From a virus, in IMG/VR virus record IMGVR_UViG_3300010430_002753, positions 1-64,000 of that record: a stretch of 64,000 nucleotides of DNA; one strand, given 5' to 3'. Positions 1-64,000 of the stretch are shown here, in pieces (within the stretch, counting starts at the first letter, position 1; the number at the start of each line of letters is the position of its first letter). Made by a program: the position numbers and the translations under genes. The notes under the pieces were generated by a model, which was given only the letters and a program-made list of their open reading frames with translations, made no database searches and was not told the DNA's origin.

Positions 1-436
1 AATTCTTCTTTTGAATAACATTTTCCGTTTATATAATATTCCTTTCTAAATTTTTTATTTTGATCACTATATTGTATATACGCGGGTCTATGTATATTAT
101 GCATTGTTCCATTTATATAATATTCAATATACCATACACTTCCATCTTTAGATAAAAGAATTCTAGCTGGGCCATTTAGTCTATGATATTTATTATTTTT
201 ATTAACAAATGAATATACTGTATATTACCATTTGAAAAATAACTTATATATGTAGGTAAATTACCTTTACGAAATATATTGTTATTTTTATCGTAATATG
301 TTATTACGTGTTTATATCTATTTATTTTATTTACAGATTCAAAATATTCAACAATTCTATAATTACCGTTTTTAAATATTTCTTTATCACAAAGTTTATG
401 TATTTGTTCAGTATAAATAACTTTTTCATTATTCAT
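1..436 (-). pseudogene. HRxDGPA-repeat protein, frameshifted and cut by window edge
   Basis: The frame opens at the ATG at 434-436 and stops at 176. From about position 215 downward the adjacent frame continues the same protein family without a stop to base 1, with HRLNGPARI, a YYING turn and a second repeat ending in INGKCYSKEE. One base appears lost (or gained) near 205-222, so this is a broken family member or a sequencing error. The C-terminal tail lies outside the window. It starts 5 bases after the stop of the HD hydrolase gene and was probably translated from the same message. Confidence 0.7.
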
Positions 437-441
437 AATTA

Positions 442-1014
442 TTAATAATCCTCACCAAATTTAAATCTTAAATTTAAGTATACTAAAACAGATTTAATAT
501 GATTAATTAAATCAGAGCATACTTCATCATTAAATATATCTGTTCTTGTGCATGTTTTAAGTGTTTCCATCATTGAAGTAGTTTCTATATAATATTTTTT
601 ACAAAATTTAAAATTAACATTGTCAGCATCTAAATACAATATATTATGTAATCTATCAGCTAATTTTATTCTTAATGCTCTCTTATTTAATGTTTTCATT
701 AATTCACACATATATTTAACTTTAGATTGTTTGTTTCTAATTTTTGAAGTTACATCATCTACTAATCTACTAACATCTTCACCAAATTTTTCTCTAATAT
801 CGTGAATAGTGATATCTGTATCTTCTACTACATCATGTAATAATGCTGCAATAATTTCTTCTGTAGAAATATCTTTATATGATTCTAATATTCTTGCAAC
901 GCCTTTTGGATGAGTGAAATAAGATTTATTAGAGAATTTTCTTTTTTGATCTTTGTGTGCTTCTTTAGCAAATAAATAAGCTTTAATTAAATCTTCTTTT
1001 ATTAACGACGCCAT
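442..1014 (-). CDS. HD-domain (p)ppGpp hydrolase-like protein, MESH1/SpoT type
   Basis: 190 residues, the size of a stand-alone hydrolase (small alarmone hydrolase or MESH1) with no synthetase or TGS domain. Visible motifs match the SpoT hydrolase: AHKDQKRK at 19-26, THPKGVARIL at 34-43 (H35) and LLHDVVEDT at 58-66 (H60, D61, E64, D65). Enzymes of this group remove the 3'-pyrophosphate of ppGpp using a metal ion in the cytoplasm. In a phage it could blunt the stringent response; that role is inferred. Start chosen at ATG 1014 behind GAGGTAGGTTATT. The family is clear; the exact nucleotide substrate is not. Confidence 0.8.
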   Translation of the reverse strand: MASLIKEDLIKAYLFAKEAHKDQKRKFSNKSYFTHPKGVARILESYKDISTEEIIAALLHDVVEDTDITIHDIREKFGEDVSRLVDDVTSKIRNKQSKVKYMCELMKTLNKRALRIKLADRLHNILYLDADNVNFKFCKKYYIETTSMMETLKTCTRTDIFNDEVCSDLINHIKSVLVYLNLRFKFGEDY

Positions 1015-1020
1015 AATAAC

Positions 1021-1383
1021 CTACCTCTTATTTAATAATTTTAAATTTCTATCAATATTCATAATTTTATTTGATTTTACTATCCAATCTTCTTTTGAAT
1101 ATTTTATATCAGTTATCCAATACCCTTCAAGTTCTATTTCTCCAGATTTAAAATACCAAATTTCAGCAGGTCCATTTAATCTATTATATTCATCTTTTGA
1201 ATTATAATAAAATTCACGACTTATTTCTCCAGATTTATAATACCAAATTACTGTTGGTCCATCTTCTCTATGACGTTTTCTATTTGAATTATAATAACAT
1301 TCATTAATTATTTTAGTTTCCTCTGCATCATAATAATATATCGTTTTATAATTTCCGTTTTTTAATTCAATTCTTTTTGACAT
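1021..1383 (-). CDS. HRxDGPA-repeat protein with RNLKLLNK tail
   Basis: 120 residues. An N-terminal module (KRIELKNGNYK then a YYDAEET turn) is followed by two repeats built on HREDGPTVIWYYKSGEI and NRLNGPAEIWYFKSGEI, then SKEDW and the tail NIDRNLKLLNKR. The repeats resemble MORN-variant beta-hairpins; function unknown. It starts 2 bases after the stop of the neighbouring paralog at 1386, whose last codons supply its ribosome-binding site. It is one of four paralogs in tandem between 1.0 and 2.6 kb. Confidence 0.85.
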   Translation of the reverse strand: MSKRIELKNGNYKTIYYYDAEETKIINECYYNSNRKRHREDGPTVIWYYKSGEISREFYYNSKDEYNRLNGPAEIWYFKSGEIELEGYWITDIKYSKEDWIVKSNKIMNIDRNLKLLNKR

Positions 1384-1385
1384 AA

Positions 1386-1757
1386 TTAAACCTTATTTAA
1401 TAATTTTAAATTTCTATTTATGTTTTTAATTTTAATAACTTCTGGATGTTTATCAAAATCTTCTTTTGAAAATGATCTATCGTGTATATAATAGTCTTTA
1501 CTTTTAATAATATGATTATTATCTTTTATATATTTAATTATAGCAGGGCCGTCTAATCTATGTATTCTATTATTTATATGAAACATCTCCTTTATAATCA
1601 TACCAGATTCGTTATACCAAATTACAGCTGGTCCATCTTCTCTATGAGTAACGTTATTTTTATTATAATATATTATATATGAAATAACATTATCTAAATT
1701 ATTAAAATAAAATAAGTCTTTATAACAGCCATTTTCTAATTTAACTCGTGTGTTCAT
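1386..1757 (-). CDS. HRxDGPA-repeat protein with RNLKLLNKV tail
   Basis: 123 residues with two repeats (HREDGPAVIWYNESG and HRLDGPAIIKYI), a FSKEDFDKHPEVIKI linker and the tail INRNLKLLNKV. The last codons AAT AAG GTT TAA place AAGG about 8 bases before the ATG of the next gene at 1383. This tail therefore doubles as a Shine-Dalgarno site, which suggests translational coupling. The N-terminus starts TRVKLENGCYKDLFYF, the form used by about half the family. Molecular function unknown. Confidence 0.85.
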   Translation of the reverse strand: MNTRVKLENGCYKDLFYFNNLDNVISYIIYYNKNNVTHREDGPAVIWYNESGMIIKEMFHINNRIHRLDGPAIIKYIKDNNHIIKSKDYYIHDRSFSKEDFDKHPEVIKIKNINRNLKLLNKV

Positions 1758-1759
1758 AA

Positions 1760-2128
1760 TTAAACCTTATTTAAAAGTTTTAAATTTCTTTCTATATTTA
1801 ATTTTTTATCAAACTCTTCTTTTGTATAATGTTTATAATTTAACCAATACTCTTCATTTTCTATTTCGCCAGAATATGTATATTTAGTTCTAGCTGGACC
1901 ATCTTCTCTATGTAGACACCCGTTTATCCAATAATACACACTACTTACTTTTCCTGTTTCATGACTATAATAGATAGTTGCTGGTTTATTTAATCTATGA
2001 TATTCTTTTTCTTTATTGTAATAAGTTTCAGTTGAAATTTTGTTGTTAGCAAAACGTAGTATCTCTTTATAACAGCCATTTTCTAATTCTATTCTTTCTA
2101 TTTTTTTGAAACGATGATCATAAATCAT
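1760..2128 (-). CDS. HRxDGPA-repeat protein with RNLKLLNKV tail
   Basis: 122 residues. Two repeats (HRLNKPATIYY and HREDGPARTKYTYSGEI) and the tail NIERNLKLLNKV. An extra MIYDHRFKK leader precedes the usual ERIELENGCYKEI start, and the ATG at 2128 follows an AAGGAAAAATA ribosome-binding site. Its own stop region AAGGTTTAA serves the gene starting at 1757. Function unknown. Confidence 0.83.
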   Translation of the reverse strand: MIYDHRFKKIERIELENGCYKEILRFANNKISTETYYNKEKEYHRLNKPATIYYSHETGKVSSVYYWINGCLHREDGPARTKYTYSGEIENEEYWLNYKHYTKEEFDKKLNIERNLKLLNKV

Positions 2129-2141
2129 TATTTTTCCTTAA

Positions 2142-2564
2142 TTAAATCTTATTTAATAACTTTAAATTTTTGTTTATATTTATTAATTTTTTACTTTTTA
2201 TTTCCCATAGTTCTTTTGAATATTTTTTTCCATATAACCAATAATCTCTATGACTATATGTAGGTTGAATATAAGCTGGTCCATCTTCTCTATGCAATTT
2301 TCCATTATAAAAATAAAATATTGCATAATATTTATAAATGCCATCTTTCCAATCATCTGAATCAAAATATGTAATCAGTGCTGGTTTATTTTTTCTATGA
2401 TATATATTATCTTTGTTTATATACATTATACATTTTTTTCCAACATCTTTATTATAAAAACCAACTATTTTAGTTAGTTGTTCACCTTCTTCAATAATTG
2501 ATTCTTTTGTAATAATATTATTTTCTATTACATTTAAAATAAATTCTTTTTGTTCGCGCAACAT
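2142..2564 (-). CDS. Divergent HRxDGPA-repeat protein with RNLKLLNKI tail
   Basis: 140 residues. The N-terminal half lacks the usual ENGCYK start and instead begins with a charged helix-like stretch. Two degenerate repeats follow (HRKNKPALITYF and HREDGPAYI), then the tail INKNLKLLNKI. The ATG at 2564 directly abuts the stop codon of the lipoprotein gene (TAA then ATG), with only a weak upstream site, so reinitiation is plausible. Function unknown. Confidence 0.78.
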   Translation of the reverse strand: MLREQKEFILNVIENNIITKESIIEEGEQLTKIVGFYNKDVGKKCIMYINKDNIYHRKNKPALITYFDSDDWKDGIYKYYAIFYFYNGKLHREDGPAYIQPTYSHRDYWLYGKKYSKELWEIKSKKLININKNLKLLNKI

Positions 2565-2849
2565 TTATTTTGCCAATTCTCTAATTAATATTTTTTTACC
2601 ATCTTCACTGAATCTAGCAATATAATGAATATCTTCGTGAATAAATAAAATACATTCTTCTGGTAATATATCAGTAACATATTCAGTAGATCTTTTTTCA
2701 ATTTCAACTTCAATTTGTGTTAATAAAGAATTTTTAATTTGTTCATCGAATTCAATTCCATTATCTACTGATACTATTTTCTCTGTTGAACAACCAACTA
2801 TTAATAAAACTCCTAATATCAATACTACTATTAAAAATAAGTTTCTCAT
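2565..2849 (-). CDS. Small predicted lipoprotein
   Basis: 94 residues when started at ATG 2849, which has a strong TGGAGGTTATT site. The open frame continues upstream to 2912, but that part overlaps the promoter and is not used. The N-terminus is a hydrophobic signal ending in the lipobox LIVGC (C20), predicting an exported lipid-anchored protein. The mature part is acidic and has a short beta-rich end. A superinfection-exclusion role is possible for phage lipoproteins, but nothing in this sequence shows it. It is the first gene of the unit driven by the promoter at 2884-2912. Confidence 0.78.
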   Translation of the reverse strand: MRNLFLIVVLILGVLLIVGCSTEKIVSVDNGIEFDEQIKNSLLTQIEVEIEKRSTEYVTDILPEECILFIHEDIHYIARFSEDGKKILIRELAK

Positions 2850-2883
2850 AATAACCTCCAAGTTATTTTTTATTATTAAATAC

Positions 2884-2912
2884 AATATAAATAACTTTAA
2901 AATATTTGTCAA
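2884..2912 (-). promoter_or_regulatory. Sigma-70-like promoter
   Basis: Minus strand TTGACA (2912-2907), a 17-bp spacer and TATATT (2889-2884). It lies just before the lipoprotein gene, immediately after the stop of the paralog at 2921. Confidence 0.85.
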
Positions 2913-2920
2913 CTAAAAAA

Positions 2921-3181
2921 TTATTTTTTATTTAATAATTTTAAGTTTCTATTTATATTTATTATTTTATAGAACTCTTCTTTTGTATAATATTTATTGT
3001 TTATAATATAATCTTCACTTTCTATTTCTCCAGAACTATAATACCAAATTTCTGCCGGTCCATTTAATCTATTATATTCATCTTTTGAATTATAATAATA
3101 TTCACGGTATATTATAGTTTCTTCTGTGTCATAATATATTATTTCTTTATAATTTCCATTTTTTAATTCTATTCTTTTCAT
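2921..3181 (-). CDS. Single-repeat HRxDGPA protein with RNLKLLNKK tail
   Basis: 86 residues, the short form of the family: N-terminal module KRIELKNGNYKEI, one repeat NRLNGPAEIWYYSSGEI, KYYTKEEFYK, then ININRNLKLLNKK. It is the last gene of its unit. The tail ends NKK rather than NKV because no gene follows immediately; the promoter cassette does. Its ATG is 2 bases after the stop of the paralog at 3184. Function unknown. Confidence 0.85.
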   Translation of the reverse strand: MKRIELKNGNYKEIIYYDTEETIIYREYYYNSKDEYNRLNGPAEIWYYSSGEIESEDYIINNKYYTKEEFYKIININRNLKLLNKK

Positions 3182-3183
3182 AA

Positions 3184-3543
3184 TTAAATAACCTTATTTA
3201 ATAACTTTAAATTTCTTTCTATATTTATTTTTTTAATAACTTTAGGTTGTTTATAATATTCTTCTTTTGAATATTCTTTTCCATCTATACCATAACGCTC
3301 ACCTTCTATTTTTCCAAATCTATTATACCAAATCATTGCTGGTCCATCTAATCTATGAGTAGTTCCTTTTATAAAATAAAGTTTACTTTCAATTTTTCCA
3401 TTTTCAAAATATATAATATCTGCTGGTCCGTCTAATCTATGATATAACTCATTTGAATCATAATATGTTATATTTTTTATTTTGGTTTTTTCGTCAAAAT
3501 AATTTATTATTTTATAGCAACCATTTTCTAATTTTACTCTCAT
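3184..3543 (-). CDS. HRxDGPA-repeat protein with RNLKLLNKVI tail
   Basis: 119 residues. Two good repeats (HRLDGPADIIYFENGKI and HRLDGPAMIWYNRFGKI), the KEYSKEEYYKQPKVI linker and the tail INIERNLKLLNKVI. It overlaps the stop of the lysine-rich gene at 3540 by four bases (ATGA type), so translation is coupled. The next ATG (3181) lies 2 bases after its stop. Function unknown. Confidence 0.85.
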   Translation of the reverse strand: MRVKLENGCYKIINYFDEKTKIKNITYYDSNELYHRLDGPADIIYFENGKIESKLYFIKGTTHRLDGPAMIWYNRFGKIEGERYGIDGKEYSKEEYYKQPKVIKKINIERNLKLLNKVI

Positions 3544-3773
3544 AATTCTTTAATTAAATCTTCTAATTCAATATCATCATTATTTTTTATAGTATAACAA
3601 GGTTTATTGTCTTCACACAACAATGAATCAAATAATTCTTTCTTTTTATTTTTACAATATTTTTTATATTTACATTCATCACAAGATTTATTTATAGTTT
3701 TACACGTTTCCCATAAAGAATCATCTGCACTAACTACCTTACTCTTTTTTGATTTACTTTTTTTTCTTTTCAT
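3540..3773 (-). CDS. Small basic Cys-rich protein
   Basis: 77 residues. The first 12 are almost all Lys, Arg and Ser. The middle holds C-x6-C-x2-C-x4-C spacing (CKTINKSCDECKYKKYC), likely a small metal-binding site, and the C-terminus is acidic. It resembles no family I can name. It overlaps the next gene by 4 bases, and the start at 3773 has an AAGGAAAATTTT site. Confidence 0.7.
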   Translation of the reverse strand: MKRKKSKSKKSKVVSADDSLWETCKTINKSCDECKYKKYCKNKKKELFDSLLCEDNKPCYTIKNNDDIELEDLIKEL

Positions 3774-3788
3774 AAAATTTTCCTTTGA

Positions 3789-4157
3789 TTATTTCTTATT
3801 TAATAATTTTAAATTTCTATCTATATTTATTTTTTTATCAAATTCTTCTTTTGAATATTCAACGTTATGTATATAATATTCTTCACCACATATAATTCCA
3901 TTTCGTCTATAATGTATAGATGCAGGCCCGTTTAATCTATGTCTTTTTCCGTTTATACAATATATTTTTCTACTAATAATATTGTTTGCGTAATTTGCGT
4001 AATACCAAATTATTGCACCATCATTAATACGGTGCAAATCACCTTTTTTATTATAATATTCTTCACAAACTAATATTGAATGATTACCATATTCGCCATA
4101 AGTTTCATAAAAAACCAATTTAAAACAATCATTTTCTAATTCAATTCTTTTTGACAT
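3789..4157 (-). CDS. HRxDGPA-repeat protein with RNLKLLNKK tail
   Basis: 122 residues. One degenerate repeat (HRINDGAIIWYY) and one canonical repeat (HRLNGPASIHYRRNGII), the VEYSKEEFDK linker and the tail NIDRNLKLLNKK. The N-terminus is SKRIELENDCFKLVFYE. It follows the SLOG-family gene by 2 bases. Function unknown. Confidence 0.83.
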   Translation of the reverse strand: MSKRIELENDCFKLVFYETYGEYGNHSILVCEEYYNKKGDLHRINDGAIIWYYANYANNIISRKIYCINGKRHRLNGPASIHYRRNGIICGEEYYIHNVEYSKEEFDKKINIDRNLKLLNKK

Positions 4158-4159
4158 AA

Positions 4160-4537
4160 TTAATTAATAATTTCTAAAAGATCTGTTTTTGTGTTATAAA
4201 CTAAAACATCTTTATTAAATTCTTTACATAATTTTATCATATGATTAGAACCTTTAGATACTCCATCCCAAAATATTATTGCATTATCGCAATACTTTGC
4301 CATTTCTTTGTTTCGAATATAGCCAGCACTTTTTCCATATTTATCCCAATTTGCTGGAAATGATTTAATTAATAAATTATGTTCTTCAGCATATTTTCTA
4401 CCTAATTTATCTGCGCCATATGCTTCACCACATACAATTTCAATTTCAGATATATTTTTAAATAATACATTGCAAACATTAGATAAAGTTTTATAATCAT
4501 TAAATGATCTACTACCTGCTATTACTATTTTATTCAT
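4160..4537 (-). CDS. SLOG-superfamily protein, YspA/DUF2493-like
   Basis: 125 residues from ATG 4537; the frame stays open to 4576 but the upstream part lacks a ribosome-binding site. It begins MNKIVIAGSRSFNDY with the GSR motif at 8-10. It continues with IVCGEAYGADKLGRKYAEE and WDKYGKSAGYIRNKEMAKYCD, then a closing strand AIIFWDGVSKGSNHMI. This is the Rossmann-like SLOG fold of DUF2493 phage proteins, thought to bind nucleotides or nucleotide-derived signals. Biochemical role unknown. It overlaps the zinc-finger gene at 4530 by 8 bases. Confidence 0.75.
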   Translation of the reverse strand: MNKIVIAGSRSFNDYKTLSNVCNVLFKNISEIEIVCGEAYGADKLGRKYAEEHNLLIKSFPANWDKYGKSAGYIRNKEMAKYCDNAIIFWDGVSKGSNHMIKLCKEFNKDVLVYNTKTDLLEIIN

Positions 4538-4760
4538 TGTGTATATAACCTTTACCATCGCAAACAGAACATACATCTTCTACATATAAATTATTTTCAT
4601 ATCTGCTGTTTATTCTTTTTTTACCATTACAATTAGGGCATATTTTATTTATGTTATCTAATATAGATTGATGAAAATTTGCAATACTTCTATATTTAAA
4701 TTGCATATCATCTGAAGTAATATAAATTTTATCTTCGGCTACTCTTGGTAATGTTTTCAT
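4530..4760 (-). CDS. DnaJ-type zinc-finger small protein
   Basis: 76 residues. The C-terminal half carries the DnaJ-like pair CPNCNGKK (about 41-48) and CSVCDGKGY (about 65-73), one zinc-binding unit of the kind seen in DnaJ cysteine-rich domains. There is no J domain. Similar mini-DnaJ zinc proteins are common in large phages without a known role. RBS GGAAGTTATT precedes ATG 4760. Confidence 0.7.
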   Translation of the reverse strand: MKTLPRVAEDKIYITSDDMQFKYRSIANFHQSILDNINKICPNCNGKKRINSRYENNLYVEDVCSVCDGKGYIHNE

Positions 4761-4831
4761 AATAACTTCCTTTATTATAATGATTTAATAATTTTAACAA
4801 TTACACTATTGTCTGCATTTCCTTTAAAATG

Positions 4832-5230
4832 TTATTTAGCTGATTTCATTAATTGGCCCATATGTTTACCTTGAATAGGTCTTGATAAACTTAAATCTTT
4901 AATTAACATTAATATATCTTTTTTAATAACTTCTTCTGATAATTCTTCTGGTAAAAATGTTTGAAGATAATTTATTTTTTCTGTAAGAGTTTTAATATTA
5001 ATTTCATTATTACGTAACATTTCAGCCGATCTTTCTTCTTTTAATTCTTTAATTTCTTTTTTGATAACTTTGACTACAGATTTGTCTGTTAATTTAAATT
5101 TAGAATTTTTAGCATTTCTTTGTTCAGATATCTTTGATATAACCATTCTTAATGTTGAAAGTTTATTTTCTTCTCTTGTTATCATATTAAATTTTAATTT
5201 TTCACGAACTTCATCGTATACTTTACTCAT
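4832..5230 (-). CDS. YqeY/GatB-tail-like protein
   Basis: 132 residues, slightly shorter than bacterial YqeY (about 148). Typical pattern: an initial helix VREKLKFNMITREENKLSTL, a basic KKEIKELKEER helix, YLQTFLPEELSEE, and a terminal GKHMGQLMKSAK resembling the G-x-VM-G-x-LM-K end of the family. The family resembles the tail of GatB, which binds tRNA in the amidotransferase, but stand-alone YqeY proteins have no settled function. It is driven by the promoter at 5256-5284. A tRNA link would fit the window but is inference. Confidence 0.72.
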   Translation of the reverse strand: MSKVYDEVREKLKFNMITREENKLSTLRMVISKISEQRNAKNSKFKLTDKSVVKVIKKEIKELKEERSAEMLRNNEINIKTLTEKINYLQTFLPEELSEEVIKKDILMLIKDLSLSRPIQGKHMGQLMKSAK

Positions 5231-5255
5231 AATTTACCTCTTTATTTTTTATTTA

Positions 5256-5284
5256 AATATAAATCATTTTTATTCTTTTGTCAA
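5256..5284 (-). promoter_or_regulatory. Sigma-70-like promoter
   Basis: Minus strand TTGACA (5284-5279), a 17-bp spacer and TATATT (5261-5256), followed 26 bases later by the YqeY-like start. It abuts the stop of the repeat gene at 5293. Confidence 0.85.
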
Positions 5285-5292
5285 CTAAAAAA

Positions 5293-5634
5293 TTATTTTT
5301 TATTTAAAAGTTTTAAATTTCTTTTTATATTTATTTTTTTATTAAACTCTTCTTTTGAATATTTTATATCATTTATCCAATAATATTCATCTTCTATTTC
5401 TCCAGATTTATAATAACAAATACCAGCAGGTCCATCTAATCTATGAATTTTTCCATTTATACAATAATATTCTTTGTCTATTTCCACAGTTTTAAAATAC
5501 CAAATTACTGCAGGTCCATTTAATCTATGATATTTTCCGTTTAACATATATAATTCATTACTTATTTTAGTTTCTCCTGAATCATAATAATATATTTCTT
5601 TATAACATCCATTTTCTAATTCAATTCTTTTCAT
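5293..5634 (-). CDS. HRxDGPA-repeat protein with RNLKLLNKK tail
   Basis: 113 residues with two repeats (HRLNGPAVIWYF and HRLDGPAGICYYKSGEI), IKYSKEEFNKKI and the tail NIKRNLKLLNKK. It begins with the standard KRIELENGCYKEI module. It is last in its unit, followed directly by the promoter cassette at 5256-5284. The ATG lies 2 bases after the stop of the tail-only gene at 5637. Confidence 0.85.
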   Translation of the reverse strand: MKRIELENGCYKEIYYYDSGETKISNELYMLNGKYHRLNGPAVIWYFKTVEIDKEYYCINGKIHRLDGPAGICYYKSGEIEDEYYWINDIKYSKEEFNKKINIKRNLKLLNKK

Positions 5635-5636
5635 AA

Positions 5637-5888
5637 CTAAACCTTATTTAAAAGTTTTAAATTTCTATTTATATTTACAGCTTTAATATATTCATCATAA
5701 ATTTCTTCTACATGTTTATATTTTAATTGTATAGCATATGAATTAACTAATCCATTCATTAAATATCTTATAATTACATATTCATAAGAATAATCAATAT
5801 CTACAATTTCAATTTTAGTATTATGTTTATGTAATTTATTTAAATAATATTTTATATATCCATTCGTATATCTATTATTGTTCATCAT
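5637..5888 (-). CDS. Tail-only protein (RNLKLLNKV) with unrelated body
   Basis: 83 residues. The body has no HRxDGPA repeat: a helical basic start and two predicted beta strands around YEYVIIRYLMNG. It ends AVNINRNLKLLNKV, the same C-terminal tail as the repeat family. This shows the tail moves independently of the repeats. The stop region AAGGTTTAA is the ribosome-binding site of the gene at 5634. It overlaps the gene at 5875 by 14 bases. Function unknown. Confidence 0.75.
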   Translation of the reverse strand: MMNNNRYTNGYIKYYLNKLHKHNTKIEIVDIDYSYEYVIIRYLMNGLVNSYAIQLKYKHVEEIYDEYIKAVNINRNLKLLNKV

Positions 5889-6174
5889 ATAATTTATTAA
5901 TTTCTTCTATTTTTTCAACTTCTTCTAAAGCTTCATCAGAATTTATAAAATTTAAACAATCATATTTCCATAATATAATTTTTTCAATAGTATCATTAAC
6001 ATTATTTTCAAATTCTTTAACAGTTTGATCTGATAATAACATTGGATTTTGAACAACAGATCCTAATCGATGATTTAATACATTTGCTAATTTTTCTTTT
6101 CTATCCCATAATTCAGTTCTTGTTTTACTTCTATTCTGTTCAAGTAATTCCATAAGTTCTTTTGTGTCTATCAT
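5875..6174 (-). CDS. Unknown helical protein
   Basis: 99 residues, predicted almost entirely alpha-helical, with two amphipathic segments (residues 1-45 and 55-99) and an acidic end rich in EEVEKIEEINK. No family recognised. RBS AAGGAGAATAATT precedes ATG 6174. It overlaps the start of the tail-only gene, suggesting coupled translation. Confidence 0.65.
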   Translation of the reverse strand: MIDTKELMELLEQNRSKTRTELWDRKEKLANVLNHRLGSVVQNPMLLSDQTVKEFENNVNDTIEKIILWKYDCLNFINSDEALEEVEKIEEINKLYDEQ

Positions 6175-6194
6175 AATTATTCTCCTTTAATTTA

Positions 6195-6569
6195 TTAAGT
6201 ATTCCATAATAAAATATTATCGTCTTCAACTATTTTTTTATTTGTAAATATCCAATTTAAACTGTGATTATATTTTGTAATTTCATGACATTTAAAACAA
6301 ACATTATACATTGTATCTTTTGTAGAATTTAGTATATATAATTTTTTTCCACATATCATACAAGGTTCAAACTTTTTTTCTTTTATAAATATAGGATGCT
6401 TATAATTACTATCAAATTTCCATAAAGATAAATTATTAATATTAAGCTGAAAAGTAAATATTATCCTGTCAACAACAGATTTAAATTTGTTAGGTGAAAT
6501 TATAGATTTATTTTTAATATTATTATCTTTAAACATTTGATCTATAGTTAAATCTACTCTACCATTCAT
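6195..6569 (-). CDS. Unknown protein with Cys4 zinc motif
   Basis: 124 residues. A central CMICGKKLYI and a later VCFKCHEITKYNHS give C-x2-C ... C-x2-C spacing of a zinc ribbon. The N-terminal 60 residues are mostly basic and aromatic. The start at 6569 overlaps no neighbour and is 2 bases from the stop of the 6572 gene. No family recognised; probably a nucleic-acid or protein-binding phage accessory protein. Confidence 0.65.
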   Translation of the reverse strand: MNGRVDLTIDQMFKDNNIKNKSIISPNKFKSVVDRIIFTFQLNINNLSLWKFDSNYKHPIFIKEKKFEPCMICGKKLYILNSTKDTMYNVCFKCHEITKYNHSLNWIFTNKKIVEDDNILLWNT

Positions 6570-6571
6570 AA

Positions 6572-7330
6572 TTATTTTCTATTAAACATATTTAAAAAAC
6601 GTTTTGTTAATGAAGGTTTTTGTTTATTAATTTTTATACTATTATCTTGTTGTATAGTTGGATTTATTATTTGAAATTTTTGACCATAAGAAGATAATTG
6701 TTGTCTAAGTTCATCTATATCTTCTGGTGTTTTTATTTTCATTTCAATATTTTTATTTTTAGATTCTTTCATATTATTTACTAATTTATCTAAAGTCAAA
6801 TCACAATATTCATCTTCCCAATCACCTAAATAATAAAATCTATCTATAACTGTTCTTGAAGATTTATCTTGAAATGTTCCAAATATTATAGGATCTTTTT
6901 CTCTTCGTTCTTTTTCAATTTGTTTTTGAATTTTTCCAGTATAATCTGTAAACATAATATAAAAATTATCAAATTTATCTTTTACTTTATTAAGTAATTC
7001 AACAATTTCATCTGGAATTTCTCGTTCATAATTTTCCAATTCAATAATCTTTACTGTTTCTTTTGATACGTCTTCTATAAATTCTTCTATATCATCTCTA
7101 TATATAAATGTATCAATTCCTAATTTAACAATTTCTCTTTCTTTTTCAATACTATCTAAATGAAATAATAATTTTTGAGCACCCTTTTTCTGACCTGTTA
7201 TTTTATATTTATTTAATAATATTAAACAATTATCATAAATTGTTGTTAATTTTTTATCAGTAATTTTATTTTTTCTATCTTTAACAATATTAAAATATTC
7301 TTGTGCGGTCAAAATTTTATTTTCTTCCAT
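6572..7330 (-). CDS. Unknown 252-residue charged protein
   Basis: Predicted helical and highly charged, with coiled-coil-like stretches around residues 90-130 and 175-215. It ends in a basic RFLNMFNRK. No catalytic motif is visible. It overlaps the 3' end of the zinc-finger gene at 7317 by 14 bases, indicating translational coupling. Function unknown. Confidence 0.65.
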   Translation of the reverse strand: MEENKILTAQEYFNIVKDRKNKITDKKLTTIYDNCLILLNKYKITGQKKGAQKLLFHLDSIEKEREIVKLGIDTFIYRDDIEEFIEDVSKETVKIIELENYEREIPDEIVELLNKVKDKFDNFYIMFTDYTGKIQKQIEKERREKDPIIFGTFQDKSSRTVIDRFYYLGDWEDEYCDLTLDKLVNNMKESKNKNIEMKIKTPEDIDELRQQLSSYGQKFQIINPTIQQDNSIKINKQKPSLTKRFLNMFNRK

Positions 7331-7637
7331 GCTGTAACCTTTCTTCCTTTCTTTTCTTTATAATTTTTTCTATTTCAATATATATTTTTTCTTCTTCATT
7401 TTCCAATTTTAATAATTTATCACGACATTCTTTAGTTGCGTCTAAACAATCTTTACAATATAAATAAGTATAATCACCATTATCTTCTACTTCTCCAGCA
7501 CAATCAATACATAAATCTTTATTACAATAAACACAATGATGATTAGTATATAATTCAAATTTTATTTTATTTCCACAATCATCACAATAATATTCTTTTA
7601 TTTTTGATGATGATTTTATTTCTTTGATTTTTATCAT
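7317..7637 (-). CDS. Small double zinc-finger protein
   Basis: 106 residues. Four CxxC-like knuckles occur in order: YCDDCGNK, HHCVYCNKDLCIDCAGE and LYCKDCLD, a cross-brace B-box/FYVE-like arrangement that should bind two zinc ions. The C-terminal 40 residues form a charged helix (KLLKLENEEEKIYIEIEKI). A protein-protein adaptor is likely, but the partner is unknown. The end overlaps the 6572 gene. Confidence 0.68.
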   Translation of the reverse strand: MIKIKEIKSSSKIKEYYCDDCGNKIKFELYTNHHCVYCNKDLCIDCAGEVEDNGDYTYLYCKDCLDATKECRDKLLKLENEEEKIYIEIEKIIKKRKEERLQHGRK

Positions 7638-7646
7638 AATTTTCCT

Positions 7647-7877
7647 CTATTCGGTTAATGAAGGATTATCAATAGTTTGATTATTATACAGTTCCCAATC
7701 ATTTGCACTTAAATCTTCTTCACTTGGATTATATTTATTAAATGTTTTGCCACTGTCTAAAGTTATATCTACAATTGGTGAATATCTAGCTTTTTTAATA
7801 TATTTTTTATTATTCCATGTTTTTCTTGTCATTTCCCAATCAAGTAATAACATTTTCTCAACTGCTTTTATATTCAT
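7647..7877 (-). CDS. DUF2829/Tad2-like small protein (candidate anti-Thoeris)
   Basis: 76 residues. The pattern matches DUF2829: a first helix ending at R18-K-T-W21, a short strand KYIKKARY, a strand VDITLDSGKTF, then PSEEDLSANDWELY with A58-x-D60-W61. The family includes Tad2, which sequesters the Thoeris signal (Gly-type cADPR isomers), but many DUF2829 members are untested. It overlaps the HAD gene by the ATGA at 7874-7877, so the two are co-translated. Anti-defence function is inference from family membership read by eye. Confidence 0.6.
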   Translation of the reverse strand: MNIKAVEKMLLLDWEMTRKTWNNKKYIKKARYSPIVDITLDSGKTFNKYNPSEEDLSANDWELYNNQTIDNPSLTE

Positions 7878-8353
7878 GATTTACTCCTTTCACTTATTCT
7901 TTTTTCTAAAATAGTTATCATTCTTAATAATTCAGTATCATTTTCATTGCCACAAAACATGGGTATTTGAACTATTTGATCTTTTTCTGGATGATCATAA
8001 CATGGATTATCATCTATTAGAAAAAAGTCTTTTACATCAAATCCAGTATAATCTGCAACAGCTTGTAAACTTTTAATTTCAATATACGTTCCATTAGGTT
8101 TTTTATAATCTATCATAGGAACATTTTCATTACAAAAAGAAAACATATTTAAATTTTCAATAAACTCATGATCTTTAATTTTTAATGTATGATAGAAAAA
8201 TCTACATACGTCTGTAATTCTATTATGATTTGCTGCAGTATAAAATGATACATCTTCACAGTGTTCATTACACCATTCTAAAAAATATTTTAAATGGGGT
8301 CTTGGTTGTTCGCCATAAAATAATGTATAATCAATATCTAATAATAATTTCAT
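7874..8353 (-). CDS. HAD-superfamily phosphatase-like protein, FCP1/NIF type
   Basis: 159 residues. HAD motif I is DIDYTLFYG (D6 and D8), motif II is the T in FYTAA near residue 39, and motif IV is LIDDNP (112-117). The layout without a large cap domain resembles FCP1/small CTD-like phosphatases and polynucleotide-phosphatase domains. A role in nucleotide or RNA-end dephosphorylation is possible but unproven. The start is preceded by AGAGGTTATT. Confidence 0.72.
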   Translation of the reverse strand: MKLLLDIDYTLFYGEQPRPHLKYFLEWCNEHCEDVSFYTAANHNRITDVCRFFYHTLKIKDHEFIENLNMFSFCNENVPMIDYKKPNGTYIEIKSLQAVADYTGFDVKDFFLIDDNPCYDHPEKDQIVQIPMFCGNENDTELLRMITILEKRISERSKS

Positions 8354-8363
8354 AATAACCTCT

Positions 8364-8804
8364 TTATTTTTTAATTTGAATTAATCTAAATTTATATATT
8401 AAAAATGCTTGCACAAAAATTAACAAACAATTAAAACAAAATAATCTGTAAAAAGTAACTGTTGCATATGTAGTTATTAAATCATTATTACAACAAATAC
8501 TAATTGTCAATAAAATCATTGATACTATAAATATAAATGATTTTCCCCAACCACTATCAGAATGTTCATTTATTATTTTCTTTTCTTTTCTAACTAATTT
8601 AAAATTTTCTTTGCTAAGATTTTTAGCATCTTTGATAAATTCAAATAACCACATAAAAAATAATATTATCATAAAACAAATCACAATAATATACCCATTA
8701 AAAATAATACCAGAAAATATAATAAATATCCATGATATTGCCTTTGCTATGCTTAATAAAAAACAGCAAATAGAATCTAATAAATTATTAATAAAATTTT
8801 TCAT
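8364..8804 (-). CDS. Membrane protein, multi-pass
   Basis: 146 residues. Hydrophobic segments at about 15-55 (two passes), 90-107 and 115-138, separated by a basic cytoplasmic-like loop (FKLVRKEKKIINEHSDSG). No family recognised. It is followed at its upstream side by another small membrane protein; together they may alter the host envelope. RBS GGAGGTTATT before ATG 8804. Confidence 0.65.
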   Translation of the reverse strand: MKNFINNLLDSICCFLLSIAKAISWIFIIFSGIIFNGYIIVICFMIILFFMWLFEFIKDAKNLSKENFKLVRKEKKIINEHSDSGWGKSFIFIVSMILLTISICCNNDLITTYATVTFYRLFCFNCLLIFVQAFLIYKFRLIQIKK

Positions 8805-8813
8805 AATAACCTC

Positions 8814-9014
8814 CTATTTAAATAACAAATCTACACAAACAATATATAAACCACCAACTATTAGTGTTATATTTATAATAAACCATATAAAATATACAAA
8901 TGTTCCTATTATTTTAATTCTTATATTTTTTTCTTTTTTATAACCTATTATAAATTCTTTTATCATATAACATAAGAAAACGCTCATGAATATTATCATA
9001 AATATCATTTTCAT
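8814..9014 (-). CDS. Small membrane protein
   Basis: 66 residues with two predicted transmembrane helices (about 3-18 and 35-62) joined by a basic loop IIGYKKEKNIRIK. It sits directly before the 8364 membrane gene. The ribosome-binding site is weak (GAAG). No family recognised. Confidence 0.6.
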   Translation of the reverse strand: MKMIFMIIFMSVFLCYMIKEFIIGYKKEKNIRIKIIGTFVYFIWFIINITLIVGGLYIVCVDLLFK

Positions 9015-9016
9015 AC

Positions 9017-9226
9017 TTAAACTTCATCTACTTTATTACTAAGTTGTAACGCTAAAATATAAACACAATTTTCATCATGTTTAATTGAATCATCACTATT
9101 AATATTAATACTTTCACCACAAAATTTACAAATCATTAGATCCGGAGAATCATAATTATATTCAAATCTAAATGGATCTGATGTTACGCCTTCAATCAAT
9201 TTGTTAATTTCTTTGTTTGTAATCAT
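9017..9226 (-). CDS. Small zinc-binding protein
   Basis: 69 residues. The only clear motif is CKFCGES followed by a later H-x3-C (KHDENC), a single C-x2-C...H-C zinc site. The N-terminus is TNKEINKLIEGV. Function unknown. RBS AAGGTTATT at ATG 9226. Confidence 0.6.
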   Translation of the reverse strand: MITNKEINKLIEGVTSDPFRFEYNYDSPDLMICKFCGESININSDDSIKHDENCVYILALQLSNKVDEV

Positions 9227-9253
9227 AATAACCTTCTTCCTTTTTAAATAATT

Positions 9254-9538
9254 TTATTTGAAACGTGGTTTATATTCTTTTATAATAGGTTCTTGGGTAT
9301 ATGTATATTCTATTTTTCCACATATTTTACATTCTCTTGACCATCTTGGCTTTTCTTCATCTCTATATCCCGCATATCTCCAATGAGGATCGGGTCCACA
9401 TCCATCTTGAACACTACCATACCCCACAGAAATAGTTTCTGGATCATATTTAGCTTCTTTAAAATCATGATTACAATGTGCCATTCTTATTTTTTCTTCT
9501 TCTATTTCTCTTTGTAAATCTTTTATTTTTTTATTCAT
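9254..9538 (-). CDS. Unknown phage protein with Cys/His motifs
   Basis: 94 residues. An N-terminal helix (KKIKDLQREIEEEKIRM) leads to HCNHDF, then GCGPDPHW and a C-terminal CKICGKIEYTY, giving a probable zinc site from distant Cys pairs. Conserved-looking aromatic and glycine residues suggest a small folded domain. No named family. Confidence 0.62.
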   Translation of the reverse strand: MNKKIKDLQREIEEEKIRMAHCNHDFKEAKYDPETISVGYGSVQDGCGPDPHWRYAGYRDEEKPRWSRECKICGKIEYTYTQEPIIKEYKPRFK

Positions 9539-9550
9539 ATACCTCTCCTT

Positions 9551-9775
9551 TTAAATATCCATAGCTGAAATATCACAACAATCTTCACAAATCCAATATT
9601 TATCATAATCTCCATATATTTCAGAATTTAGAGGATTAGCTCTGAATATAACGGGGTTATCTTCTTTAGATGTATATTGGGTTGCTTCATGACCACAATA
9701 TATACATTTGTGTTTAGATTTTTTATCAGACAATATTATTTTTACTTTAGGTCTTTTTTGTTTTTTATTTTTCAT
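9551..9775 (-). CDS. Small zinc-ribbon protein
   Basis: 74 residues from ATG 9775, which has the GAAGGTTATT site; an in-frame ATG at 9790 lies upstream of that site and is less likely. Basic start (KNKKQKRPKVK), then HKCIYCGHEA and WICEDCCDIS, forming a classic two-knuckle zinc ribbon. Function unknown; it may contact nucleic acid. Confidence 0.65.
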   Translation of the reverse strand: MKNKKQKRPKVKIILSDKKSKHKCIYCGHEATQYTSKEDNPVIFRANPLNSEIYGDYDKYWICEDCCDISAMDI

Positions 9776-9793
9776 AATAACCTTCTTCATTTT

Positions 9794-10528
9794 TTAAATT
9801 TTAACTAATCTAAATTTTATTATTTCCCAATCACTTGCACGAAAAATATTATTTTGTTCTTCAATTGGCAATGATGACGTTAATGTTGAATGCATAGAAT
9901 TAATATCTAATTGATTATTTAAATATATTTTACCTACTGTATCTAATAATGTTTTTCTCTTTACTTTATTATAAAATAATCCTGTCCGTTTGTGTTTTAT
10001 TTTACAAACATAATCATTACCGTAATATTTTTTTAATAGTAATTGTATATTTAATTTACCTATAATAATATGTCTTATAATAGATTTTAAAGTTATTAAA
10101 TTAAATTCTATTTTATTACTTTTTTTACTGTTGCAATGTTCACACATTGTTTGAAGATTCCATAATTTATCTAATCCACCTCTTGATTTTGGAATTATGT
10201 GATCTCTTGTCATTAATACTTCTTTATTATTATCATCAATAGCGTATAAATTAAAATGAGGTGTTTTATCATTACCTTTATTATTTTGTTCTTTAATAAA
10301 ATATTTACCTTCAATACCACATTCAACACATTTAATACCATTGTTTTTAAATGACTGATATCTTAATGACGACATATTTATCATGTGACCATCATAATCT
10401 TTTTTAAATTTGTCATCATTGCCACTATATTTAAATCCTGTTATTTTAACATAATCTAATATATCATTAATTGTATGCTTAGTAAATCTAATCATACCTT
10501 TTCTTGATAATATTTCTTCTTTTTTCAT
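9794..10528 (-). CDS. HNH endonuclease
   Basis: 244 residues from ATG 10528, chosen because ACAGAGGTTGT lies just before it; the frame extends to 10582 without such a site. An N-terminal helical region is followed by CVECG (67-71), then DHIIPKSRGG (109-118), N124 and CEHCNSKKSN (129-138), the zinc-braced HNH core. Such enzymes are free-standing homing nucleases or packaging/defence nucleases. It stands at the head of a transcription unit behind the 10631-10659 promoter, with no intron nearby. Confidence 0.82.
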   Translation of the reverse strand: MKKEEILSRKGMIRFTKHTINDILDYVKITGFKYSGNDDKFKKDYDGHMINMSSLRYQSFKNNGIKCVECGIEGKYFIKEQNNKGNDKTPHFNLYAIDDNNKEVLMTRDHIIPKSRGGLDKLWNLQTMCEHCNSKKSNKIEFNLITLKSIIRHIIIGKLNIQLLLKKYYGNDYVCKIKHKRTGLFYNKVKRKTLLDTVGKIYLNNQLDINSMHSTLTSSLPIEEQNNIFRASDWEIIKFRLVKI

Positions 10529-10630
10529 ACAACCTCTGTTTATTGATATGCATAATTTAAAGATATGTAATAATATATGCATATTATTTTTTTAAATAAC
10601 AACCTCTCTTATATTTTTATTATTAAATAC

Positions 10631-10659
10631 AATATAATTTATATATAAAAATATGTCAA
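10631..10659 (-). promoter_or_regulatory. Sigma-70-like promoter
   Basis: Minus strand TTGACA (10659-10654), a 17-bp spacer and TATATT (10636-10631). It drives the HNH gene and those below it. Confidence 0.85.
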
Positions 10660-10667
10660 CTAAAAAA

Positions 10668-11201
10668 TTATTTATTTTCTTTATTTATCGTATTTAAATT
10701 AATATCATTTGGAAAATCTTCATCTTTACAAGTAACTACTGCATAAGATATGTATTCATCAATATGTCTCATAATATAATTATCATTATAATAAGCTATA
10801 TTATCATATACCACAAAATTAATATATGGTTCTGTTATATTATTATCTATTTTTATTCTTATTCTATTTAATGGTAATTCTGATATGATATATTCATTAT
10901 TATTATTTAACCAATAAAATGTTACAGTAGTTTTATTTATATTAAATTCTTCACATTCACCAAAAAATAAAAAGAAATATCCTTGTTTAACTGTATCTTT
11001 TGTTTTTGTTATTCTAAATTTTTTTAATTTTTTATTGCCTAATAGCATTTTATTTATATGCATTCTTTTTTTATTATCTTCTTCTATTTTTTTATTATCT
11101 TCTTCTATTTTTTTCTTTTTATATTTTTTATCTAATCGATTACACGCAATAATAGTACATAATACACATAACACAAGAAAAATAATTATTATAAGTGTCA
11201 T
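10668..11201 (-). CDS. Membrane-anchored protein with coiled-coil repeat
   Basis: 177 residues. One N-terminal transmembrane helix (about 2-20) is followed by a lysine-rich stretch in which KKIEEDN is repeated in tandem, then a beta-rich domain. Topology suggests a short periplasmic or outer end and a cytoplasmic domain. It overlaps the lipoprotein gene by four bases (ATGA). Function unknown. Confidence 0.63.
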   Translation of the reverse strand: MTLIIIIFLVLCVLCTIIACNRLDKKYKKKKIEEDNKKIEEDNKKRMHINKMLLGNKKLKKFRITKTKDTVKQGYFFLFFGECEEFNINKTTVTFYWLNNNNEYIISELPLNRIRIKIDNNITEPYINFVVYDNIAYYNDNYIMRHIDEYISYAVVTCKDEDFPNDINLNTINKENK

Positions 11202-11479
11202 TTTTGTAACTCCTTTTTATTTTTTACTCCTATTATTAAAGTATCTCCAACAGACATATTTTCATTTGTAAATATATAACTGTGCCAAAATATTTCAGAT
11301 ACTAACCATGATTGATTTGCTATTTCATATCTATATTTAATACCATCACTACCATTTAATAATTTTTTTTCTATAATTATTTGCTGATATCCAGAATTAT
11401 CTTCATTTAATATAACTATTTCATTATCGCAAGACACAATAATCATTAAAACAATTATTAATAATATAATTTTTTTCAT
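11198..11479 (-). CDS. Small predicted lipoprotein
   Basis: 93 residues. A hydrophobic signal MKKIILLIIVLMIIVSC ends in a lipobox with C17, so lipid anchoring after export is expected. The mature 77 residues are predicted beta-rich. It is joined by 1-4 base overlaps to both neighbours, forming a methyltransferase-lipoprotein-membrane protein unit. It is the second lipoprotein of the window. Function unknown. Confidence 0.7.
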   Translation of the reverse strand: MKKIILLIIVLMIIVSCDNEIVILNEDNSGYQQIIIEKKLLNGSDGIKYRYEIANQSWLVSEIFWHSYIFTNENMSVGDTLIIGVKNKKELQK

Positions 11480-12444
11480 TATACTCTCCTAGTTATTTTT
11501 AATACACTTAATTTTTGCCAATATTCATAACCATTCTTATATTGTTTCTTTAACCCACATTCAGTTATCAGATAATCCATCCATTCTTTGTCATTCAATA
11601 TATTATATATTTTTAAAGGTACTTCCATTTCTTCTAATACTGTAACATCAATATGTTTATATTTTCTATTTATAACTTCATTAATAATATTATCACCTAA
11701 ATTAGATTTATTAATTAACATGACACCGTTATCAGTTAATAATTTTCCTGCATTTTCAAGCATATATACTAATAATGATAATCCTTCATATGCATTATCT
11801 TCAATACATTTAGGTCTAGGAATATATGGAGGATTACAGACTAGTAAATCAACGCTTCTACCTTTCATATAATCAAATGCATCTCCAATAACAATGTTAC
11901 ATCTACCATCTTTAATATATTTACCCATATTATCTAAAGCGCATTGATAAGCATTATGATTAAAATCAATAGCATAAGCTTTAATATCTAACTCTGAATT
12001 TTCAATTATGTGTTTTGTGATAAATGATGAACCACAACCTGGTTCTAATGAAGTTTTAACTTTACTTAAATCAATATGATTAAATAATGCTTTACATACT
12101 AATAACGTATCAATAGATGGACCCCATAAATCGCCATATTTTTCTTGATCAAACGTTAATGACGTTCCACTGTCATAACTAATTCTTCTTTTAGGATTAT
12201 TTAATAATGCTCTTAACGTTAATCTTTTAGTAACATCTTCTATCTCGTTTAACCTTTCCATATCTGTCATTAGAACAGGATTTTTTATTGTTGATATATC
12301 TCTATGAAAACTTTCTAATGTTTCATTATAAGGATCACCCCATGCAATATCTGTATTTTTTCTAAAACCTAGATGACTAAACAATTCTTCACCTATGGCG
12401 TGAAAACTTTGTTCTGTTAAATCTGTATTAAATCGTATCCACAT
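11479..12444 (-). CDS. SAM-dependent methyltransferase, HemK/RsmC-like
   Basis: 321 residues. The C-terminal Rossmann domain holds LEPGCGSS (133-140, SAM-binding motif I), AYAIDFNHNA (157-166) and NPPY (204-207), the signature for methylating exocyclic amines or amides in glutamine or nucleic-acid bases. The N-terminal 120 residues are helical and may recognise the substrate. Candidates are protein glutamine (release factor, PrmC-like), rRNA/tRNA or DNA adenine; the sequence alone does not decide. RBS AGGACGGTTATT. Confidence 0.8.
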   Translation of the reverse strand: MWIRFNTDLTEQSFHAIGEELFSHLGFRKNTDIAWGDPYNETLESFHRDISTIKNPVLMTDMERLNEIEDVTKRLTLRALLNNPKRRISYDSGTSLTFDQEKYGDLWGPSIDTLLVCKALFNHIDLSKVKTSLEPGCGSSFITKHIIENSELDIKAYAIDFNHNAYQCALDNMGKYIKDGRCNIVIGDAFDYMKGRSVDLLVCNPPYIPRPKCIEDNAYEGLSLLVYMLENAGKLLTDNGVMLINKSNLGDNIINEVINRKYKHIDVTVLEEMEVPLKIYNILNDKEWMDYLITECGLKKQYKNGYEYWQKLSVLKITRRV

Positions 12445-12458
12445 ATAATAACCGTCCT

Positions 12459-12719
12459 TTATTTTTTATTTAACAATTTTAGGTTTCTTTCTATATTAAT
12501 TTTTTTTTCAAATTCTTCTTTTGAATATTCTTTTCCGTTTACCAAATAATCTTCATATTGTATTTCTCCAGATTCATAATACCAAATTATAGCTGGACCG
12601 TCTACTCTATGAAAATAATATTTTGAATTATAATACTGTTTACTTTGTATTTTAGTTTCCTCTGTGTCGTAATACTGTATTATTTTATAATTTCCATTTT
12701 TTAATTCTATTCTTTTCAT
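12459..12719 (-). CDS. Single-repeat HRxDGPA protein with RNLKLLNKK tail
   Basis: 86 residues: KRIELKNGNYKII module, one repeat HRVDGPAIIWYYESGEI, KEYSKEEFEKKI and NIERNLKLLNKK. It is an isolated copy between the methyltransferase and the RlaP-family gene. Function unknown. Confidence 0.84.
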   Translation of the reverse strand: MKRIELKNGNYKIIQYYDTEETKIQSKQYYNSKYYFHRVDGPAIIWYYESGEIQYEDYLVNGKEYSKEEFEKKINIERNLKLLNKK

Positions 12720-12732
12720 AATTAAACCTTAT

Positions 12733-12894
12733 TTATTTTAAATCAAACATATGAAAATTATCTTTACCATAGCAAATAATAATATCTTCATTATTTTTAT
12801 CGCTAAACAACCAAAAACATTTATTTCTTTTACTGTAAATATAGTTATTAAATAATAAATCTTTAATTATTTTCAATTTCATTTTAAAGTTCAT
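12733..12894 (-). CDS. Small unknown protein
   Basis: 53 residues when started at ATG 12894, the first start with a partial AAGAG site; a start at 12915 is also open. Basic and aromatic (FNNYIYSKRNKCFWLF). It overlaps the end of the RlaP-family gene by 11 bases. Nothing recognisable; a real but short gene is likely because it fills the gap precisely. Confidence 0.5.
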   Translation of the reverse strand: MNFKMKLKIIKDLLFNNYIYSKRNKCFWLFSDKNNEDIIICYGKDNFHMFDLK

Positions 12895-13927
12895 AATACT
12901 CTTCTTGAATTTCATATAACAACTCTTCTAATTTATTATAATTTGGTTTCTTTGGTAATACGTGATTACCACTATTTTGTATTTCTCTAAACTCTTTTTT
13001 TAATTTAGAAATATGTTCTTGTAATTCTTCAATAGGCATATTACCGGTTTTACATCTCATAATGATATCTTTTTGTTTTAACGGAAATTTAAGATCCCCT
13101 GTTTTTAACATTTCAATACCTTCAACTAGTAAACGAATTACATGACTTCCAAACTTATAATCATAACCTCTTTCAAATACTAATTGCTTTCTATAACCAG
13201 AAGCTTTACTAAATCTATTTTTAATATTATCTAATGCAGTTTTAATTTGGATATTAGCACCCATACTTAAATCACCAATAAAATAAATATCTTCAAATCT
13301 TTTATCTTCATGTTGTTTCTGACCAAATTTACCAATCTTTTCACTATCTAATTGTAATCTCAAAGATACTAATTTATCATTATGAAAACAATTTTTTGTT
13401 TCAATTTGATATTCAATAAAAGTAATAAATTTTTTAAATGCTTCATAATTGTTAGATTTGACATACATTTTCTTTTCTTGACTAATAGCATATCCAATAA
13501 ATCTTTCTACTAATCCTTCATGTAAAAATAAATTTCTATTATCTAATAATAGTTTTCCCCATTTATTACAATATATAATATTTTCAGGATTTACAAATAA
13601 CATTTCTATGATATTAGGATTATTTTCAGCAGCTAGTTTTACAAACTTTTTTAAACTATAAAATTTTCTATCTATGGCATCTTTACTATTTCTACCATTA
13701 TCTTTTTTGTCTTTAATAGATAAATCAATTTCATTTAAACTTTCATGTCTATAAAAAGGTGATAAAATTTGTCTAGTAGTTGGCAATACAAATTCAATTG
13801 GTTCTACAAATACTCCACCATAATCTACATCTGATTCAGGTGTTTCTAAACCGTATAAATTACTTCCTGTTTTTATTTCTAATATCTTATTTTTTTCTAC
13901 TATCTCTTTTCTTTCTTCAAAATTCAT
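12884..13927 (-). CDS. RlaP-family nucleotidyltransferase (PF10127-like)
   Basis: 347 residues. The Pol-beta-type nucleotidyltransferase signature is G21-S-N-L-Y-G-L with P30-E-S-D33-V-D35-Y-G-G, two metal-binding aspartates. The later HVIRLLVEGIEMLKTGDL is typical of this family. RlaP-type enzymes occur in bacterial and phage RNA-repair gene sets and are thought to add nucleotides to RNA ends. It is likely part of the tRNA/RNA maintenance theme of this genome, though physically 15-40 kb from the Thg1-like and CCA genes. RBS TGAGGTTATT. Confidence 0.78.
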   Translation of the reverse strand: MNFEERKEIVEKNKILEIKTGSNLYGLETPESDVDYGGVFVEPIEFVLPTTRQILSPFYRHESLNEIDLSIKDKKDNGRNSKDAIDRKFYSLKKFVKLAAENNPNIIEMLFVNPENIIYCNKWGKLLLDNRNLFLHEGLVERFIGYAISQEKKMYVKSNNYEAFKKFITFIEYQIETKNCFHNDKLVSLRLQLDSEKIGKFGQKQHEDKRFEDIYFIGDLSMGANIQIKTALDNIKNRFSKASGYRKQLVFERGYDYKFGSHVIRLLVEGIEMLKTGDLKFPLKQKDIIMRCKTGNMPIEELQEHISKLKKEFREIQNSGNHVLPKKPNYNKLEELLYEIQEEYYEL

Positions 13928-13952
13928 AATAACCTCATATATTTTCTGTTAA

Positions 13953-14474
13953 TTAATCATTTTTTATCATAATTGTTTTATTAGATCTTATTATATTATT
14001 TATTTTTATTTTTTTATTAATTTCTTTTTGAATATTAATATCATCTAATAATTCTGTTAATAATTCTGATAAATTTTTATTCATTTCTTTTTTATAAATT
14101 TCTTTAACTTTTGATTTCAAACAAAATATTCTATAAATAAAATTACTATTTATTATAATATTAAATATACTATTAAATTTTTCTTCATTATATAACATTT
14201 CTTTTCTTCTATATTCAATTCTATCTTTTATCTCTTGATGTAAGTCAGAAATAGTTTTTTCAAATTTTTTTGTTTTATTTTCAACATCTTTATTTATTAT
14301 TAATAATTTTTCTTCATAATTAGATTTAGTTTTAAAAAATCTTTTATTATGTAGTATTTCTAATTTAGTTTTTTCTTTATTATATTTTTCTTTAATTTTA
14401 TTTAATCCATCTTTTTTAAAATCTAATAATTCATTATATTCATCTAAAGATATTGTAACGGTTCTTTCTATCAT
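13953..14474 (-). CDS. Coiled-coil protein, unknown
   Basis: 173 residues, nearly all helical and lysine/glutamate-rich, with a long coiled coil over about 15-105. It begins ERTVTISLDEYNELLDFK, a start seen in many phage proteins of unknown role. It overlaps the 14471 gene by four bases. No catalytic motif. Confidence 0.65.
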   Translation of the reverse strand: MIERTVTISLDEYNELLDFKKDGLNKIKEKYNKEKTKLEILHNKRFFKTKSNYEEKLLIINKDVENKTKKFEKTISDLHQEIKDRIEYRRKEMLYNEEKFNSIFNIIINSNFIYRIFCLKSKVKEIYKKEMNKNLSELLTELLDDINIQKEINKKIKINNIIRSNKTIMIKND

Positions 14475-14662
14475 AACAACCTCTTATTTTTATTTGATCC
14501 CATATTGTATGCAATAAGTAATAAATCTGCAGTTTTATTTATTGTACCAATTTTATTGTAATTGTCCCATGCAATTTTATATATTTTTTTTAATGTGTGT
14601 AATGAAACATTTTGTTTGTGTTTTTCAGTAAACCTGTATAATTGCCAGTTATATTCATACAT
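14471..14662 (-). CDS. Small unknown protein
   Basis: 63 residues. It begins YEYNWQLYRFTEKHKQ and continues as a basic helical protein ending GSNKNKRLL. ATGA overlap with the coiled-coil gene downstream and an AAGGTTGTTGT site upstream. No family recognised. Confidence 0.58.
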   Translation of the reverse strand: MYEYNWQLYRFTEKHKQNVSLHTLKKIYKIAWDNYNKIGTINKTADLLLIAYNMGSNKNKRLL

Positions 14663-14673
14663 ACAACAACCTT

Positions 14674-14997
14674 CTATAATGCTACTGATTCTTTAATAAT
14701 TTTTTTATGTTCATTTTTATATAATCTAATAAATCCTGTATTAGAATCACTATTATGATATAGATTATACTTTTCACATAGATTAATTAATTCTTTTTTA
14801 AAACCTTCAATGTCGTAATCTAATTCTTCTCCACAATGTGGACAAAATTTAAATGTTTCTTTTAAAAATGCTCCACAATATATACAAGCTAACATTTTTT
14901 GAGTATTTGTAGATTTAACTCTTTTTGTTGGCGGATTTGTATCAGGCATTGATCTTGTTATTACTGTATCTTTTTTAAATTTAGGTAGCGACAACAT
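14674..14997 (-). CDS. Zinc-ribbon protein
   Basis: 107 residues. Its centre has CIYCGAFLKE and FCPHCGEELD, the double CxxC(G) zinc ribbon (zf-ribbon_3 like). The 35-residue N-terminus is basic and low in structure (ITRSMPDTNPPTKRVKST). It could bind nucleic acid or RNA polymerase; unproven. It is 1 base from the membrane repeat gene at 14999. Confidence 0.65.
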   Translation of the reverse strand: MLSLPKFKKDTVITRSMPDTNPPTKRVKSTNTQKMLACIYCGAFLKETFKFCPHCGEELDYDIEGFKKELINLCEKYNLYHNSDSNTGFIRLYKNEHKKIIKESVAL

Positions 14998-14998
14998 A

Positions 14999-15337
14999 TT
15001 AAATCTCCTTTTCTTCTTTCAAACGTTGTCCGTTTATAAAATATAATTTAGAGATAATTTTATTATTTTTATAATGTATTATTGCAGGACCTTCTTGTCT
15101 ATGAAACTGTCCATATTTATCATAATAATGAATAAAATCTATTTTATTTAACAATTTATTTTTATATGAAATAAATTTATAACGTCCATTTTCTAATTTT
15201 ATATTTTTATGGAATATTTTAATATGTATAGGTATATAAAATAAATACATATTAAAAAATATATCTTTTTTAATCAAAATATATATCAATAAAATAAATA
15301 ATATACTAGAAATAAAACCAATGATAAATAATAACAT
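14999..15337 (-). CDS. Membrane-anchored HRxDGPA-repeat protein without the tail
   Basis: 112 residues. Two hydrophobic segments (about 2-24 and 28-40) precede the family module KLENGRYKFI and one repeat HRQEGPAIIHYKNNKI. It ends INGQRLKEEKEI and lacks the RNLKLLNK tail. It is the only family member with an obvious membrane anchor, so the repeats probably face the cytosol or periplasm from the membrane. RBS AGAGAGGTTTAG. Confidence 0.75.
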   Translation of the reverse strand: MLLFIIGFISSILFILLIYILIKKDIFFNMYLFYIPIHIKIFHKNIKLENGRYKFISYKNKLLNKIDFIHYYDKYGQFHRQEGPAIIHYKNNKIISKLYFINGQRLKEEKEI

Positions 15338-15574
15338 CTAAACCTCTCTTTTTTATTTTATCAATAAATACAATAATTATATTGTTTTTGTTTTTAAATT
15401 TACCAAATGGAAATTGTATAACTATAACATATACAATTTCCTTTGTGTCTAATCTTTTTACTTTCCATGTAAAACCATATAGATATTCAATTAATTCGGC
15501 CTTAAATAATATTTTTTTTTACTTTCTTCGTAAAATAGATCTTCTTTTATATTTACAATATATCTATTAAACAT
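15306..15574 (-). CDS. Small gene split by an A9 run: frameshift or programmed slippage
   Basis: ATG 15572-15574 opens a frame that stops after 27 codons. At a run of nine A (minus strand, 15512-15520) reading SKKK, a -1 shift leads into a second frame that stays open for 68 codons to the stop at 15306. That frame encodes a beta-rich sequence (ILFKAELIEYLYGF then DTKEIVYVIVIQFPF). The product would have 89 residues. Either A-run slippage (A AAA AAA type) makes the full protein, or one A is missing in the sequence or gene. The final residues overlap the start of the 14999 gene. The ATG overlaps the end of the 15567 gene. Confidence 0.5.
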
Positions 15575-15809
15575 TAGAAACATCCCAAATTAAATCACCA
15601 CCAAACGTTTCTGAAACGTCTGTGTATATTTTATTATTTTTCCAATCTGTAATAATTGGACATATATATTTATATTCATTAGACAAAATATTTTTTAATC
15701 TTATCAATGTTTTATCTTGTTCAGATTTCATTATCCCAGAATTAATAGTGTAACAAATAGAAAATTTATTCGGTAATATTTTAAATAATTCTTTTGTTGA
15801 TATTCGCAT
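15567..15809 (-). CDS. Small unknown protein
   Basis: 80 residues, mixed alpha/beta, with ISTKELFKILPNKFSICYTI at the start and FGGDLIWDVSNV at the end. First gene behind the promoter at 15839-15867, with an AGAGGTTATT site. No family recognised. Confidence 0.6.
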   Translation of the reverse strand: MRISTKELFKILPNKFSICYTINSGIMKSEQDKTLIRLKNILSNEYKYICPIITDWKNNKIYTDVSETFGGDLIWDVSNV

Positions 15810-15838
15810 AATAACCTCTCTTTTTTATTTATAAATAC

Positions 15839-15867
15839 AATATAAATTATATATAAAAATATGTCAA
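15839..15867 (-). promoter_or_regulatory. Sigma-70-like promoter
   Basis: Minus strand TTGACA (15867-15862), a 17-bp spacer and TATATT (15844-15839). It is located directly after the terminator at 15871-15904. Confidence 0.87.
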
Positions 15868-15870
15868 CTA

Positions 15871-15904
15871 AAAAATAAAAAAAAGCTAGAAATAATTCTA
15901 GCTT
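15871..15904 (-). terminator. Rho-independent terminator
   Basis: Stem AAGCTAGAA/TTCTAGCTT (15883-15891 with 15896-15904) with a 4-base loop, followed on the minus strand by a T-rich tract. It overlaps the stop codon of the 15903 gene and is followed by a fresh promoter. Confidence 0.85.
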
Positions 15905-16205
15905 AACAATCTTTAATGTTTACAATTCGATCTTCAGGATTCTTATTAGCTCTTTTAATCATTTGTTTTAATTCATATGATGTTATAACTAAATCTAACT
16001 GTTGACCTTCATATAATTCTAAGTCTTCTATATTATTGCCAATTTCTAATGACGCTATAAAATATTTAGTTGATTCTAAATGAGATTTTTGTTTTTTATT
16101 TTCAACTAAATAAATTTTATTTGACGTTTGTTTATTCATACTATACTGTAAAAATAATAAAAACACTATTACTAAAAATATTCCCATTGCTATAAATTCT
16201 TCCAT
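15903..16205 (-). CDS. Small membrane-anchored protein
   Basis: 100 residues. One N-terminal transmembrane helix (about 4-22) is followed by a charged soluble domain. It is last gene of its unit; the terminator stem overlaps its stop. Function unknown. Confidence 0.62.
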   Translation of the reverse strand: MEEFIAMGIFLVIVFLLFLQYSMNKQTSNKIYLVENKKQKSHLESTKYFIASLEIGNNIEDLELYEGQQLDLVITSYELKQMIKRANKNPEDRIVNIKDC

Positions 16206-16214
16206 ACTACATCC

Positions 16215-16631
16215 TTATTTTTTATTTAATAATTTTAAATTCGTTTTTATATTTAATTCTTTTATTTTCTTTCTATTTATATAATTTTTATGTAATTGTT
16301 TTTTACATTGAATATATACTCCACCTTCTAAATTTATAAATAATCTGTATATGGTTAAGTTATAAAAATTTTCAAATCTATCTTCAGGTGTACAAAACTC
16401 TATTAATTCGTTTAACATAGAATCAAAATTTATTTCTGAATCTACTGTTTTAAATTTATAATCTATTGTAACTACTGGTTTACCATTTAAACCATAACTT
16501 GATTGACATTGTATTGTATTAAAAGTAAATGGTAATACATTATTCTCACAATATTCAGATAAATCACTAATAAACGGATATGTTATATCTTTAGAATTTT
16601 TAATAAACCGTCTTGCATATTGTCTAATCAT
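16215..16631 (-). CDS. Tail-only protein (NLKLLNKK) with unrelated body
   Basis: 138 residues. The body shows no HRxDGPA repeat; it reads as an alpha/beta domain with several aromatic residues and cysteines. The end is ELNIKTNLKLLNKK, a clear copy of the family tail with a T for R change. It overlaps the 16624 gene by 8 bases. It supports the idea that the tail is a detachable module. Confidence 0.72.
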   Translation of the reverse strand: MIRQYARRFIKNSKDITYPFISDLSEYCENNVLPFTFNTIQCQSSYGLNGKPVVTIDYKFKTVDSEINFDSMLNELIEFCTPEDRFENFYNLTIYRLFINLEGGVYIQCKKQLHKNYINRKKIKELNIKTNLKLLNKK

Positions 16632-16824
16632 CTTTAAACAACATATCCATATTTGGCAAAGGTATATTATTTGTTTCTTCTACTAATTTATCTATTTCAA
16701 TACTTTTTTCTTTTAATTCTTTTTTAATTTCCTTTGCTTTTTTAAATTGTTTTATGGTATTAAATATTCCTATAATCATTGTTAATATACTTAATATTAT
16801 AATTATTATAGATATTATTTCCAT
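16624..16824 (-). CDS. Small membrane protein with coiled coil
   Basis: 66 residues. An N-terminal transmembrane helix (about 3-22) is followed by a charged helix (KQFKKAKEIKKELKEKSIEI), so a short membrane-bound coiled coil. RBS AAAGGAGTTAATC at ATG 16824. Function unknown. Confidence 0.6.
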   Translation of the reverse strand: MEIISIIIIILSILTMIIGIFNTIKQFKKAKEIKKELKEKSIEIDKLVEETNNIPLPNMDMLFKDD

Positions 16825-16842
16825 GATTAACTCCTTTGATAA

Positions 16843-17196
16843 TTATTCTATATAACCATCATAAATGATAATCTTATTTTCATATTCTTTATCTAAACAC
16901 GTATCTTCTATTTTTAATAATACGATATTACCTTGTTGTTTAAAAAGATCAAATAATTTAGTTTCATCCAATTCAATAACCCACGTATCGTAATATTTTT
17001 CAATAACATAATAGTGCGAATTTGTATTATTAGTTTTTCTTTTTTCTAGAAATTTTCCCTCAGATAAATGTTTATTGATTTCATCTATCTTGTCATCTCT
17101 AATTAACCTAACACTTTTATATGGTATAGATTTTTTATAGCACCCACTACATGGCATTTCACCATATCTGGACGCTCTTTCGATTACAAACTTCAT
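16843..17196 (-). CDS. Unknown phage protein
   Basis: 117 residues, alpha/beta. It starts KFVIERASRYGEMPCSGC, followed by KKSIPYK, a pattern found in small phage proteins of unknown role. Aromatic-rich centre YYVIEKYYDTWVIELD. It is 12 bases from its neighbour. No catalytic motif. Confidence 0.6.
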   Translation of the reverse strand: MKFVIERASRYGEMPCSGCYKKSIPYKSVRLIRDDKIDEINKHLSEGKFLEKRKTNNTNSHYYVIEKYYDTWVIELDETKLFDLFKQQGNIVLLKIEDTCLDKEYENKIIIYDGYIE

Positions 17197-17208
17197 ATAT
17201 AAAACTCC

Positions 17209-17517
17209 TTAATCGTGTTTAATTTCTTTTACAATTTTCATTTTTTGAGCAAGCACCCATGTCCCACCTTGCGATTCTGGCCTGTCATAGTATTCATAAT
17301 CTTCTATTTCAACTTCAACCCATGTTCTATTCTTTTTACTTAAATGAGGTGCAATAGGTGATAACGTACAATGCCAACCTTTCCTAAATGCAAATCCTTT
17401 TGTTGGGTGGGCTTCTGCGTTAAGCCATTCACCAATTGGGATTCTACTTTTTTTATTTATAAATAATGGACTTAATCTTCCATCTTTCATTTTTCTAATT
17501 AATTTATACGCTTTCAT
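17209..17517 (-). CDS. Conserved phage protein of unknown function
   Basis: 102 residues. The sequence FRKGWHCTLSPIAPHL and the end SQGGTWVLAQKMKI form a pattern I have seen in uncharacterised proteins of many phages, with a hallmark GWHC and conserved Trp and Gly. It resembles small ADP-ribosyltransferase-like or nucleotide-binding folds only loosely, so no function is claimed. The ATG overlaps the stop of the phosphatase gene (ATGA type). Confidence 0.62.
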   Translation of the reverse strand: MKAYKLIRKMKDGRLSPLFINKKSRIPIGEWLNAEAHPTKGFAFRKGWHCTLSPIAPHLSKKNRTWVEVEIEDYEYYDRPESQGGTWVLAQKMKIVKEIKHD

Positions 17518-18191
17518 ATATAAAACTCCTTAAAATCATCTAATCTTAAACAAGCTAATTTTCCACCATAAGCTGCACCACAATCAATACCTATTTTTTG
17601 ATTATAATGTCGTATTTTCCATTCTTTAGTATAATTATAAGGTAAATTTACTACTGGAGTATGACCAAATATGTAGTATACGTTTTTAGGAGTATTACTA
17701 GTATTTGTGTCAGTGTGGAATTCTCTTCTAGCCCATATTTGAAAATCTCTATTTTGTTTTTCAAATGGTAATCCATCTTTATTTAATTGAAACCCTGCGT
17801 GAGATAAATAAAATATATTATTGTTTATTTCTATTTTTTTACTAAATTCAAGTGTATTCACAAAATATAATATTTTTACTTTTTCAGATTTATCATATGT
17901 TTCAAATTCTTCATATGTTTTATAACCACCTTGAGTAAACCATTGATGATTATTTAAATTTTTATTATCTAAAGAATAATATTCACACATCCAATCATCG
18001 TGATTACCCATTAACATTTTAATATTATATTGATTTTTCATTATATATTTTAATATTTTAATTGAATGTGGTCCTCTGTCTACAACATCTCCAAGAATAT
18101 ATAAACGATCTTCGTCATTAAAATTAATTAATTCTAACATTGCCATAAATTTATCATACTGACCATGTATATCAGACATTACGTAAATCAT
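17514..18191 (-). CDS. PPP-type Ser/Thr protein phosphatase or Ap4A hydrolase-like
   Basis: 225 residues. Metallophosphoesterase motifs in order: D7-I-H9-G, GDVVDRG (34-40), GNHD (62-65), a late GHTP and a final GIDCGAAYGG. This is the layout of phage lambda phosphatase and of Ap4A/PrpE relatives, two-metal enzymes of the cytoplasm. Substrate could be a phosphoprotein or a dinucleotide. The end overlaps the next gene by four bases, and the start is 2 bases after the 18193 stop. Confidence 0.83.
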   Translation of the reverse strand: MIYVMSDIHGQYDKFMAMLELINFNDEDRLYILGDVVDRGPHSIKILKYIMKNQYNIKMLMGNHDDWMCEYYSLDNKNLNNHQWFTQGGYKTYEEFETYDKSEKVKILYFVNTLEFSKKIEINNNIFYLSHAGFQLNKDGLPFEKQNRDFQIWARREFHTDTNTSNTPKNVYYIFGHTPVVNLPYNYTKEWKIRHYNQKIGIDCGAAYGGKLACLRLDDFKEFYI

Positions 18192-18192
18192 A

Positions 18193-18426
18193 TTATTCTA
18201 TACCTTCAATATTTTTTTTAACTTCAACTGTCGCTATTCCACTATCATTAATAAATGCATCACTACTTGCTAAAAATATATCTACACCGTCAAAATTTAC
18301 TGATGTATTATCAGGTTCAATTAATATAAAATAATCACCGGATTTTAATTTGATCATATCTGTTTTAACCCATTCATTATCAATTAAAACTTTACATACT
18401 CTTTTATTTCTATTGACATGTCTCAT
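18193..18426 (-). CDS. Small beta-rich protein, unknown
   Basis: 77 residues, mostly beta strands: VCKVLIDNEWVKTDMI, KLKSGDYFILIEPD and SGIATVEVKK. The LKSGDYF turn recalls Hint-like beta folds, but no catalytic Cys, His or Asn is positioned for splicing. Directly upstream of the phosphatase gene. RBS AAGGAGAATAAATT. Confidence 0.6.
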   Translation of the reverse strand: MRHVNRNKRVCKVLIDNEWVKTDMIKLKSGDYFILIEPDNTSVNFDGVDIFLASSDAFINDSGIATVEVKKNIEGIE

Positions 18427-18439
18427 AATTTATTCTCCT

Positions 18440-18892
18440 TTATTGGCTCTTATTTTTTAAAATATAATCTTCTAATATTACAAAATCTTTTTTAATTTTA
18501 TTAACAACACTATTTAATTGATCAACTGTATCAAACCATTCAGTTTTAACAAATTTGTCATTGATATCATAAAAATAAATATGTGGTTTTAAAATTGGCG
18601 AATATTTATCTTTGTTATACGAACAATCACAATTATCTGATAATTTTTTCATAATATTATAATCTTCTATTAACACATTATTATCAAAATCATCCCAAGA
18701 TTTGCCTAAATATTCTGAATCGTAGTACGTGTATAAATAAAATCCTGCTTTCCAAGTAACTTTCTTTTTCCACGGTTTGAAAAAACATCTTTTTTCTCTA
18801 TCTTTAGAAAGATAAATATATCTTGAAGATTCAGTATTAATACAAATTGTCATTGATTTAATTTTTGATAAAAAGTTTATAGTATTTTCCAT
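18440..18892 (-). CDS. Unknown protein
   Basis: 150 residues, aromatic and lysine-rich, with a CFFKPWKKKVTWK core and CDCSYNKD. Predicted mixed alpha/beta, soluble. No family recognised. Follows the TM protein gene at 18904 by 11 bases. Confidence 0.58.
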   Translation of the reverse strand: MENTINFLSKIKSMTICINTESSRYIYLSKDREKRCFFKPWKKKVTWKAGFYLYTYYDSEYLGKSWDDFDNNVLIEDYNIMKKLSDNCDCSYNKDKYSPILKPHIYFYDINDKFVKTEWFDTVDQLNSVVNKIKKDFVILEDYILKNKSQ

Positions 18893-18903
18893 TTTATTTT
18901 TCC

Positions 18904-19836
18904 TTAATAATTATCATAGTTTACATCTACTTTGTGTACACCATTTTCTAAATATGGTTCACTTGTCGCCGTAAAGCCTATAATGAATTTTTCATTATAT
19001 TCTACAAATTTATCTTTTGAAATTAATGTTGTAAACCTATTACCTTTTTTAATATTTATCATATTTGTTAAATTAGACGCAGTTCCAATATCAGTGTAAT
19101 ATCTATTATCTATATTATCTAATGTTTTTATATTATTTAACATTCGTTTATCCCACCAGTTTAAATTAACTATGCACAATTCTTTAACTTCATGATTACA
19201 TGTTTCATATACTGATACAACTTCACCTAAATTACCGTCATCATCTATAAATCTATTACCTACTCGTTTTTTATAACTTTCAGTGTTATCTAATAAATTC
19301 CAAAAATTTTCATTTACAATTTCTACATATTCACCAGGACAATCTTGTTGATTAGCAACACAGTCAGAAAGACCTTTAAACGTATCTTCTAACATATCTT
19401 TAAATTGTTCTGGCGTTTTTAATTCTTCAATAGATCCATCTTCTTTTATATATCTATGATTTTTTGTTGGACTTTCTTTAATACCATATTTCTTAGCAAT
19501 CTTTTTAACAGCTTCAGTAATATCTTTTTTATTATTTTCATAAACTTCTAAATTAATACATTTAACTCCATCTTTTATTGGCGAAATAATAATATTTTCA
19601 CTTTTAAATTTATCTTTTAAAATATTTAAAACTTTTTTTAATTCATAATTTATTTTATCATCTTCTACATTATCAATAACTGCATGACAAATTAATACAT
19701 CATTTTCTTTTAAATTTATTTTATCAATATTATTAATTTTTATTTTATTATCATCTTTTTTAGTTGTTAATTTAAACATCATATACACAATAAATATTCC
19801 TGATATAAAGAATAATACAACAGCCATAATATCCAT
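18904..19836 (-). CDS. Membrane-anchored unknown protein
   Basis: 310 residues. A single N-terminal transmembrane helix (about 4-23) precedes a long soluble domain with predicted alpha/beta structure. The paired cysteines around CVANQQDCPGEY and CNHEVKELC suggest a redox or structural role. No family recognised. RBS AAGGAAGAAAATT. Confidence 0.6.
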   Translation of the reverse strand: MDIMAVVLFFISGIFIVYMMFKLTTKKDDNKIKINNIDKINLKENDVLICHAVIDNVEDDKINYELKKVLNILKDKFKSENIIISPIKDGVKCINLEVYENNKKDITEAVKKIAKKYGIKESPTKNHRYIKEDGSIEELKTPEQFKDMLEDTFKGLSDCVANQQDCPGEYVEIVNENFWNLLDNTESYKKRVGNRFIDDDGNLGEVVSVYETCNHEVKELCIVNLNWWDKRMLNNIKTLDNIDNRYYTDIGTASNLTNMINIKKGNRFTTLISKDKFVEYNEKFIIGFTATSEPYLENGVHKVDVNYDNY

Positions 19837-19848
19837 AATTTTCTTCCT

Positions 19849-20316
19849 TTATAGTAAACAGTTTTTTAATAAATCTTTAGAAATTTCAGCCATTAATTTA
19901 CAATCGTTAATTGATAAAATATCTAAAATTTTATTTTTAATTTTAATATCAATATTAGGATTTCCTAATTGACACATCCAATAATTTTTACGTTGACATA
20001 AAGATATTTTCTTTTCAATAAATACTATATTTGGAATTGTTCCACAATGATGTAAAAACACATATATTGTTCCTCGTTTACCTAAAAAATCACAAACGTC
20101 TTCAGTTAATTTCATATTTGGAAATTTATCTCGTATTACACTAATTGGCGTTTTCTCAGTAATAAAATACGCACCACGAAAATCATAACAATAATTGTTA
20201 ATATAATTATTTATTAAGTTAGATCCATTTTCTTTACTAGTTTCAATATTTTTAAGAAACTTATTATGCTTTACAACATTAGTATTCTTATCTTTTTCTA
20301 CATAACCTTTTTTCAT
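19849..20316 (-). CDS. Unknown protein
   Basis: 155 residues. Lysine-rich start (KKGYVEKDKN), then an alpha/beta region with several cysteines (YCYDFRG, DVCDFLG, HHCG, LCQRK). No recognised domain. First gene of the unit behind the promoter at 20340-20367. Confidence 0.58.
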   Translation of the reverse strand: MKKGYVEKDKNTNVVKHNKFLKNIETSKENGSNLINNYINNYCYDFRGAYFITEKTPISVIRDKFPNMKLTEDVCDFLGKRGTIYVFLHHCGTIPNIVFIEKKISLCQRKNYWMCQLGNPNIDIKIKNKILDILSINDCKLMAEISKDLLKNCLL

Positions 20317-20339
20317 ATCTACAACCTTTTTTATTTTTA

Positions 20340-20367
20340 ATTATAATCATTTAAAAATTATTGTCAA
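20340..20367 (-). promoter_or_regulatory. Sigma-70-like promoter
   Basis: Minus strand TTGACA (20367-20362), a 16-bp spacer and TATAAT (20345-20340). Drives the 19849 gene and those below. Confidence 0.82.
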
Positions 20368-20898
20368 CTAAAATCCACTAATGACTTCATAAATATGATA
20401 AACATATACTAAATCAATTTCAGGTTCATCATAAATATATTCACATATTGGTGTTTGTGTACCAATGTATTTACCCCATTTATGCCATCTCCAACCACCA
20501 TGTTCAGACTGGTGTTTTTTACTTATTGGAATTAAAGCGATAATAAATTTTCTATCATCTGTTTCTATAAACGGATATTGTTCTAAGATTTGTTTATAAT
20601 TATCACAAACTCCATAATTACTCAAATAAGTATCTTCACCATATTTGTTATATGTCTTTTCCCAATTAATTTTTTTATCATTATCTCTAACATAAAAACT
20701 ATCAAATTCATTAATTTCAAATTTATAATAATAACTAAACATATCATTTAATCCACTATAATAAATACCAGGTTTTTCTTCATAAAATTTATGTTCATTT
20801 ATATATCTTATCATTTCAATATTATCTTTAAATCTTTCTAAATCTTCTTTTTTTACTTTTTCATATCGATCTTTGTATTTTGACAAATCTAATAACAT
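20368..20898 (-). CDS. Unknown protein
   Basis: 176 residues, alpha/beta and aromatic-rich, with a distinctive HGGWRWHKWGKYIG motif in the second half that looks conserved. No family recognised. It abuts the 20899 gene with no gap. Its last codons overlap the upstream side of the next promoter. Confidence 0.58.
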   Translation of the reverse strand: MLLDLSKYKDRYEKVKKEDLERFKDNIEMIRYINEHKFYEEKPGIYYSGLNDMFSYYYKFEINEFDSFYVRDNDKKINWEKTYNKYGEDTYLSNYGVCDNYKQILEQYPFIETDDRKFIIALIPISKKHQSEHGGWRWHKWGKYIGTQTPICEYIYDEPEIDLVYVYHIYEVISGF

Positions 20899-21312
20899 TT
20901 ATTTATCCTTATTTTGTTTTTTCCATACATTATAATCTTCAACTAATTTATTGTGTTGATCTATAGTTAAACAATATCTTAATTCTTTTAGTTCATTATT
21001 AACAATACAATTAATAGATGTTTGACCAATTCTATTTGATTCTCGTATATATCCAGATATTGTTTTATTACGATCTGATATTCTAATTATACTAACTACA
21101 TTTATAGAATCAAAATTAATATAATATTCTAAATCTTCATATTCAAATGTTAAACAATTAATCGTATCTTTTAATCTTTCAATAGTAATTTCAAGTCTTC
21201 TACTATAACGGTCAAAATCACTACGATTTGTTGTTATAGCCCGTTCTAATAAACGCAATTCTTGTTTATGATCCGATAACATTTTTTCATAATCTTTTTT
21301 TGATATAAACAT
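20899..21312 (-). CDS. Unknown protein with N-terminal coiled coil
   Basis: 137 residues from ATG 21312, 6 bases after an AGAGAGG site; a GTG two codons upstream is too close to that site. The first 65 residues are helical (SKKDYEKMLSDHKQELRLL) and the rest is beta-rich. Function unknown. Confidence 0.6.
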   Translation of the reverse strand: MFISKKDYEKMLSDHKQELRLLERAITTNRSDFDRYSRRLEITIERLKDTINCLTFEYEDLEYYINFDSINVVSIIRISDRNKTISGYIRESNRIGQTSINCIVNNELKELRYCLTIDQHNKLVEDYNVWKKQNKDK

Positions 21313-21337
21313 ATACACCTCTCTTTTTATGAATGAA

Positions 21338-21363
21338 TAAATACTCCTAAATTAATAGGAGTA
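21338..21363 (-). terminator. Possible weak terminator
   Basis: Stem TACTCCTA/TAGGAGTA (21342-21349 with 21356-21363), 6-base loop, then a mixed A/T tract on the minus strand. It would end the large repeat-protein gene. Confidence 0.5.
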
Positions 21364-21378
21364 CATTAAATTTATTAT

Positions 21379-22761
21379 TTATCTTTTTTGGTTATTATAC
21401 ATTTTTTTCTCTAAACTATCAGGTCCAAACATATTTGAAATTAAATCATCAATTGATATATATTCTTTTGCTACTTTATTATTTTGTTTATCAATATTTA
21501 TAACAGGTATTTCAGATTTTGCTTGTTTTACTGAACATGGTTCATAACCAAAATGTTCATTAATTAGTTTACATTGATTTACATTAGCAGTAATTCCAAT
21601 ACTATTTAAAAAATCATATGTATTATGAACTAATTCTGAAACGCAATTATATGTTTTTCCATCAATTGTCATATTCATATTAGTATCTAGTTGATCACTT
21701 TGTTTTACTTCTACTAAATAATGTTTTACACCTTTAATATTAATTGTTTGCATATGTTCTTCCTTATTTTTATTTATTTTTTTATTAAATTCTTCTTTTG
21801 TATATTCTTTACTGTTTATATAATATAATTCACTTATTATTTCTCCATCTTTATAATACCAAATTGAAGCTGGGCCGTCTAATCTATGAACTTCGTCTTT
21901 AGAATTATAATAACATTCATAATTTATTTTAGTTCTTTTATTATCAAAATAATTATAAATTTTATAATTTCCATTATCTAATAATTCTTTAGTTATATAA
22001 TCATCAAGTATTATTATATTATTTCGTTTATTAAGAGCAACAACTTCTTGTCTAGTATCAAACTCTTGTTTTAGATATGTTTTATTGTTTATCCAATAGT
22101 GTTCACCTATAATTTCTCCAGATTTTGTATACCAAATTGTTGCTGGACCATTAATTCTATGTCTTTTACCATTTTTATAAAATTCTAGTTTTTTAACAGT
22201 TTCACAATTTTTATAATATTTAATAACTGCTGGTTTATTTTTTCTATTAAACATATTATTATTGTTAAAATAATATTCACCAATAATTTTAGTTTTATCT
22301 TTATTTAAATATTTTGTTATTTTATAATTACCGTTTTCTAATAATTCTTTATCTTCTAATTCTTTATAATCTAATTGATTTATTTTTTTATTATTAACTT
22401 TATTATGCCATTCTTTTCTAGTTAATTTTTTACCATCTAAATAATATTCAGATAAGTTATAACCAATAAAAGCTGGGCCATTTTCTCTATGAAGTTTATC
22501 ATTAACATAATACCATTCAGCTATTACTTTATTTTTTTCATCATATAATATTTTTGCTGGACCTTGTTTTTTATCTAATTTATTTTTTCTAATCCATTGT
22601 TCTTCTGTATATCCATTTTCAAAAACAGATATTACAGCAGGTCCATTCTGCCTATCAATTTCTTTATTTTTATTATAATACGTTGTAACTGTGTAATCAG
22701 ATCCTTCTTCTACATATATAATTTTAAAACTTCCATTTTTAAAAGTTATAGTTTCAATCAT
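21379..22761 (-). CDS. Long HRxDGPA-repeat protein fused to an extra C-terminal domain
   Basis: 460 residues from ATG 22761 (GGAGGTTATT site; the ATG at 22773 lies before it). It holds three family modules with six repeats, from DRQNGPAVI near the start to HRLDGPASIWYYKDGEI near residue 310. Where the tail is expected, INKNKEEHMQ runs straight into a new domain of about 120 residues. That segment has its own internal ATG (21753) with an AAGGAAG site, so it may also be translated alone. The fusion looks like loss of a tail-stop junction. Function of both parts unknown. Confidence 0.75.
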   Translation of the reverse strand: MIETITFKNGSFKIIYVEEGSDYTVTTYYNKNKEIDRQNGPAVISVFENGYTEEQWIRKNKLDKKQGPAKILYDEKNKVIAEWYYVNDKLHRENGPAFIGYNLSEYYLDGKKLTRKEWHNKVNNKKINQLDYKELEDKELLENGNYKITKYLNKDKTKIIGEYYFNNNNMFNRKNKPAVIKYYKNCETVKKLEFYKNGKRHRINGPATIWYTKSGEIIGEHYWINNKTYLKQEFDTRQEVVALNKRNNIIILDDYITKELLDNGNYKIYNYFDNKRTKINYECYYNSKDEVHRLDGPASIWYYKDGEIISELYYINSKEYTKEEFNKKINKNKEEHMQTINIKGVKHYLVEVKQSDQLDTNMNMTIDGKTYNCVSELVHNTYDFLNSIGITANVNQCKLINEHFGYEPCSVKQAKSEIPVINIDKQNNKVAKEYISIDDLISNMFGPDSLEKKMYNNQKR

Positions 22762-22788
22762 AATAACCTCCAAGTCATTTATAAATAC

Positions 22789-22816
22789 AATATAATTATT
22801 ATTAAAATTTTGTCAA
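22789..22816 (-). promoter_or_regulatory. Sigma-70-like promoter
   Basis: Minus strand TTGACA (22816-22811), a 16-bp spacer and TATATT (22794-22789). Drives the long repeat gene. Confidence 0.8.
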
Positions 22817-22818
22817 CT

Positions 22819-22861
22819 AAAAAATAAAGAAATCCAATTATTTTTTAATTAAATTGGATTT
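22819..22861 (-). terminator. Rho-independent terminator
   Basis: Stem AAATCCAATT/AATTGGATTT (22830-22839 with 22852-22861) followed on the minus strand by a T-rich run. It ends the vWA gene unit just before the next promoter. Confidence 0.8.
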
Positions 22862-22874
22862 CACATAAATATTA

Positions 22875-25049
22875 TTAGAAATATTTTTTTACTTTTTGTG
22901 TTTTTAAAATAAGAGTATCACCTGTTTTTTCACTAGTATATAAGTAATTTCCTTTTTTATCAACTTCTAATCCTGTATACCAATCACCGGTTAATACTTT
23001 AGATACTTTACAAATAAATAATTTATTACGAATTAAAATTAATTCTTTTTTAATAGATTTTAATTTTTCATCTAATATTTCTTTATCTCTAACAACAGTA
23101 TCTAAATGCATTTTAATCATTTGATCAGCAGCGTTTAATTTTTTATTTCCATCTATTTTCTTTCTAACTGCATTAATTGAAGGAATACTTGCTACACCTT
23201 TTAAATCATATTCAATTTGTTTTGATTCATAAAAATCAATATCATTCTTTTCAGATTTATTATTTACTCCACCGTAATTAAAATTTTTATCTAAACCATG
23301 TTCTTTTAAAATTTCAATTTGTTCTTTTGAATATTCAGCTAATTTACCTTCTTGTAATAAAGATGAATCATTTTCAATTAATTCTTTAATAATGAATTTA
23401 ACTACCTTCTGTTCAGCTTCTTTCATTTTTTCATTTTTAACCATAGATAGAATTGTATCTAGATTATTACTATCTTTAATATATGTTTCGTTAATTACAG
23501 GTAATATATCTAAATTAATAATAAAACTATTACCTTGAGGTTCTAATAATGTTAAATTCCATTTTTCTTCTAAATCTGTTAATCTATCTAAAGTATTAAC
23601 ATCAATAATAGCTGGGAGTTTATTAATATTTAAGTTGCCATCTTTAATAATAGTATGATTTCTAAATATTTGAGAATTTACTTCATTTGGTAATCCCATA
23701 TTAATAGCATTTTCATTTAATTTAACTTTGCCTTCAACAACAAATCTAATAGACACATTCATATGTTTTTTATTATACACAAAATCACTAAATAAAGATC
23801 TTGATTCTTTTGTTTTTTCAAATAAATTACCACTATCAGTTGTTTTAACTCCAATACGTTTATAATCTTTTACAGGAATATAAAAATTATGTCCCTCTGA
23901 TAATATTTGTAATATATCCATAACACAAGGATGATTAGGGTCCGGTAAATAAGAAGAATCAACTTCTCCATCTTTATATCTATACTTAGGTTTAAACGCA
24001 CATCTTTTTAATTTTTTAATGAATTTTGAACTTTCATCATATGTAAATGCATTTCTAATTTCGTCAATTAAACCTTTATCTCCAGTATGATTTACTAATA
24101 AGTTTAAAGCTTCTTTTCTATTTCCAATATAATAATTTTCATATGATAATACATAACAAATATTTTTAAATGTTTTTTCATTTAAATTAGATACTTCTAA
24201 ATCTGCAGTATTATATTCTTCATCATTATATTTAAAATTAAAATCACCATCTCCAATAAAAACAAATTGATTTTTATTTTTATCAATAGCATTTAATTCT
24301 AATTTTTCTTTAACTAATTTAGATGAATTTCTAGTTAAATATAAAATATCAACATCTTTATCTGCAGTCATTACTATTTTTTCAACAACTAATTCATTAA
24401 TTTTTTCATAATTATGTTTAAATATTTCTGAATAATCTTTAATATTATCTGAATGTGTATAAATGCCAAATTGAGATAATTGAGACATTTGTGTTAACAT
24501 TTCTTTATCATAATAATAACCATAACCTATAGTATTAAATGATAAAATATTATTTGATAATGTAGTAATTTCATTAAGTACTCTTGTTCTTTCCTCAGTA
24601 GAACTCCATTTATCTGTTACTGTATAACCATCTGTAAACATTGTAATAGAAAAATTAGGACATAATGCTTTTAATTCAGAAACTATTTCAGATGCTTCTT
24701 TAATTGATTCTGAAAAACACGTTAATCCAATTGTTGATTTAATACCATCTAATAATTTAAATAAACCATTAGTATCTTTTTTAGCACCTTTAATTAAAGT
24801 TCTATATTGTCCAATACCAGAAAACCATATAATAGAAACGTAATCATTATCTCCCATACAATTAATTGTTTCTTTTACATTTTCAATTAATCCATTAATT
24901 TCTCTACTCATTGATAACGATCTATCAATAATATGAATATGATGAATTTCACTAATTGCTACTGATTTTTTTTCAACTTCTTTTTGATTCTGATTAATTA
25001 CTACTAAAGTTTTTTCTACTCCGTTAATAACTATTTTGTTTTTCTTCAT
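22875..25049 (-). CDS. Large von Willebrand factor A-domain protein
   Basis: 724 residues. A vWA fold begins near residue 33. The MIDAS motif is D42-R-S-L-S46-M, with T at the T-position region 109-110 and D140 in MFTDGYT, so a metal-dependent ligand-binding domain is expected. Residues 230-700 hold no recognisable domain, with helical ends. Phage vWA proteins of this size have no settled function, and chaperone-like or defence-related roles are speculative. Last gene of its unit, followed by a terminator. It may work with the YfaP-segment protein at 52.1 kb. Confidence 0.75.
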   Translation of the reverse strand: MKKNKIVINGVEKTLVVINQNQKEVEKKSVAISEIHHIHIIDRSLSMSREINGLIENVKETINCMGDNDYVSIIWFSGIGQYRTLIKGAKKDTNGLFKLLDGIKSTIGLTCFSESIKEASEIVSELKALCPNFSITMFTDGYTVTDKWSSTEERTRVLNEITTLSNNILSFNTIGYGYYYDKEMLTQMSQLSQFGIYTHSDNIKDYSEIFKHNYEKINELVVEKIVMTADKDVDILYLTRNSSKLVKEKLELNAIDKNKNQFVFIGDGDFNFKYNDEEYNTADLEVSNLNEKTFKNICYVLSYENYYIGNRKEALNLLVNHTGDKGLIDEIRNAFTYDESSKFIKKLKRCAFKPKYRYKDGEVDSSYLPDPNHPCVMDILQILSEGHNFYIPVKDYKRIGVKTTDSGNLFEKTKESRSLFSDFVYNKKHMNVSIRFVVEGKVKLNENAINMGLPNEVNSQIFRNHTIIKDGNLNINKLPAIIDVNTLDRLTDLEEKWNLTLLEPQGNSFIINLDILPVINETYIKDSNNLDTILSMVKNEKMKEAEQKVVKFIIKELIENDSSLLQEGKLAEYSKEQIEILKEHGLDKNFNYGGVNNKSEKNDIDFYESKQIEYDLKGVASIPSINAVRKKIDGNKKLNAADQMIKMHLDTVVRDKEILDEKLKSIKKELILIRNKLFICKVSKVLTGDWYTGLEVDKKGNYLYTSEKTGDTLILKTQKVKKYF

Positions 25050-25075
25050 TATAACCTTCTCCTTTATTTATTAAT

Positions 25076-25351
25076 TTATATTTGATTTAATATTTTTTCT
25101 TTATCTTTTTTTAATTTCATTATTTCAGAATCTATTAATGTTATTTTTTTATTTATTACTAATTCTTTAGATAACATAAATCTACAATTTCCAATTTTTA
25201 CACTATGTTTTCTTATCAAATTACCATTATATAGATTTCTAAGATCTTTTAAATATTTTTTATTTTCAACAACATAATAAGAAACTCTTCTATTTTCGTT
25301 AACATCAATTTCTTTTACATTATTGTATATATCTATATAATAAAGTTTCAT
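25076..25351 (-). CDS. Small unknown protein
   Basis: 91 residues. Beta-rich N-terminal half (YYIDIYNNVKEIDVN) and a basic helical end (KLKKDKEKILNQI). It lies just upstream of the vWA gene with an AAGGAGAAGGTTATT site. No family. Confidence 0.6.
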   Translation of the reverse strand: MKLYYIDIYNNVKEIDVNENRRVSYYVVENKKYLKDLRNLYNGNLIRKHSVKIGNCRFMLSKELVINKKITLIDSEIMKLKKDKEKILNQI

Positions 25352-25365
25352 AATAACCTTCTCCT

Positions 25366-25893
25366 TTATTTGTTTAAAAAATAAATTGCTTCTGCGGCAA
25401 TAGTTCTAGTTAATCCAACGTAATTATCACACCTAAAAAAATTATTACGTTGATGATATAGCATATCACAATCATCATCTAATATAATATATTTATGAAA
25501 ATGCGATTCGTATTCATAATTTAATAATTTTTTATTATACTCAATCCAACATTGAATTTCACATCCTCTGGGTATAGTATATCCACTACCTGATTTAACT
25601 TCATTGCCAATAAATAAAGATGGTGTTTTATCAATTATGTTTTTTGGATATTTAAACCCTTTTTTAACTAAATATCCTGCTATTTCTTCTACAGATTTAC
25701 CTTTTCTCCAAGTAGAAGAAATAACTATTTTTGCTTCTGTTTTTTCTATTAAATAATTTAACCATTTTATATTTGAAGAACACAAATGGCATAAAGGATA
25801 TCCATCTCTTTCATAACGATCTTCTTCAGATTTTAATATAAAATGTATTTCATTATTTAATACTCCATCAATATCTAAAAAAATTATTTTCAA
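25366..25893 (-). CDS. HAD protein of the RNA-repair (HAD_SAK) type
   Basis: 175 residues from a TTG start (25893) preceded by AGGAGAG. HAD motif I is FLDIDGVLNN (D7 and D9), motif II SSTWR (59-63), then DKTP, PRGCEI (108-113) and ILDDDCD (137-143). This fits the HAD domain family found in 'Swiss army knife' RNA-repair proteins (PF18143-like), which may act as end-phosphatases. It belongs with the RNA-end enzymes elsewhere in the window. Substrate unproven. Confidence 0.72.
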   Translation of the reverse strand: MKIIFLDIDGVLNNEIHFILKSEEDRYERDGYPLCHLCSSNIKWLNYLIEKTEAKIVISSTWRKGKSVEEIAGYLVKKGFKYPKNIIDKTPSLFIGNEVKSGSGYTIPRGCEIQCWIEYNKKLLNYEYESHFHKYIILDDDCDMLYHQRNNFFRCDNYVGLTRTIAAEAIYFLNK

Positions 25894-25913
25894 TTTAATA
25901 CTCTCCTTTTATT

Positions 25914-26189
25914 TTAATTAAAAATTTGAATAATATCTTTAGTTATAAATCCACTATATACACTTACTAATATTCCTACTGTAATTATAGATATTTTATG
26001 TTTATGCATAAGTTCTCTTATTAATACTATAGTGCCATATCCAACTAATAATATATTATAAGTTAATGATAAATAAACATATGGAATACTAGTTGTGTAT
26101 TTAAATACAACTAATGTAATAAATAAACCAAATATTATTGGCGCAAGCGTTTTGCCTAATTTTGTATATTCTTTATTTTTTATAAACAT
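25914..26189 (-). CDS. Small membrane protein
   Basis: 91 residues with three hydrophobic segments (about 14-30, 33-50 and 68-88). It begins FIKNKEYTKLGKTLAPI. No family recognised. Paired with a second membrane protein at 26211. Confidence 0.6.
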   Translation of the reverse strand: MFIKNKEYTKLGKTLAPIIFGLFITLVVFKYTTSIPYVYLSLTYNILLVGYGTIVLIRELMHKHKISIITVGILVSVYSGFITKDIIQIFN

Positions 26190-26210
26190 AATGAATCTCT
26201 CCTTTTTTAA

Positions 26211-26477
26211 TCAAAAATTTAATATCAAAATAAACATATTTGATAACGAAAATATTAATATACCAGCAGTAATTATTAATCTTATTGTATATTTTAATAT
26301 ACTAAAATAAATTAAACTAAATATTGAAAATATAACAATAAATATATAATACAGTAAATTTGTTATATAAAAACTTTCTGTAATATTATATTTTATAATA
26401 TTAATTAATATTAATACAGCAATTACTATATACATATTATATTTATAAAAATATTTACAAAATTTTTCTTTATTCAT
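26211..26477 (-). CDS. Small membrane protein
   Basis: 88 residues with three predicted transmembrane segments (about 12-28, 36-56 and 64-86). Separated from the previous membrane gene by 21 bases. Possible envelope-modifying pair; no family recognised. Confidence 0.6.
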   Translation of the reverse strand: MNKEKFCKYFYKYNMYIVIAVLILINIIKYNITESFYITNLLYYIFIVIFSIFSLIYFSILKYTIRLIITAGILIFSLSNMFILILNF

Positions 26478-26502
26478 AATAACCTCTCTTTTTTAATATA
26501 AA

Positions 26503-26886
26503 TTATTCAACCCAAATAAATTTTTGTCCTTTATTTTTAGTATTAAATACAATAATATCTCCAAGATCATATAATTCATCTAGATAATCATTAAATAATG
26601 ATACGTAATCTCCATTATAATCGTATTCATGCCATGTATCTTTTGGTATTGTTCCATCCATTAATTCATGAACAAAATTAAAATCATCAATTAGTTTTTC
26701 TAGTTTATCTTGTAAATCGTCAATTTCATCTTCTTTTAATCTTCCATGATTCATAACAACGCCTGAAATATTACTATTAATTTTTTCTAATTGAACTTTA
26801 ATTCTACTAATTAATCTGCTTGTTCCTGAATAAGACGGCGCAGATTCTAATAGATTTTTAAATTTAATTTTGTATCTCCAAACCAT
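26503..26886 (-). CDS. Unknown protein
   Basis: 127 residues. Helical centre (ISRIKVQLEKINSNIS), an acidic C-terminal half with LNDYLDELYDLGDI, and ATG 26886 behind AGAGGTTATT. It is the first gene of the unit driven by the promoter at 26918-26946. No family recognised. Confidence 0.6.
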   Translation of the reverse strand: MVWRYKIKFKNLLESAPSYSGTSRLISRIKVQLEKINSNISGVVMNHGRLKEDEIDDLQDKLEKLIDDFNFVHELMDGTIPKDTWHEYDYNGDYVSLFNDYLDELYDLGDIIVFNTKNKGQKFIWVE

Positions 26887-26917
26887 AATAACCTCTTTAT
26901 ATTTTATTTATAAATAC

Positions 26918-26946
26918 AACATAAATAATTCAATAAGATATGTCAA
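26918..26946 (-). promoter_or_regulatory. Sigma-70-like promoter
   Basis: Minus strand TTGACA (26946-26941), a 17-bp spacer and TATGTT (26923-26918). It abuts the stop of the repeat gene at 26955. Confidence 0.75.
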
Positions 26947-26954
26947 CTAAAAAA

Positions 26955-27275
26955 TTATTTTTTATTTAATAATTTTAAATTTCTTTCTATATTTCTAAAT
27001 TTAATTACTTTTGGATGTTTATCAAATTCTTCTTTTATATAATTTATTCCATCTATAAAATAATATTTTATACCAATATAATTCTGTATTCTAAGTTCTT
27101 CTGTAATTGGAATATCGAACGGTGTATTTATTAATGCAGGCCCACTTAAATTATGTAAATGTTCTATAAAGATTGCTTGGATATCTTCATCATTATATAC
27201 ATAATCTATAAGTTCTTTGTCTGTTTTAAATTCATATTTAATTCCATAAAAATATGCAATAATATTTGTATTCAT
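26955..27275 (-). CDS. Divergent repeat protein with RNLKLLNKK tail
   Basis: 106 residues. The first part (FYGIKYEFKTDKELIDYVY) differs from the standard module and is shared in outline with the 27612 and 29252 proteins. Then comes a degenerate core LSGPALINT, the INYIKEEFDKHPKVIKF linker and NIERNLKLLNKK. A second subfamily. Its start is 1 base from the stop of the 27275 gene. Function unknown. Confidence 0.78.
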   Translation of the reverse strand: MNTNIIAYFYGIKYEFKTDKELIDYVYNDEDIQAIFIEHLHNLSGPALINTPFDIPITEELRIQNYIGIKYYFIDGINYIKEEFDKHPKVIKFRNIERNLKLLNKK

Positions 27276-27568
27276 TATACGGTAGTAATTTCACCTGTAA
27301 TAGAATTAATAGATATATTTTCACCATATTTTTTTCTTAAATCTATATTTATGAATTCATCAAGTTCTTTTTTAATTTTTGTAACTTCTTTAGATACTAC
27401 AATTTTTTGTTCTTTTAAAGTTTCTAATTGATGTGTAATTTCACCTAATACTATTATAGTATTGTAATAATTTTTATTATATTCTTTAATCTTATTTAAT
27501 TCTTCTACTGTCAATTTATTATTACTTTCTTTTTCATTATTTCCAATTACTGACATATTATTCTCCAT
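27275..27568 (-). CDS. Coiled-coil protein
   Basis: 97 residues. Helical KLTVEELNKIKEYNKNYY and a long heptad-like region to residue 80. It may fold as a small coiled coil. First gene behind a consensus promoter (27583-27611). No family recognised. Confidence 0.58.
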   Translation of the reverse strand: MENNMSVIGNNEKESNNKLTVEELNKIKEYNKNYYNTIIVLGEITHQLETLKEQKIVVSKEVTKIKKELDEFINIDLRKKYGENISINSITGEITTV

Positions 27569-27582
27569 TATTTTTAATTTAT

Positions 27583-27611
27583 ATTATACATTACATAATT
27601 TTATTTGTCAA
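27583..27611 (-). promoter_or_regulatory. Consensus sigma-70 promoter
   Basis: Minus strand TTGACA (27611-27606), a 17-bp spacer and TATAAT (27588-27583): full consensus in both boxes and spacing. Confidence 0.9.
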
Positions 27612-27896
27612 CTATTCTTTATTCAATAAATATAAATTTCTTTGTATATTAAACTCTTTTTCTGATAATTCTTTACCTTTAATAAAATAGTAATTCTCTC
27701 CTTCACAGTCTCCAGTGTGATGTATTATTGCAGGACCTTTTAGATTATGTAAATGGTCTTTTTGACTATTTAGATATCCTTCATTACTTAATTGATGATG
27801 AGTCCAATTTTGTGATGATGTATATGAATACCATTCATAGCTATTTTTAAAATTATGTTCAATTCCTTCATAAAATACTGTTACTTTGCCTATCAT
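27612..27896 (-). CDS. Subfamily-2 repeat protein with RNLYLLNKE tail
   Basis: 94 residues. It starts VTVFYEGIEHNFKNSYEWYSY, then HLHNLKGPAIIHHTGD, ELSEKEFNI and QRNLYLLNKE. It shares the LHN-LxGPA core with 26955, 29252 and 57351. It is 4 bases below the Thg1-like gene, whose -35 region region it does not share. Function unknown. Confidence 0.78.
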   Translation of the reverse strand: MIGKVTVFYEGIEHNFKNSYEWYSYTSSQNWTHHQLSNEGYLNSQKDHLHNLKGPAIIHHTGDCEGENYYFIKGKELSEKEFNIQRNLYLLNKE

Positions 27897-27900
27897 AATA

Positions 27901-28701
27901 TTATTCGTAATCTTTATTATTAACTAAATTATTAATAATTGTATGATCTTTTTGAAATATAACACCTTCTATAAATGTCCATTCATTATCTGATTTAATG
28001 CAAGTATTTCCATTCTTCCATTTATCTTCTAATTTTGCCCAATTATGACCTTTTTGAAAACACATTTCATGCATATCTTTTTGATTTTTACCATGTAATT
28101 CTTTATGCGAATATAACGATTGAGCTAACATTTGCATTGAATTTCTTATCCAGTCCTGCTGGCGCCAGACGAAATTATTACATACCTCTTCTCTAGGAAT
28201 ATTAAATGATCTACAATCAAATACTGCTAGTCTATTGTTTTCTATATATTTTATAATATCCTTATCAATATCAACTGATGGATATTCTCCAAAACTTAAT
28301 CCAAAATACTGCGTTCTGCTTTTTTCTTTAAAATATTCTAATAACATAAATTTATTAAACTCAGCAGAGGCTATACTTGGAGCAACACTACACATTTTTT
28401 GAACGTTATAATTAAACCAAGCATCTGTTGTTAATTTATCATAATCAGTTAATAGAATTGTAATCTCATCTGATTGAGTATAAGCTAATTTAGCACCTTG
28501 AATTTGTTCACATAATTTTTTAGTTGTATGTCTCATAGCTTCATTCATTAATTCCGAAAATGGTTTTTCGAAACTTTTAGTAAACGTGTGAAACGCCTTT
28601 CCGTCCAATCTAAGTATTACTGGAGTTCTTCTAGTTAAAAATGTTCTAGATCTAACTTCATAATTATTTTTCATTCTATCACCAAGTGATGTTTTATCCA
28701 T
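27901..28701 (-). CDS. Thg1-like 3'-5' RNA polymerase (tRNA-His guanylyltransferase family)
   Basis: 266 residues. Thg1 palm motifs are clear: RLDGKAFHTFTK with D33 and G34, and YTQSDEITILL with D78 and E79, the two-metal site. FVWRQQDWIRNSMQML is typical of bacterial/archaeal Thg1-like proteins. Thg1 adds G-1 to tRNA-His; Thg1-like relatives repair tRNA 5' ends using the complementary strand. The tRNA-His here already encodes G-1, so 5'-end repair is the better guess. Uses ATP/GTP and acts on tRNA in the cytoplasm. Joined to the 28704 gene by 2 bases. Confidence 0.85.
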   Translation of the reverse strand: MDKTSLGDRMKNNYEVRSRTFLTRRTPVILRLDGKAFHTFTKSFEKPFSELMNEAMRHTTKKLCEQIQGAKLAYTQSDEITILLTDYDKLTTDAWFNYNVQKMCSVAPSIASAEFNKFMLLEYFKEKSRTQYFGLSFGEYPSVDIDKDIIKYIENNRLAVFDCRSFNIPREEVCNNFVWRQQDWIRNSMQMLAQSLYSHKELHGKNQKDMHEMCFQKGHNWAKLEDKWKNGNTCIKSDNEWTFIEGVIFQKDHTIINNLVNNKDYE

Positions 28702-28703
28702 TA

Positions 28704-29003
28704 TTAATTCTCCTCTAATTCTTCTACTAATTCATGCAATATTCTAACTTCCATTAATTCATAACCATATTTATTAGCAAAATCTTTTATAAACTTAGGT
28801 GCATTTTGTATAGTGTTACTAAATATAAACGCCATTGATAAATTAACAGTTTGCATAGTTGGATTTATATTATCAATATTAAAACTAATAAATTGATCTT
28901 GATTTTCAACATATAGATAACTGTAATTTCTACAAGTATCAGTTTCAGACTTTTTAGCTAAAACTAATCCACGGTTTCTACTACCATGATTAAATACATT
29001 CAT
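28704..29003 (-). CDS. Unknown protein next to Thg1-like gene
   Basis: 99 residues, alpha/beta, with an acidic C-terminal helix ILHELVEELEEN. It begins NVFNHGSRNRGLVLAKK. The tight 2-base gap to the Thg1-like gene suggests they are co-translated. No family recognised. Confidence 0.6.
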   Translation of the reverse strand: MNVFNHGSRNRGLVLAKKSETDTCRNYSYLYVENQDQFISFNIDNINPTMQTVNLSMAFIFSNTIQNAPKFIKDFANKYGYELMEVRILHELVEELEEN

Positions 29004-29028
29004 AATGTACTCCTTTTATTTATTAATT

Positions 29029-29271
29029 TTAGCTATAATAAAAATCATAACCTTTCTTTCTAAAACTAGCAAGATACCAAAATTTTTCCCACCATTCTTT
29101 TCCTTCTAAGTGTGCAAGTTTTTCATTTTCGTTTACTGAATGAGATGTATATTTTGTTATTTCTAACATGCCAGTAAATACAGATTTTTCAGAAATTTTA
29201 ACATAACAATATTTTTCTGCTATTTCTTTTTTTCTATTTCGTTTTTCTTTCTTATTTTTTTTCCAAAACAC
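29029..29271 (-). CDS. Small basic unknown protein (GTG start)
   Basis: 80 residues from GTG 29271, whose ribosome-binding site AAGGGGAG lies inside the end of the 29252 gene. Basic first 20 residues (FWKKNKKEKRNRKKE), then an aromatic-rich C-terminus. No family. Confidence 0.55.
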   Translation of the reverse strand: MFWKKNKKEKRNRKKEIAEKYCYVKISEKSVFTGMLEITKYTSHSVNENEKLAHLEGKEWWEKFWYLASFRKKGYDFYYS

Positions 29272-29566
29272 AATTACTCCCCTTATTTAATAACCTTAAA
29301 TTTCTTTTTATATTAAAATCTTTTTCTGGTATACATTTTCCATTTATATAATATGATTTATAATTATCATATTTATCACTATTTGTCCATTTTATTGCTG
29401 GTCCATTTATATTGTGAAGAAAATCTGAGTGTTTATTATTGCCGTTTTCAAATTTATTATCTTTAATAACTTCATCCCATTTAGAAATAACATCTTCATC
29501 GTTATCACCAAAAAATATATACTTTGTTCCATTATACCAAACTTCAACTGATACTATCTTATTCAT
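29252..29566 (-). CDS. Subfamily-2 repeat protein with extended tail
   Basis: 104 residues. Starts MNKIVSVEVWYNGTKYIFFG, then FLHNINGPAIKWTNSD, EKDFNI and KRNLRLLNK, continuing 8 more residues (GSNCVLEKK) instead of stopping. The extension overlaps the start of the 29029 gene by 20 bases, and the AAGGGG of NKG is that gene's ribosome-binding site. A tail whose stop has been lost. Confidence 0.72.
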   Translation of the reverse strand: MNKIVSVEVWYNGTKYIFFGDNDEDVISKWDEVIKDNKFENGNNKHSDFLHNINGPAIKWTNSDKYDNYKSYYINGKCIPEKDFNIKRNLRLLNKGSNCVLEKK

Positions 29567-29569
29567 GAT

Positions 29570-30178
29570 TTATAAGTTAGAAAAAACATCATCTGGAATA
29601 TCATACATAGATTTAGGTTCGTTGTTTTTAGTATTTTCTACAATAGTATCAATATTATTATTTATCTCATCTCTAGTCATGTCTTTGATATTTGGATTTG
29701 CTTTAAACATTTTTTTCTTTAATTCATTATTAGAAGAATATCCAATTCCACTTCTTACTTTATTTATAATAAAATTTATATCTTTATCACCATGTAATAA
29801 TTTATTAGTGACAAACGCATTTAAAGCATATAAACTTTCTTCAGCTATAAAAGTATTTGTCTTTTGACCACCAACTGCAATTTTATATTCTTTATGAATA
29901 TTAATAGCATTCTTTCTAGATTCTGATTCTATACCAGCTAAATGTGATTTAGCTATTTCAAAAATATCTGTATTTTCTATTAGTAATTTTGCCATTTTAA
30001 ATGCATTAATAATTTTTTCACCTGAAATACTACATCTAGTTCCTTCAGATAAATCTACAAATTTATTAGCCTTCTGATTAATTGGTATATAAGAATAAAT
30101 TAAATGTTTTACAAAACCTTTCTTTTTTGGATCTTTCCACATACTCTCTAATTTTTCAATAATTTTTTCTTTTTCCAT
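29570..30178 (-). CDS. Unknown 202-residue protein
   Basis: Started at ATG 30178 behind GGTGGTTATT; the ATG at 30187 lies in front of that site. Mostly helical and lysine-rich, with an SEGTRCSISGEKIINAF stretch that looks like a binding motif and an acidic C-terminus. First gene behind the promoter at 30209-30237. No family recognised. Confidence 0.6.
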   Translation of the reverse strand: MEKEKIIEKLESMWKDPKKKGFVKHLIYSYIPINQKANKFVDLSEGTRCSISGEKIINAFKMAKLLIENTDIFEIAKSHLAGIESESRKNAINIHKEYKIAVGGQKTNTFIAEESLYALNAFVTNKLLHGDKDINFIINKVRSGIGYSSNNELKKKMFKANPNIKDMTRDEINNNIDTIVENTKNNEPKSMYDIPDDVFSNL

Positions 30179-30208
30179 AATAACCACCTTTATTTTTTAT
30201 TTGTAAAT

Positions 30209-30237
30209 ATAATAATATATGTTACAATTTGTGTCAA
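30209..30237 (-). promoter_or_regulatory. Sigma-70-like promoter
   Basis: Minus strand TTGACA (30237-30232), a 17-bp spacer and TATTAT (30214-30209). Confidence 0.72.
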
Positions 30238-30656
30238 CTAAAAAAATTATCCAATGTTACTCTACCATTTTCTGAAATAAATAATCTAATATTAAATAAA
30301 CCACATCCATTACTTCCACCACCAAAATGTGTGTATGAATTATGTAAATCTATTGTTACAACAAATCTAAAATTATCAGTATCTTTAATTGTTTCTTTTG
30401 ATAACCAACTTCCAAAGCTTTCAATTCTTAATGTTTTAAATATAACAGGCATTGTTTGAAAATATTCAGATTCTACTATAAATCTTAATTTTCCATATCT
30501 ATCATATTCAACTTCAATTCTTGCAATTTTACAAGTATATGATCTTTTTAAAAGTTCTGTTTCAATAATTTCTTTAATTTGATATTTTACATCTTCTAAA
30601 TCAATTCTTGATAAATCTTTCATAACAACTTTACTTGTAATAATTTCTTGTTTCAT
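30234..30656 (-). CDS. Unknown protein
   Basis: 140 residues. Helical N-terminus, then a beta-rich domain with RYGKLRFIVESEYF, a glycine-rich THFGGGSNGCGLF and a final strand. It resembles a small enzyme or binding domain but no family is recognised. The stop overlaps the -35 box of the 30209-30237 promoter. Confidence 0.6.
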   Translation of the reverse strand: MKQEIITSKVVMKDLSRIDLEDVKYQIKEIIETELLKRSYTCKIARIEVEYDRYGKLRFIVESEYFQTMPVIFKTLRIESFGSWLSKETIKDTDNFRFVVTIDLHNSYTHFGGGSNGCGLFNIRLFISENGRVTLDNFFS

Positions 30657-30690
30657 AATAACCTCTCTTATATTTTTTATTTATAAATAC

Positions 30691-30719
30691 AATATAATAT
30701 CTATTAAAATATTTGTCAA
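30691..30719 (-). promoter_or_regulatory. Sigma-70-like promoter
   Basis: Minus strand TTGACA (30719-30714), a 17-bp spacer and TATATT (30696-30691), next to the terminator of the fibre cassette. Confidence 0.86.
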
Positions 30720-30721
30720 CT

Positions 30722-30758
30722 AAAAAATAAAAAAAGATCTATTTTTTATAATAGATCT
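30722..30758 (-). terminator. Rho-independent terminator
   Basis: Stem AGATCTATT/AATAGATCT (30735-30743 with 30750-30758), followed on the minus strand by a T run. It ends the structural gene cassette. Confidence 0.85.
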
Positions 30759-30790
30759 CTTGTAAATTTATTTTAATACGTATTAATTAG

Positions 30791-32224
30791 TTATTGTTGA
30801 ACACCTCTTTTTATAGATAATTTTCTAAATTTATCCCCTGCATCCATATCTAAAACGGCAAAGTTTGATTCTGTATAAGTATTATCAGTAATAGGATTAG
30901 TTCCAGATCCTCCAGTTGTATCAACTAAAGTCCAATCAAGAAAATTAGAATCAGTTGGTGATTTTATCCATACTGCAAATGTTCCAACAGGATAAACTCT
31001 GCTTATTCTAAGATTACTAATTTCAAAATTACCACTATCATTTAAATATGAAAATGCCAATACAGAAGGATTAGTACTAGCCGCAGTTAGTATTATATTA
31101 TTTCTACCTACTATAGTTGTTTGGGAATTACTTAGTGTTGTGGAATCAAGAGTACTTCTAAATCTAACAATTGGTAAACTTCCTTCAATAAGATTAAGAT
31201 CGAATTCAATCAAATAAGACTCTGTATTAACTATATTAATTTCTTTGACAGTACCTGCATTATAGTTATCATTACCGATAGCAGATGCACTAAATCCGTA
31301 AGAGCCATTACTTGTAAAGGTTGAATAAGCTGTCGTTGTTCCATTTTCTAAATCACTTGTTTGTAAAGTATCTATCTCTTTAAACACTCCACTACTAGCA
31401 AGTCTTTGTATCTTGAGATCATACCAAGTGTTGTTGAGTAAGTACGAAGTAGCCGTTAGAAATAACACAACAGCACTTCCATTGGTTTTATTGAGTAATC
31501 CCAATTGATTAACAGAATTAGTTGCCAAAATATACCCATTAGTATTTACTCTATTATTAACATCCGATATAAAATCAATATTAATTGTATCGATTAAATT
31601 TAAATCAAACTTCCACTCACCATAAGCATGTTTAGAAGGTAAACTAGTTATACCATCACTCACTTGTTCTATATATTTAGAACCTTCTGGGATTTCTTGT
31701 GGTTCTATATTAACAATATTCTTTATGTATATAATATCATCACTAGAGTCATTGGCGCCAGTAAATACACCACTACCAACTTTTGTCATTTCAAATCTAA
31801 CATTAGCTGCAGTAAATCTTGACATATATAATAATCTATGAGTTGTCCAAGATCCTACTATATTTCCTTCAACACTACCCTCTAATTCGTCAATTGATTC
31901 TATAGCATTTCCTAATTCAAAACCGTCAACATTAGTATTTTCAGATGGAATATAGTAGTCAAAAGTTAATAAATATTTTTTACCATTCTCAGAACCTAGA
32001 CTTCTTTGTATATAGTGTGTTCCAAGATCATTACTAGCGTAATATTTTAATACATTATCTTTACTTGTATTACCGTCACTTATATTGTCGTTATTACCAG
32101 TTACTGTGGATCTGACATTTGAAAATCCATCTACATTAGAACTGAAGTTAGATGAATATCTTATTTCTGTTCTATCTTGTTCACCTATCTTTACTGTTCC
32201 TGTTTCTACAGAGAATTGTGCCAT
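30791..32224 (-). CDS. Probable tail fibre/receptor-binding protein
   Basis: 477 residues, Ser/Thr/Asn-rich beta protein with several Gly-Asp turns, low in Lys compared with the early genes. It begins AQFSVETGTVKIGEQD and has two regions shaped like carbohydrate-binding jelly rolls (about 90-180 and 300-400), with repeated YxIxF strands. It ends with a domain seen near the ends of phage fibres. Last gene of the cassette, followed by a terminator. Binding specificity unknown. Confidence 0.65.
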   Translation of the reverse strand: MAQFSVETGTVKIGEQDRTEIRYSSNFSSNVDGFSNVRSTVTGNNDNISDGNTSKDNVLKYYASNDLGTHYIQRSLGSENGKKYLLTFDYYIPSENTNVDGFELGNAIESIDELEGSVEGNIVGSWTTHRLLYMSRFTAANVRFEMTKVGSGVFTGANDSSDDIIYIKNIVNIEPQEIPEGSKYIEQVSDGITSLPSKHAYGEWKFDLNLIDTINIDFISDVNNRVNTNGYILATNSVNQLGLLNKTNGSAVVLFLTATSYLLNNTWYDLKIQRLASSGVFKEIDTLQTSDLENGTTTAYSTFTSNGSYGFSASAIGNDNYNAGTVKEINIVNTESYLIEFDLNLIEGSLPIVRFRSTLDSTTLSNSQTTIVGRNNIILTAASTNPSVLAFSYLNDSGNFEISNLRISRVYPVGTFAVWIKSPTDSNFLDWTLVDTTGGSGTNPITDNTYTESNFAVLDMDAGDKFRKLSIKRGVQQ

Positions 32225-32274
32225 ATTTATTCCTCATTTATTTATTATAATTAAATATTATAGTTTTGTATCTT

Positions 32275-33561
32275 TTAGTATTCAAACACTTCACCAGCAG
32301 TATATTCTTTGCCGTCTGCTGATCCATTTGTTCCATCTGTTGTTAATAATGTTTGTTTTGCATATTTATTATAATCAGCTTTATGTTGTTCTAAGGTTCT
32401 TGTATAATTATAACATTTAGCAAACTTAATATTGCCATTTAATCCGAAATTACTAAGACCCGCAATTTGTTCAATACCAACATTAGCAGTTCCTCCAACG
32501 TCAACACTTTCTATCTCTTGTCCATTTACTCTTAGTGTCCAAGTTGTATCAATAAGAACAGTTTCAATTAGGTAGTCAACACCTATTTGAAAATCATAAT
32601 CAATAGTTGCTACACTTGAAAGAGCACCTTCAATATTAATAGCAGCCAAATCACTTTTTATTCTAATATAATTAGTACTTGTACTTCTACCAAATAAGTT
32701 GTGAGGATTCCCTGTTGCTCCTTTTAAATTGACTAAAGCAACTGCACTTTTAACAGTTAATAGTCTTGAAGGTAGTGTAATAGTATCTGTTCCAGCATTT
32801 AAACTTGCTCCACCATTACCAAAATCTACTCCAATAGATGTTCCATCATTGTTATTATTAGTAGCATCGATAGCATTACCATTTTCGTAATTATGGAATA
32901 AAATTAAACCAGAGTCATATTCTACAGGTTTGTGTTCAACTTTCATATCATAATTAGAAGGAGATACTATATCAGTAGAGTTTAAAAATTCATTATATAA
33001 TTTATTTCTTTCTTGTGCATCTAATATTTTATCGTATACTCTTACTAATGGGATATAAGATTTAGTTTCAAAACTAATAGAATTAATGTCGGTATCATCG
33101 ATCAATGGATTACTTGCTACTGTTAGCTCTTGAGTATCTTGCCACATTCTTATAACTCTATTATCGCTTTCGATGATATACATATGATATATTGAATTAT
33201 AACTGTCCACTGTTGCAAGAGCAGTATCACCATTAGTATTACTTTCAATCTGAAGTGCTCCTGTAGTAGATATTGTTAAAAATGATAAATTAGTTGTCGT
33301 ATCTTTATTTAAAAGTAAAAATGATTCTACTCCCAATATTCCATTGTTTTTGGCAAATATAACTATTGTTCTTGCTTCATTTGCAGGTGATAAATTAACA
33401 GATGTAGGAAAGTTTAATGTAGAAGTATCAATGAATTTAGCGGCTCTTCCTTTTCTTGATTTCTTGATCTCAACATCAGTTAATGTTGGTAAAGTTCCAG
33501 TTATTTTTTCTCTGGTGGATCCATCTCGTGTATCGAAATTAAATATTAAATTATTTCTCAT
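32275..33561 (-). CDS. Tail/fibre protein with LamG-like domains
   Basis: 428 residues. Two concanavalin A/laminin-G-like beta-sandwich units, at about 5-180 (RKGRAAKFIDTST ... ITTTGALQIESNT) and 195-400 (YDSGLILFHNYENGNAI ... IGGLSNFGLNG). YNKFLNxxD-like ends (LYNEFLN) also occur in the 33586 protein. Such domains bind glycans on the host surface. RBS AGAGGTAATAAAT. Confidence 0.7.
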   Translation of the reverse strand: MRNNLIFNFDTRDGSTREKITGTLPTLTDVEIKKSRKGRAAKFIDTSTLNFPTSVNLSPANEARTIVIFAKNNGILGVESFLLLNKDTTTNLSFLTISTTGALQIESNTNGDTALATVDSYNSIYHMYIIESDNRVIRMWQDTQELTVASNPLIDDTDINSISFETKSYIPLVRVYDKILDAQERNKLYNEFLNSTDIVSPSNYDMKVEHKPVEYDSGLILFHNYENGNAIDATNNNNDGTSIGVDFGNGGASLNAGTDTITLPSRLLTVKSAVALVNLKGATGNPHNLFGRSTSTNYIRIKSDLAAINIEGALSSVATIDYDFQIGVDYLIETVLIDTTWTLRVNGQEIESVDVGGTANVGIEQIAGLSNFGLNGNIKFAKCYNYTRTLEQHKADYNKYAKQTLLTTDGTNGSADGKEYTAGEVFEY

Positions 33562-33585
33562 ATTTATTACCTCTATTATACATTA

Positions 33586-35115
33586 TCATACTAAGTATCC
33601 AATGTTTTTATAATATTGCGTTTCTTGTATTATTTGTTCTTGAGTAGCTTTACCTTGTCTAATTTTAAAAACTTTCATAAGTCCGTTAAACCAAGCAGTT
33701 GTCATATCCCCTCTAGTACCTAATGCAATATTACTAACGCCTCCATACCCAGACACAACATCACTTGTCCCAATAGAATTACTATCTACAAATACTTCAT
33801 ATGTTTCGGTATTCATATCCCAAACAATATCAAATTTATGTGCTTTGTTGTCTTTATAATTATTAAGATTGCCAACAGTTTTTGATCTCATCCAAAATAT
33901 ATCATCACTTAAAAATAAGATCCAATCACTAGCATAAGATCCACCTAATACATGGGCTTGTGAAGCTGCATAACCAGAACCTATATTATTTGATAATTCT
34001 GTTATTGCAGTTAATGTAAAATCTATAGTTTCTGTTAAATCTATATTGATGCCTGTATCTATATATGCAGTATTTGTATTTTTAAAGTAAACACCTTGAT
34101 TTAAAAAATCAACATCTACGATTGCTTGGGTTATTTCAGGAGATGTTGCATTAAAAGCACTTTTATTTTTCTTGAAATCGTATTCCATGATAGGAGTAAG
34201 TTCAGCTGCTTTTAATTCTATAAATTCAAATCTTGTAATATTTGTAGTTCCTGCGTCAGCATTTCTTAAATAAAATCCACTATTTTTTCCAATAACTTGT
34301 TCATCAAACACAAAAGTTCCTGTAAGAGCGCCAGTATAGTATCCACTAAAACTATCATCACCAACTCTAAATTCAGTTGATGTAGTATTACCTTCTATAA
34401 TTAATCTATATTTATTACCATTGACAATGGAATAATCCTTTTTAACTCCACCTGCTGCTGTTGTCGTAAAACTATCATTATCTCCTATTGCTCCACCAAC
34501 CATAGACCAACCACTAGTAAAATCCCAATTTAATACTATATTTTCCCCATACCCGGCTGTATTTGTAATACCTTTATGTAATTTATTATTATATAATAAT
34601 TCTACTTCTTCTGCTGTTAATGCTTTGTTGTATATTTCAAACAAATAAAAATCACCAACAAAATCAAAAGCAAGCCCTCCGTTTGTTCCAATAGTAAACG
34701 GATTAAGACCGCTACCATAATCTAATATTATATCTGATATTACAATGTCGTAATCTTGCCCAATAACAATACTACTACTTGTTGACCCATCAACATATGA
34801 GATTCCAGATGAAATTAATATACTATCGTCAGCTTCAATACTACCTAATCCTTTACCATCAAAGTTTTTTGTTCTAAAATCAAATAATACTCTTGCTATA
34901 TCATTATTAGTGCATTTACCTTTTATTCTAACACTGTAATTGCCTTTATGTCTTTTTTGATAAATTATAGATGAAGTAGATAAACTAAAACTACCAACAC
35001 CATTACTCAAACTAACATCAGTCGGAGTTCCTCCATTTTTATGAATTGCGTCAAAACTATTAAATGTTTCACGAAACACACAACTTTTTTCTATATTATA
35101 TAAACTTTCTTTCAT
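33586..35115 (-). CDS. Tail/fibre protein with LamG-like domains
   Basis: 509 residues. At least two LamG-like domains: 15-185, ending in the EIYNKALTAEEVELLYNN pattern typical of concanavalin-like lectins, and 320-505 with GYAASQAHVLGG. Between them lies a galactose-binding-like segment beginning NIVLNWDFTSGW. Probably a receptor-binding or baseplate decoration protein. Starts 7 bases after the 35122 stop. Confidence 0.72.
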   Translation of the reverse strand: MKESLYNIEKSCVFRETFNSFDAIHKNGGTPTDVSLSNGVGSFSLSTSSIIYQKRHKGNYSVRIKGKCTNNDIARVLFDFRTKNFDGKGLGSIEADDSILISSGISYVDGSTSSSIVIGQDYDIVISDIILDYGSGLNPFTIGTNGGLAFDFVGDFYLFEIYNKALTAEEVELLYNNKLHKGITNTAGYGENIVLNWDFTSGWSMVGGAIGDNDSFTTTAAGGVKKDYSIVNGNKYRLIIEGNTTSTEFRVGDDSFSGYYTGALTGTFVFDEQVIGKNSGFYLRNADAGTTNITRFEFIELKAAELTPIMEYDFKKNKSAFNATSPEITQAIVDVDFLNQGVYFKNTNTAYIDTGINIDLTETIDFTLTAITELSNNIGSGYAASQAHVLGGSYASDWILFLSDDIFWMRSKTVGNLNNYKDNKAHKFDIVWDMNTETYEVFVDSNSIGTSDVVSGYGGVSNIALGTRGDMTTAWFNGLMKVFKIRQGKATQEQIIQETQYYKNIGYLV

Positions 35116-35121
35116 TTATTT

Positions 35122-35679
35122 TTATCCTTTGTATGTATGAACACCAACTCTAATAGTCAATGTTGCACCGTTACTTGAACATTTAACTCTAGCCCATATT
35201 TTTTTACTAACTAAAATTCTAGACATTTGAGCTTCTATAGGAACAGCTTCAGCTGCGTTACCACCAGTTCTATAAGGTATTTCTGTGCATAATTCTGCTT
35301 CTCCAAATGTAGTATCTCCACACCAAATTTGAATCATATAATTTTGATCATTAGCACTAGATACATCTATAACTATTCTATGCATATCAAAATATACAGG
35401 TATATCTGGAAAATCTGACGAACTTATATCATTAGCTTCCGATAATTGAATTTCTGTTCCATAAGCTTCACCAGTTCCTGCAGTTAATGTCCATGCAGTT
35501 AAATTGTTAGCTGTACTCATAGAATTGTCACCATCATCGCCATACCATCTTTCTACAGAATGAAAATGCTTTTCTATTTCATGAACTCTGTAAGCTAATG
35601 AATTATGAACGCCAGAAAGACCTTCTGTTGCTTGATTATCTATTTTATTTGTACCTTCTTTTGTCTCAAATCCTGCCAT
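35122..35679 (-). CDS. Structural protein with MAGF N-terminus
   Basis: 185 residues. It begins MAGFETKEGTNKID, then a helix and a jelly-roll-like beta domain (MHRIVIDVSSANDQNYMI). The MAGF start is shared with the proteins at 36034 and 36606, suggesting a common docking peptide. Probably a tail or virion decoration protein. Confidence 0.63.
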   Translation of the reverse strand: MAGFETKEGTNKIDNQATEGLSGVHNSLAYRVHEIEKHFHSVERWYGDDGDNSMSTANNLTAWTLTAGTGEAYGTEIQLSEANDISSSDFPDIPVYFDMHRIVIDVSSANDQNYMIQIWCGDTTFGEAELCTEIPYRTGGNAAEAVPIEAQMSRILVSKKIWARVKCSSNGATLTIRVGVHTYKG

Positions 35680-35713
35680 TAATTTTCTCCATTAATTGTA
35701 TATTTTTTATTAA

Positions 35714-36016
35714 TCAATCAAAATATACAACATTGTAGCATGTATCTTGTTTTGTTGTGATAAACGCACTAAATTCTGGATGTGAACCGTCTAAAAATAT
35801 AGCTGGACCATCATAATCTCCAAAGTCTAATGTTATATCAGAACTACTTTGGTCAACATCAACACCTTCAGCTGAATCTACTATTTGTTGTTGTGTTAAT
35901 CCTAGATCAACTTTTAGTGTAGTTTCGTTTGTTATTCTAAGTGATGATATTTTTGCTATTTCTGCTTGAAATTGTTCAGTTGCGTCTATGTGTATTGGTA
36001 CTATAATTGTTGACAT
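35714..36016 (-). CDS. Small structural protein
   Basis: 100 residues. STIIVPIHIDATEQFQAEI start, then an acidic beta-rich middle DQSSSDITLDFGDY and a final strand. Size and place within the fibre cassette suggest a chaperone or small virion protein; unproven. Confidence 0.55.
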   Translation of the reverse strand: MSTIIVPIHIDATEQFQAEIAKISSLRITNETTLKVDLGLTQQQIVDSAEGVDVDQSSSDITLDFGDYDGPAIFLDGSHPEFSAFITTKQDTCYNVVYFD

Positions 36017-36033
36017 AATTTATTCCTCTCTAT

Positions 36034-36603
36034 TTATCTTGTATTACTATATTCTTGATCAGTTCCAGCACTATTAACTTGAAAATGTATATCAAATTCT
36101 TTAGCTAAAATATCTCCACTAACATCACTATCATCTCTATATAATTTTACTTCTATCATACTACTTGGAAATACTAATCCATTTCCATCTATTTCGCCAA
36201 ATGAGCTTATTTGAATTAAATCACCACTAACATAATCATATACACCGCCATTAGTTGATAATGTTGTCCAAGTAGTAGGCGCGTGTCCACCATTTATGTA
36301 TAATCTATAATCTATTTTAAATGTAGGTGTTGCTTCTTGAGATTGCATCCAGTGAATATGTGGTCTTATGTTACTATTCGGTTTTATAGTATGACTAAAT
36401 TGACCAATAATATAAACTATCTCTGAATCAATACCTTCAGGGAATAATAATCCTATGTTTACAAAATCAAAATCTGGTTTTTGCGATTGACCTTGTTTAT
36501 CTCTAGTTAATGGGAATCTCATATCTTCCCATACAATACCATTATCTGAATCACCACTCCATAATTCATAGGGAGTTACTGAATTTGGATTAAATCCTGC
36601 CAT
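36034..36603 (-). CDS. Structural protein with MAGF N-terminus
   Basis: 189 residues. MAGFNPNSVTPYELWSGD, then a beta sandwich with the aromatic core RPHIHWMQSQEATPTF, a pattern I associate with marine phage tail proteins. Ends AGTDQEYSNTR. Probably a tail tip or head fibre component. The MNGYNPN start of the 38274 protein resembles this N-terminus. Confidence 0.65.
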   Translation of the reverse strand: MAGFNPNSVTPYELWSGDSDNGIVWEDMRFPLTRDKQGQSQKPDFDFVNIGLLFPEGIDSEIVYIIGQFSHTIKPNSNIRPHIHWMQSQEATPTFKIDYRLYINGGHAPTTWTTLSTNGGVYDYVSGDLIQISSFGEIDGNGLVFPSSMIEVKLYRDDSDVSGDILAKEFDIHFQVNSAGTDQEYSNTR

Positions 36604-36605
36604 AA

Positions 36606-37055
36606 TTATATTTCTCCTAAAAATGTTAAAAATAATGTTTCATGCGTAACCGTTGTTGTTGTAGTATCGCTTTTTATGTATACTTCGATATAATCACCAG
36701 TATTTAATATTACAAAATTTGTAATAGCGATATCACTTAAACTATTTGCATGTTCAAAATTTGTTGGTGTACTTGCACCTGGTACGATATTGCCATTTAT
36801 ATATAGTTGATATTCTACTCTACAAACTTTATTTGCACTCAAGTCACTAACACCGTTAAATAAGAATTTTACATTACTTTGTCCAAGATATGTTAACTTC
36901 CCAGTGCCGTCATAAACAAAACCTTCATTACAAGTTCCGTCAGACCATATACCGTTTACTCTATAATATTCTCCAGGAGTTGTGCAAATAGTTTCTAATG
37001 CTACACTTAAATGATGACATCCTTTATATAATCTTCTAGGTATAAACCCTGCCAT
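36606..37055 (-). CDS. Structural protein with MAGF N-terminus
   Basis: 149 residues. MAGFIPRRLYKGCHHLSVAL start and a beta-sandwich with YQLYINGNIV, which parallels YRLYINGGHA of the neighbour at 36034. The two are likely tandem paralogs, 2 bases apart. Probable virion protein of the tail/fibre cassette. Confidence 0.65.
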   Translation of the reverse strand: MAGFIPRRLYKGCHHLSVALETICTTPGEYYRVNGIWSDGTCNEGFVYDGTGKLTYLGQSNVKFLFNGVSDLSANKVCRVEYQLYINGNIVPGASTPTNFEHANSLSDIAITNFVILNTGDYIEVYIKSDTTTTTVTHETLFLTFLGEI

Positions 37056-37071
37056 AATTTACTCTCCTAAA

Positions 37072-37467
37072 TTAATATCCATAACTAGCTTTAAAAACAT
37101 TCCATGTTTGACCATTCATATAATCTGTTAATACATCATCACACTTTAATAACTCACATGATAGTTGTTGAACTAGTTTATTTTCTGTTGTAGGAATAAA
37201 ATATTCTGCGGGAGTTACTAAATTTCCTTCTACGTCATATTCTGCCGGTGTTATTATTACATTACCATTCATTAAATTTTCTATATCTTTAGCTATATCG
37301 TTGGCTAATTTAAATACTGTTTTTAGATTAGAATAATCTACACCTATACCGGCTTTAAATGCTTCACCAGCTGTCATATATCCATCAGTTAAATTATAAA
37401 TTTGTCTTGCATGTCCTTGATTTAATTCTTTAGTTGATTTCGTTTTTATTTTTTTGTGAAATCTCAT
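37072..37467 (-). CDS. Unknown structural-cassette protein
   Basis: 131 residues. Basic start (RFHKKIKTKSTKELN), then an alpha-helical domain (AGEAFKAGIGVDYSNLKTVFKL) and PAEYDVEGNLVTPAEYFIP, a duplicated PAEY motif. Not membrane-bound. Function unknown; likely a virion or assembly protein by context. Confidence 0.58.
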   Translation of the reverse strand: MRFHKKIKTKSTKELNQGHARQIYNLTDGYMTAGEAFKAGIGVDYSNLKTVFKLANDIAKDIENLMNGNVIITPAEYDVEGNLVTPAEYFIPTTENKLVQQLSCELLKCDDVLTDYMNGQTWNVFKASYGY

Positions 37468-37491
37468 TTTTATAATCCTCTATGGTGATTA

Positions 37492-38247
37492 TTAATCTCT
37501 CCATATTTTGTTAATGGAAATTGTTAAATCTCCTGGTGTTGCTCCTATAGTAGAAGACTTTCCTTGAACTTTAACTATTGGAACAGTTCCTTTATCAAAT
37601 TCATAATAGATATTTTGATCTTCATCTGTTAATGTTTTTGAACTAATTCCATCTATAGCAAATTCAGTTCCACCAGTTTCATCTAATCCAACAACTTGAA
37701 TTAAAGAACCAGTACTATTATTATTATCATAACTAACATATACGCCTAATCTATTATATGTTCTCATATCTATTTCACTTCCAAAATCTACATATGAACC
37801 AGTTGTTAAATCTTGTTCAGACACAATTTCAATAGGGTCTGTATAATGATTCCATATTGGATTTTGATCTACTGTTTTTTGTATATCTAGTCCTTGATCT
37901 ATTGTTCTAGGATTAGCTATTACTGTTGCGACTACAACATCACCAGTATCTAAATTTGGTATTAATTTTGGAACCGTTACAGTGTTACCAGATATTGTTG
38001 CATCTTGTAATGATATTGCTTTACCATTAACTAACAAACCACCTGCTTGTATATTTAAAGTTGCTATTGAAAATGGAGCACCAGAAATAGTAAATGTATT
38101 TGAACCAGATACTGCTGTTACTGTGAAATCCTCCATTGCATTTGTATATATTCCGTATGAACTATTTATCATGTCTATTGCTCCTATCCCTATAATGTCT
38201 TTTATAAATTTTGGAGATAATAAAGTTAAACTGTTTAAAAAAATCAT
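37492..38247 (-). CDS. Structural protein, probable fibre component
   Basis: 251 residues. A short helical start is followed by beta-rich repeats of the type TISGNTVTVPKLI and GSYVDFGSEIDM. Similar to hypothetical virion proteins of large phages. Starts with MIFLNSLTLLS. No enzyme motif. Confidence 0.6.
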   Translation of the reverse strand: MIFLNSLTLLSPKFIKDIIGIGAIDMINSSYGIYTNAMEDFTVTAVSGSNTFTISGAPFSIATLNIQAGGLLVNGKAISLQDATISGNTVTVPKLIPNLDTGDVVVATVIANPRTIDQGLDIQKTVDQNPIWNHYTDPIEIVSEQDLTTGSYVDFGSEIDMRTYNRLGVYVSYDNNNSTGSLIQVVGLDETGGTEFAIDGISSKTLTDEDQNIYYEFDKGTVPIVKVQGKSSTIGATPGDLTISINKIWRD

Positions 38248-38273
38248 CTTCTTGTCTTCTCCAATTGTATATT

Positions 38274-38612
38274 TTAGTTGTCAAATAATTTTGGTCCTTT
38301 TTTAATATATCCAACAGCAAAACCTGACGCTAATTGAATATCTGAAAAACTTCCGTATAATACAAATCCAGCTGGAAATGTATATAATGTTATATATGAA
38401 GATAAATTGCTATCTACTTCTTCTTCATCAATTAAACTTGCAAATTCTGAATCATTTATAAATTGTATTGCATAATATCTTTGTGTTGTTTCTATTGGTG
38501 TATTTGCATCAAAATATTTTCTTAATGCTCCTGGACCCATACCAGCATTTAACGTTTCTGCAACTGTATATGGATCTTCATCATATTTAACATTTGGATT
38601 ATATCCATTCAT
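38274..38612 (-). CDS. Structural-cassette protein (first gene)
   Basis: 112 residues. MNGYNPNVKYDEDPYTVAET resembles the MAGFNPN starts of the neighbours, followed by helical and beta segments and the end GYIKKGPKLFDN. First gene of the fibre cassette, with a TTAAAGGAGAATATAT site. No sigma-70-like promoter is visible in the 90 bases upstream, so a late-type promoter or readthrough is possible. Confidence 0.6.
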   Translation of the reverse strand: MNGYNPNVKYDEDPYTVAETLNAGMGPGALRKYFDANTPIETTQRYYAIQFINDSEFASLIDEEEVDSNLSSYITLYTFPAGFVLYGSFSDIQLASGFAVGYIKKGPKLFDN

Positions 38613-38702
38613 AATATATATTCTCCTTTAAAACTTATCTTTTCTTCTTTATATTATATAAATATTAAATAAATACATTTTTAATATAATAAGTTTTAAA
38701 CG

Positions 38703-38739
38703 AAAAAAAGCCTATTACTAAATTAATAGTAATAGGCTT
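38703..38739 (-). terminator. Rho-independent terminator of the tRNA operon
   Basis: 13-bp stem AAGCCTATTACTA/TAGTAATAGGCTT (38708-38720 with 38727-38739), then a T run on the minus strand. It lies 12 bases after the 3' end of tRNA-Cys. Confidence 0.9.
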
Positions 38740-38751
38740 AATATAAAATTT

Positions 38752-38827
38752 TGGAGACTGAGTAGGGAATTGAACCCTAAAATAACAATTTTGCAGACTG
38801 CTCCCTTGACCATTCGGGCACTCAGTC
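38752..38827 (-). tRNA. tRNA-Cys (GCA)
   Basis: Acceptor GACTGAG/CTCAGTC, anticodon loop CTGCAAA, U73 and an encoded CCA. Good D and T arms. Last tRNA of the operon, 12 bases from the terminator. Confidence 0.9.
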
Positions 38828-38859
38828 ATAATTATGTGTGTAATATTTATAAATAAAAA

Positions 38860-38936
38860 TGGGGTGAAGGAGGAGGCTTGAACTCCCATATGCTGGATCC
38901 ACAATCCAGTGCTTTACCAATTAAGCTACCTACACC
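38860..38936 (-). tRNA. tRNA-His (GTG)
   Basis: Acceptor GTGTAGG/CCTTCAC with one T-T mismatch at 4:69, anticodon loop TTGTGGA, C73 and CCA encoded. The extra 5' G opposite C73 is encoded, so G-1 does not need to be added by the Thg1-like enzyme. Confidence 0.88.
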
Positions 38937-38943
38937 ATAAAAG

Positions 38944-39030
38944 TACCTCTGACAGGGGTCGAACCTGTACGCTCCATTACAGAACCCTGGATTCTAAGTC
39001 CAGGATGACTACCAATTCCAACACAGAGGC
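38944..39030 (-). tRNA. tRNA-Leu (TAG)
   Basis: Class II tRNA: acceptor GCCTCTG/CAGAGGT, anticodon loop CTTAGAA, a long variable arm and A73. The next bases are CTT, so CCA is not encoded and must be added. Confidence 0.88.
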
Positions 39031-39091
39031 GTATATAAAAAATTTATTTTGTTTATGAATCATAACTTTCTTTTTGAAGCATTTTTACATC

Positions 39092-39331
39092 TTACTGCTT
39101 AAATAATATATCATCCATAATATCTAATATTTCTTGTTTGAATATTGTCCATACTTGTATATAAGGAATATAATATTTTTCATACCTTTGTTTAGAATAA
39201 TTTGCGGTATTTTCTTTGTAACTTTCTAAATGAATATCTATTAATTGGATTAAATGATTTAATTTACATATACTTAATTTTTTTAATTTTGATATTCTTT
39301 TAGGGTTTACACGTAATTTTATGATATCCAT
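39092..39331 (-). CDS. Small basic unknown protein
   Basis: 79 residues, helical and Lys/Tyr-rich (DIIKLRVNPKRISKLKK start, QRYEKYYIPYIQVW middle). It sits inside the tRNA operon. RBS AGGTATAATTT. No family recognised. Confidence 0.6.
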   Translation of the reverse strand: MDIIKLRVNPKRISKLKKLSICKLNHLIQLIDIHLESYKENTANYSKQRYEKYYIPYIQVWTIFKQEILDIMDDILFKQ

Positions 39332-39340
39332 AAATTATAC

Positions 39341-40147
39341 CTACTTATATAATTTTAAAAATTTAAAAAATTTTGGCCATTCTCTTCTAGGTTTCAATAC
39401 TAATATAACTTCTTTCTTATCGAATTGTAATTCAGTAATTACAAACCAATCATCGCCAAAAGTTTTTGCTTTTTCAAATTGTTCTTCAGTTACTTTACAA
39501 GTAACTTTTCTAAATGAATCAGAATACCACTCTTGCATAATAGGATCACTATATTCTGGCCAATGTTTATTAATGGCACATCCAGCATGAGTAGCACTAT
39601 TAATTGAATGTCCAACATCTACCCAATCTTTAATTAAAACATACATTTTTAAAGGCTGTACAGCATTTTTATTGTCGTCTGTTATTTTCATACAATGATT
39701 CCAAGCTTCTACTGTATATCTATTTCCTTCTAAATAATTATTATAATCTGTTTTAGCGAATGCAATACATGAGTTATCGTCATTAATATGAATAACGTAT
39801 CTTTTTTGACTTTTAATATATTCATTATTCCATACATGCATTAATTTAACATCTGTTTTAAATGTTTTATTATTTTTTAATTTCATATTATTTTCCAATA
39901 GTTCTTGAGATTTTTCATAATCATAACTAATATACCAATTTGGATAAAAACATGGTTCGTGTTTAGAATTAAAAATTTTAGTTACTGTTTCCCAATAACT
40001 TTCTTCTTGTTCTAACTTTTCATCATTATGCCATATCCTAAATATATCTTCAACTTCACAATATTCAACACCAATACATAGATCTGGATAAATATTTTTA
40101 ATTTCTTCTATACCATCATTAATACCGTTTATTAATTTATGATCCAT
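39341..40147 (-). CDS. Protein with PTH2-like C-terminal domain
   Basis: 268 residues. Residues about 167-268 resemble type 2 peptidyl-tRNA hydrolase: a strand KMYVLIKDW, SINSATHAGCAI in the place of the GK-x-x-AQ-x-x-HA region (H187), FRKVTCKVTEEQFEKAK, and final strands EVILVLKPR and FLKLYK. PTH2 frees tRNA from stalled peptidyl-tRNA. The first 165 residues have no known match and may bind partner RNA or protein. Its place in the tRNA operon supports an RNA role; assignment is moderate. Confidence 0.6.
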   Translation of the reverse strand: MDHKLINGINDGIEEIKNIYPDLCIGVEYCEVEDIFRIWHNDEKLEQEESYWETVTKIFNSKHEPCFYPNWYISYDYEKSQELLENNMKLKNNKTFKTDVKLMHVWNNEYIKSQKRYVIHINDDNSCIAFAKTDYNNYLEGNRYTVEAWNHCMKITDDNKNAVQPLKMYVLIKDWVDVGHSINSATHAGCAINKHWPEYSDPIMQEWYSDSFRKVTCKVTEEQFEKAKTFGDDWFVITELQFDKKEVILVLKPRREWPKFFKFLKLYK

Positions 40148-40156
40148 TATAATTCC

Positions 40157-40251
40157 TTATTCAACTTCTATTAATTCAAAATTAGCAAAATCATATATTT
40201 TATTATTTAACATAAAGAATTTAAAATTAAATTCATTAATATTATATTCAT
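40157..40251 (-). pseudogene. Very small gene, probably frameshifted
   Basis: An ATG with an AGAGGTTAAT site at 40249-40251 opens a 14-codon frame that stops early. In the adjacent frame a smooth coding-like stretch (EYNINEFNFKFF followed by MLNNKIYDFANFE and ending ELIEVE) continues to the stop at 40157. One base appears missing near the start. It lies behind the 40285-40313 promoter, just upstream of the PTH2-like gene, whose ribosome-binding site overlaps its stop. Confidence 0.42.
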
Positions 40252-40284
40252 ATTAACCTCTATTATAAATTTTTTATTATAAAC

Positions 40285-40313
40285 ATTATATTGTATAATT
40301 AAATAAATGTCAA
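40285..40313 (-). promoter_or_regulatory. Consensus sigma-70 promoter
   Basis: Minus strand TTGACA (40313-40308), a 17-bp spacer and TATAAT (40290-40285). An internal promoter within the tRNA operon for the PTH2-like gene region. Confidence 0.9.
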
Positions 40314-40321
40314 CTAATAAA

Positions 40322-40741
40322 TTATATTTTTTTATTTAATAATCCTTCATATACTTTTCTATAACATAACATATTAGGAATATATCTACTATTATTTCCA
40401 AAATATTCTGAATCATCACCATTAAAATAATTAGATATAGCTGCAGCAACACCAGAACTTCTAGAAATTCCAGCATCACAAGATATAATAAAATCTTTAT
40501 TTATATTACTTAAAATAAATTCTATAATACGATCAACATCATTATCAGAAATTGTATTATATTTATCTATTTTTTCTTCTATATCATAAAATCTTAAATA
40601 TATTATATCACATCTATTTTCATTTTTAAATTCAGTAAACATAGATGGATCTTGTATTGATATAATACAAACATCTTTATCTATTTGTTTATTAAATAAC
40701 TTATTCTGCAAATCTAATTTTGATAAAACTTTTATATTCAT
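40322..40741 (-). CDS. Dual-specificity/tyrosine phosphatase-like protein
   Basis: 139 residues. The P-loop CDAGISR (C88 to R94) with the following SSGVAAAI is the cysteine phosphatase signature C-x5-R. A conserved strand and a D (DIEEK, 53-57) in the right place could be the general acid. Small DSP-type enzymes dephosphorylate proteins or RNA 5' ends. Located between tRNAs. Substrate unknown. Confidence 0.73.
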   Translation of the reverse strand: MNIKVLSKLDLQNKLFNKQIDKDVCIISIQDPSMFTEFKNENRCDIIYLRFYDIEEKIDKYNTISDNDVDRIIEFILSNINKDFIISCDAGISRSSGVAAAISNYFNGDDSEYFGNNSRYIPNMLCYRKVYEGLLNKKI

Positions 40742-40767
40742 TAATTATACCTCCATAACTTAAAAAA

Positions 40768-40844
40768 TGGTGGGCCTTGTTGGACTCGAACCAACGACTT
40801 CCTGTTTATGAGACAGGATTTCTAACCAACTGAAATAAAGGCCC
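40768..40844 (-). tRNA. tRNA-Met or tRNA-Ile2 (CAT)
   Basis: Acceptor GGGCCTT/AAGGCCC, anticodon loop CTCATAA, A73, CCA encoded. G1-C72 pairs and no GGG/CCC anticodon stem, so not the initiator. C34 could be lysidine-modified to read AUA (Ile); sequence alone cannot decide. Confidence 0.88.
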
Positions 40845-40846
40845 GC

Positions 40847-40917
40847 TTCCCAGACAGGATTTGAACCTGCAACAATTGGATTAGAAATCCAATGCTCATC
40901 CACTTGAGCTTCTGGGA
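40847..40917 (-). tRNA. tRNA-Arg (TCT)
   Basis: Acceptor TCCCAGA/TCTGGGA, anticodon loop TTTCTAA, A73. Two bases (GC) separate it from the next tRNA, so CCA is not encoded. 71 nt. Confidence 0.87.
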
Positions 40918-41025
40918 TATAAAAATAAAAGAAGATAATTTAGTAGTCCAAAATATCTTCAAGAACACTTATCAATTTGAGCTTCATTTTATAGAGAGGC
41001 TTAATAAGTTTATTTTATAGTAAAA
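40918..41025 (-). other. Non-coding gap with hairpins in tRNA operon
   Basis: About 100 bases between tRNAs without a plausible gene. GAAGATA/TATCTTC (around 40930-40963) and CTTAT/AATAAG pairings are visible, and the ends (ATAAAAATAAA and TTTATTTTAT) could pair. Probably part of the transcribed tRNA precursor; no known RNA family recognised. Confidence 0.4.
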
Positions 41026-41113
41026 TGGCGGAGATTATAGGACTCGAACCTATATATCCTTTTCAGAACGCTAGATTAGCAATCTAGTGCAATACCAATT
41101 ATGCGAAATCTCC
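41026..41113 (-). tRNA. tRNA-Ser (GCT)
   Basis: Class II: acceptor GGAGATT/AATCTCC, anticodon loop TTGCTAA, long variable arm, G73, encoded CCA. 88 nt. Confidence 0.9.
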
Positions 41114-41119
41114 AAAAAT

Positions 41120-41443
41120 TTATTTATTTTTTATAAATATTCTTAAACATTCTTTTTTCCAATCAAATCCCCATTGTCGAATACCAATTATGTTAGATCT
41201 TAAGTCTTCAAGTATATTATTTATTTCATATTTTTCTGTTTTTTCTAGTTTGCTATTATTAATAATATTTTGAATTTTATTTATTGACGGACATTGCATT
41301 TGTGGAGATTCATCTATATTAAAATAATTATCTATATTAGGTTTTTTACCAATAATCTTATAAAAATTATCTCTTAATGTTTTATAATATATTATTGAAT
41401 TATATCTAAGTATTTTAACAAATAATCGTTTTAAATATTTCAT
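41120..41443 (-). CDS. Small unknown protein
   Basis: 107 residues from ATG 41443 behind GGAGATAT; the open frame reaches back into the tRNA-Ser gene, which is not coding. Basic, mixed alpha/beta, with aromatic start KYLKRLFVKILRYN. No family recognised. Lies in the tRNA operon. Confidence 0.6.
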   Translation of the reverse strand: MKYLKRLFVKILRYNSIIYYKTLRDNFYKIIGKKPNIDNYFNIDESPQMQCPSINKIQNIINNSKLEKTEKYEINNILEDLRSNIIGIRQWGFDWKKECLRIFIKNK

Positions 41444-41460
41444 ATATCTCCTATTAAAAA

Positions 41461-41546
41461 TGGCAGAGAAGGTGGGATTCGAACCCACGGAGCCGTCACT
41501 CACTGGTTTTCAAAACCAGCTCCTTAAACCACTCGGACACTTCTCT
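41461..41546 (-). tRNA. tRNA-Ser (TGA)
   Basis: Class II: acceptor AGAGAAG/CTTCTCT, anticodon loop TTTGAAA, long variable arm, G73, encoded CCA. Confidence 0.9.
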
Positions 41547-41561
41547 ATATTAAAAATTTGT

Positions 41562-41758
41562 TTTCTTTTAGATAATGATCTATCATAACAAATATAATTT
41601 AACATCTAATTCTACTAGTTTAAATTAGACTTTATATTTACAAGAATCTACACAACTCTCTTATCAAGATATTGGCTACGCCAGTTTTTGGTCTATTATA
41701 TTAATTACTCTAGAAATAAATTAATACGATATTTTTCAAGATCATTATCTAAAAGAAA
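41562..41758 (-). other. 197-nt structured region closed by a perfect 20-bp inverted repeat
   Basis: Arms 41562-41581 and 41739-41758 are exact reverse complements (20 bp). Inside are hairpins TCTAATT/AATTAGA, TGGC/GCCA and TTAATT/AATTAA. No gene fits. It lies 1 base beyond the CCA of tRNA-Ala, so it may be a processed non-coding RNA or an RNase III substrate. Confidence 0.6.
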
Positions 41759-41759
41759 T

Positions 41760-41835
41760 TGGTGGAGCTGGTCGGACTTGAACCGACGGCCTTCTGCTTG
41801 CAAAGCAGACACTCTTCCAACTGAGTTACAACCCC
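41760..41835 (-). tRNA. tRNA-Ala (TGC)
   Basis: Acceptor GGGGTTG/CAGCTCC with the G3:U70 identity pair, anticodon loop TTTGCAA, A73, encoded CCA. 76 nt. Confidence 0.92.
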
Positions 41836-41843
41836 ATTTTAAT

Positions 41844-41984
41844 TTAATCATTTAAATTTTGTTTTAAATATTTACGTAAAGATTTTCTACCTTTTTTCTT
41901 AAACCAACGTTTATTCTTTGTATGACATTCATCTGGATGCGCTGGTCTTTTTCTTGAATATAATTTCTTTGTCGATTTCTTCAT
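41844..41984 (-). CDS. Very basic small protein
   Basis: 46 residues, about 40% Lys and Arg: KKSTKKLYSRKRPAHPDEC, then HTKNKRWFKKKGRKSLRKY. RBS AAGGTTATATT. Likely binds RNA or DNA, as small basic phage proteins and ribosomal-protein-like peptides do, but no family is recognised. Found between tRNAs. Confidence 0.68.
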   Translation of the reverse strand: MKKSTKKLYSRKRPAHPDECHTKNKRWFKKKGRKSLRKYLKQNLND

Positions 41985-41996
41985 AATATAACCTTC

Positions 41997-42185
41997 CTAT
42001 AAATCAAATTGTTTATAATATTTTTCGTCAGACATACTTATTAAATATCTAATTTCTTTATTTACTTGTTGCAATTTAATAATATATTCTGATTCTTTCT
42101 CCCAAAATGAATTTGAAAGGTGTTTTGTTTTAGAATCTTTTACAGACTGTTTAAGTGATTCTAACAATTCTTTTGTTCTTTTCAT
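41997..42185 (-). CDS. Small unknown protein
   Basis: 62 residues, helical, charged (KRTKELLESLKQSVKDS), with a conserved-looking FWEKESEYIIKL. Preceded by AAGGAAATTATTA. No family recognised. Confidence 0.58.
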   Translation of the reverse strand: MKRTKELLESLKQSVKDSKTKHLSNSFWEKESEYIIKLQQVNKEIRYLISMSDEKYYKQFDL

Positions 42186-42196
42186 TAATAATTTCC

Positions 42197-42733
42197 TTAT
42201 TTTTTATAACTAATTCTAAAGCTATAACATATTATGGAAGAATAATCAAAAAGACTATTTACGGCAGATCTGTTTAACATTTCATTAATCAATTTATGCC
42301 TTGATATTTTTTCTTTATCATATAAATGACTCCATAATAAACATACATTATTTATATGTATTAGACCCTCAACTCTTTCATCGTTGGAAGGGATTTTATC
42401 TAGTTCATATATTAGATTATTATTTTTGAAATACTTATTCAATAATACATTTACAACTACATGATACTCTTGATATCCACCACCTACTGTTATGTTAAGA
42501 AACATGCATTTATCTTTATTAGCTTTTAGTTGATTTATCATATCTAAAGTATCTAACACTTCATAAAGAACATATTGGTTACTTTCAATAATAGATAAAA
42601 ACTCTTTTTCTATATCTGAGATTTCAGCACTTAGTGTTGATTTATACTCTATTTCTTTTTGTATTCTCTGGTTTTCCATTATTGTAGATATATTAAAATT
42701 TCTGTTGAGTAAAAGTAATGGCATTGCAAACAT
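42197..42733 (-). CDS. Unknown protein
   Basis: 178 residues from ATG 42733 with an AATAGGAGCTTG site. Alpha-rich, acidic and basic patches, with FLSIIESNQYVLYEVLDTL and a C-terminal cysteine (SSIICYSF). No recognised domain. It lies between tRNA-Gly and the small 41997 gene. Confidence 0.6.
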   Translation of the reverse strand: MFAMPLLLLNRNFNISTIMENQRIQKEIEYKSTLSAEISDIEKEFLSIIESNQYVLYEVLDTLDMINQLKANKDKCMFLNITVGGGYQEYHVVVNVLLNKYFKNNNLIYELDKIPSNDERVEGLIHINNVCLLWSHLYDKEKISRHKLINEMLNRSAVNSLFDYSSIICYSFRISYKK

Positions 42734-42771
42734 TTCAAGCTCCTATTTTGGACAAATTGTCAATATGAAAA

Positions 42772-42847
42772 TGGAGCGAACAGAGGGACTCAAACCCTCA
42801 ACCAGTAGATTGGAAATCTACCGTTCTATCAATTGAACTATGCTCGC
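42772..42847 (-). tRNA. tRNA-Gly (TCC)
   Basis: Acceptor GCGAGCA/TGTTCGC (one G-U), anticodon loop TTTCCAA, U73, encoded CCA. 76 nt. Confidence 0.9.
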
Positions 42848-42861
42848 ATAAAATTTAAGAG

Positions 42862-42933
42862 TAGAAAGAATAAGACTTGAACTTATAATATTGGTTCTTC
42901 AAACCAAGGTGTTACCAATTACACTATCTCTCC
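42862..42933 (-). tRNA. tRNA-Phe (GAA)
   Basis: Acceptor GGAGAGA/TCTTTCT (two G-U pairs), anticodon loop TTGAAGA, A73, followed by CTC: CCA not encoded. 72 nt, compact. Confidence 0.82.
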
Positions 42934-42945
42934 AAATGTTTATTA

Positions 42946-43251
42946 TTATAAATAATCTCTTAAATCTATTCCACTACATAAATTATAATAATGATAAATT
43001 TGTTCACCTACGGATTTATAAAGTCTATAATCTTGTTCTTGTGAATGATCAGTTAATTCTAATGTTCTATTGTTATGAGCTTTATTATCAAATATTTTAG
43101 CAAATTCTTTTAAAGTATCATTATTTAATTCAATATTTTGATTATTATTAATAACTTCAATTGCTTTTTTAATACCTTCAATAATTCCCTTTTGTCTATA
43201 CTCTTCATATTTATCAAGATACTCGCATCTTTGACTAAATGTAACGTCCAT
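42946..43251 (-). CDS. Unknown protein
   Basis: 101 residues. Helical, beginning DVTFSQRCEYLDKYEEYRQ, with an IEVINNNQNIELN middle and an aromatic end YHYYNLCSGIDLRDYL. RBS GGAGGTTTT. Located between tRNA-Phe and tRNA-Tyr. No family recognised. Confidence 0.58.
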   Translation of the reverse strand: MDVTFSQRCEYLDKYEEYRQKGIIEGIKKAIEVINNNQNIELNNDTLKEFAKIFDNKAHNNRTLELTDHSQEQDYRLYKSVGEQIYHYYNLCSGIDLRDYL

Positions 43252-43259
43252 AAAACCTC

Positions 43260-43420
43260 CATTAGTTAAAAAATGTCTCCAACATTTGGACTGTTTACCA
43301 CTCTTATGGTTATCTATACGCAGAGTATATAGAAGAGTTTGTTCTTATAAGATTAATCAAATTTAAGGAATTTAAACCTATTGCTTGATTAAACAGAGTA
43401 TCAATATTGATATTTTAAAT
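43260..43420 (-). other. Non-coding gap with hairpins
   Basis: About 160 bases with no plausible gene. Pairings: AATGT/ACATT, TATAC/GTATA, CTCTT/AAGAG and ATCAA/TTGAT. It lies between tRNA-Tyr and the 42946 gene, so is part of the tRNA transcript. May be a degenerate tRNA or a small RNA; not recognised. Confidence 0.35.
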
Positions 43421-43422
43421 TT

Positions 43423-43508
43423 TGGTGGCACCACTAGGAATCGAACCTAGAAACCTCTCGGTTACGGATTTACAATCCGCTGAGTTCACCATACTACTCA
43501 ATGATGCC
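43423..43508 (-). tRNA. tRNA-Tyr (GTA)
   Basis: Class II: acceptor GGCATCA/TGGTGCC, anticodon loop TTGTAAA, A73, encoded CCA. 86 nt as expected for bacterial tRNA-Tyr. Confidence 0.9.
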
Positions 43509-43515
43509 GTTAAAA

Positions 43516-43605
43516 TGGTGGGAAGTTGTGGAATCTAACCACAATACCTAAATAGGAGCGGGTGCACATTATCGCTTGAGATAACAATATACTCAATACC
43601 TTCCC
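43516..43605 (-). tRNA. Atypical class II tRNA-like gene, anticodon unclear
   Basis: 90 nt. Acceptor GGGAAGG/ACTTCCC (7:66 G-A mismatch), D stem TTGAG/CTCAA, variable arm CCTA/TAGG, T stem TGTGG/CCACA with an unusual loop TTAGATT, A73 and an encoded CCA. No well-formed anticodon stem can be drawn; between D and variable arms lies GCGATAATGTGCACCCGC. Degenerate or specialised tRNA; identity not assigned. Confidence 0.55.
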
Positions 43606-43610
43606 AAAAA

Positions 43611-43689
43611 TGGCCAGGCGTATGGGATTTGAACCCATGATCTCTACCGTGACAGGGTAGCGTCATAAACCAAACTAGACTAACGCCCG
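43611..43689 (-). tRNA. tRNA-Asp (GTC)
   Basis: Acceptor CGGGCGT/ACGCCTG, anticodon loop CTGTCAC, G73, encoded CCA. C1-G72 is unusual for Asp but pairs. Confidence 0.86.
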
Positions 43690-43721
43690 ATTAAAATCAT
43701 TTAATAAAAAATTAATAAAAA

Positions 43722-43800
43722 TGGTTGGGTAGCTCAGATTTGAACTGAGGATTTGTTGGTCCCAAACCAACCGTCATAGACCTAACTAGACCACTACCCA
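43722..43800 (-). tRNA. tRNA-Pro (TGG)
   Basis: Acceptor TGGGTAG/CTACCCA, anticodon loop TTTGGGA, A73, encoded CCA. 79 nt. Confidence 0.9.
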
Positions 43801-43819
43801 ATAAAAATTTAATATAAAG

Positions 43820-43892
43820 CAGACCATAAAGGACTTGAACCCTTATCTCAGGATTTGGAATCCCACATTCTAGCCAATTGAACTAATGATCT
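43820..43892 (-). tRNA. tRNA-Trp (CCA)
   Basis: Acceptor AGATCAT/ATGGTCT, anticodon loop TTCCAAA, G73, followed by CTT: CCA not encoded. Confidence 0.86.
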
Positions 43893-43899
43893 ATAAAAA

Positions 43900-43984
43900 T
43901 GGTGATCCCAGTTGGACTCGAACCAACGCTGTCAAAGACTCCTGCTTAAAAGGCAGGTGCGTTACCAACTACGCGTATAGGATC
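43900..43984 (-). tRNA. tRNA with UUU anticodon and a class II-like variable arm
   Basis: 85 nt. Acceptor GATCCTA/TGGGATC, D stem of 3 bp, anticodon stem CCTGC/GCAGG with loop CTTTTAA (anticodon TTT, Lys), variable arm GTC/GAC with TTT loop, A73, encoded CCA. Lys tRNAs normally have a 5-base variable loop, so the body resembles Leu/Ser tRNAs. Charged amino acid uncertain. Confidence 0.75.
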
Positions 43985-43986
43985 AT

Positions 43987-44030
43987 TTATTTAAATTAAT
44001 TTATAAATTAAAATAAATTAATTTAAATAA
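43987..44030 (-). repeat. Perfect 18-bp inverted repeat
   Basis: TTATTTAAATTAATTTAT (43987-44004) pairs exactly with 44013-44030, 8-base loop. A near copy occurs at 44945-44988. It separates the large structured region from the UUU tRNA; possible processing hairpin. Confidence 0.7.
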
Positions 44031-44510
44031 AGATCTCAGGTTTAAGGATTTTCGACCCAGAGATCTGAGTATCTCCATGCTATTAGATTGATCAATCTGA
44101 TAAGTTCTTATAGTGTGTTTTACAGCAGAACTTATTAATGTTCTTAAATTTGCAATGCTATTTCATTAATAGAGTTTGTTACGTTTCTATTAATAGGCAT
44201 ATATTTTCTATTGCTAATTCCTGAAACTGTTCACACAATAACCTGACCAATAGAATCAATGTTTGCGTCAATCCAACTCAAAGTAACAATACTGAGTTAG
44301 TTATCTCATTGCCTCGCCTTTCCGAGTTAAAAATTGTAACTGGCACGAAAGAATGCTTTAATCTATATTAAGCTATCAATTAAATTATTTGAATAAACAA
44401 ACTTTTCAATTTTGTGGGATTAGATAATCACCCATATCTTTCTTCGTGAGAGTTATTTCTTTCGAGTCAGCCAACTAGAACTAGTCTAGGATGAGCTTCG
44501 ATACTTTTTA
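44031..44510 (-). ncRNA. Candidate large structured RNA (ROOL/GOLLD-like context)
   Basis: About 480 nt without a gene and visibly richer in G+C than its surroundings, inside the tRNA operon. Many long hairpins: AGATCTC/GAGATCT (44031-44037, 44060-44066), ATAAGTTCT/AGAACTTAT (44100-44108, 44127-44135), ATTAATAGA/TCTATTAAT (44165-44173, 44186-44194), AACTCA/TGAGTT (44275-44280, 44293-44298), and an AGATTGATCAATCT palindrome at 44085-44098. Phage ROOL and GOLLD RNAs are also large and lie next to tRNAs; membership here is inference from position and size only. Confidence 0.5.
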
Positions 44511-44518
44511 AATAAAAA

Positions 44519-44597
44519 TGGAATCGCAGATGGGAATCGAACCCACAAACTTTACCGTGAAAGGGTAATGACTCTAACCTAATTCGTCTACTGCGAC
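44519..44597 (-). tRNA. tRNA-Glu (TTC)
   Basis: Acceptor GTCGCAG/CTGCGAT (1:72 G-U), anticodon loop CTTTCAC, U73, encoded CCA. 79 nt. Confidence 0.88.
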
Positions 44598-44600
44598 ATA

Positions 44601-44681
44601 AAAATATTTCAATATTAATATCTAATAAAACATTTATAGTTGTATTAGCATTTATAATTATCTTCCATATTGAAATATTTT
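44601..44681 (-). repeat. 15-bp inverted repeat between tRNAs
   Basis: AAAATATTTCAATAT (44601-44615) pairs exactly with 44667-44681, enclosing 51 bases, between tRNA-Met and tRNA-Glu. Possible RNase III-type processing site or small structured RNA. Confidence 0.6.
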
Positions 44682-44685
44682 AAAA

Positions 44686-44760
44686 TGGTAGCGGAGATGG
44701 AATTCGAATCCATATATCACGGGATATGAACCCGTTGAGTTGCCAGTACTCTACTCCGCT
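44686..44760 (-). tRNA. tRNA-Met (CAT), probable initiator type
   Basis: Anticodon stem ACGGG/CCCGT with the three G:C pairs of initiator tRNA, anticodon loop TTCATAT, acceptor AGCGGAG/CTCCGCT, A73, encoded CCA. The 1:72 pair is A-U (weak), whereas E. coli initiators are mismatched. Initiator identity is likely but not certain. Confidence 0.8.
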
Positions 44761-44766
44761 ATAAAA

Positions 44767-44842
44767 TGGCTAACCAGGTGGGACTTGGACCCACATACTT
44801 TCGATTAACAGTCGAACGCTAAACCAATTTAGCTACTGGTCA
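44767..44842 (-). tRNA. tRNA-Asn (GTT)
   Basis: Acceptor TGACCAG/CTGGTTA, anticodon loop CTGTTAA, G73, encoded CCA. The T-loop reads TCCAAGT, with C in place of the usual U55. Confidence 0.87.
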
Positions 44843-44848
44843 ATAAAA

Positions 44849-44934
44849 TGGTATTCCCAATAGGACTTGAACCTATACACCATAAAGATACAAGATCTTA
44901 AATCTTGTGTGCCTACCAATTACACCATGGGAAC
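44849..44934 (-). tRNA. tRNA-Leu (TAA)
   Basis: Class II: acceptor GTTCCCA/TGGGAAT (1:72 G-U), anticodon loop TTTAAGA, long variable arm, A73, encoded CCA. 86 nt. Confidence 0.9.
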
Positions 44935-44944
44935 ATAAAAATAT

Positions 44945-44988
44945 TTATTTAAATTAATCTACAAATTAAAATAAATTAATTTGAATAA
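44945..44988 (-). repeat. Near copy of the 43987 inverted repeat
   Basis: TTATTTAAATTAAT (44945-44958) pairs with ATTAATTTGAATAA (44975-44988), one G-U. Same sequence type and spacing as 43987-44030. Between tRNA-Thr and tRNA-Leu. Confidence 0.65.
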
Positions 44989-44990
44989 AA

Positions 44991-45067
44991 TGGAGCCAAA
45001 TCTCGGACTCAAACCGAGGACCCGATGCTTACAAGGCAACTGCTCTAATCAACTGAGCTAATTTGGC
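44991..45067 (-). tRNA. tRNA-Thr (TGT)
   Basis: Acceptor GCCAAAT/ATTTGGC, anticodon loop CTTGTAA, U73, encoded CCA. One T-T mismatch in the anticodon stem (28:42). Confidence 0.87.
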
Positions 45068-45082
45068 ATTAAATATATTATT

Positions 45083-45160
45083 TGCGGTAGGTAGGATTCG
45101 AACCTACGATACTTTCATTTGTATGAATGTGTTTTCCTTTTACACTATCTATAGTTCCGC
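45083..45160 (-). pseudogene. Decayed tRNA-like gene
   Basis: A perfect T arm (GTAGG-TTCGAAT-CCTAC) and D arm (GTGT/ACAC) remain. The 5' acceptor reads GCGG-AACTA-TAG against CTACCGC: removing the five inserted bases restores a perfect 7-bp stem. The anticodon arm TTCAT-ACAA-ATGAA has a 4-base loop, so no proper anticodon. The TAC in this stretch could be the remnant of a tRNA-Val. CCA is not encoded. Confidence 0.6.
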
Positions 45161-45171
45161 AAATAAAAAAG

Positions 45172-45242
45172 TTAGTCTGTGTAGAATCGAACTACAACTA
45201 TTAGGACCAAAACCTAATGCACTACCATTATGCAACAGACCA
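45172..45242 (-). tRNA. tRNA-Gln (TTG)
   Basis: Acceptor TGGTCTG/CAGACTA, anticodon loop TTTTGGT, A73, then CTT: CCA not encoded. First tRNA of the operon. 71 nt. Confidence 0.88.
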
Positions 45243-45263
45243 TCAAAAAATATAAAGCAATAG

Positions 45264-45321
45264 GAATTATTCACATGTTTCTATGACTTTGAACTGCGTC
45301 AAATGATTTTTTCAATAATTC
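45264..45321 (-). other. Leader hairpin of the tRNA operon
   Basis: GAATTATT/AATAATTC (45264-45271 with 45314-45321) encloses TTTGA/TCAAA (45288-45292 with 45299-45303). The transcript contains GTTCAAA, like a T-loop, so a decayed tRNA is possible. The 45243-45395 stretch otherwise holds no gene. Confidence 0.45.
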
Positions 45322-45395
45322 TAAACCAATATTTTTACTATTACTATAATTTATTTTAAATTATTCACAAATATTACACATCTATGCTTTTGTTT

Positions 45396-45466
45396 AAGAT
45401 CTAATTTTTAATTTCTTAGTCATTATAATTTGATTAAAGATTCTGTTAACTAAAAAATTATTTTTT
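45396..45466 (-). repeat. 71-bp direct repeat, copy 1 (contains tRNA promoter)
   Basis: Copy 1 (45396-45466) and copy 2 (45748-45818) are 71 bases with two differences, one of them in the -35 box (TTAACA versus TTGACA). Duplicated promoter segment flanking the 46-residue gene. Confidence 0.85.
45422..45449 (-). promoter_or_regulatory. Promoter of the tRNA operon
   Basis: Minus strand TTAACA (45449-45444), a 16-bp spacer and TATAAT (45427-45422). It transcribes the tRNAs from Gln downward. A G-to-A change in the -35 compared with copy 2 probably weakens it. Confidence 0.8.
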
Positions 45467-45473
45467 TTTTACA

Positions 45474-45503
45474 ATAAAAAAAGGAGGTTTTTTCAACCTC
45501 CTT
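45474..45503 (-). terminator. Rho-independent terminator
   Basis: Stem AAGGAGGTT/AACCTCCTT (45481-45489 with 45495-45503), then a T-rich run on the minus strand. It ends the 45536 gene just before the tRNA promoter. Confidence 0.87.
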
Positions 45504-45535
45504 ATATATAATTTTGTTTATTAATTTTTATATTT

Positions 45536-45676
45536 TTAGAGGTATTTAAATATATCATGATCAAATTTGGCAGGTGTATTTACACAATTAGATTCACTAG
45601 TATATAATGATTGATAACTTGTTCTACCAACTAATTCTTTGAGTGTAAGTCCTATTAAATTTTGCCAAACGTTCAT
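45536..45676 (-). CDS. Small unknown protein
   Basis: 46 residues from ATG 45676; the longer open frame upstream runs through the promoter duplicate. NVWQNLIGLTLKELVGRTSY reads as an amphipathic helix, and the C-terminus is acidic. A single gene flanked by a promoter (45774-45801) and a terminator, so likely expressed on its own. No family. Confidence 0.6.
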   Translation of the reverse strand: MNVWQNLIGLTLKELVGRTSYQSLYTSESNCVNTPAKFDHDIFKYL

Positions 45677-45747
45677 GATTTTTATTTCCTTTATTTTTTT
45701 CATTCTAATATAAATATATGAAAAAAATATTTTTATACATTTTTTTA

Positions 45748-45818
45748 AAGATCTAATTTTTAATTTCTTAATCATTATAATTTGATTAAAGATTCTGTCA
45801 ACTAAAAAATTATTTTTT
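45748..45818 (-). repeat. 71-bp direct repeat, copy 2
   Basis: Second copy of the 45396-45466 segment, 352 bases away, with two differences. It includes the end of the upstream repeat gene's flank. Confidence 0.85.
45774..45801 (-). promoter_or_regulatory. Consensus sigma-70 promoter
   Basis: Minus strand TTGACA (45801-45796), a 16-bp spacer and TATAAT (45779-45774). Drives the 46-residue gene. Confidence 0.88.
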
Positions 45819-46172
45819 ATTTAATAATTTTAAATTTCTATTAATATTTCTAAATTTAATAACTTCTGGGCGTTTATAGAACTCTTCTTTTGAATAACTT
45901 TTACCATTGATATAATAATATGCATGTTCTATTTCTCCAGATCTATTATACCAAATCATTGCTGGTCCATTTAATCGGTGTCGTTTTCTATTTATACAAT
46001 ATTGCATAGCTTCTATTTTGCCAGATTTATAATATTTAATCTCTGCGGGACCATATAAATTGTGAATATAATCATTTTTGTTATAATACATATCATGCAT
46101 AATTTTAGTATCTTTATCATCATAATATACAATTCTTCTGTAATTACCATTTTCTAATTCAATTCTTTTCAT
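45810..46172 (-). CDS. HRxDGPA-repeat protein with RNLKLLNKK tail
   Basis: 120 residues. KRIELENGNYRRI module, repeats NLYGPAEIKYYKSGKI and HRLNGPAMIWYNRSGEI, YSKEEFYKRPEVIKF and NINRNLKLLNKK. Last in its unit, directly followed by the promoter cassette. RBS AAGGTTTAATTT. Confidence 0.86.
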   Translation of the reverse strand: MKRIELENGNYRRIVYYDDKDTKIMHDMYYNKNDYIHNLYGPAEIKYYKSGKIEAMQYCINRKRHRLNGPAMIWYNRSGEIEHAYYYINGKSYSKEEFYKRPEVIKFRNINRNLKLLNKK

Positions 46173-46199
46173 AAATTAAACCTTATTGAAGTTAATATT

Positions 46200-46709
46200 T
46201 TATTTTTTATTGATAAGTTTAATTCTATTTTCCATATAATCACAAAATTCAGCAAATCTACTATTAGGTGTAATATAACCATTAAAATCGTGTTGTAATA
46301 CTCCTAATTCAATAAATGCTACTATAAAATGATTAATATTTTTTGTTGAATCTCCATAAATATGATAACTTAATTCTTCGATTTTTGCGCCACCATTGTC
46401 AGAAATATATTCAATTATTCTTTTATAAAATGTTTCTTTTCTTCCACTATTAAATATTGGAGTATTAAACATAAATTTATTTTCATATTTAAATGGTGTT
46501 TGACTATTTATATTAATTTTTTTATTAAAAAATGATGTTAATTCATCTTTATCATAACCAATTTGTTTAAATTTATTTTCAATACAATTAAAGTTATTTG
46601 TTAAAGCATTAATTGCATTTTTTGCAGTTAATCCTAAATTTTTTTGTAAAAAAATTCTAGCTTTTGCAGGTTCAATCCAATTTCCAAAATCAATTTTTTT
46701 ATTTCTCAT
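46200..46709 (-). CDS. Unknown protein, possible winged-helix C-terminus
   Basis: 169 residues from ATG 46709 with a TGGAGTTGATT site. The frame extends to 46772 but into the promoter. A helical body and a C-terminal YISDNGGAKIEELSYHIYG that looks like a winged-helix DNA-binding region. It ends NRIKLINKK, reminiscent of the RNLKLLNK tail. First gene behind the promoter at 46744-46772. Confidence 0.6.
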   Translation of the reverse strand: MRNKKIDFGNWIEPAKARIFLQKNLGLTAKNAINALTNNFNCIENKFKQIGYDKDELTSFFNKKININSQTPFKYENKFMFNTPIFNSGRKETFYKRIIEYISDNGGAKIEELSYHIYGDSTKNINHFIVAFIELGVLQHDFNGYITPNSRFAEFCDYMENRIKLINKK

Positions 46710-46743
46710 AATCAACTCCAATATATTTTTTATTATTAAATAC

Positions 46744-46772
46744 AATATAACAAATACTAATAAATATGTCAA
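46744..46772 (-). promoter_or_regulatory. Sigma-70-like promoter
   Basis: Minus strand TTGACA (46772-46767), a 17-bp spacer and TATATT (46749-46744). Confidence 0.86.
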
Positions 46773-46784
46773 CTAAAAAATTAT

Positions 46785-47015
46785 TTATTTTTTAAATTTA
46801 ATAAAAAACATTATAAAAGCAATTATGAACACAATAGCAGTTATTAATAATGTTGATATTATTGGAATAAACGTAATAAATATATCTATATTATTCACAA
46901 CATTTAATAGTTTTAAAAAATATATAAGTATAGAACAGCATACTCCGAACATATTAAATTGAAATATTGTTTTTAACGTTACTTGACCCCATAAACTTTT
47001 TAAAAATTCTATCAT
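46785..47015 (-). CDS. Small membrane protein
   Basis: 76 residues with two predicted transmembrane helices (about 17-37 and 44-72). Located between GroEL's terminator and the next promoter. No family recognised. Confidence 0.6.
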   Translation of the reverse strand: MIEFLKSLWGQVTLKTIFQFNMFGVCCSILIYFLKLLNVVNNIDIFITFIPIISTLLITAIVFIIAFIMFFIKFKK

Positions 47016-47036
47016 TATAACCTCTTTATAATTAAT

Positions 47037-47068
47037 TAAAAATACCCTATTACTATTGTAATAGGGTA
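47037..47068 (-). terminator. Rho-independent terminator
   Basis: 11-bp stem TACCCTATTAC/GTAATAGGGTA (47043-47053 with 47058-47068), 4-base loop, then a T run on the minus strand. It follows GroEL. Confidence 0.9.
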
Positions 47069-47081
47069 AAATTATATTTAT

Positions 47082-48710
<1,629 letters not shown>

Positions 48711-48733
48711 TTATACCTCTTTATTTATTTATT

Positions 48734-49597
48734 TTAAAATTCTAATTTCCATGTTTTTACGCCATGTAATTCTCTATCTTCCTTATAAAATGAATCTGTT
48801 GTATATATTTTATTGTAAAAAAATAATAACTTATAAGATCCCTTTGAAAAAATACCATGCGATACATATGTATATTTATTTTTAAAATTTAAAGTATCTA
48901 GTAATAAACCAGTATCTTCTAATGAACTCCCAGTTTCACATATATCATCAAAAACTATTGCTACACCATCACTATAATCTTTTACATCTGGTAATATATC
49001 AAAATCTAAATTTATAACTTCTTTAGTTTTAGAATCTCTAATTTTTTTCATACCGATAAATTTTATTTCTTTATCAGGATATCTTGATTCTGCAAATTGG
49101 CATAGTGAAGCTAATCTTGGAATAGCACCTTTATCAGGTGCTACAAAATATAATGTTTTAACTTCTTTATTTAAATTAATAATATCATTTATTGTCTTAT
49201 CAATATAAGTATAAGCATTTATTAAATTACAGTTTTCTAATGATTCATAAACTACTTGTGAATGTGGATCTAAAATACTAACAGATTCGTACATTTGAAA
49301 ATTTATTAATTCTGTCATAGCCTTTACTGAAAATGCTTCTCCTTCTACAAATATTTTATCTTGTCTTGCATATGGAAAATAAGGAATAGTTAAATGTATA
49401 TTTGGATAATTGTATTCTAAATTTCTTATAGCATTAGTAACTAATAATAATTTAAGTATATCATTAGAATTTCTTATATTTGCTATAATATTAATATCAA
49501 TATCATCTACATCAACTAATTCTGTTATACCACCAATATGGACTTCTCCACCATTAAATAGTTTTGATTTAACATCATCTAATTTAATATTTTTCAT
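48734..49597 (-). CDS. PRPP-synthetase family enzyme (Prs or Adps type)
   Basis: 287 residues, shorter than bacterial Prs (about 310). [10 protein letters not shown] (72-81), LDPHS (109-113), [10 protein letters not shown] and the PRPP loop DDICETGSS (217-225) identify the family, which transfers pyrophosphate from ATP to ribose-5-phosphate. In phages, homologues named Adps make ADPR-pyrophosphate for NAD+ rebuilding (NARP1) with a Namat partner; no Namat gene lies in this window. The substrate cannot be told by eye. RBS AAGGAATAAC comes from the tail codons of the upstream repeat gene. Confidence 0.82.
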
Positions 49598-49599
49598 TG

Positions 49600-49869
49600 T
49601 TATTCCTTATTTAATAATTTTAAGTTTATATTTACGTTTATAATTTTATTTGATTCTATTATCCAATCTTCTTTTGAATATTCTATGCCGTTTAAAAAAT
49701 ATGTTTCATTTGTTTGTGTTTCAAATATGTTATAAAAAATTCTAGCTGGTCCATCTAATCTATGTATTTCATCTTCTAAATTATAATAAATTTCACTGTA
49801 TTTTGTTGTTTTTTCTATATCCCAATAATTTAATCTTTTATAATTTCCATTTTCTAATTCTATTTTCAT
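49600..49869 (-). CDS. Single-repeat HRxDGPA protein with NLKLLNKE tail
   Basis: 89 residues. MKIELENGNYKRL module, repeat HRLDGPARIFYNIF, EYSKEDWIIESNKI and NVNINLKLLNKE. The codons AAG GAA TAA are the ribosome-binding site of the PRPP-synthetase-family gene. Function unknown. Confidence 0.83.
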   Translation of the reverse strand: MKIELENGNYKRLNYWDIEKTTKYSEIYYNLEDEIHRLDGPARIFYNIFETQTNETYFLNGIEYSKEDWIIESNKIINVNINLKLLNKE

Positions 49870-49871
49870 AA

Positions 49872-50357
49872 TTAAACCTTATTTAATAATCTTAAATTTC
49901 TTTGAATATTAACAGTTTTGATATCATTTTTATCTATTATTTTATCTTTATATTTATAAAATTCATAAGCTATATTTTTTTCATTATATACATTTTCATA
50001 ATCTTCGTAATCAATTATTTCTATACATACAGTATCTATAGAATTAATTATTTCATTATTTTCATTTAATTTTATTATAATATTATTGTAAGAATAAAAA
50101 TCATCTTCAGGTATATTTTCCTTAACCATAGAATTTTCAATACATATTGTATATTCATCAAATTCAATATGTATATTATTATTTTTATATTTTATAGTTC
50201 CAGTAAAATAATCACTATAATCCTCACAACTTAAAGAAAATCTATCTAAATAAGGAAGTTGTAATAATAATTGTAAACCTTTTTCTCCAATAAAATACTC
50301 TAAAATTTTATTTAAATCATTTATAAATTTTTCTTTAAATAATAATTCTTTCAACAT
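49872..50357 (-). CDS. Tail-only protein with RNLRLLNKV end
   Basis: 161 residues. The body carries no HRxDGPA repeat. It is acidic and aromatic, with strands such as YFTGTIKYKNNNIHIEFD. It ends in IQRNLRLLNKV. The stop region AAGGTTTAA feeds the gene at 49869. Supports the tail as a separate module. Confidence 0.75.
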   Translation of the reverse strand: MLKELLFKEKFINDLNKILEYFIGEKGLQLLLQLPYLDRFSLSCEDYSDYFTGTIKYKNNNIHIEFDEYTICIENSMVKENIPEDDFYSYNNIIIKLNENNEIINSIDTVCIEIIDYEDYENVYNEKNIAYEFYKYKDKIIDKNDIKTVNIQRNLRLLNKV

Positions 50358-50360
50358 TAA

Positions 50361-50672
50361 TTAATCCTTTTGCAATAACCTTAAATTTCTTTGTATATTA
50401 AATTCTTTTTCTGAACATCTTGTATTATCAATATAAAAAGATTCACAAAATACTTTTTCATTTTCATCATACCAAATACAAGATGGACCGTTTAATCTAT
50501 GAACAAATCCATGTTTATTCCATTCTTTATAAGCTATATTATTATTACTGTCGTAACATATTTTACTTGGTTTATCATTATAAGAATGAAGAAAACCTTC
50601 TTCGTCTAATAATTCTAATCTAATCAATTTAAATAATTTATTATATATTTTTTTATATTTAATGTTTAACAT
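50361..50672 (-). CDS. HRxDGPA-repeat protein with divergent tail (NLRLLQKD)
   Basis: 103 residues. Repeats YNDKPSKICYDSNN (degenerate) and HRLNGPSCIWYDENEKV, then SEKEFNIQRNLRLLQKD. The final AAAGGAT supplies the ribosome-binding site of the gene starting at 50357. It overlaps the end of the zinc-finger gene by 14 bases. Confidence 0.77.
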   Translation of the reverse strand: MLNIKYKKIYNKLFKLIRLELLDEEGFLHSYNDKPSKICYDSNNNIAYKEWNKHGFVHRLNGPSCIWYDENEKVFCESFYIDNTRCSEKEFNIQRNLRLLQKD

Positions 50673-51405
50673 ACCCGTGTTTTCTCATTTCACTAAGAAT
50701 TTCAGATTTTTTATTTAATACTTTATCAAATAATGTTTGTAATTTATTAGCTGGTTTACCATTGTTATGTTTACTTATAATTTGTAAACGTAATTCGTGA
50801 GCTCTTTTCATTAAAGAATTATATAATTCTCTATATTCAGACTTTGATAATTCATCATTAATATCTTCTTCAGAAATGCTTTTTTGTTTTTTAATTTTTT
50901 TAAGTTCTTCTTTAAACGTATATTTTTTATCAGAGCTTTTATCAGGTAAAGATCTATAATATTTATCCATACCTTTTTTATCTTTTTCATAACATTTAAA
51001 TGCTTTACTTCTTGTGGTATGTTTCTTTTTACATACAAGACAGCCTGTATTAAAATGTTTTTCACTAGATAATGTAAATTTTTTATTACTACTATAATCT
51101 GGCAATGATCTAAAATACCATTCTGTTTTATCTTCTGTTTCACCGCCAAATAATTGAGATTCTTCCCAACACTTATATGCCTTTGCTCTACTTACGTGTT
51201 TTTTACCGCAAATAGGACAATGTTGTATTACACCATAGTCTTTTTTCTTTTCTTCTACAACATCTTTAAATTCTGGATATTCTCTACTACCTCTTAATGT
51301 ATTATAATAATCTACCATTTCTGGCTTTAATAGATAAAAATCCATTAAACATTTATGAGCCTGTCTTCTTGTTGTATGAGATTTACTACATACTGGACAA
51401 TTCAT
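50659..51405 (-). CDS. Protein with three CCHC-type zinc knuckles
   Basis: 248 residues. Three near-identical motifs: CPVCSKSHTTRRQAHKC (3-19), CPICGKKHVSRAKAYKC and CLVCKKKHTTRSKAFKC, each C-x2-C-x3-H-x8-C with basic helical residues. The C-terminal 80 residues are a charged helical region ending in RKHGYVKH. Such tandem units usually bind nucleic acid; this triple arrangement is not one I can name. It stands behind the promoter at 51438-51465. Confidence 0.75.
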   Translation of the reverse strand: MNCPVCSKSHTTRRQAHKCLMDFYLLKPEMVDYYNTLRGSREYPEFKDVVEEKKKDYGVIQHCPICGKKHVSRAKAYKCWEESQLFGGETEDKTEWYFRSLPDYSSNKKFTLSSEKHFNTGCLVCKKKHTTRSKAFKCYEKDKKGMDKYYRSLPDKSSDKKYTFKEELKKIKKQKSISEEDINDELSKSEYRELYNSLMKRAHELRLQIISKHNNGKPANKLQTLFDKVLNKKSEILSEMRKHGYVKH

Positions 51406-51437
51406 TAATTCTCCTTTTTTAAATCTTAATTTTATAT

Positions 51438-51465
51438 ATTATACATTTATATAAAATAATGTCAA
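51438..51465 (-). promoter_or_regulatory. Sigma-70-like promoter
   Basis: Minus strand TTGACA (51465-51460), a 16-bp spacer and TATAAT (51443-51438). Confidence 0.85.
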
Positions 51466-51672
51466 CTACTTTTTATTTAATAGTCTAAAATTTCTATTAA
51501 TATTTCTTATGTTATTTAACTCTTTTTTAAAATCAAATAGTGGATTATACAATTCATAAAATGAAATAAATAATAAATCAATTGATTCATTTTCAATTTC
51601 ACAAAGTTGATCATCTGAATATTTTGATAGTCTATTTAGAACTGCTTTTAAGATTTTATTTTTATTTCTCAT
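51466..51672 (-). CDS. Tail-only protein with NRNFRLLNKK end
   Basis: 68 residues. A helical body with an acidic segment (DDQLCEIENESIDLL) and the tail NINRNFRLLNKK. No repeat. It lies between a terminator and a promoter, so may be expressed with the coiled-coil gene upstream only by readthrough. Confidence 0.72.
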   Translation of the reverse strand: MRNKNKILKAVLNRLSKYSDDQLCEIENESIDLLFISFYELYNPLFDFKKELNNIRNINRNFRLLNKK

Positions 51673-51686
51673 ATTAATTCCTATAT

Positions 51687-51715
51687 AAATAAAAAAGGAG
51701 ATGTTAATCTCCTTT
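51687..51715 (-). terminator. Rho-independent terminator
   Basis: Stem AAAGGAGAT/ATCTCCTTT (51694-51702 with 51707-51715), 4-base loop, followed on the minus strand by a T run. It ends the 51734 gene. Confidence 0.85.
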
Positions 51716-51733
51716 AATATTTATTTTTATAAA

Positions 51734-52117
51734 TTATACTTTAAGTTCATCTAACAGTTTTTGTAATTCTTCTTTAGTTTTACCTTTAATTTCTTCATCT
51801 TCTTTTTCTGCTATTAAACTTTTAATTCTATTAGCCTTTGCTTTATTTTCAATTGCAATTTTTCTATTATCTTTTTCTTCTGATTTTGCTTTGATAATAT
51901 ATAAAACAATATCAAATTTTAAATTCAATTCAGTTGATTCATTTGTTCTTGTAGTAATAAAGCTTTCTTCTGCTACATCTTTTTTAGCTTTATTTAATTC
52001 AATAGCAATTTCATCTAATTGTTTTAATGTCAAACTCCATAAATCTTCAACTTGTAACATACCTTTTTTTGATTCAAAACGTAATCTCATTCTTAATGCT
52101 TGTTCAAATATATTCAT
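51734..52117 (-). CDS. Coiled-coil protein
   Basis: 127 residues, helical throughout, Lys/Glu-rich, with EKEDEEIKGKTKEELQKLL at its end. Downstream partner of the large 52137 protein by position. No family recognised. Confidence 0.6.
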   Translation of the reverse strand: MNIFEQALRMRLRFESKKGMLQVEDLWSLTLKQLDEIAIELNKAKKDVAEESFITTRTNESTELNLKFDIVLYIIKAKSEEKDNRKIAIENKAKANRIKSLIAEKEDEEIKGKTKEELQKLLDELKV

Positions 52118-52136
52118 AATATTTCTCCTTATTTTT

Positions 52137-54173
52137 TTAAAATTTAATTTTTAATATTCTGTTAAAATTACCTTCAACTTTAACAACCAATTCATTTCTT
52201 TTAGTTTCTGAAAATCCTAAACCAGATAATTGATTATCAGAATATTCAGCTGACATTTTTGATCCTAATGCTTCAAATAATCGTTTATTTGACATTAACT
52301 CTTCATTTAAAAATTCATTATAGAATCCTCTAGTTCTAACAGGATTTTTACAATCTTTTAAAAAGAATAAATAATGTTTATTGCCCGTAGTTTTGTTATC
52401 CCAATAATTTGGACTATACATAATAGTTGAAACATCTACAAAATTATTAGTTTTAATATTCCAAATATCTTTTGAAGAACATGAACTCTCAATTAATGGT
52501 TCAACTATAAACTCACCATTTTTAAGTGTTACGTTTGCAACTTTTACAGTTTGGTCATTACGTAATTCTTTATTGTATGAAAATTCATAAATTTTTCCAT
52601 CAACTTCTAATTCAGCTGTAAATCCTGTTTTACCACCATTATGAGAATAATTATGAACTGATAATATATATTTTCCTTCATCCATTGTATGTTTATTTGG
52701 GAATGTTATGTTTTCAACTGCTCCATTTGGTGCTTGAGTATATGGTCGCCTTATATCAACATCTAATTGACCGCCATTGCTCATTTTACAAGGTTTTTTA
52801 TATGTATTAAACGCTATTGTTTTTCCACAAGGACATTTTAAATGAGCGTCAAAATCATTATTATTTTCATTATTGTCGTTCCACATTATACTATATCTAA
52901 AATCACCGTCAACTGCACCACCAAACTTTTTAACTAATTTTTTCATTGAACTATCTGCAATGTTACCATTGTAACTCCAACAAAAATTATTATCCCATTT
53001 AAACATTGATTTAGAATCTTTATTTTGTGGACCAATAAGACTAACTAAGTTATTAGTATGTTTACTATCTAATAATACTTTAATATTTTTAGATTTAGGC
53101 AAAACATCGTTAATAAAATCTGTAATACTAATTTCTTCAACTTTATCAAATTTCTTTGGATTTTCAGTTACTTCAGATTTTAATTCATCAAAAATAGATG
53201 TATTTACTTTTTCAACATCTCTATTAATATAAATAATATTATTTGCTGTGATATCATCCAATGTTGCAAATTTTCTTTGTAGTGAATCTTCAAAACCTAA
53301 TTCTTTAATTTGTTGTTCAGCTTTTTCTACCATCTTTTTTGTAAAAATTGCTTTAGGTCTTTTGTAATTTTCAGGTGCTACAACATTTTTTTCATATTTC
53401 CTTACTGCTTCATTTATATCTACATTATTTGACAAATCTATTAATAATGTTCCAATTGCAGAATTTCGTATTCTACATACTCTATTATCAATTGAATTTT
53501 TCCAATACCAATTATCATTTTCTACATGTAATTTTTTATATTTCAAAAATTCTTCAATTGAAATTTTATATTCAATACCTTTATATAATGATTTTTGTGC
53601 AATCAATTCTAAAATAGTTTCAGCTGCATCTACTGTTAATTCTGTCATTGCTCTTTGTAATAACTGTTTATTTTCTTTATGTTTACCTTGAATAGCTTCA
53701 ACAGAATATCGTAAATTGCTACTAACAAATTTATTAGGTAATACTAAGTTAAAATGGTCCCAAGAAATAGTTGAATTGTCTTCTAACAATTCTTTATTAT
53801 TTGCTGTTCCTAACTTATTATTAATTGTAATAAATTTATTATAAATTACTTTAGAATCAATATAATTTTTTAATTCTTTTGCAACAATATTGTATGGATA
53901 TTCTAAATCTTCAATATCCCAAATATTTTTAGTTTCATTATTTGAATCAATAATAACAATATTTCCAAAATGTTGAATAAATTGTCTACAACATGAACAA
54001 TCAAATTCTCTATGTTCTCTGTAGATCTCATTAGTTCCTTCTGGAAATGAATCAAGATATAAATTCCAAAATTTTTCTTTGTCAATATTTGCTAAAAATA
54101 AATGTTTTTCATCTTTAGAAATATTTGTAAATCTTTCTTGAACTGCTTGTTTAAACTTAATAAAATCTGCCAT
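52137..54173 (-). CDS. Large protein with CSCC motif and YfaP-like segment
   Basis: 678 residues from ATG 54173 (TGGAGGAAAAC site). The N-terminal part contains EFDCSCCRQFIQ, near residue 55. A beta-rich segment at about 435-560 holds NDFDAHLKCPCGKTIAF, LDVDIRRP and GKYILSVHNYSHNGG, resembling the YfaP/DUF2135 pattern often next to vWA proteins. The rest is helical. It may act with the vWA protein at 22.9 kb. Molecular role unknown. Confidence 0.65.
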   Translation of the reverse strand: MADFIKFKQAVQERFTNISKDEKHLFLANIDKEKFWNLYLDSFPEGTNEIYREHREFDCSCCRQFIQHFGNIVIIDSNNETKNIWDIEDLEYPYNIVAKELKNYIDSKVIYNKFITINNKLGTANNKELLEDNSTISWDHFNLVLPNKFVSSNLRYSVEAIQGKHKENKQLLQRAMTELTVDAAETILELIAQKSLYKGIEYKISIEEFLKYKKLHVENDNWYWKNSIDNRVCRIRNSAIGTLLIDLSNNVDINEAVRKYEKNVVAPENYKRPKAIFTKKMVEKAEQQIKELGFEDSLQRKFATLDDITANNIIYINRDVEKVNTSIFDELKSEVTENPKKFDKVEEISITDFINDVLPKSKNIKVLLDSKHTNNLVSLIGPQNKDSKSMFKWDNNFCWSYNGNIADSSMKKLVKKFGGAVDGDFRYSIMWNDNNENNNDFDAHLKCPCGKTIAFNTYKKPCKMSNGGQLDVDIRRPYTQAPNGAVENITFPNKHTMDEGKYILSVHNYSHNGGKTGFTAELEVDGKIYEFSYNKELRNDQTVKVANVTLKNGEFIVEPLIESSCSSKDIWNIKTNNFVDVSTIMYSPNYWDNKTTGNKHYLFFLKDCKNPVRTRGFYNEFLNEELMSNKRLFEALGSKMSAEYSDNQLSGLGFSETKRNELVVKVEGNFNRILKIKF

Positions 54174-54203
54174 GTTTTCCTCCACTATTTTTTAATTATT
54201 ACT

Positions 54204-54231
54204 AATTTAATATATCTATATTTTTTGTCAA
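54204..54231 (-). promoter_or_regulatory. Possible sigma-70-like promoter
   Basis: Minus strand TTGACA (54231-54226) with a weaker TAAATT (54209-54204) after 16 bp. Drives the large CSCC protein gene. Confidence 0.6.
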
Positions 54232-54243
54232 CTAAAAAATTAA

Positions 54244-54585
54244 TTATTTTATTGGGTTATTAAATTTATTTTTTAATATTAAAAATAATCTATATAATAA
54301 TTTGCAAATAAAAATGATTATTAAAATAAAAGTTATCATTGATGTCAATATTGGTAGTATAGAACATATCATAGCTACCCAAAATACAGATATATTTTTT
54401 ATTTCATCATACACACCAGTTTCTGTAAATAACCATTCGCTTTTAACTATTGTAGATGTTTTATTTGTTAACAAATATAATATATTATTTACATTTATTT
54501 GTAATTTATTAAATTTACAAACACTTATTAATAATACTGTTAAATTAATTAACATACACATAAAATATATTGTTAAAAAAATCAT
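54244..54585 (-). CDS. Membrane protein
   Basis: 113 residues from ATG 54585 (CTTGGAGGTTATT). Hydrophobic segments at about 2-22 and 70-100. It sits between two promoters and likely forms its own unit. No family recognised. Confidence 0.6.
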   Translation of the reverse strand: MIFLTIYFMCMLINLTVLLISVCKFNKLQINVNNILYLLTNKTSTIVKSEWLFTETGVYDEIKNISVFWVAMICSILPILTSMITFILIIIFICKLLYRLFLILKNKFNNPIK

Positions 54586-54617
54586 AATAACCTCCAAGTT
54601 ATTTTATTTATAAATAC

Positions 54618-54646
54618 AATGTAAATAACATATAAAAATCTGTCAA
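54618..54646 (-). promoter_or_regulatory. Sigma-70-like promoter
   Basis: Minus strand TTGACA (54646-54641), a 17-bp spacer and TACATT (54623-54618). Abuts the repeat gene at 54655. Confidence 0.72.
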
Positions 54647-54654
54647 CTAAAAAA

Positions 54655-54969
54655 TTATTTTTTATTTAATAACTTTAAGTTTCTTATAATATTTGCTTCT
54701 TTTTTCCAATCGTCAATATTATTAAAACGTATACCATTTATATAATACCATCCACCATATATTTCTCCAGATTCATAATATCTAATCTCAGCTGGTCCAT
54801 CTAATCTGTGTAATTTATTATTTATATAATATGTTTCAGTTCTTATTTCTCCAGATTCATTATACCAAATAGATGCTGGACCGTCAATTCTATGTTTTTT
54901 ACCATTTTTATAAAATTCTAGTTTTTTAACAGTTTCACCATTTTTATAATATTCAATTATTTCTTCCAC
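54655..54969 (-). CDS. HRxDGPA-repeat protein with RNLKLLNKK tail (GTG start)
   Basis: 104 residues from GTG 54969. Two repeats (HRIDGPASIWYNESGEI and HRLDGPAEIRYYESGEI), then IRFNNIDDWKKE and the tail IIRNLKLLNKK. The usual N-terminal ENGCYK module is missing. The GTG lies 3 bases after the CCA-enzyme stop, whose last codons AAGGTTTAA act as ribosome-binding site. Confidence 0.82.
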   Translation of the reverse strand: MEEIIEYYKNGETVKKLEFYKNGKKHRIDGPASIWYNESGEIRTETYYINNKLHRLDGPAEIRYYESGEIYGGWYYINGIRFNNIDDWKKEANIIRNLKLLNKK

Positions 54970-54971
54970 AA

Positions 54972-56372
54972 TTAAACCTTATTTAAAAGTTTTAATAATT
55001 CTTCTTTAGATATATTAGGATTTTCCATAAAAATATCTTCAGCTTTTCTCATATACTCACCAACTTTAATTCCTGGTTTAATATTAAATGTATTAATAAT
55101 ATCTTTTCCAGAAATAGGCATTGATACTGGTTCATGTTTTTCTTTTAGTTCAGCAATTCTTTTTGCTATATTCGGAACTTGATAAGGTAAACAATGTTCA
55201 GGTGCATGAGAAATATTATCTGCGTGAATAACTTCTAATAATTCTGTTAATAGATTACCTGATAATTTAATTAACTTTCTTATTGATTTATCTTTAATGT
55301 TTAAAGTTTCATTTCCCCATTGTTTAGTATGCATATGATTTTTGACAATAAAAGAAACACTATCAACTATTTCATTCTCATACTTTAATCTTTTTAAAAT
55401 ATCAATAACCATAGTTTCACTAAGAGTATTATGATCTATAAAACTATAATCATTTTTATCAGAATTCCATACTCTAGTTTTTAATTTACCAATATCATGT
55501 AATAACGCAGATAGTCTAACAACTAATTTATTTTCATTTTCTAGTATTGGTTTTTTAACAACGGCTTGTAATACGTCAAATAAATGATTAAATAAATCTG
55601 CAGAATGATATTCGTTTTGTTTAAAATCTATAGTTTCAATTAATTCTGGAATAATATAATTAATTAATCCAGTTTTTACTAAATAATATAATCCATTTAA
55701 ACAATTATCAGATAACATTATTTTTGTAAATTCACTATTAATTCTCTCTTTTGATAAAATTTCTGTAGATTTATAATTTCTAATTATTGAATCGTATACA
55801 TCTTTAGTTAATTTAAATCCTCTTGTAGAAAATCTAATAGCTCTTAACATTCTTAAAGGATCTTCTTTAAAAATACTATCAGGATCTGATGTTGTATTTA
55901 AAACATTATTACCTAAATCATTAATACCATTTCCAGTAAAATCTTCTAATTTATTTAAAGATATATTATACATTAAAGAATTAATAGTAAAATCTCTTCT
56001 TACTGCATCTTGCTCTATTGTTCCAAATTTAACTAATGGTTTTCTACTACCTTCTTCATACGCTTCTTGCCTACTCATCACAGATTCAAAATCTAAATCA
56101 CTATTAGGTAATCTAAAATTAGCAGTTCCAAATCTTCCAAAGATTACTGGATTGCTATCTTTTTTATATACTCCTAATTTCCTTGTTAAATATTCTGCTA
56201 ATGCAACACCACCCATTGGTAAATTTACAACAATATCAATATCTTTAATTTCTTTCTTTTTTAACAAAATATCTCTTACCGCGCCACCTACTATATATAC
56301 CTTATTCTCAAATTGAGTATCTATAATATGCTTATTGATACTTTCAGATATTTTAAATAATCTTTCTAACAT
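54972..56372 (-). CDS. cca: CCA-adding tRNA nucleotidyltransferase with HD domain
   Basis: 466 residues. Class II nucleotidyltransferase motifs: VGGAVRD (28-34), D44-I-D46, RRDFTIN (125-131), EDPLRMLRAIRF (170-181), and an HD domain with ALLHDIGKLKTR (H292, D293). It adds or repairs CCA at tRNA 3' ends from CTP and ATP. At least five tRNAs of this genome lack an encoded CCA, so it has clear phage substrates. It ends SKEELLKLLNKV, a match to the family tail that also provides the ribosome-binding site for the next gene. Behind the promoter at 56398-56426. Confidence 0.9.
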   Translation of the reverse strand: MLERLFKISESINKHIIDTQFENKVYIVGGAVRDILLKKKEIKDIDIVVNLPMGGVALAEYLTRKLGVYKKDSNPVIFGRFGTANFRLPNSDLDFESVMSRQEAYEEGSRKPLVKFGTIEQDAVRRDFTINSLMYNISLNKLEDFTGNGINDLGNNVLNTTSDPDSIFKEDPLRMLRAIRFSTRGFKLTKDVYDSIIRNYKSTEILSKERINSEFTKIMLSDNCLNGLYYLVKTGLINYIIPELIETIDFKQNEYHSADLFNHLFDVLQAVVKKPILENENKLVVRLSALLHDIGKLKTRVWNSDKNDYSFIDHNTLSETMVIDILKRLKYENEIVDSVSFIVKNHMHTKQWGNETLNIKDKSIRKLIKLSGNLLTELLEVIHADNISHAPEHCLPYQVPNIAKRIAELKEKHEPVSMPISGKDIINTFNIKPGIKVGEYMRKAEDIFMENPNISKEELLKLLNKV

Positions 56373-56397
56373 ATAACCTCCAAATATTTATAAATAC

Positions 56398-56426
56398 AAT
56401 ATATCTAATTTTAAAATTTATGTCAA
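56398..56426 (-). promoter_or_regulatory. Sigma-70-like promoter
   Basis: Minus strand TTGACA (56426-56421), a 17-bp spacer and TATATT (56403-56398). Drives the CCA-enzyme gene. Confidence 0.87.
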
Positions 56427-56434
56427 CTAAAAAA

Positions 56435-56695
56435 TTATTTTTTATTTAATAATTTTAAATTTCTATTTATATTAATTAGTTTATTAAATTCTTCTTTTTC
56501 ATATTCGTTTCCATTTAAATAATAATATTCACTAATAATTCCACCATTTTTATGATGCCAAATTACAGTTGGCCCGTCTAATCTATGTCTTTCATCTTTT
56601 GAATTATAATAACATTCACTTTCTATTTTTTTTTCTTCTTTATCATAATATCTTATGTTTTTATAACAATCATTTCCTAATTTTATAATTTTCAT
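56435..56695 (-). CDS. Single-repeat HRxDGPA protein with RNLKLLNKK tail
   Basis: 86 residues. MKIIKLGNDCYKNI start, one repeat HRLDGPTVIWHHKNGGI, EYEKEEFNKLI and NINRNLKLLNKK. Last of its unit, next to the promoter cassette. Function unknown. Confidence 0.84.
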   Translation of the reverse strand: MKIIKLGNDCYKNIRYYDKEEKKIESECYYNSKDERHRLDGPTVIWHHKNGGIISEYYYLNGNEYEKEEFNKLININRNLKLLNKK

Positions 56696-56704
56696 AATTA
56701 AACT

Positions 56705-56860
56705 TTATTTAACACAGCTATATTTATCTCTAAAATTTCGTTTTTCTTCATCACTCATTAATTTCCATTGTTTTTTTAATCTTTGATAATAAGATCTTTT
56801 ATCAATTGGATTATCATAATCAACAACTTTTTTTAAAAATTTTAATACTGTTTTTCTCAT
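56705..56860 (-). CDS. Small basic unknown protein
   Basis: 51 residues: RKTVLKFLKKVVDYDNP, then DKRSYYQRLKKQWKLMSDEE and an end RDKYSCVK. RBS TTGGAAGTATATA. Looks like a small helical bundle; HMG-box-like spacing of W and K residues is only suggestive. No family assigned. Confidence 0.6.
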   Translation of the reverse strand: MRKTVLKFLKKVVDYDNPIDKRSYYQRLKKQWKLMSDEEKRNFRDKYSCVK

Positions 56861-56875
56861 TATATACTTCCAATA

Positions 56876-57010
56876 TTATTTGTTTTTATTGCCATCACGC
56901 TCTTTAAAGTTTTCACATTCATCTGTTTTAACTACAGTTCCTTTTTTACTTGATTTACAAGTATTATAATTTTCACATTTTCCACATTTAACTCTAAACA
57001 TATTTCTCAT
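56876..57010 (-). CDS. Small Cys4 zinc protein
   Basis: 44 residues. VKCGKCENYNTCKSSKKG with a later CENFKERD gives four or five cysteines in zinc-binding spacing. RBS AGGAGAATACT. Similar in design to the Cys-rich 77-residue protein at 3540. Function unknown. Confidence 0.62.
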   Translation of the reverse strand: MRNMFRVKCGKCENYNTCKSSKKGTVVKTDECENFKERDGNKNK

Positions 57011-57019
57011 AGTATTCTC

Positions 57020-57283
57020 CTATTTTTTATTTAATAACTTTAAGTTTCTATTTATATTAATTTTTTTATTATACTCTTCTTTTGAATAACTTTTACCATT
57101 TATCCAATAATGTTCACCTCTTATTTCTCCAGATCTATAATACCAAATTCTAGCTGGTCCATCTAATCTATGAAGTTTTCTATTTATATAATACACTTCA
57201 CTTTCTATTTTAGTTTTCTCTACATCATGATAATATATTTTTTTATAACAACCGTTTTCTAATTCAATTCTTTTCATTTTCAT
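57020..57283 (-). CDS. Single-repeat HRxDGPA protein with RNLKLLNKK tail
   Basis: 87 residues from ATG 57283 (GAGGTTTAATT). MKMKRIELENGCYKKI, one repeat HRLDGPARIWYYRSGEI, SYSKEEYNKKI and NINRNLKLLNKK. First gene behind the promoter at 57314-57342. Function unknown. Confidence 0.86.
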   Translation of the reverse strand: MKMKRIELENGCYKKIYYHDVEKTKIESEVYYINRKLHRLDGPARIWYYRSGEIRGEHYWINGKSYSKEEYNKKININRNLKLLNKK

Positions 57284-57313
57284 AATTAAACCTCTCTTTT
57301 TATTTATAAATAC

Positions 57314-57342
57314 AATATAAATTATACATAAAAATATGTCAA
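57314..57342 (-). promoter_or_regulatory. Sigma-70-like promoter
   Basis: Minus strand TTGACA (57342-57337), a 17-bp spacer and TATATT (57319-57314). Near-identical to 15839-15867. Confidence 0.88.
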
Positions 57343-57350
57343 CTAAAAAA

Positions 57351-57830
57351 TTATTTTTTATCTAATAACTTTAAATTTACTTGTATTTTAAAATCTTTTA
57401 AATTTTTACATCTAATTCTTTTTCCATTATAATAATATCGTATATAAGGATTAGGAGACATTGAATTATACGCATTCATATATGATTCTAAATCTAAAAC
57501 AGTAAATGCTGTATTTTCATCATATATAGTAGATGTAATCCAAGCTGGTCCGTTTATATTATGTAATTTTCCATCTTTATATTTTTTAAAACTAAATTCT
57601 GAACTTACAAAATTTACATAATTAATATATTCTTTTATAAATGTATTTACCAATTTTTTTGATGTCATTTGAATAATAATCTTAAACGTATCAAATACTA
57701 TCAAATAATTATAATCAGATCCGTAATAATCGTGTATTTCTAATTTTGTATCAATATCAAATAATTTAATGTGACCAATTTTTGATGCAGATTTTATAAT
57801 TTTATCTTTTAATTCTATTGATATTTTCAT
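57351..57830 (-). CDS. Subfamily-2 repeat protein with NLKLLDKK tail
   Basis: 159 residues. KISIELKDKIIKSASKI start, LHNINGPAWITST repeat core, then a strand-rich part and KIQVNLKLLDKK. It shares YLIVFDTFKI with FEIVCFETFKI-like segments of 58396, so the two form a pair. Function unknown. Confidence 0.74.
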   Translation of the reverse strand: MKISIELKDKIIKSASKIGHIKLFDIDTKLEIHDYYGSDYNYLIVFDTFKIIIQMTSKKLVNTFIKEYINYVNFVSSEFSFKKYKDGKLHNINGPAWITSTIYDENTAFTVLDLESYMNAYNSMSPNPYIRYYYNGKRIRCKNLKDFKIQVNLKLLDKK

Positions 57831-58118
57831 TTAATCTTCAAATGTTATAATAGGATTTCTGCAAGTATTATCTTTTTTATTTACTTTTAATTCTGCGTAC
57901 ACAGTTTTTATGTCTCTATTTTTGTTCCAATATTCTATAACAAAATTATAAGAATTGTCTATTTTTGATTTTATGCCTTTATAATTAATATTTTTTATAT
58001 TAAAAAAATCATCTTTAAACTTATCATACATAACTCTAATAAATGCACCATTAACGTTATCAGCAATTTCTTCTGTATTTACGCCACCACTTGTACTAAA
58101 TCTAAATTGTTGTTGCAT
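57831..58118 (-). CDS. Unknown protein
   Basis: 95 residues. QQQFRFSTSGGVNTEEIAD start, then an alpha/beta fold. The ribosome-binding site AAGGAG is formed by the last codons of the upstream repeat gene. No family recognised. Confidence 0.6.
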   Translation of the reverse strand: MQQQFRFSTSGGVNTEEIADNVNGAFIRVMYDKFKDDFFNIKNINYKGIKSKIDNSYNFVIEYWNKNRDIKTVYAELKVNKKDNTCRNPIITFED

Positions 58119-58120
58119 AT

Positions 58121-58393
58121 TTACTCCTTATTTAATAACTTTAAATTTCTGTTTATATTAATTATTTTAATTACTTCTGAATGTTTATAGAATTCTTTTT
58201 TTGAATATTCTTTACCGTTTATCCAATAATCTTTATTATATATTTTACCAGATTTATAATACCAATTTTTAGCTGGTCCTTCTAATCTATGTGATTCACC
58301 ATTTGAATTATAATAATATTCATAATGAATTTTTCCATTTTCATGATAATGTATTTTTTTATAATTTCCATTTTCTAACTTAATTCTTTTCAT
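58121..58393 (-). CDS. Single-repeat HRxDGPA protein with RNLKLLNKE tail
   Basis: 90 residues. KRIKLENGNYKKI, one repeat HRLEGPAKNWYYKSGKI, YSKKEFYKHSEVIKI and NINRNLKLLNKE. The codons AAG GAG TAA are an excellent ribosome-binding site (AAGGAG) for the gene at 58118. Confidence 0.85.
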   Translation of the reverse strand: MKRIKLENGNYKKIHYHENGKIHYEYYYNSNGESHRLEGPAKNWYYKSGKIYNKDYWINGKEYSKKEFYKHSEVIKIININRNLKLLNKE

Positions 58394-58395
58394 AA

Positions 58396-58914
58396 TTAAA
58401 CCTTATTTAATAACTTTAAATTTCTATTTATATTATATATTTTATCAAAATCTTTTTTATCTAACCCTCTTCCATGTAATTCATAATAATGTTCACAACA
58501 TAAAGCTTTTCTATATTTAAAATATTCTTCATTTATATATTTTTTAGGATCTATAATATATTCATTCCAAAAATAATTAGAATTCATACTATTAAAATAT
58601 ACTCTGCTTGGACCTAAATCATTATGATATTTACCATTTTTTAAAAATTTAATAGTAAATGGCGATATTACATATTTTAAATATTTTCCATATTTTAAAT
58701 GAATAATATTATTAATATATGTTGCCTTTGTATTTACTATTTCAATTTTAAATGTTTCAAAACATAATATATAATAACTTTTATCGGCACCTTCATATTG
58801 TTTTAATTTTCCTATTGGATCTTTAACATTTAATATAGAATAATTAATATAATTATCTTTAAAATGTTTTTCAAAATGTTTTTTTAATTCTTTTTGAGTA
58901 ATAATTTTTTTCAT
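58396..58914 (-). CDS. Divergent subfamily-2 repeat protein with RNLKLLNKV tail
   Basis: 172 residues. KKIITQKELKKHFEKHF start, degenerate core NDLGPSRVYF, an aromatic middle and YNINRNLKLLNKV. Its AAGGTTTAA serves the gene at 58393. First gene behind the promoter at 58939-58967. Function unknown. Confidence 0.76.
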   Translation of the reverse strand: MKKIITQKELKKHFEKHFKDNYINYSILNVKDPIGKLKQYEGADKSYYILCFETFKIEIVNTKATYINNIIHLKYGKYLKYVISPFTIKFLKNGKYHNDLGPSRVYFNSMNSNYFWNEYIIDPKKYINEEYFKYRKALCCEHYYELHGRGLDKKDFDKIYNINRNLKLLNKV

Positions 58915-58938
58915 AACTATCCTTTTTTTTTATAAATA

Positions 58939-58967
58939 ATTATAAATTACAATAACAATAATGTCAA
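58939..58967 (-). promoter_or_regulatory. Consensus sigma-70 promoter
   Basis: Minus strand TTGACA (58967-58962), a 17-bp spacer and TATAAT (58944-58939). Follows the reductase terminator. Confidence 0.9.
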
Positions 58968-58968
58968 C

Positions 58969-59003
58969 TAAAAAATAAAAAAGAGGAATATTTAATTCCT
59001 CTT
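58969..59003 (-). terminator. Rho-independent terminator
   Basis: Stem AAGAGGAAT/ATTCCTCTT (58981-58989 with 58995-59003), then a T run on the minus strand. It ends the ribonucleotide reductase unit. Confidence 0.87.
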
Positions 59004-59024
59004 AATACTTAATTTAATTATAGT

Positions 59025-61622
59025 TTATCCACATTTTGACCAAGCACATGAATTACAACTAATACAACCTTGTTCATATCTTAATGTAGATTGACCACAT
59101 GAAGGACATTCTTGTTCTTTATCATCTTTAACTACTTTAGTTCCATCTTTTATAAAATTACTTAATAATTTTTTAATATGAAATATTAAAGTAGAAATAC
59201 CAGTATTATGTTCATCTAATACATTAATAATATCTTGAATCTGAACATTATGTCTAAGTGCCATTCCAATAGCTCTTGCTATTTTATTTACATTAGATTG
59301 ACCATTATATTTTTCTTTTTGTTTTACTATTAATTCTTCATTTATTTCTTTATTTATACATAATGTTTCCATAGCTTCTACAACACTTCCTGCAATTTCT
59401 GTAGATTCATGACAATTAGTATTAATAAACATTCCAAATGGTTTAGTTAAATTTCTATCAGCAAATATTATATTAACATACCATTTCTTTTTATTGATAT
59501 CTTTAATTTTATAACCTTTAGAATAATATTCACCAGGTAATTTTACGCTGTCTTTAATTACATATCCATTAGATTTAATAAATAAAGTTTCTAATTCTGA
59601 TTTTTCTTTTTCTACTGTTTCTTTTCTTTCTAATACAGCAGACATTGTTCCATCACGGTATGTAGTAATTCCTTTAATACCAGATTTATAAGCGTCTAAA
59701 TAAAGATCTTTAAATTTTTCATACGGATAATCTTTAGGTATATTTACAGTTTTACTAATAGCCTGATTACAATAATGTGCTAATACTTTTAATGTTTTAA
59801 TATGGTCTTCTACAGATAATTCATTAGTAGTACTAAACGCACCTTTATCTTTATATTTTTTAAATTGATCTTTTGTTAAATTTTCTTTACACCATTTATA
59901 TCCGTAATCTATAACTTCAGTTTGTTTTACTAATCCTCTATTTTTATCACATTCATAATTAATATTATTAAACTTACCTTTTAAAATATCTTCTGTTCCG
60001 CGTTTACTAAATTTTAAATCTTTTGTTTCAAACCATTCACCATTATGAATATCAGGAAATTTCATTTTGTTACTCTTTAATGTATTTAATTCTTTTTCAT
60101 TTACAATAGACCATCTAAAATAATCTGTACTAAATACTGGTTCTATTCCACCACTAACTATACCTGCAAAAATTCCAGTATTTCCATTTGGTGCAAACAT
60201 TGAATGATGCGAATTTCTCATACACCCAATATCTTTAATTTTATTTTTTACTTCATCACTAATTTTTAAATTATTAAAATATTCTGTATTAAAATAATGT
60301 GATGAATCAAATAATTCAAAATTACCTTTTTCTTTTCCAAGCTCTGCAGAATATAATAATTCTGTTTCTGCTTTAATTTTCATCAATTTTTTAGTAAATT
60401 TTAAACATTCTTCACTTCCATATTTTATACCTAACATCATTAAAGCTGATCCATACCCCATAAATCCTAGACCAATTCTTCTTTTTTCTTTTATTGCAGT
60501 TTTATAAATATCTAAAGGCACTGTAGATATATCATTAATATTATCTAAAAATCTAATAGCTGTTTTTACGTCTTCTTTATATGATTCGAAATCAAATCTA
60601 ATAGATCCATCAAAATATAATATTATATATTTAACTAAATTATGAGAAGATAAATTACAAACACCGGTAGACATGGGAATTTCTCCACAAGGATTTGTTT
60701 GGTATATTTTTTCTTTTCCATTTAACGGATTAATTTTATTAATTAAGTCTAAAAACATTATACCTGGTTCATTTCTATTATATGTGGCCTTCATAATTTC
60801 TTCCCAGATGTTTTTGGCTTTTAATGTTTCATGAATTACTGTTGGAAATCCTTTTGATTTCCAATCTATTAAATCACCAAACCACTCAGTTTTATATTTA
60901 TCATAAGTAGTATCTGGGAATTCTAAATCCCAATCTAAATCATTTTTAAGTGCATTCATAAATCCATCGACTATACCAATGCTTAAATTAAATTTTGATA
61001 ATCTACCAGGAGTTTGTTTTACTTTAATAAATTCAATAATATCTGGAGAATTAATATTTAATACTCCCATTTGAGCACCTTTTCTTATTTTTCTTTTTTC
61101 ATTTTGTTTTTCTTCACCTAAAATCTTTTCAGTTCCACATGTCACTATTTCTGAAGATTTATCCCATAGTTCTAAAAATTTCAATACACCAGGTGTTCTT
61201 ATATTATTACCGTTAACATATGACCCATTAGGTCTTAAATAAGAAAAGTTCTGACCATACCCTCCTTCAACTGCTAAAATCTTTGCTTGATCGGCTAATA
61301 ATGAATATATACCTTCTATACTATCTGGATTTTTTAAACCTGTATCGTATGGATGATGTGTATAACAATTAAAAGACGTTGAATTTTTTCGTTCTTCTAA
61401 ACCTATATTTGATAAAATTCTTCCAGCTGGTATTAATTTAAATTCTTTCATTAAATTTAAAAATTTATTTTCCCATAATTCTTTATCTTTTTCTACAGAA
61501 GCTACTTTCTTTGCTATTCTTTTAAATGTATCTATAACATCTAATTCTTTACTACCTTTATAATTATCTTTCCAAACTTCTAAACTAAATTTTTCAATTG
61601 TATCATTTAAAGACTCTTTCAT
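59025..61622 (-). CDS. nrdJ: Class II (adenosylcobalamin-dependent) ribonucleotide reductase
   Basis: 865 residues. Core NPCGE with N310, C312 (thiyl) and E314, the redox pair C86 (SFNCYTHHP) and C322 (VCNLSS), and PAGRILSN-type substrate motifs. The C-terminal CPSCGQSTLRYEQGCISCNSCAWSKC end is the zinc/cysteine tail typical of B12-dependent NrdJ. No ATP-cone is evident at the N-terminus. It makes dNTPs in oxygen or without it, provided cobalamin is available in the host. No NrdB or NrdD/G partner is visible in the window. Ends at a terminator. Confidence 0.9.
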   Translation of the reverse strand: MKESLNDTIEKFSLEVWKDNYKGSKELDVIDTFKRIAKKVASVEKDKELWENKFLNLMKEFKLIPAGRILSNIGLEERKNSTSFNCYTHHPYDTGLKNPDSIEGIYSLLADQAKILAVEGGYGQNFSYLRPNGSYVNGNNIRTPGVLKFLELWDKSSEIVTCGTEKILGEEKQNEKRKIRKGAQMGVLNINSPDIIEFIKVKQTPGRLSKFNLSIGIVDGFMNALKNDLDWDLEFPDTTYDKYKTEWFGDLIDWKSKGFPTVIHETLKAKNIWEEIMKATYNRNEPGIMFLDLINKINPLNGKEKIYQTNPCGEIPMSTGVCNLSSHNLVKYIILYFDGSIRFDFESYKEDVKTAIRFLDNINDISTVPLDIYKTAIKEKRRIGLGFMGYGSALMMLGIKYGSEECLKFTKKLMKIKAETELLYSAELGKEKGNFELFDSSHYFNTEYFNNLKISDEVKNKIKDIGCMRNSHHSMFAPNGNTGIFAGIVSGGIEPVFSTDYFRWSIVNEKELNTLKSNKMKFPDIHNGEWFETKDLKFSKRGTEDILKGKFNNINYECDKNRGLVKQTEVIDYGYKWCKENLTKDQFKKYKDKGAFSTTNELSVEDHIKTLKVLAHYCNQAISKTVNIPKDYPYEKFKDLYLDAYKSGIKGITTYRDGTMSAVLERKETVEKEKSELETLFIKSNGYVIKDSVKLPGEYYSKGYKIKDINKKKWYVNIIFADRNLTKPFGMFINTNCHESTEIAGSVVEAMETLCINKEINEELIVKQKEKYNGQSNVNKIARAIGMALRHNVQIQDIINVLDEHNTGISTLIFHIKKLLSNFIKDGTKVVKDDKEQECPSCGQSTLRYEQGCISCNSCAWSKCG

Positions 61623-61640
61623 ATTAATACTTTTCCACCT

Positions 61641-62261
61641 TTATAATTTATTTTTAAATCTATCTTTTAATTTTTGATTCTTTTCTATTTTATCTTTGAC
61701 TTTTTGTTTTTCTATACTTCTTAAATATCCATCTTCTGGTTTTTTTTCTTTTCTATTATCATTTATATATTCTCTTACTTCATCTATATTAGTTAAAGCT
61801 AAACTTGGTAATCTATGCAAATTATTATTACACAATATATACCAATAATCATCTTTATTTCTATAAATGTCTGCAACTGATTCTTTGTCAAATGAATAAA
61901 ATTCTATAAACCCTGCTTTTATTAATTTTAAAACACTTTCTGGGCATGCTATATATGAATTATCTTGATTAGACAAGCATTGCAATAGTAATGTTTTTTT
62001 ATATGTTTTTAAATGTGAATAAGGTTTAATAGTAATAGTTTTATCTTTATTTTGTTTTAATACCCTAATTGTAACATATTTTTTTAAAAAGTCAATTGAT
62101 TTTATATTATAATATTGAACGTTCTTTTTATAATAAATTGTTAAGTAATAATCTTTAAATAATTTTTTTATTGGTGTATATAAATATCTTTTAGTTATTC
62201 CTGAATAGAGTTTATCTTTGTATTTTTTAATCCAAAAAAACCCTTTAAAAGTTGTTAACAT
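61641..62261 (-). CDS. Basic unknown protein
   Basis: 206 residues, strongly basic and aromatic, beta-rich, beginning LTTFKGFFWIKKYKDKLY and ending in a lysine-rich helix (EKQKVKDKIEKNQKLKD). No domain recognised. Upstream neighbour of the reductase and separated by 18 bases; probably co-transcribed. Confidence 0.6.
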   Translation of the reverse strand: MLTTFKGFFWIKKYKDKLYSGITKRYLYTPIKKLFKDYYLTIYYKKNVQYYNIKSIDFLKKYVTIRVLKQNKDKTITIKPYSHLKTYKKTLLLQCLSNQDNSYIACPESVLKLIKAGFIEFYSFDKESVADIYRNKDDYWYILCNNNLHRLPSLALTNIDEVREYINDNRKEKKPEDGYLRSIEKQKVKDKIEKNQKLKDRFKNKL

Positions 62262-62282
62262 AAATATTCCTTTATTAAAAGT

Positions 62283-62331
62283 TGAGAAAAAAATAGAAAG
62301 TACTAAAAATATAAGTACTTTCTATTTTAAA
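62283..62331 (-). terminator. Rho-independent terminator
   Basis: 14-bp stem AAATAGAAAGTACT/AGTACTTTCTATTT (62291-62304 with 62314-62327), followed on the minus strand by a T-rich run. It ends the 62345 gene. Confidence 0.85.
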
Positions 62332-62344
62332 ATAAATTGTTGTA

Positions 62345-63235
62345 TTATACGGTCATTAAAACTGCATCCATTACTTCATTAGGATCAAAATTTAATTCTT
62401 TATCAAATAAATAATCTTTAATTGTTTGTAATAATTCGTCCTTAATAACTGTAATATTATCTTCTGCTCTTGCAATAGCTGCTGGAGTTATTGCTACTTC
62501 TATATTACGTTCTTCTTTATTGATATTATTAAATTTCTTTTTGACGTCTTGATTATTTAAGATTAGATCTATGTCTGATTTTTTAAATCTATCATATGTT
62601 TTTTTAACAGAAGATTTTAAGTTTGTTAATGAATCAGTATTTAAAACAAAATTTAATGCTTCATCAGATGTTATATCATAATCAATTACATCATCTCTTA
62701 GTAAATCATATAATTCATTTTCTATAGAATCTGTTAAATCTTGAAGTTCATCATTAACTATAGCCTTTTGTGATTTTGATTCAGCTTTAGATAATTTAAT
62801 TTTTAAATTGTGATATTGATTATGAAGTTCTTCTAATTCAGGAAATCTTTGCAATAAAAATAATCCGTAATCAGGCTTATTAATAATTTGATTCGCCTTT
62901 TTTCTTACATCATTTAATTTAAGACCTACTAAAGTTTTATCTTCGTCTTCAGCATACCCTATTAATTCTTCTTGTTGTCCCATTAAAAAATTAGTTAATT
63001 CTTCTGGTAATTGAAATTGTGCTTTTAATTTTTGTTCTCCACCTAAATATTCAATTAAATCATTTACTGTCAATATTTCGAAATCTAAATCTTCTGCATG
63101 TTTTTTTATATTTCCATGAGTTTCACTTCTGTCTTTAACAAAATCTTCTTCATTTACTGATTCTTTGACAAATTCTTTATTTGCATTTTTATAATTACTA
63201 ATTAAATTTTTCATATTTAATTTATCCATTTTCAT
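62345..63235 (-). CDS. Helical protein of unknown function
   Basis: 296 residues from ATG 63235 (AATAGGAGATAT). Nearly all alpha-helical and acidic, with NKEFVKESVNEEDFVKDRSE near the start and a coiled-coil-like region at 150-200. Could be a scaffold or DNA-metabolism accessory protein. No motif recognised. Confidence 0.62.
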   Translation of the reverse strand: MKMDKLNMKNLISNYKNANKEFVKESVNEEDFVKDRSETHGNIKKHAEDLDFEILTVNDLIEYLGGEQKLKAQFQLPEELTNFLMGQQEELIGYAEDEDKTLVGLKLNDVRKKANQIINKPDYGLFLLQRFPELEELHNQYHNLKIKLSKAESKSQKAIVNDELQDLTDSIENELYDLLRDDVIDYDITSDEALNFVLNTDSLTNLKSSVKKTYDRFKKSDIDLILNNQDVKKKFNNINKEERNIEVAITPAAIARAEDNITVIKDELLQTIKDYLFDKELNFDPNEVMDAVLMTV

Positions 63236-63253
63236 ATCTCCTATTACTTATAA

Positions 63254-64000
63254 TTATAAATATTTAGATTCTAAAATTTCTATACATTCATCAAATATAT
63301 CTTGTATAATATCTTTATCATTAACAAATCTTAAATCTATGTTTATTATAGTTTTATGACCGCCAGATAAATTTTTTACTAATTCATATACATTACTTTT
63401 TATACTATCTAAAAATTCAATTTCTGATTGTTCTAATTTTGTATATGTTTTATCTAATAATTTAATTAATAAATTTTCACATTGTTCAAATCTATTTCCA
63501 AATGTTTTTTGTATATCTTTATAAGTATCTGGTAAATATATTTTTAAATCGTTATATGTAAAACCAATTGAATTTTCTTTATATCCTTTTGGTGAATCAA
63601 TATTTTGTTCTAATAATTTTTTAACATCATATAAAGATATTGTTTGATCTAATTCTATAAATCTATCTTTATATGAACTAATAATTTTATCTAATACTTC
63701 TTCTATTAAATTATATTTAGGATTAATATTATTATGTTTAAATGGATTATATGATAGACTTATTAATTGAGAAAAATCCCAATAAGTACAAACAAAATTT
63801 GAATCTGGATAATTTATAAACGAACCGTATCTATTATATGAACCCTTATTATAACAATTTGCGACAGTTCCATCTTGCACAACAATGCTATCGTTTAACA
63901 CATAATGTTTTTTTGATTTTTTATAACTATCTACGTAATCTCTTGTATTATCATTCATTATATTAACAGGGGTTGCCTCAGTGAACTCTATTATGTAATT
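63254..64000 (-). CDS. Unknown protein, N-terminus beyond window edge
   Basis: The frame is open from 63254 to the window end, so the first codons are missing. The ATG at 63958 has no ribosome-binding site, and the upstream 14 codons (IIEFTEATPVNIM) continue in frame. The visible part has DGTVANCYNKGSYNRYGSF and later KTYTKLEQSEIEFLDS. No family recognised. Confidence 0.62.
   Translation of the reverse strand, partial: NYIIEFTEATPVNIMNDNTRDYVDSYKKSKKHYVLNDSIVVQDGTVANCYNKGSYNRYGSFINYPDSNFVCTYWDFSQLISLSYNPFKHNNINPKYNLIEEVLDKIISSYKDRFIELDQTISLYDVKKLLEQNIDSPKGYKENSIGFTYNDLKIYLPDTYKDIQKTFGNRFEQCENLLIKLLDKTYTKLEQSEIEFLDSIKSNVYELVKNLSGGHKTIINIDLRFVNDKDIIQDIFDECIEILESKYL

Follow-up and report, generated by a model that had tools for sequence, protein, structure and literature searches.

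Phage RNA-repair systems and the present record

During infection, phage T4 mends tRNAs cut by anticodon nucleases by means of Pnkp and Rnl1. The phage described here would share this logic of healing cut tRNAs. The T4 system, however, consists of a kinase and a ligase, neither of which was found in the present record, where nucleotide-restoring enzymes are encoded instead. A closer parallel comes from the jumbo phages, for which Iyer et al. (2021) described five families as an RNA-repair repertoire (PMC7824862). In that survey, the distribution of RlaP mirrors that of RNA ligases, and for such kits the usual published inference is that they counter nucleases of host defence (PMC7824862). Common to that repertoire and to the present phage are tRNA arrays, RlaP, a CCA-adding enzyme, Thg1, a Swiss-army-knife HAD, and PTH2. 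The two differ in that ATP-grasp or RtcB RNA ligases are prominent in the account of jumbo phages, whereas the present 81-kb record yielded neither, and in that the PTH2 member is divergent here. Xanthomonas phage XacN1 (PMC5852040) is similar in carrying Thg1, RlaP, HAD_SAK_2, a CCA enzyme, PTH2, and a large tRNA set, but it has several RNA ligases, encodes CCA in all 27 of its sampled tRNAs, and belongs to another phage lineage.

The enzyme set is therefore neither unusual nor new, and the present phage is a further instance of a described kit. What is new is a set of functional tests (G-1 encoding, 1:72 mismatches, and CCA status) rather than the kit itself. The window, that is, the whole stretch of 64,000 nucleotides that was analysed, belongs to an 81,271-base linear contig, which is probably a fragment of a larger phage genome; jumbo-phage genomes exceed 200 kb.

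Identity of the five enzymes

Five genes in the window were assigned to families of this kind:

12884-13927, minus strand: RlaP-family (RNA-ligase-associated Pol beta) nucleotidyltransferase, 347 aa (PF10127, phrog_388)
25366-25893, minus strand: HAD 'Swiss-army-knife' phosphatase, HAD_SAK_2, 175 aa (PF18143, phrog_1818)
27901-28701, minus strand: Thg1-like 3'-5' RNA polymerase of the TLP type, 266 aa (PF04446, phrog_4717, BtTLP)
39341-40147, minus strand: protein with a divergent PTH2-like C-terminal domain (approximately residues 165-268), the N-terminal 160 residues being without assignment (PF01981 below threshold, and relatives)
54972-56372, minus strand: CCA-adding tRNA nucleotidyltransferase with an HD domain, 466 aa (PF01743, PF12627, PF01966, phrog_2244)

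All five reading frames were verified on the minus strand, and the plus strand is interrupted by stops. The original prediction had named the same families and proposed profile searches as a check. Four of the families (PF04446, PF10127, PF18143, and PF01743) scored above their Pfam cut-offs with catalytic motifs intact, while PF01981 fell short (16.1 against 23 bits). Pfam E-values of 2e-24 or lower for Thg1, HAD_SAK_2, and the CCA enzyme, and of 6e-19 for RlaP, are low enough to exclude chance matches. The PHROG annotations are concordant (tRNA-His guanylyltransferase, tRNA nucleotidyltransferase, and nucleotidyltransferase). Families and motifs together support the earlier claim of a phage with enzymes for both ends of tRNA.

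The Thg1-like protein matches PF04446 at 97.4 bits (cut-off 29.2) and phrog_4717 at 5.6e-78, and its nearest solved structure is BtTLP from Bacillus thuringiensis (4KGK, 3.3e-51). The metal-binding carboxylates of BtTLP, D30, D75, and E76 (PMC3701042), correspond to D33, D78, and E79, which are invariant across 21 phage Thg1 proteins. Both proteins are of the TLP rather than the eukaryotic Thg1 type, the present putative polymerase differing in being phage-encoded.

The CCA enzyme matches PF01743 (PolyA_pol) at 87.3 bits (cut-off 23) and phrog_2244 at 1.8e-57, and contains PolyA_pol_RNAbd (PF12627) and HD (PF01966) domains together with the motifs GGxxRD, DID, and EDxxR. Its predicted specificity is for the addition of C, C, and A rather than poly(A), a distinction for which the primary structure is not decisive. 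Among the proteins of the huge phage LR756501 (735 kb), one shares 41.5% identity with it; the nearest RNR protein, like the nearest CCA enzyme, is also found in the 735-kb phage. The RlaP protein reaches 69.1 bits against PF10127 (cut-off 23) and 1.1e-64 against phrog_388, with the nucleotidyltransferase motif (GS...DxD) present as GS..SDVD. The HAD_SAK_2 protein reaches 86.9 bits against PF18143 (cut-off 27.5) and 6.3e-33 against phrog_1818, with the HAD motifs DID, SSTWR, and LDDD.

Of the five assignments, that of a peptidyl-tRNA hydrolase is the least secure. The full-length protein scores 16.1 bits against PF01981 (E=0.013), and the domain alone 17.9. The domain is 37-51% identical to relatives, one of which exceeds the cut-off (23.9 bits). 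A profile built from four relatives, helped by one strong member (L018), has Pth2 structures as its top matches (4.4e-9 to 0.0033; best 1rlk at 4.4e-9 and 1rzw at 5.6e-8). Homology to solved Pth2 proteins through intermediates therefore stands, while the protein by itself misses the family cut-off. The active site of archaeal Pth2 contains conserved Lys, Asp, and Thr residues. Here, residues other than lysine stand at the positions of the GKGK lysines, and the key active-site residues appear not all to be retained. The AlphaFold model of this protein has a pLDDT of 38, too low to be of use.

Candidate ligases and associated genes

The original prediction had seen no RNA ligase in the window, and this extends to the whole 81,271-base record, itself probably a fragment, in which neither PF09414 nor RtcB found a match. 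Among the searched records, 11 of 23 passed the PF09414 cut-off. Proteins bearing a KxDG-type motif were considered as hidden ligases and rejected, as they carry no other ligase signs. A further candidate, a Pnkp-like phosphatase at 17514-18191, has a phosphatase part matched by one PHROG profile named RNA ligase. It is taken as an ordinary phosphatase because the solved structures closest to it are those of ApaH and further phosphatases of the serine/threonine type, and because no kinase P-loop gene adjoins it.

Small open reading frames that share a tail adjoin both Thg1 and the CCA gene. This adjacency is probably due to chance, since members of the family occur throughout the window. No small partner gene upstream of Thg1 is common to different lineages.

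tRNA genes and possible substrates of Thg1 and the CCA enzyme

The tRNA genes are relevant to what these enzymes might act upon:

38752-45242, minus strand: array of 21 tRNA genes interspersed with small open reading frames
38860-38936, minus strand: tRNA-His(GTG), with a genomically encoded G-1 (base 38936) and C73 (sequence read directly and parsed)
38943-39030, minus strand: tRNA-Leu(TAG), with no encoded CCA (sequence parsed)
40845-40918, minus strand: tRNA-Arg(TCT), with an A1.A72 mismatch and no CCA, abutting tRNA-Met at 40768-40844 (sequence read)

ARAGORN and Rfam (RF00005) agree on 21/21, exactly the number first claimed. The array has no recognised gene for tRNA-Val or tRNA-Ile-GAU, and an extra candidate at 45091-45147 was rejected because it scored 25 bits where Rfam demands 29. 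CCA is not encoded in five of the 21 (Leu 38943-39030, Arg 40845-40918, Phe 42861-42933, Trp 43819-43892, and Gln 45171-45242). The phage thus contributes useful tRNA anatomy, with an encoded G-1 and five tRNAs lacking CCA.

A tRNA-His guanylyltransferase in the strict sense serves a tRNA-His that needs G-1 to be added post-transcriptionally. In this phage, G-1 is already encoded, together with C73, and most other Thg1 phages with a tRNA-His gene encode G-1 too. Two complete Thg1 phages, Staphylococcus phage PMBT8 and Vibrio phage P018-4, have no tRNA genes at all; phage 2L372D has tRNAs for Ile and Pro only; and tRNA-His is absent from further Thg1 phages. Thg1 is consequently dispensable for G-1 addition in the present phage, and in PMBT8, P018-4, and 2L372D its substrates must be host RNA. 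PMBT8 and P018-4 are therefore clean systems for asking whether damaged host tRNA is the natural substrate. TLPs of bacteria and archaea prefer 5'-truncated tRNAs over G-1 addition (PMC6471195, PMC3701042).

These observations bear on the possibility that the enzymes serve to mature the phage's own tRNAs, which we regard as unlikely. The five tRNAs without CCA do imply an ordinary maturation role for the CCA enzyme, a role other than repair, and Lak-A2 and the 634-kb huge phage LR745206 likewise carry the enzyme while encoding CCA in none of their sampled tRNAs (0/25 and 0/39). Yet XacN1 and CcrPW keep a CCA enzyme although all of their sampled tRNAs encode CCA (27/27 and 25/25). Moreover, maturation fits neither the encoded G-1 nor the Thg1 phages that lack tRNA-His or any tRNA gene, and it leaves RlaP and HAD_SAK unexplained.

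Gene neighbourhoods and co-occurrence in relatives

The five genes are dispersed across 43 kb of the record and form no operon; this layout, together with the lack of a ligase match in the record, tells against a repair function. It would be expected if large phages had gathered tRNA genes and nucleotide-handling enzymes independently, with no single pathway. Among 19 whole Thg1-phage records, unmatched for genome size, RlaP occurs in 12, the CCA enzyme in 9, HAD_SAK_2 in 8, and RNA ligase in 13. These counts favour the repair reading, though genome size alone could yield such co-occurrence. PMBT8 carries Thg1 without any of the other enzymes; in XacN1 and LR745206, all five families occur alongside RNA ligases. 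Independent acquisition is nevertheless rather improbable in our view, given that the mirrored distributions of RlaP and RNA ligases (PMC7824862) and direct adjacency in relatives argue against it. In one lineage of rumen phages, Thg1 and RlaP lie side by side, with overlapping frames in some members (L004, L005, and L011/L012), and RlaP lies no more than 600 bases after Thg1 in others (L013-L017). The CCA gene adjoins RlaP in one further record (G017), and in the records of Kaldavass and CBB, Thg1 and RlaP share a strand at a distance of approximately 3-3.5 kb.

In some protist mitochondria, TLPs edit mismatched 5' nucleotides of tRNAs. Such editing of phage tRNAs by Thg1 could apply to the A1.A72 pair of tRNA-Arg(TCT), but it is highly improbable and unsupported, since few tRNAs of Thg1 phages, the window included, have a 1:72 mismatch (7 of approximately 249), with no enrichment over a huge phage without Thg1 (3 of 49).

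A proposed role in RNA end repair

The reading we favour, with moderate confidence, is that a large tailed phage here carries a kit for maintaining tRNA and repairing RNA ends, comparable to those of jumbo phages. In its favour are the families and motifs, the likeness of Thg1 to BtTLP and the preference of TLPs for truncated tRNAs, the encoded G-1, the Thg1 phages without tRNA genes, and the neighbourhoods and co-occurrence of the genes in relatives. It is plausible that the set counters host tRNA nucleases. The Thg1-like protein would use the acceptor strand as a template to restore lost 5' nucleotides, an activity that bacterial TLPs show in vitro. The CCA enzyme would complete the five CCA-less phage tRNAs and restore CCA on trimmed tRNAs of phage or host. 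Ahead of ligation, RlaP may add nucleotides to broken RNA ends and HAD_SAK may strip phosphates from them; the ligase would come from the host or be encoded in the part of the phage genome that the contig lacks. The PTH2-like protein may act in releasing peptidyl-tRNA, or it may do no more than bind tRNA. The net effect would be to sustain translation while host toxins or defence nucleases damage tRNA.

A more specific proposal, which we consider a long shot, is that Thg1 and RlaP together make up a gap-filling module that works from both sides, in which RlaP would extend the 3' end and Thg1 the 5' end of broken-tRNA halves before ligation. If so, phage Thg1 would act at internal breaks, such as nicks in the anticodon or stems, as well as at the mature 5' terminus. 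The overlapping Thg1-RlaP pair is limited to one rumen phage lineage, which counts against a general repair function; in those phages, the arrangement is compatible with such a module.

Candidate RNA end-repair enzymes in the window

The window has a G+C content of 23.9% and belongs to a virus record 81,271 bases long. A second record (G001/L023) is apparently the same phage, from approximately base 32,184 to an identical right end, an offset inferred from the agreement of CCA positions. The five proteins named in the original prediction were all found, scattered over 43 kb:

12884-13927, minus strand, RlaP
25366-25893, minus strand, HAD_SAK_2
27901-28701, minus strand, Thg1-like protein
39341-40147, minus strand, PTH2-like protein
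54972-56372, minus strand, CCA-adding enzyme

Four of these (Thg1, RlaP, HAD_SAK_2 and the CCA-adding enzyme) score far above curated Pfam thresholds, match phage families in PHROGs, and have intact catalytic motifs. The CCA-adding enzyme has an HD domain in addition to its head and RNA-binding domains. The three carboxylates of Thg1 do not vary among 21 phage homologues.

The PTH2 assignment stood only through relatives, as the protein itself scores 16.1 bits against PF01981, below the cut-off of 23. Its C-terminal domain shares 51% identity with virus contig L024 and 37% with a Variovorax phage protein that exceeds the PTH2 cut-off (23.9 bits), and a profile built from four relatives matches Pth2 structures best (1rlk, 4.4e-9). 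Together, these similarities indicate at the sequence level that it is a divergent homologue of PTH2. It is doubtful that the protein acts as a peptidyl-tRNA hydrolase. Its AlphaFold model was of too low confidence to use (pLDDT 38). In three Thg1 phages (Shewanella phage 1/4, 45735-46501; RAS14, 158427-160814; Xanthomonas phage XacN1, 170728-174452), a PTH2-like gene is found within approximately 0.3 to 3 kb of a HAD_SAK_2 gene.

Iyer et al. 2021 grouped tRNA arrays, ligases, the Swiss-army-knife HAD, RlaP, CCA enzyme, Thg1 and PTH2 as jumbo-phage RNA repair directed at tRNA-cutting immunity (PMC7824862). Thg1, peptidyl-tRNA hydrolase and RNA ligases were described in a single phage, Pectobacterium phage CBB (PMC5259590), and CCA-adding enzymes appear in a huge-phage survey (PMC7162821). 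The window set is a further instance of this already described repertoire, and a putative counter-defence role is reasonable.

The original prediction noted no RNA ligase in the window; searches of G001 and of the full 81-kb record with PF09414 and RtcB gave no match. The closest relatives of the CCA enzyme and ribonucleotide reductase occur in a 735-kb phage. The record may thus represent only a minor fraction of a huge phage genome, with a ligase perhaps encoded in the portion not recovered. Both families are also absent from some apparently complete Thg1 phages, so their absence here would not be exceptional.

tRNAs of the window

ARAGORN and Rfam agreed on the 21 tRNAs originally counted. 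The tRNA-His gene encodes G-1 together with C73, making guanylylation unnecessary. CCA is encoded in 16 tRNAs and absent from Leu-TAG, Arg, Phe, Trp and Gln, which gives the CCA enzyme an ordinary maturation substrate. The tRNA-Arg gene, the only one with a 1:72 mismatch, directly adjoins tRNA-Met, leaving no room for CCA.

The tRNA at 44686-44760 (CAT anticodon) resembles an initiator in its anticodon stem, which holds three G-C pairs, but has A1-U72 rather than the C1.A72 mismatch of bacteria. tRNA-Val and tRNA-Ile-GAU are missing from the set. The array also holds two degenerate tRNA-like stretches (about 43515-43605, and 45091-45147 at 25 bits, slightly below the Rfam cut-off). In two places (43260-43420 and 44060-44510) its tRNA genes are separated by several hundred bases of non-coding sequence without an Rfam match, which could be unrecognised RNAs. 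A small protein within the array (40322-40741; phrog_5614, function unassigned) carries a CX5R phosphatase-like motif (CDAGISRS).

Thg1 across phages

Relatives of the window Thg1 occur in 127 phage records (best identity 53%). Among solved structures, the nearest match to the window protein is the Thg1-like protein of Bacillus thuringiensis, from a family whose preferred reaction is the repair of 5'-truncated tRNAs (PMC6471195, PMC3701042). Pfam and Rfam models were run on 19 whole Thg1-phage records; in raw counts, uncorrected for genome size, RlaP occurred in 12, the CCA enzyme in nine, HAD_SAK_2 in eight, PF09414 in 10, RtcB in four, and at least one ligase in 13. XacN1 and the 634-kb huge phage LR745206 carry all five families plus ligases, while CcrPW and Lak-A2 carry four, without PTH2.

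Comparisons of tRNAs speak against either G-1 addition or 5'-editing being what Thg1 generally does. ARAGORN found no tRNA genes in the entire genomes of Thg1 phages PMBT8 (Staphylococcus) and P018-4 (Vibrio); 2L372D carries tRNAs for Ile and Pro alone. Of the Thg1 phages that possess a tRNA-His, most encode G-1 in the gene (the window, virus contig L010, XacN1, RAS14, Kaldavass, Fnu1, CBB and LR745206, but not Lak-A2, CcrPW or Weasels2). Mismatches at 1:72 number 7 of approximately 249 in Thg1 phages, versus 3 of 49 in one huge phage without Thg1. From sequence comparison, repair of truncated ends is the best candidate role for Thg1. All sampled tRNAs of XacN1 and CcrPW encode CCA, yet both phages have the CCA enzyme; no sampled tRNA of Lak-A2 or LR745206 encodes CCA.

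The most useful leads are Thg1 phages without tRNA genes and the Thg1–RlaP gene pair. In rumen-type virus contigs (L004, L005 and L011/L012; the origin is our reading of sample numbers), the last part of Thg1 is shared with the RlaP reading frame; in L013-L017, RlaP comes less than 600 bases after Thg1. Identities of 63–98% among the RlaP proteins that were compared place these contigs in one lineage. In Kaldavass and CBB the two genes share a strand, about 3-3.5 kb apart, and in virus record G017 CCA adjoins RlaP across the record ends.

Other genes of the window

Approximately 24 small minus-strand reading frames between 1021 and 58914 (for example, 5293-5634, 5637-5888, 27612-27896, 49872-50357, 54655-54969 and 58396-58914) share a C-terminal tail of roughly 12 residues, NIxRNLKLLNK[K/V/E]. 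The majority contain MORN-like 'HRLDGPAxIWYYxSGEI...YYINGK' repeats, while several have no recognisable repeat and only the tail in common. The tail differs at synonymous sites and thus looks constrained as protein; a viral-contig scan matched it in the same phage only. A 724-residue protein (22875-25049; phrog_2426, E 4e-148) of unassigned function has a weak VWA domain, and 47082-48704 encodes a phage group I chaperonin, Cpn60 (PF00118, 264 bits).
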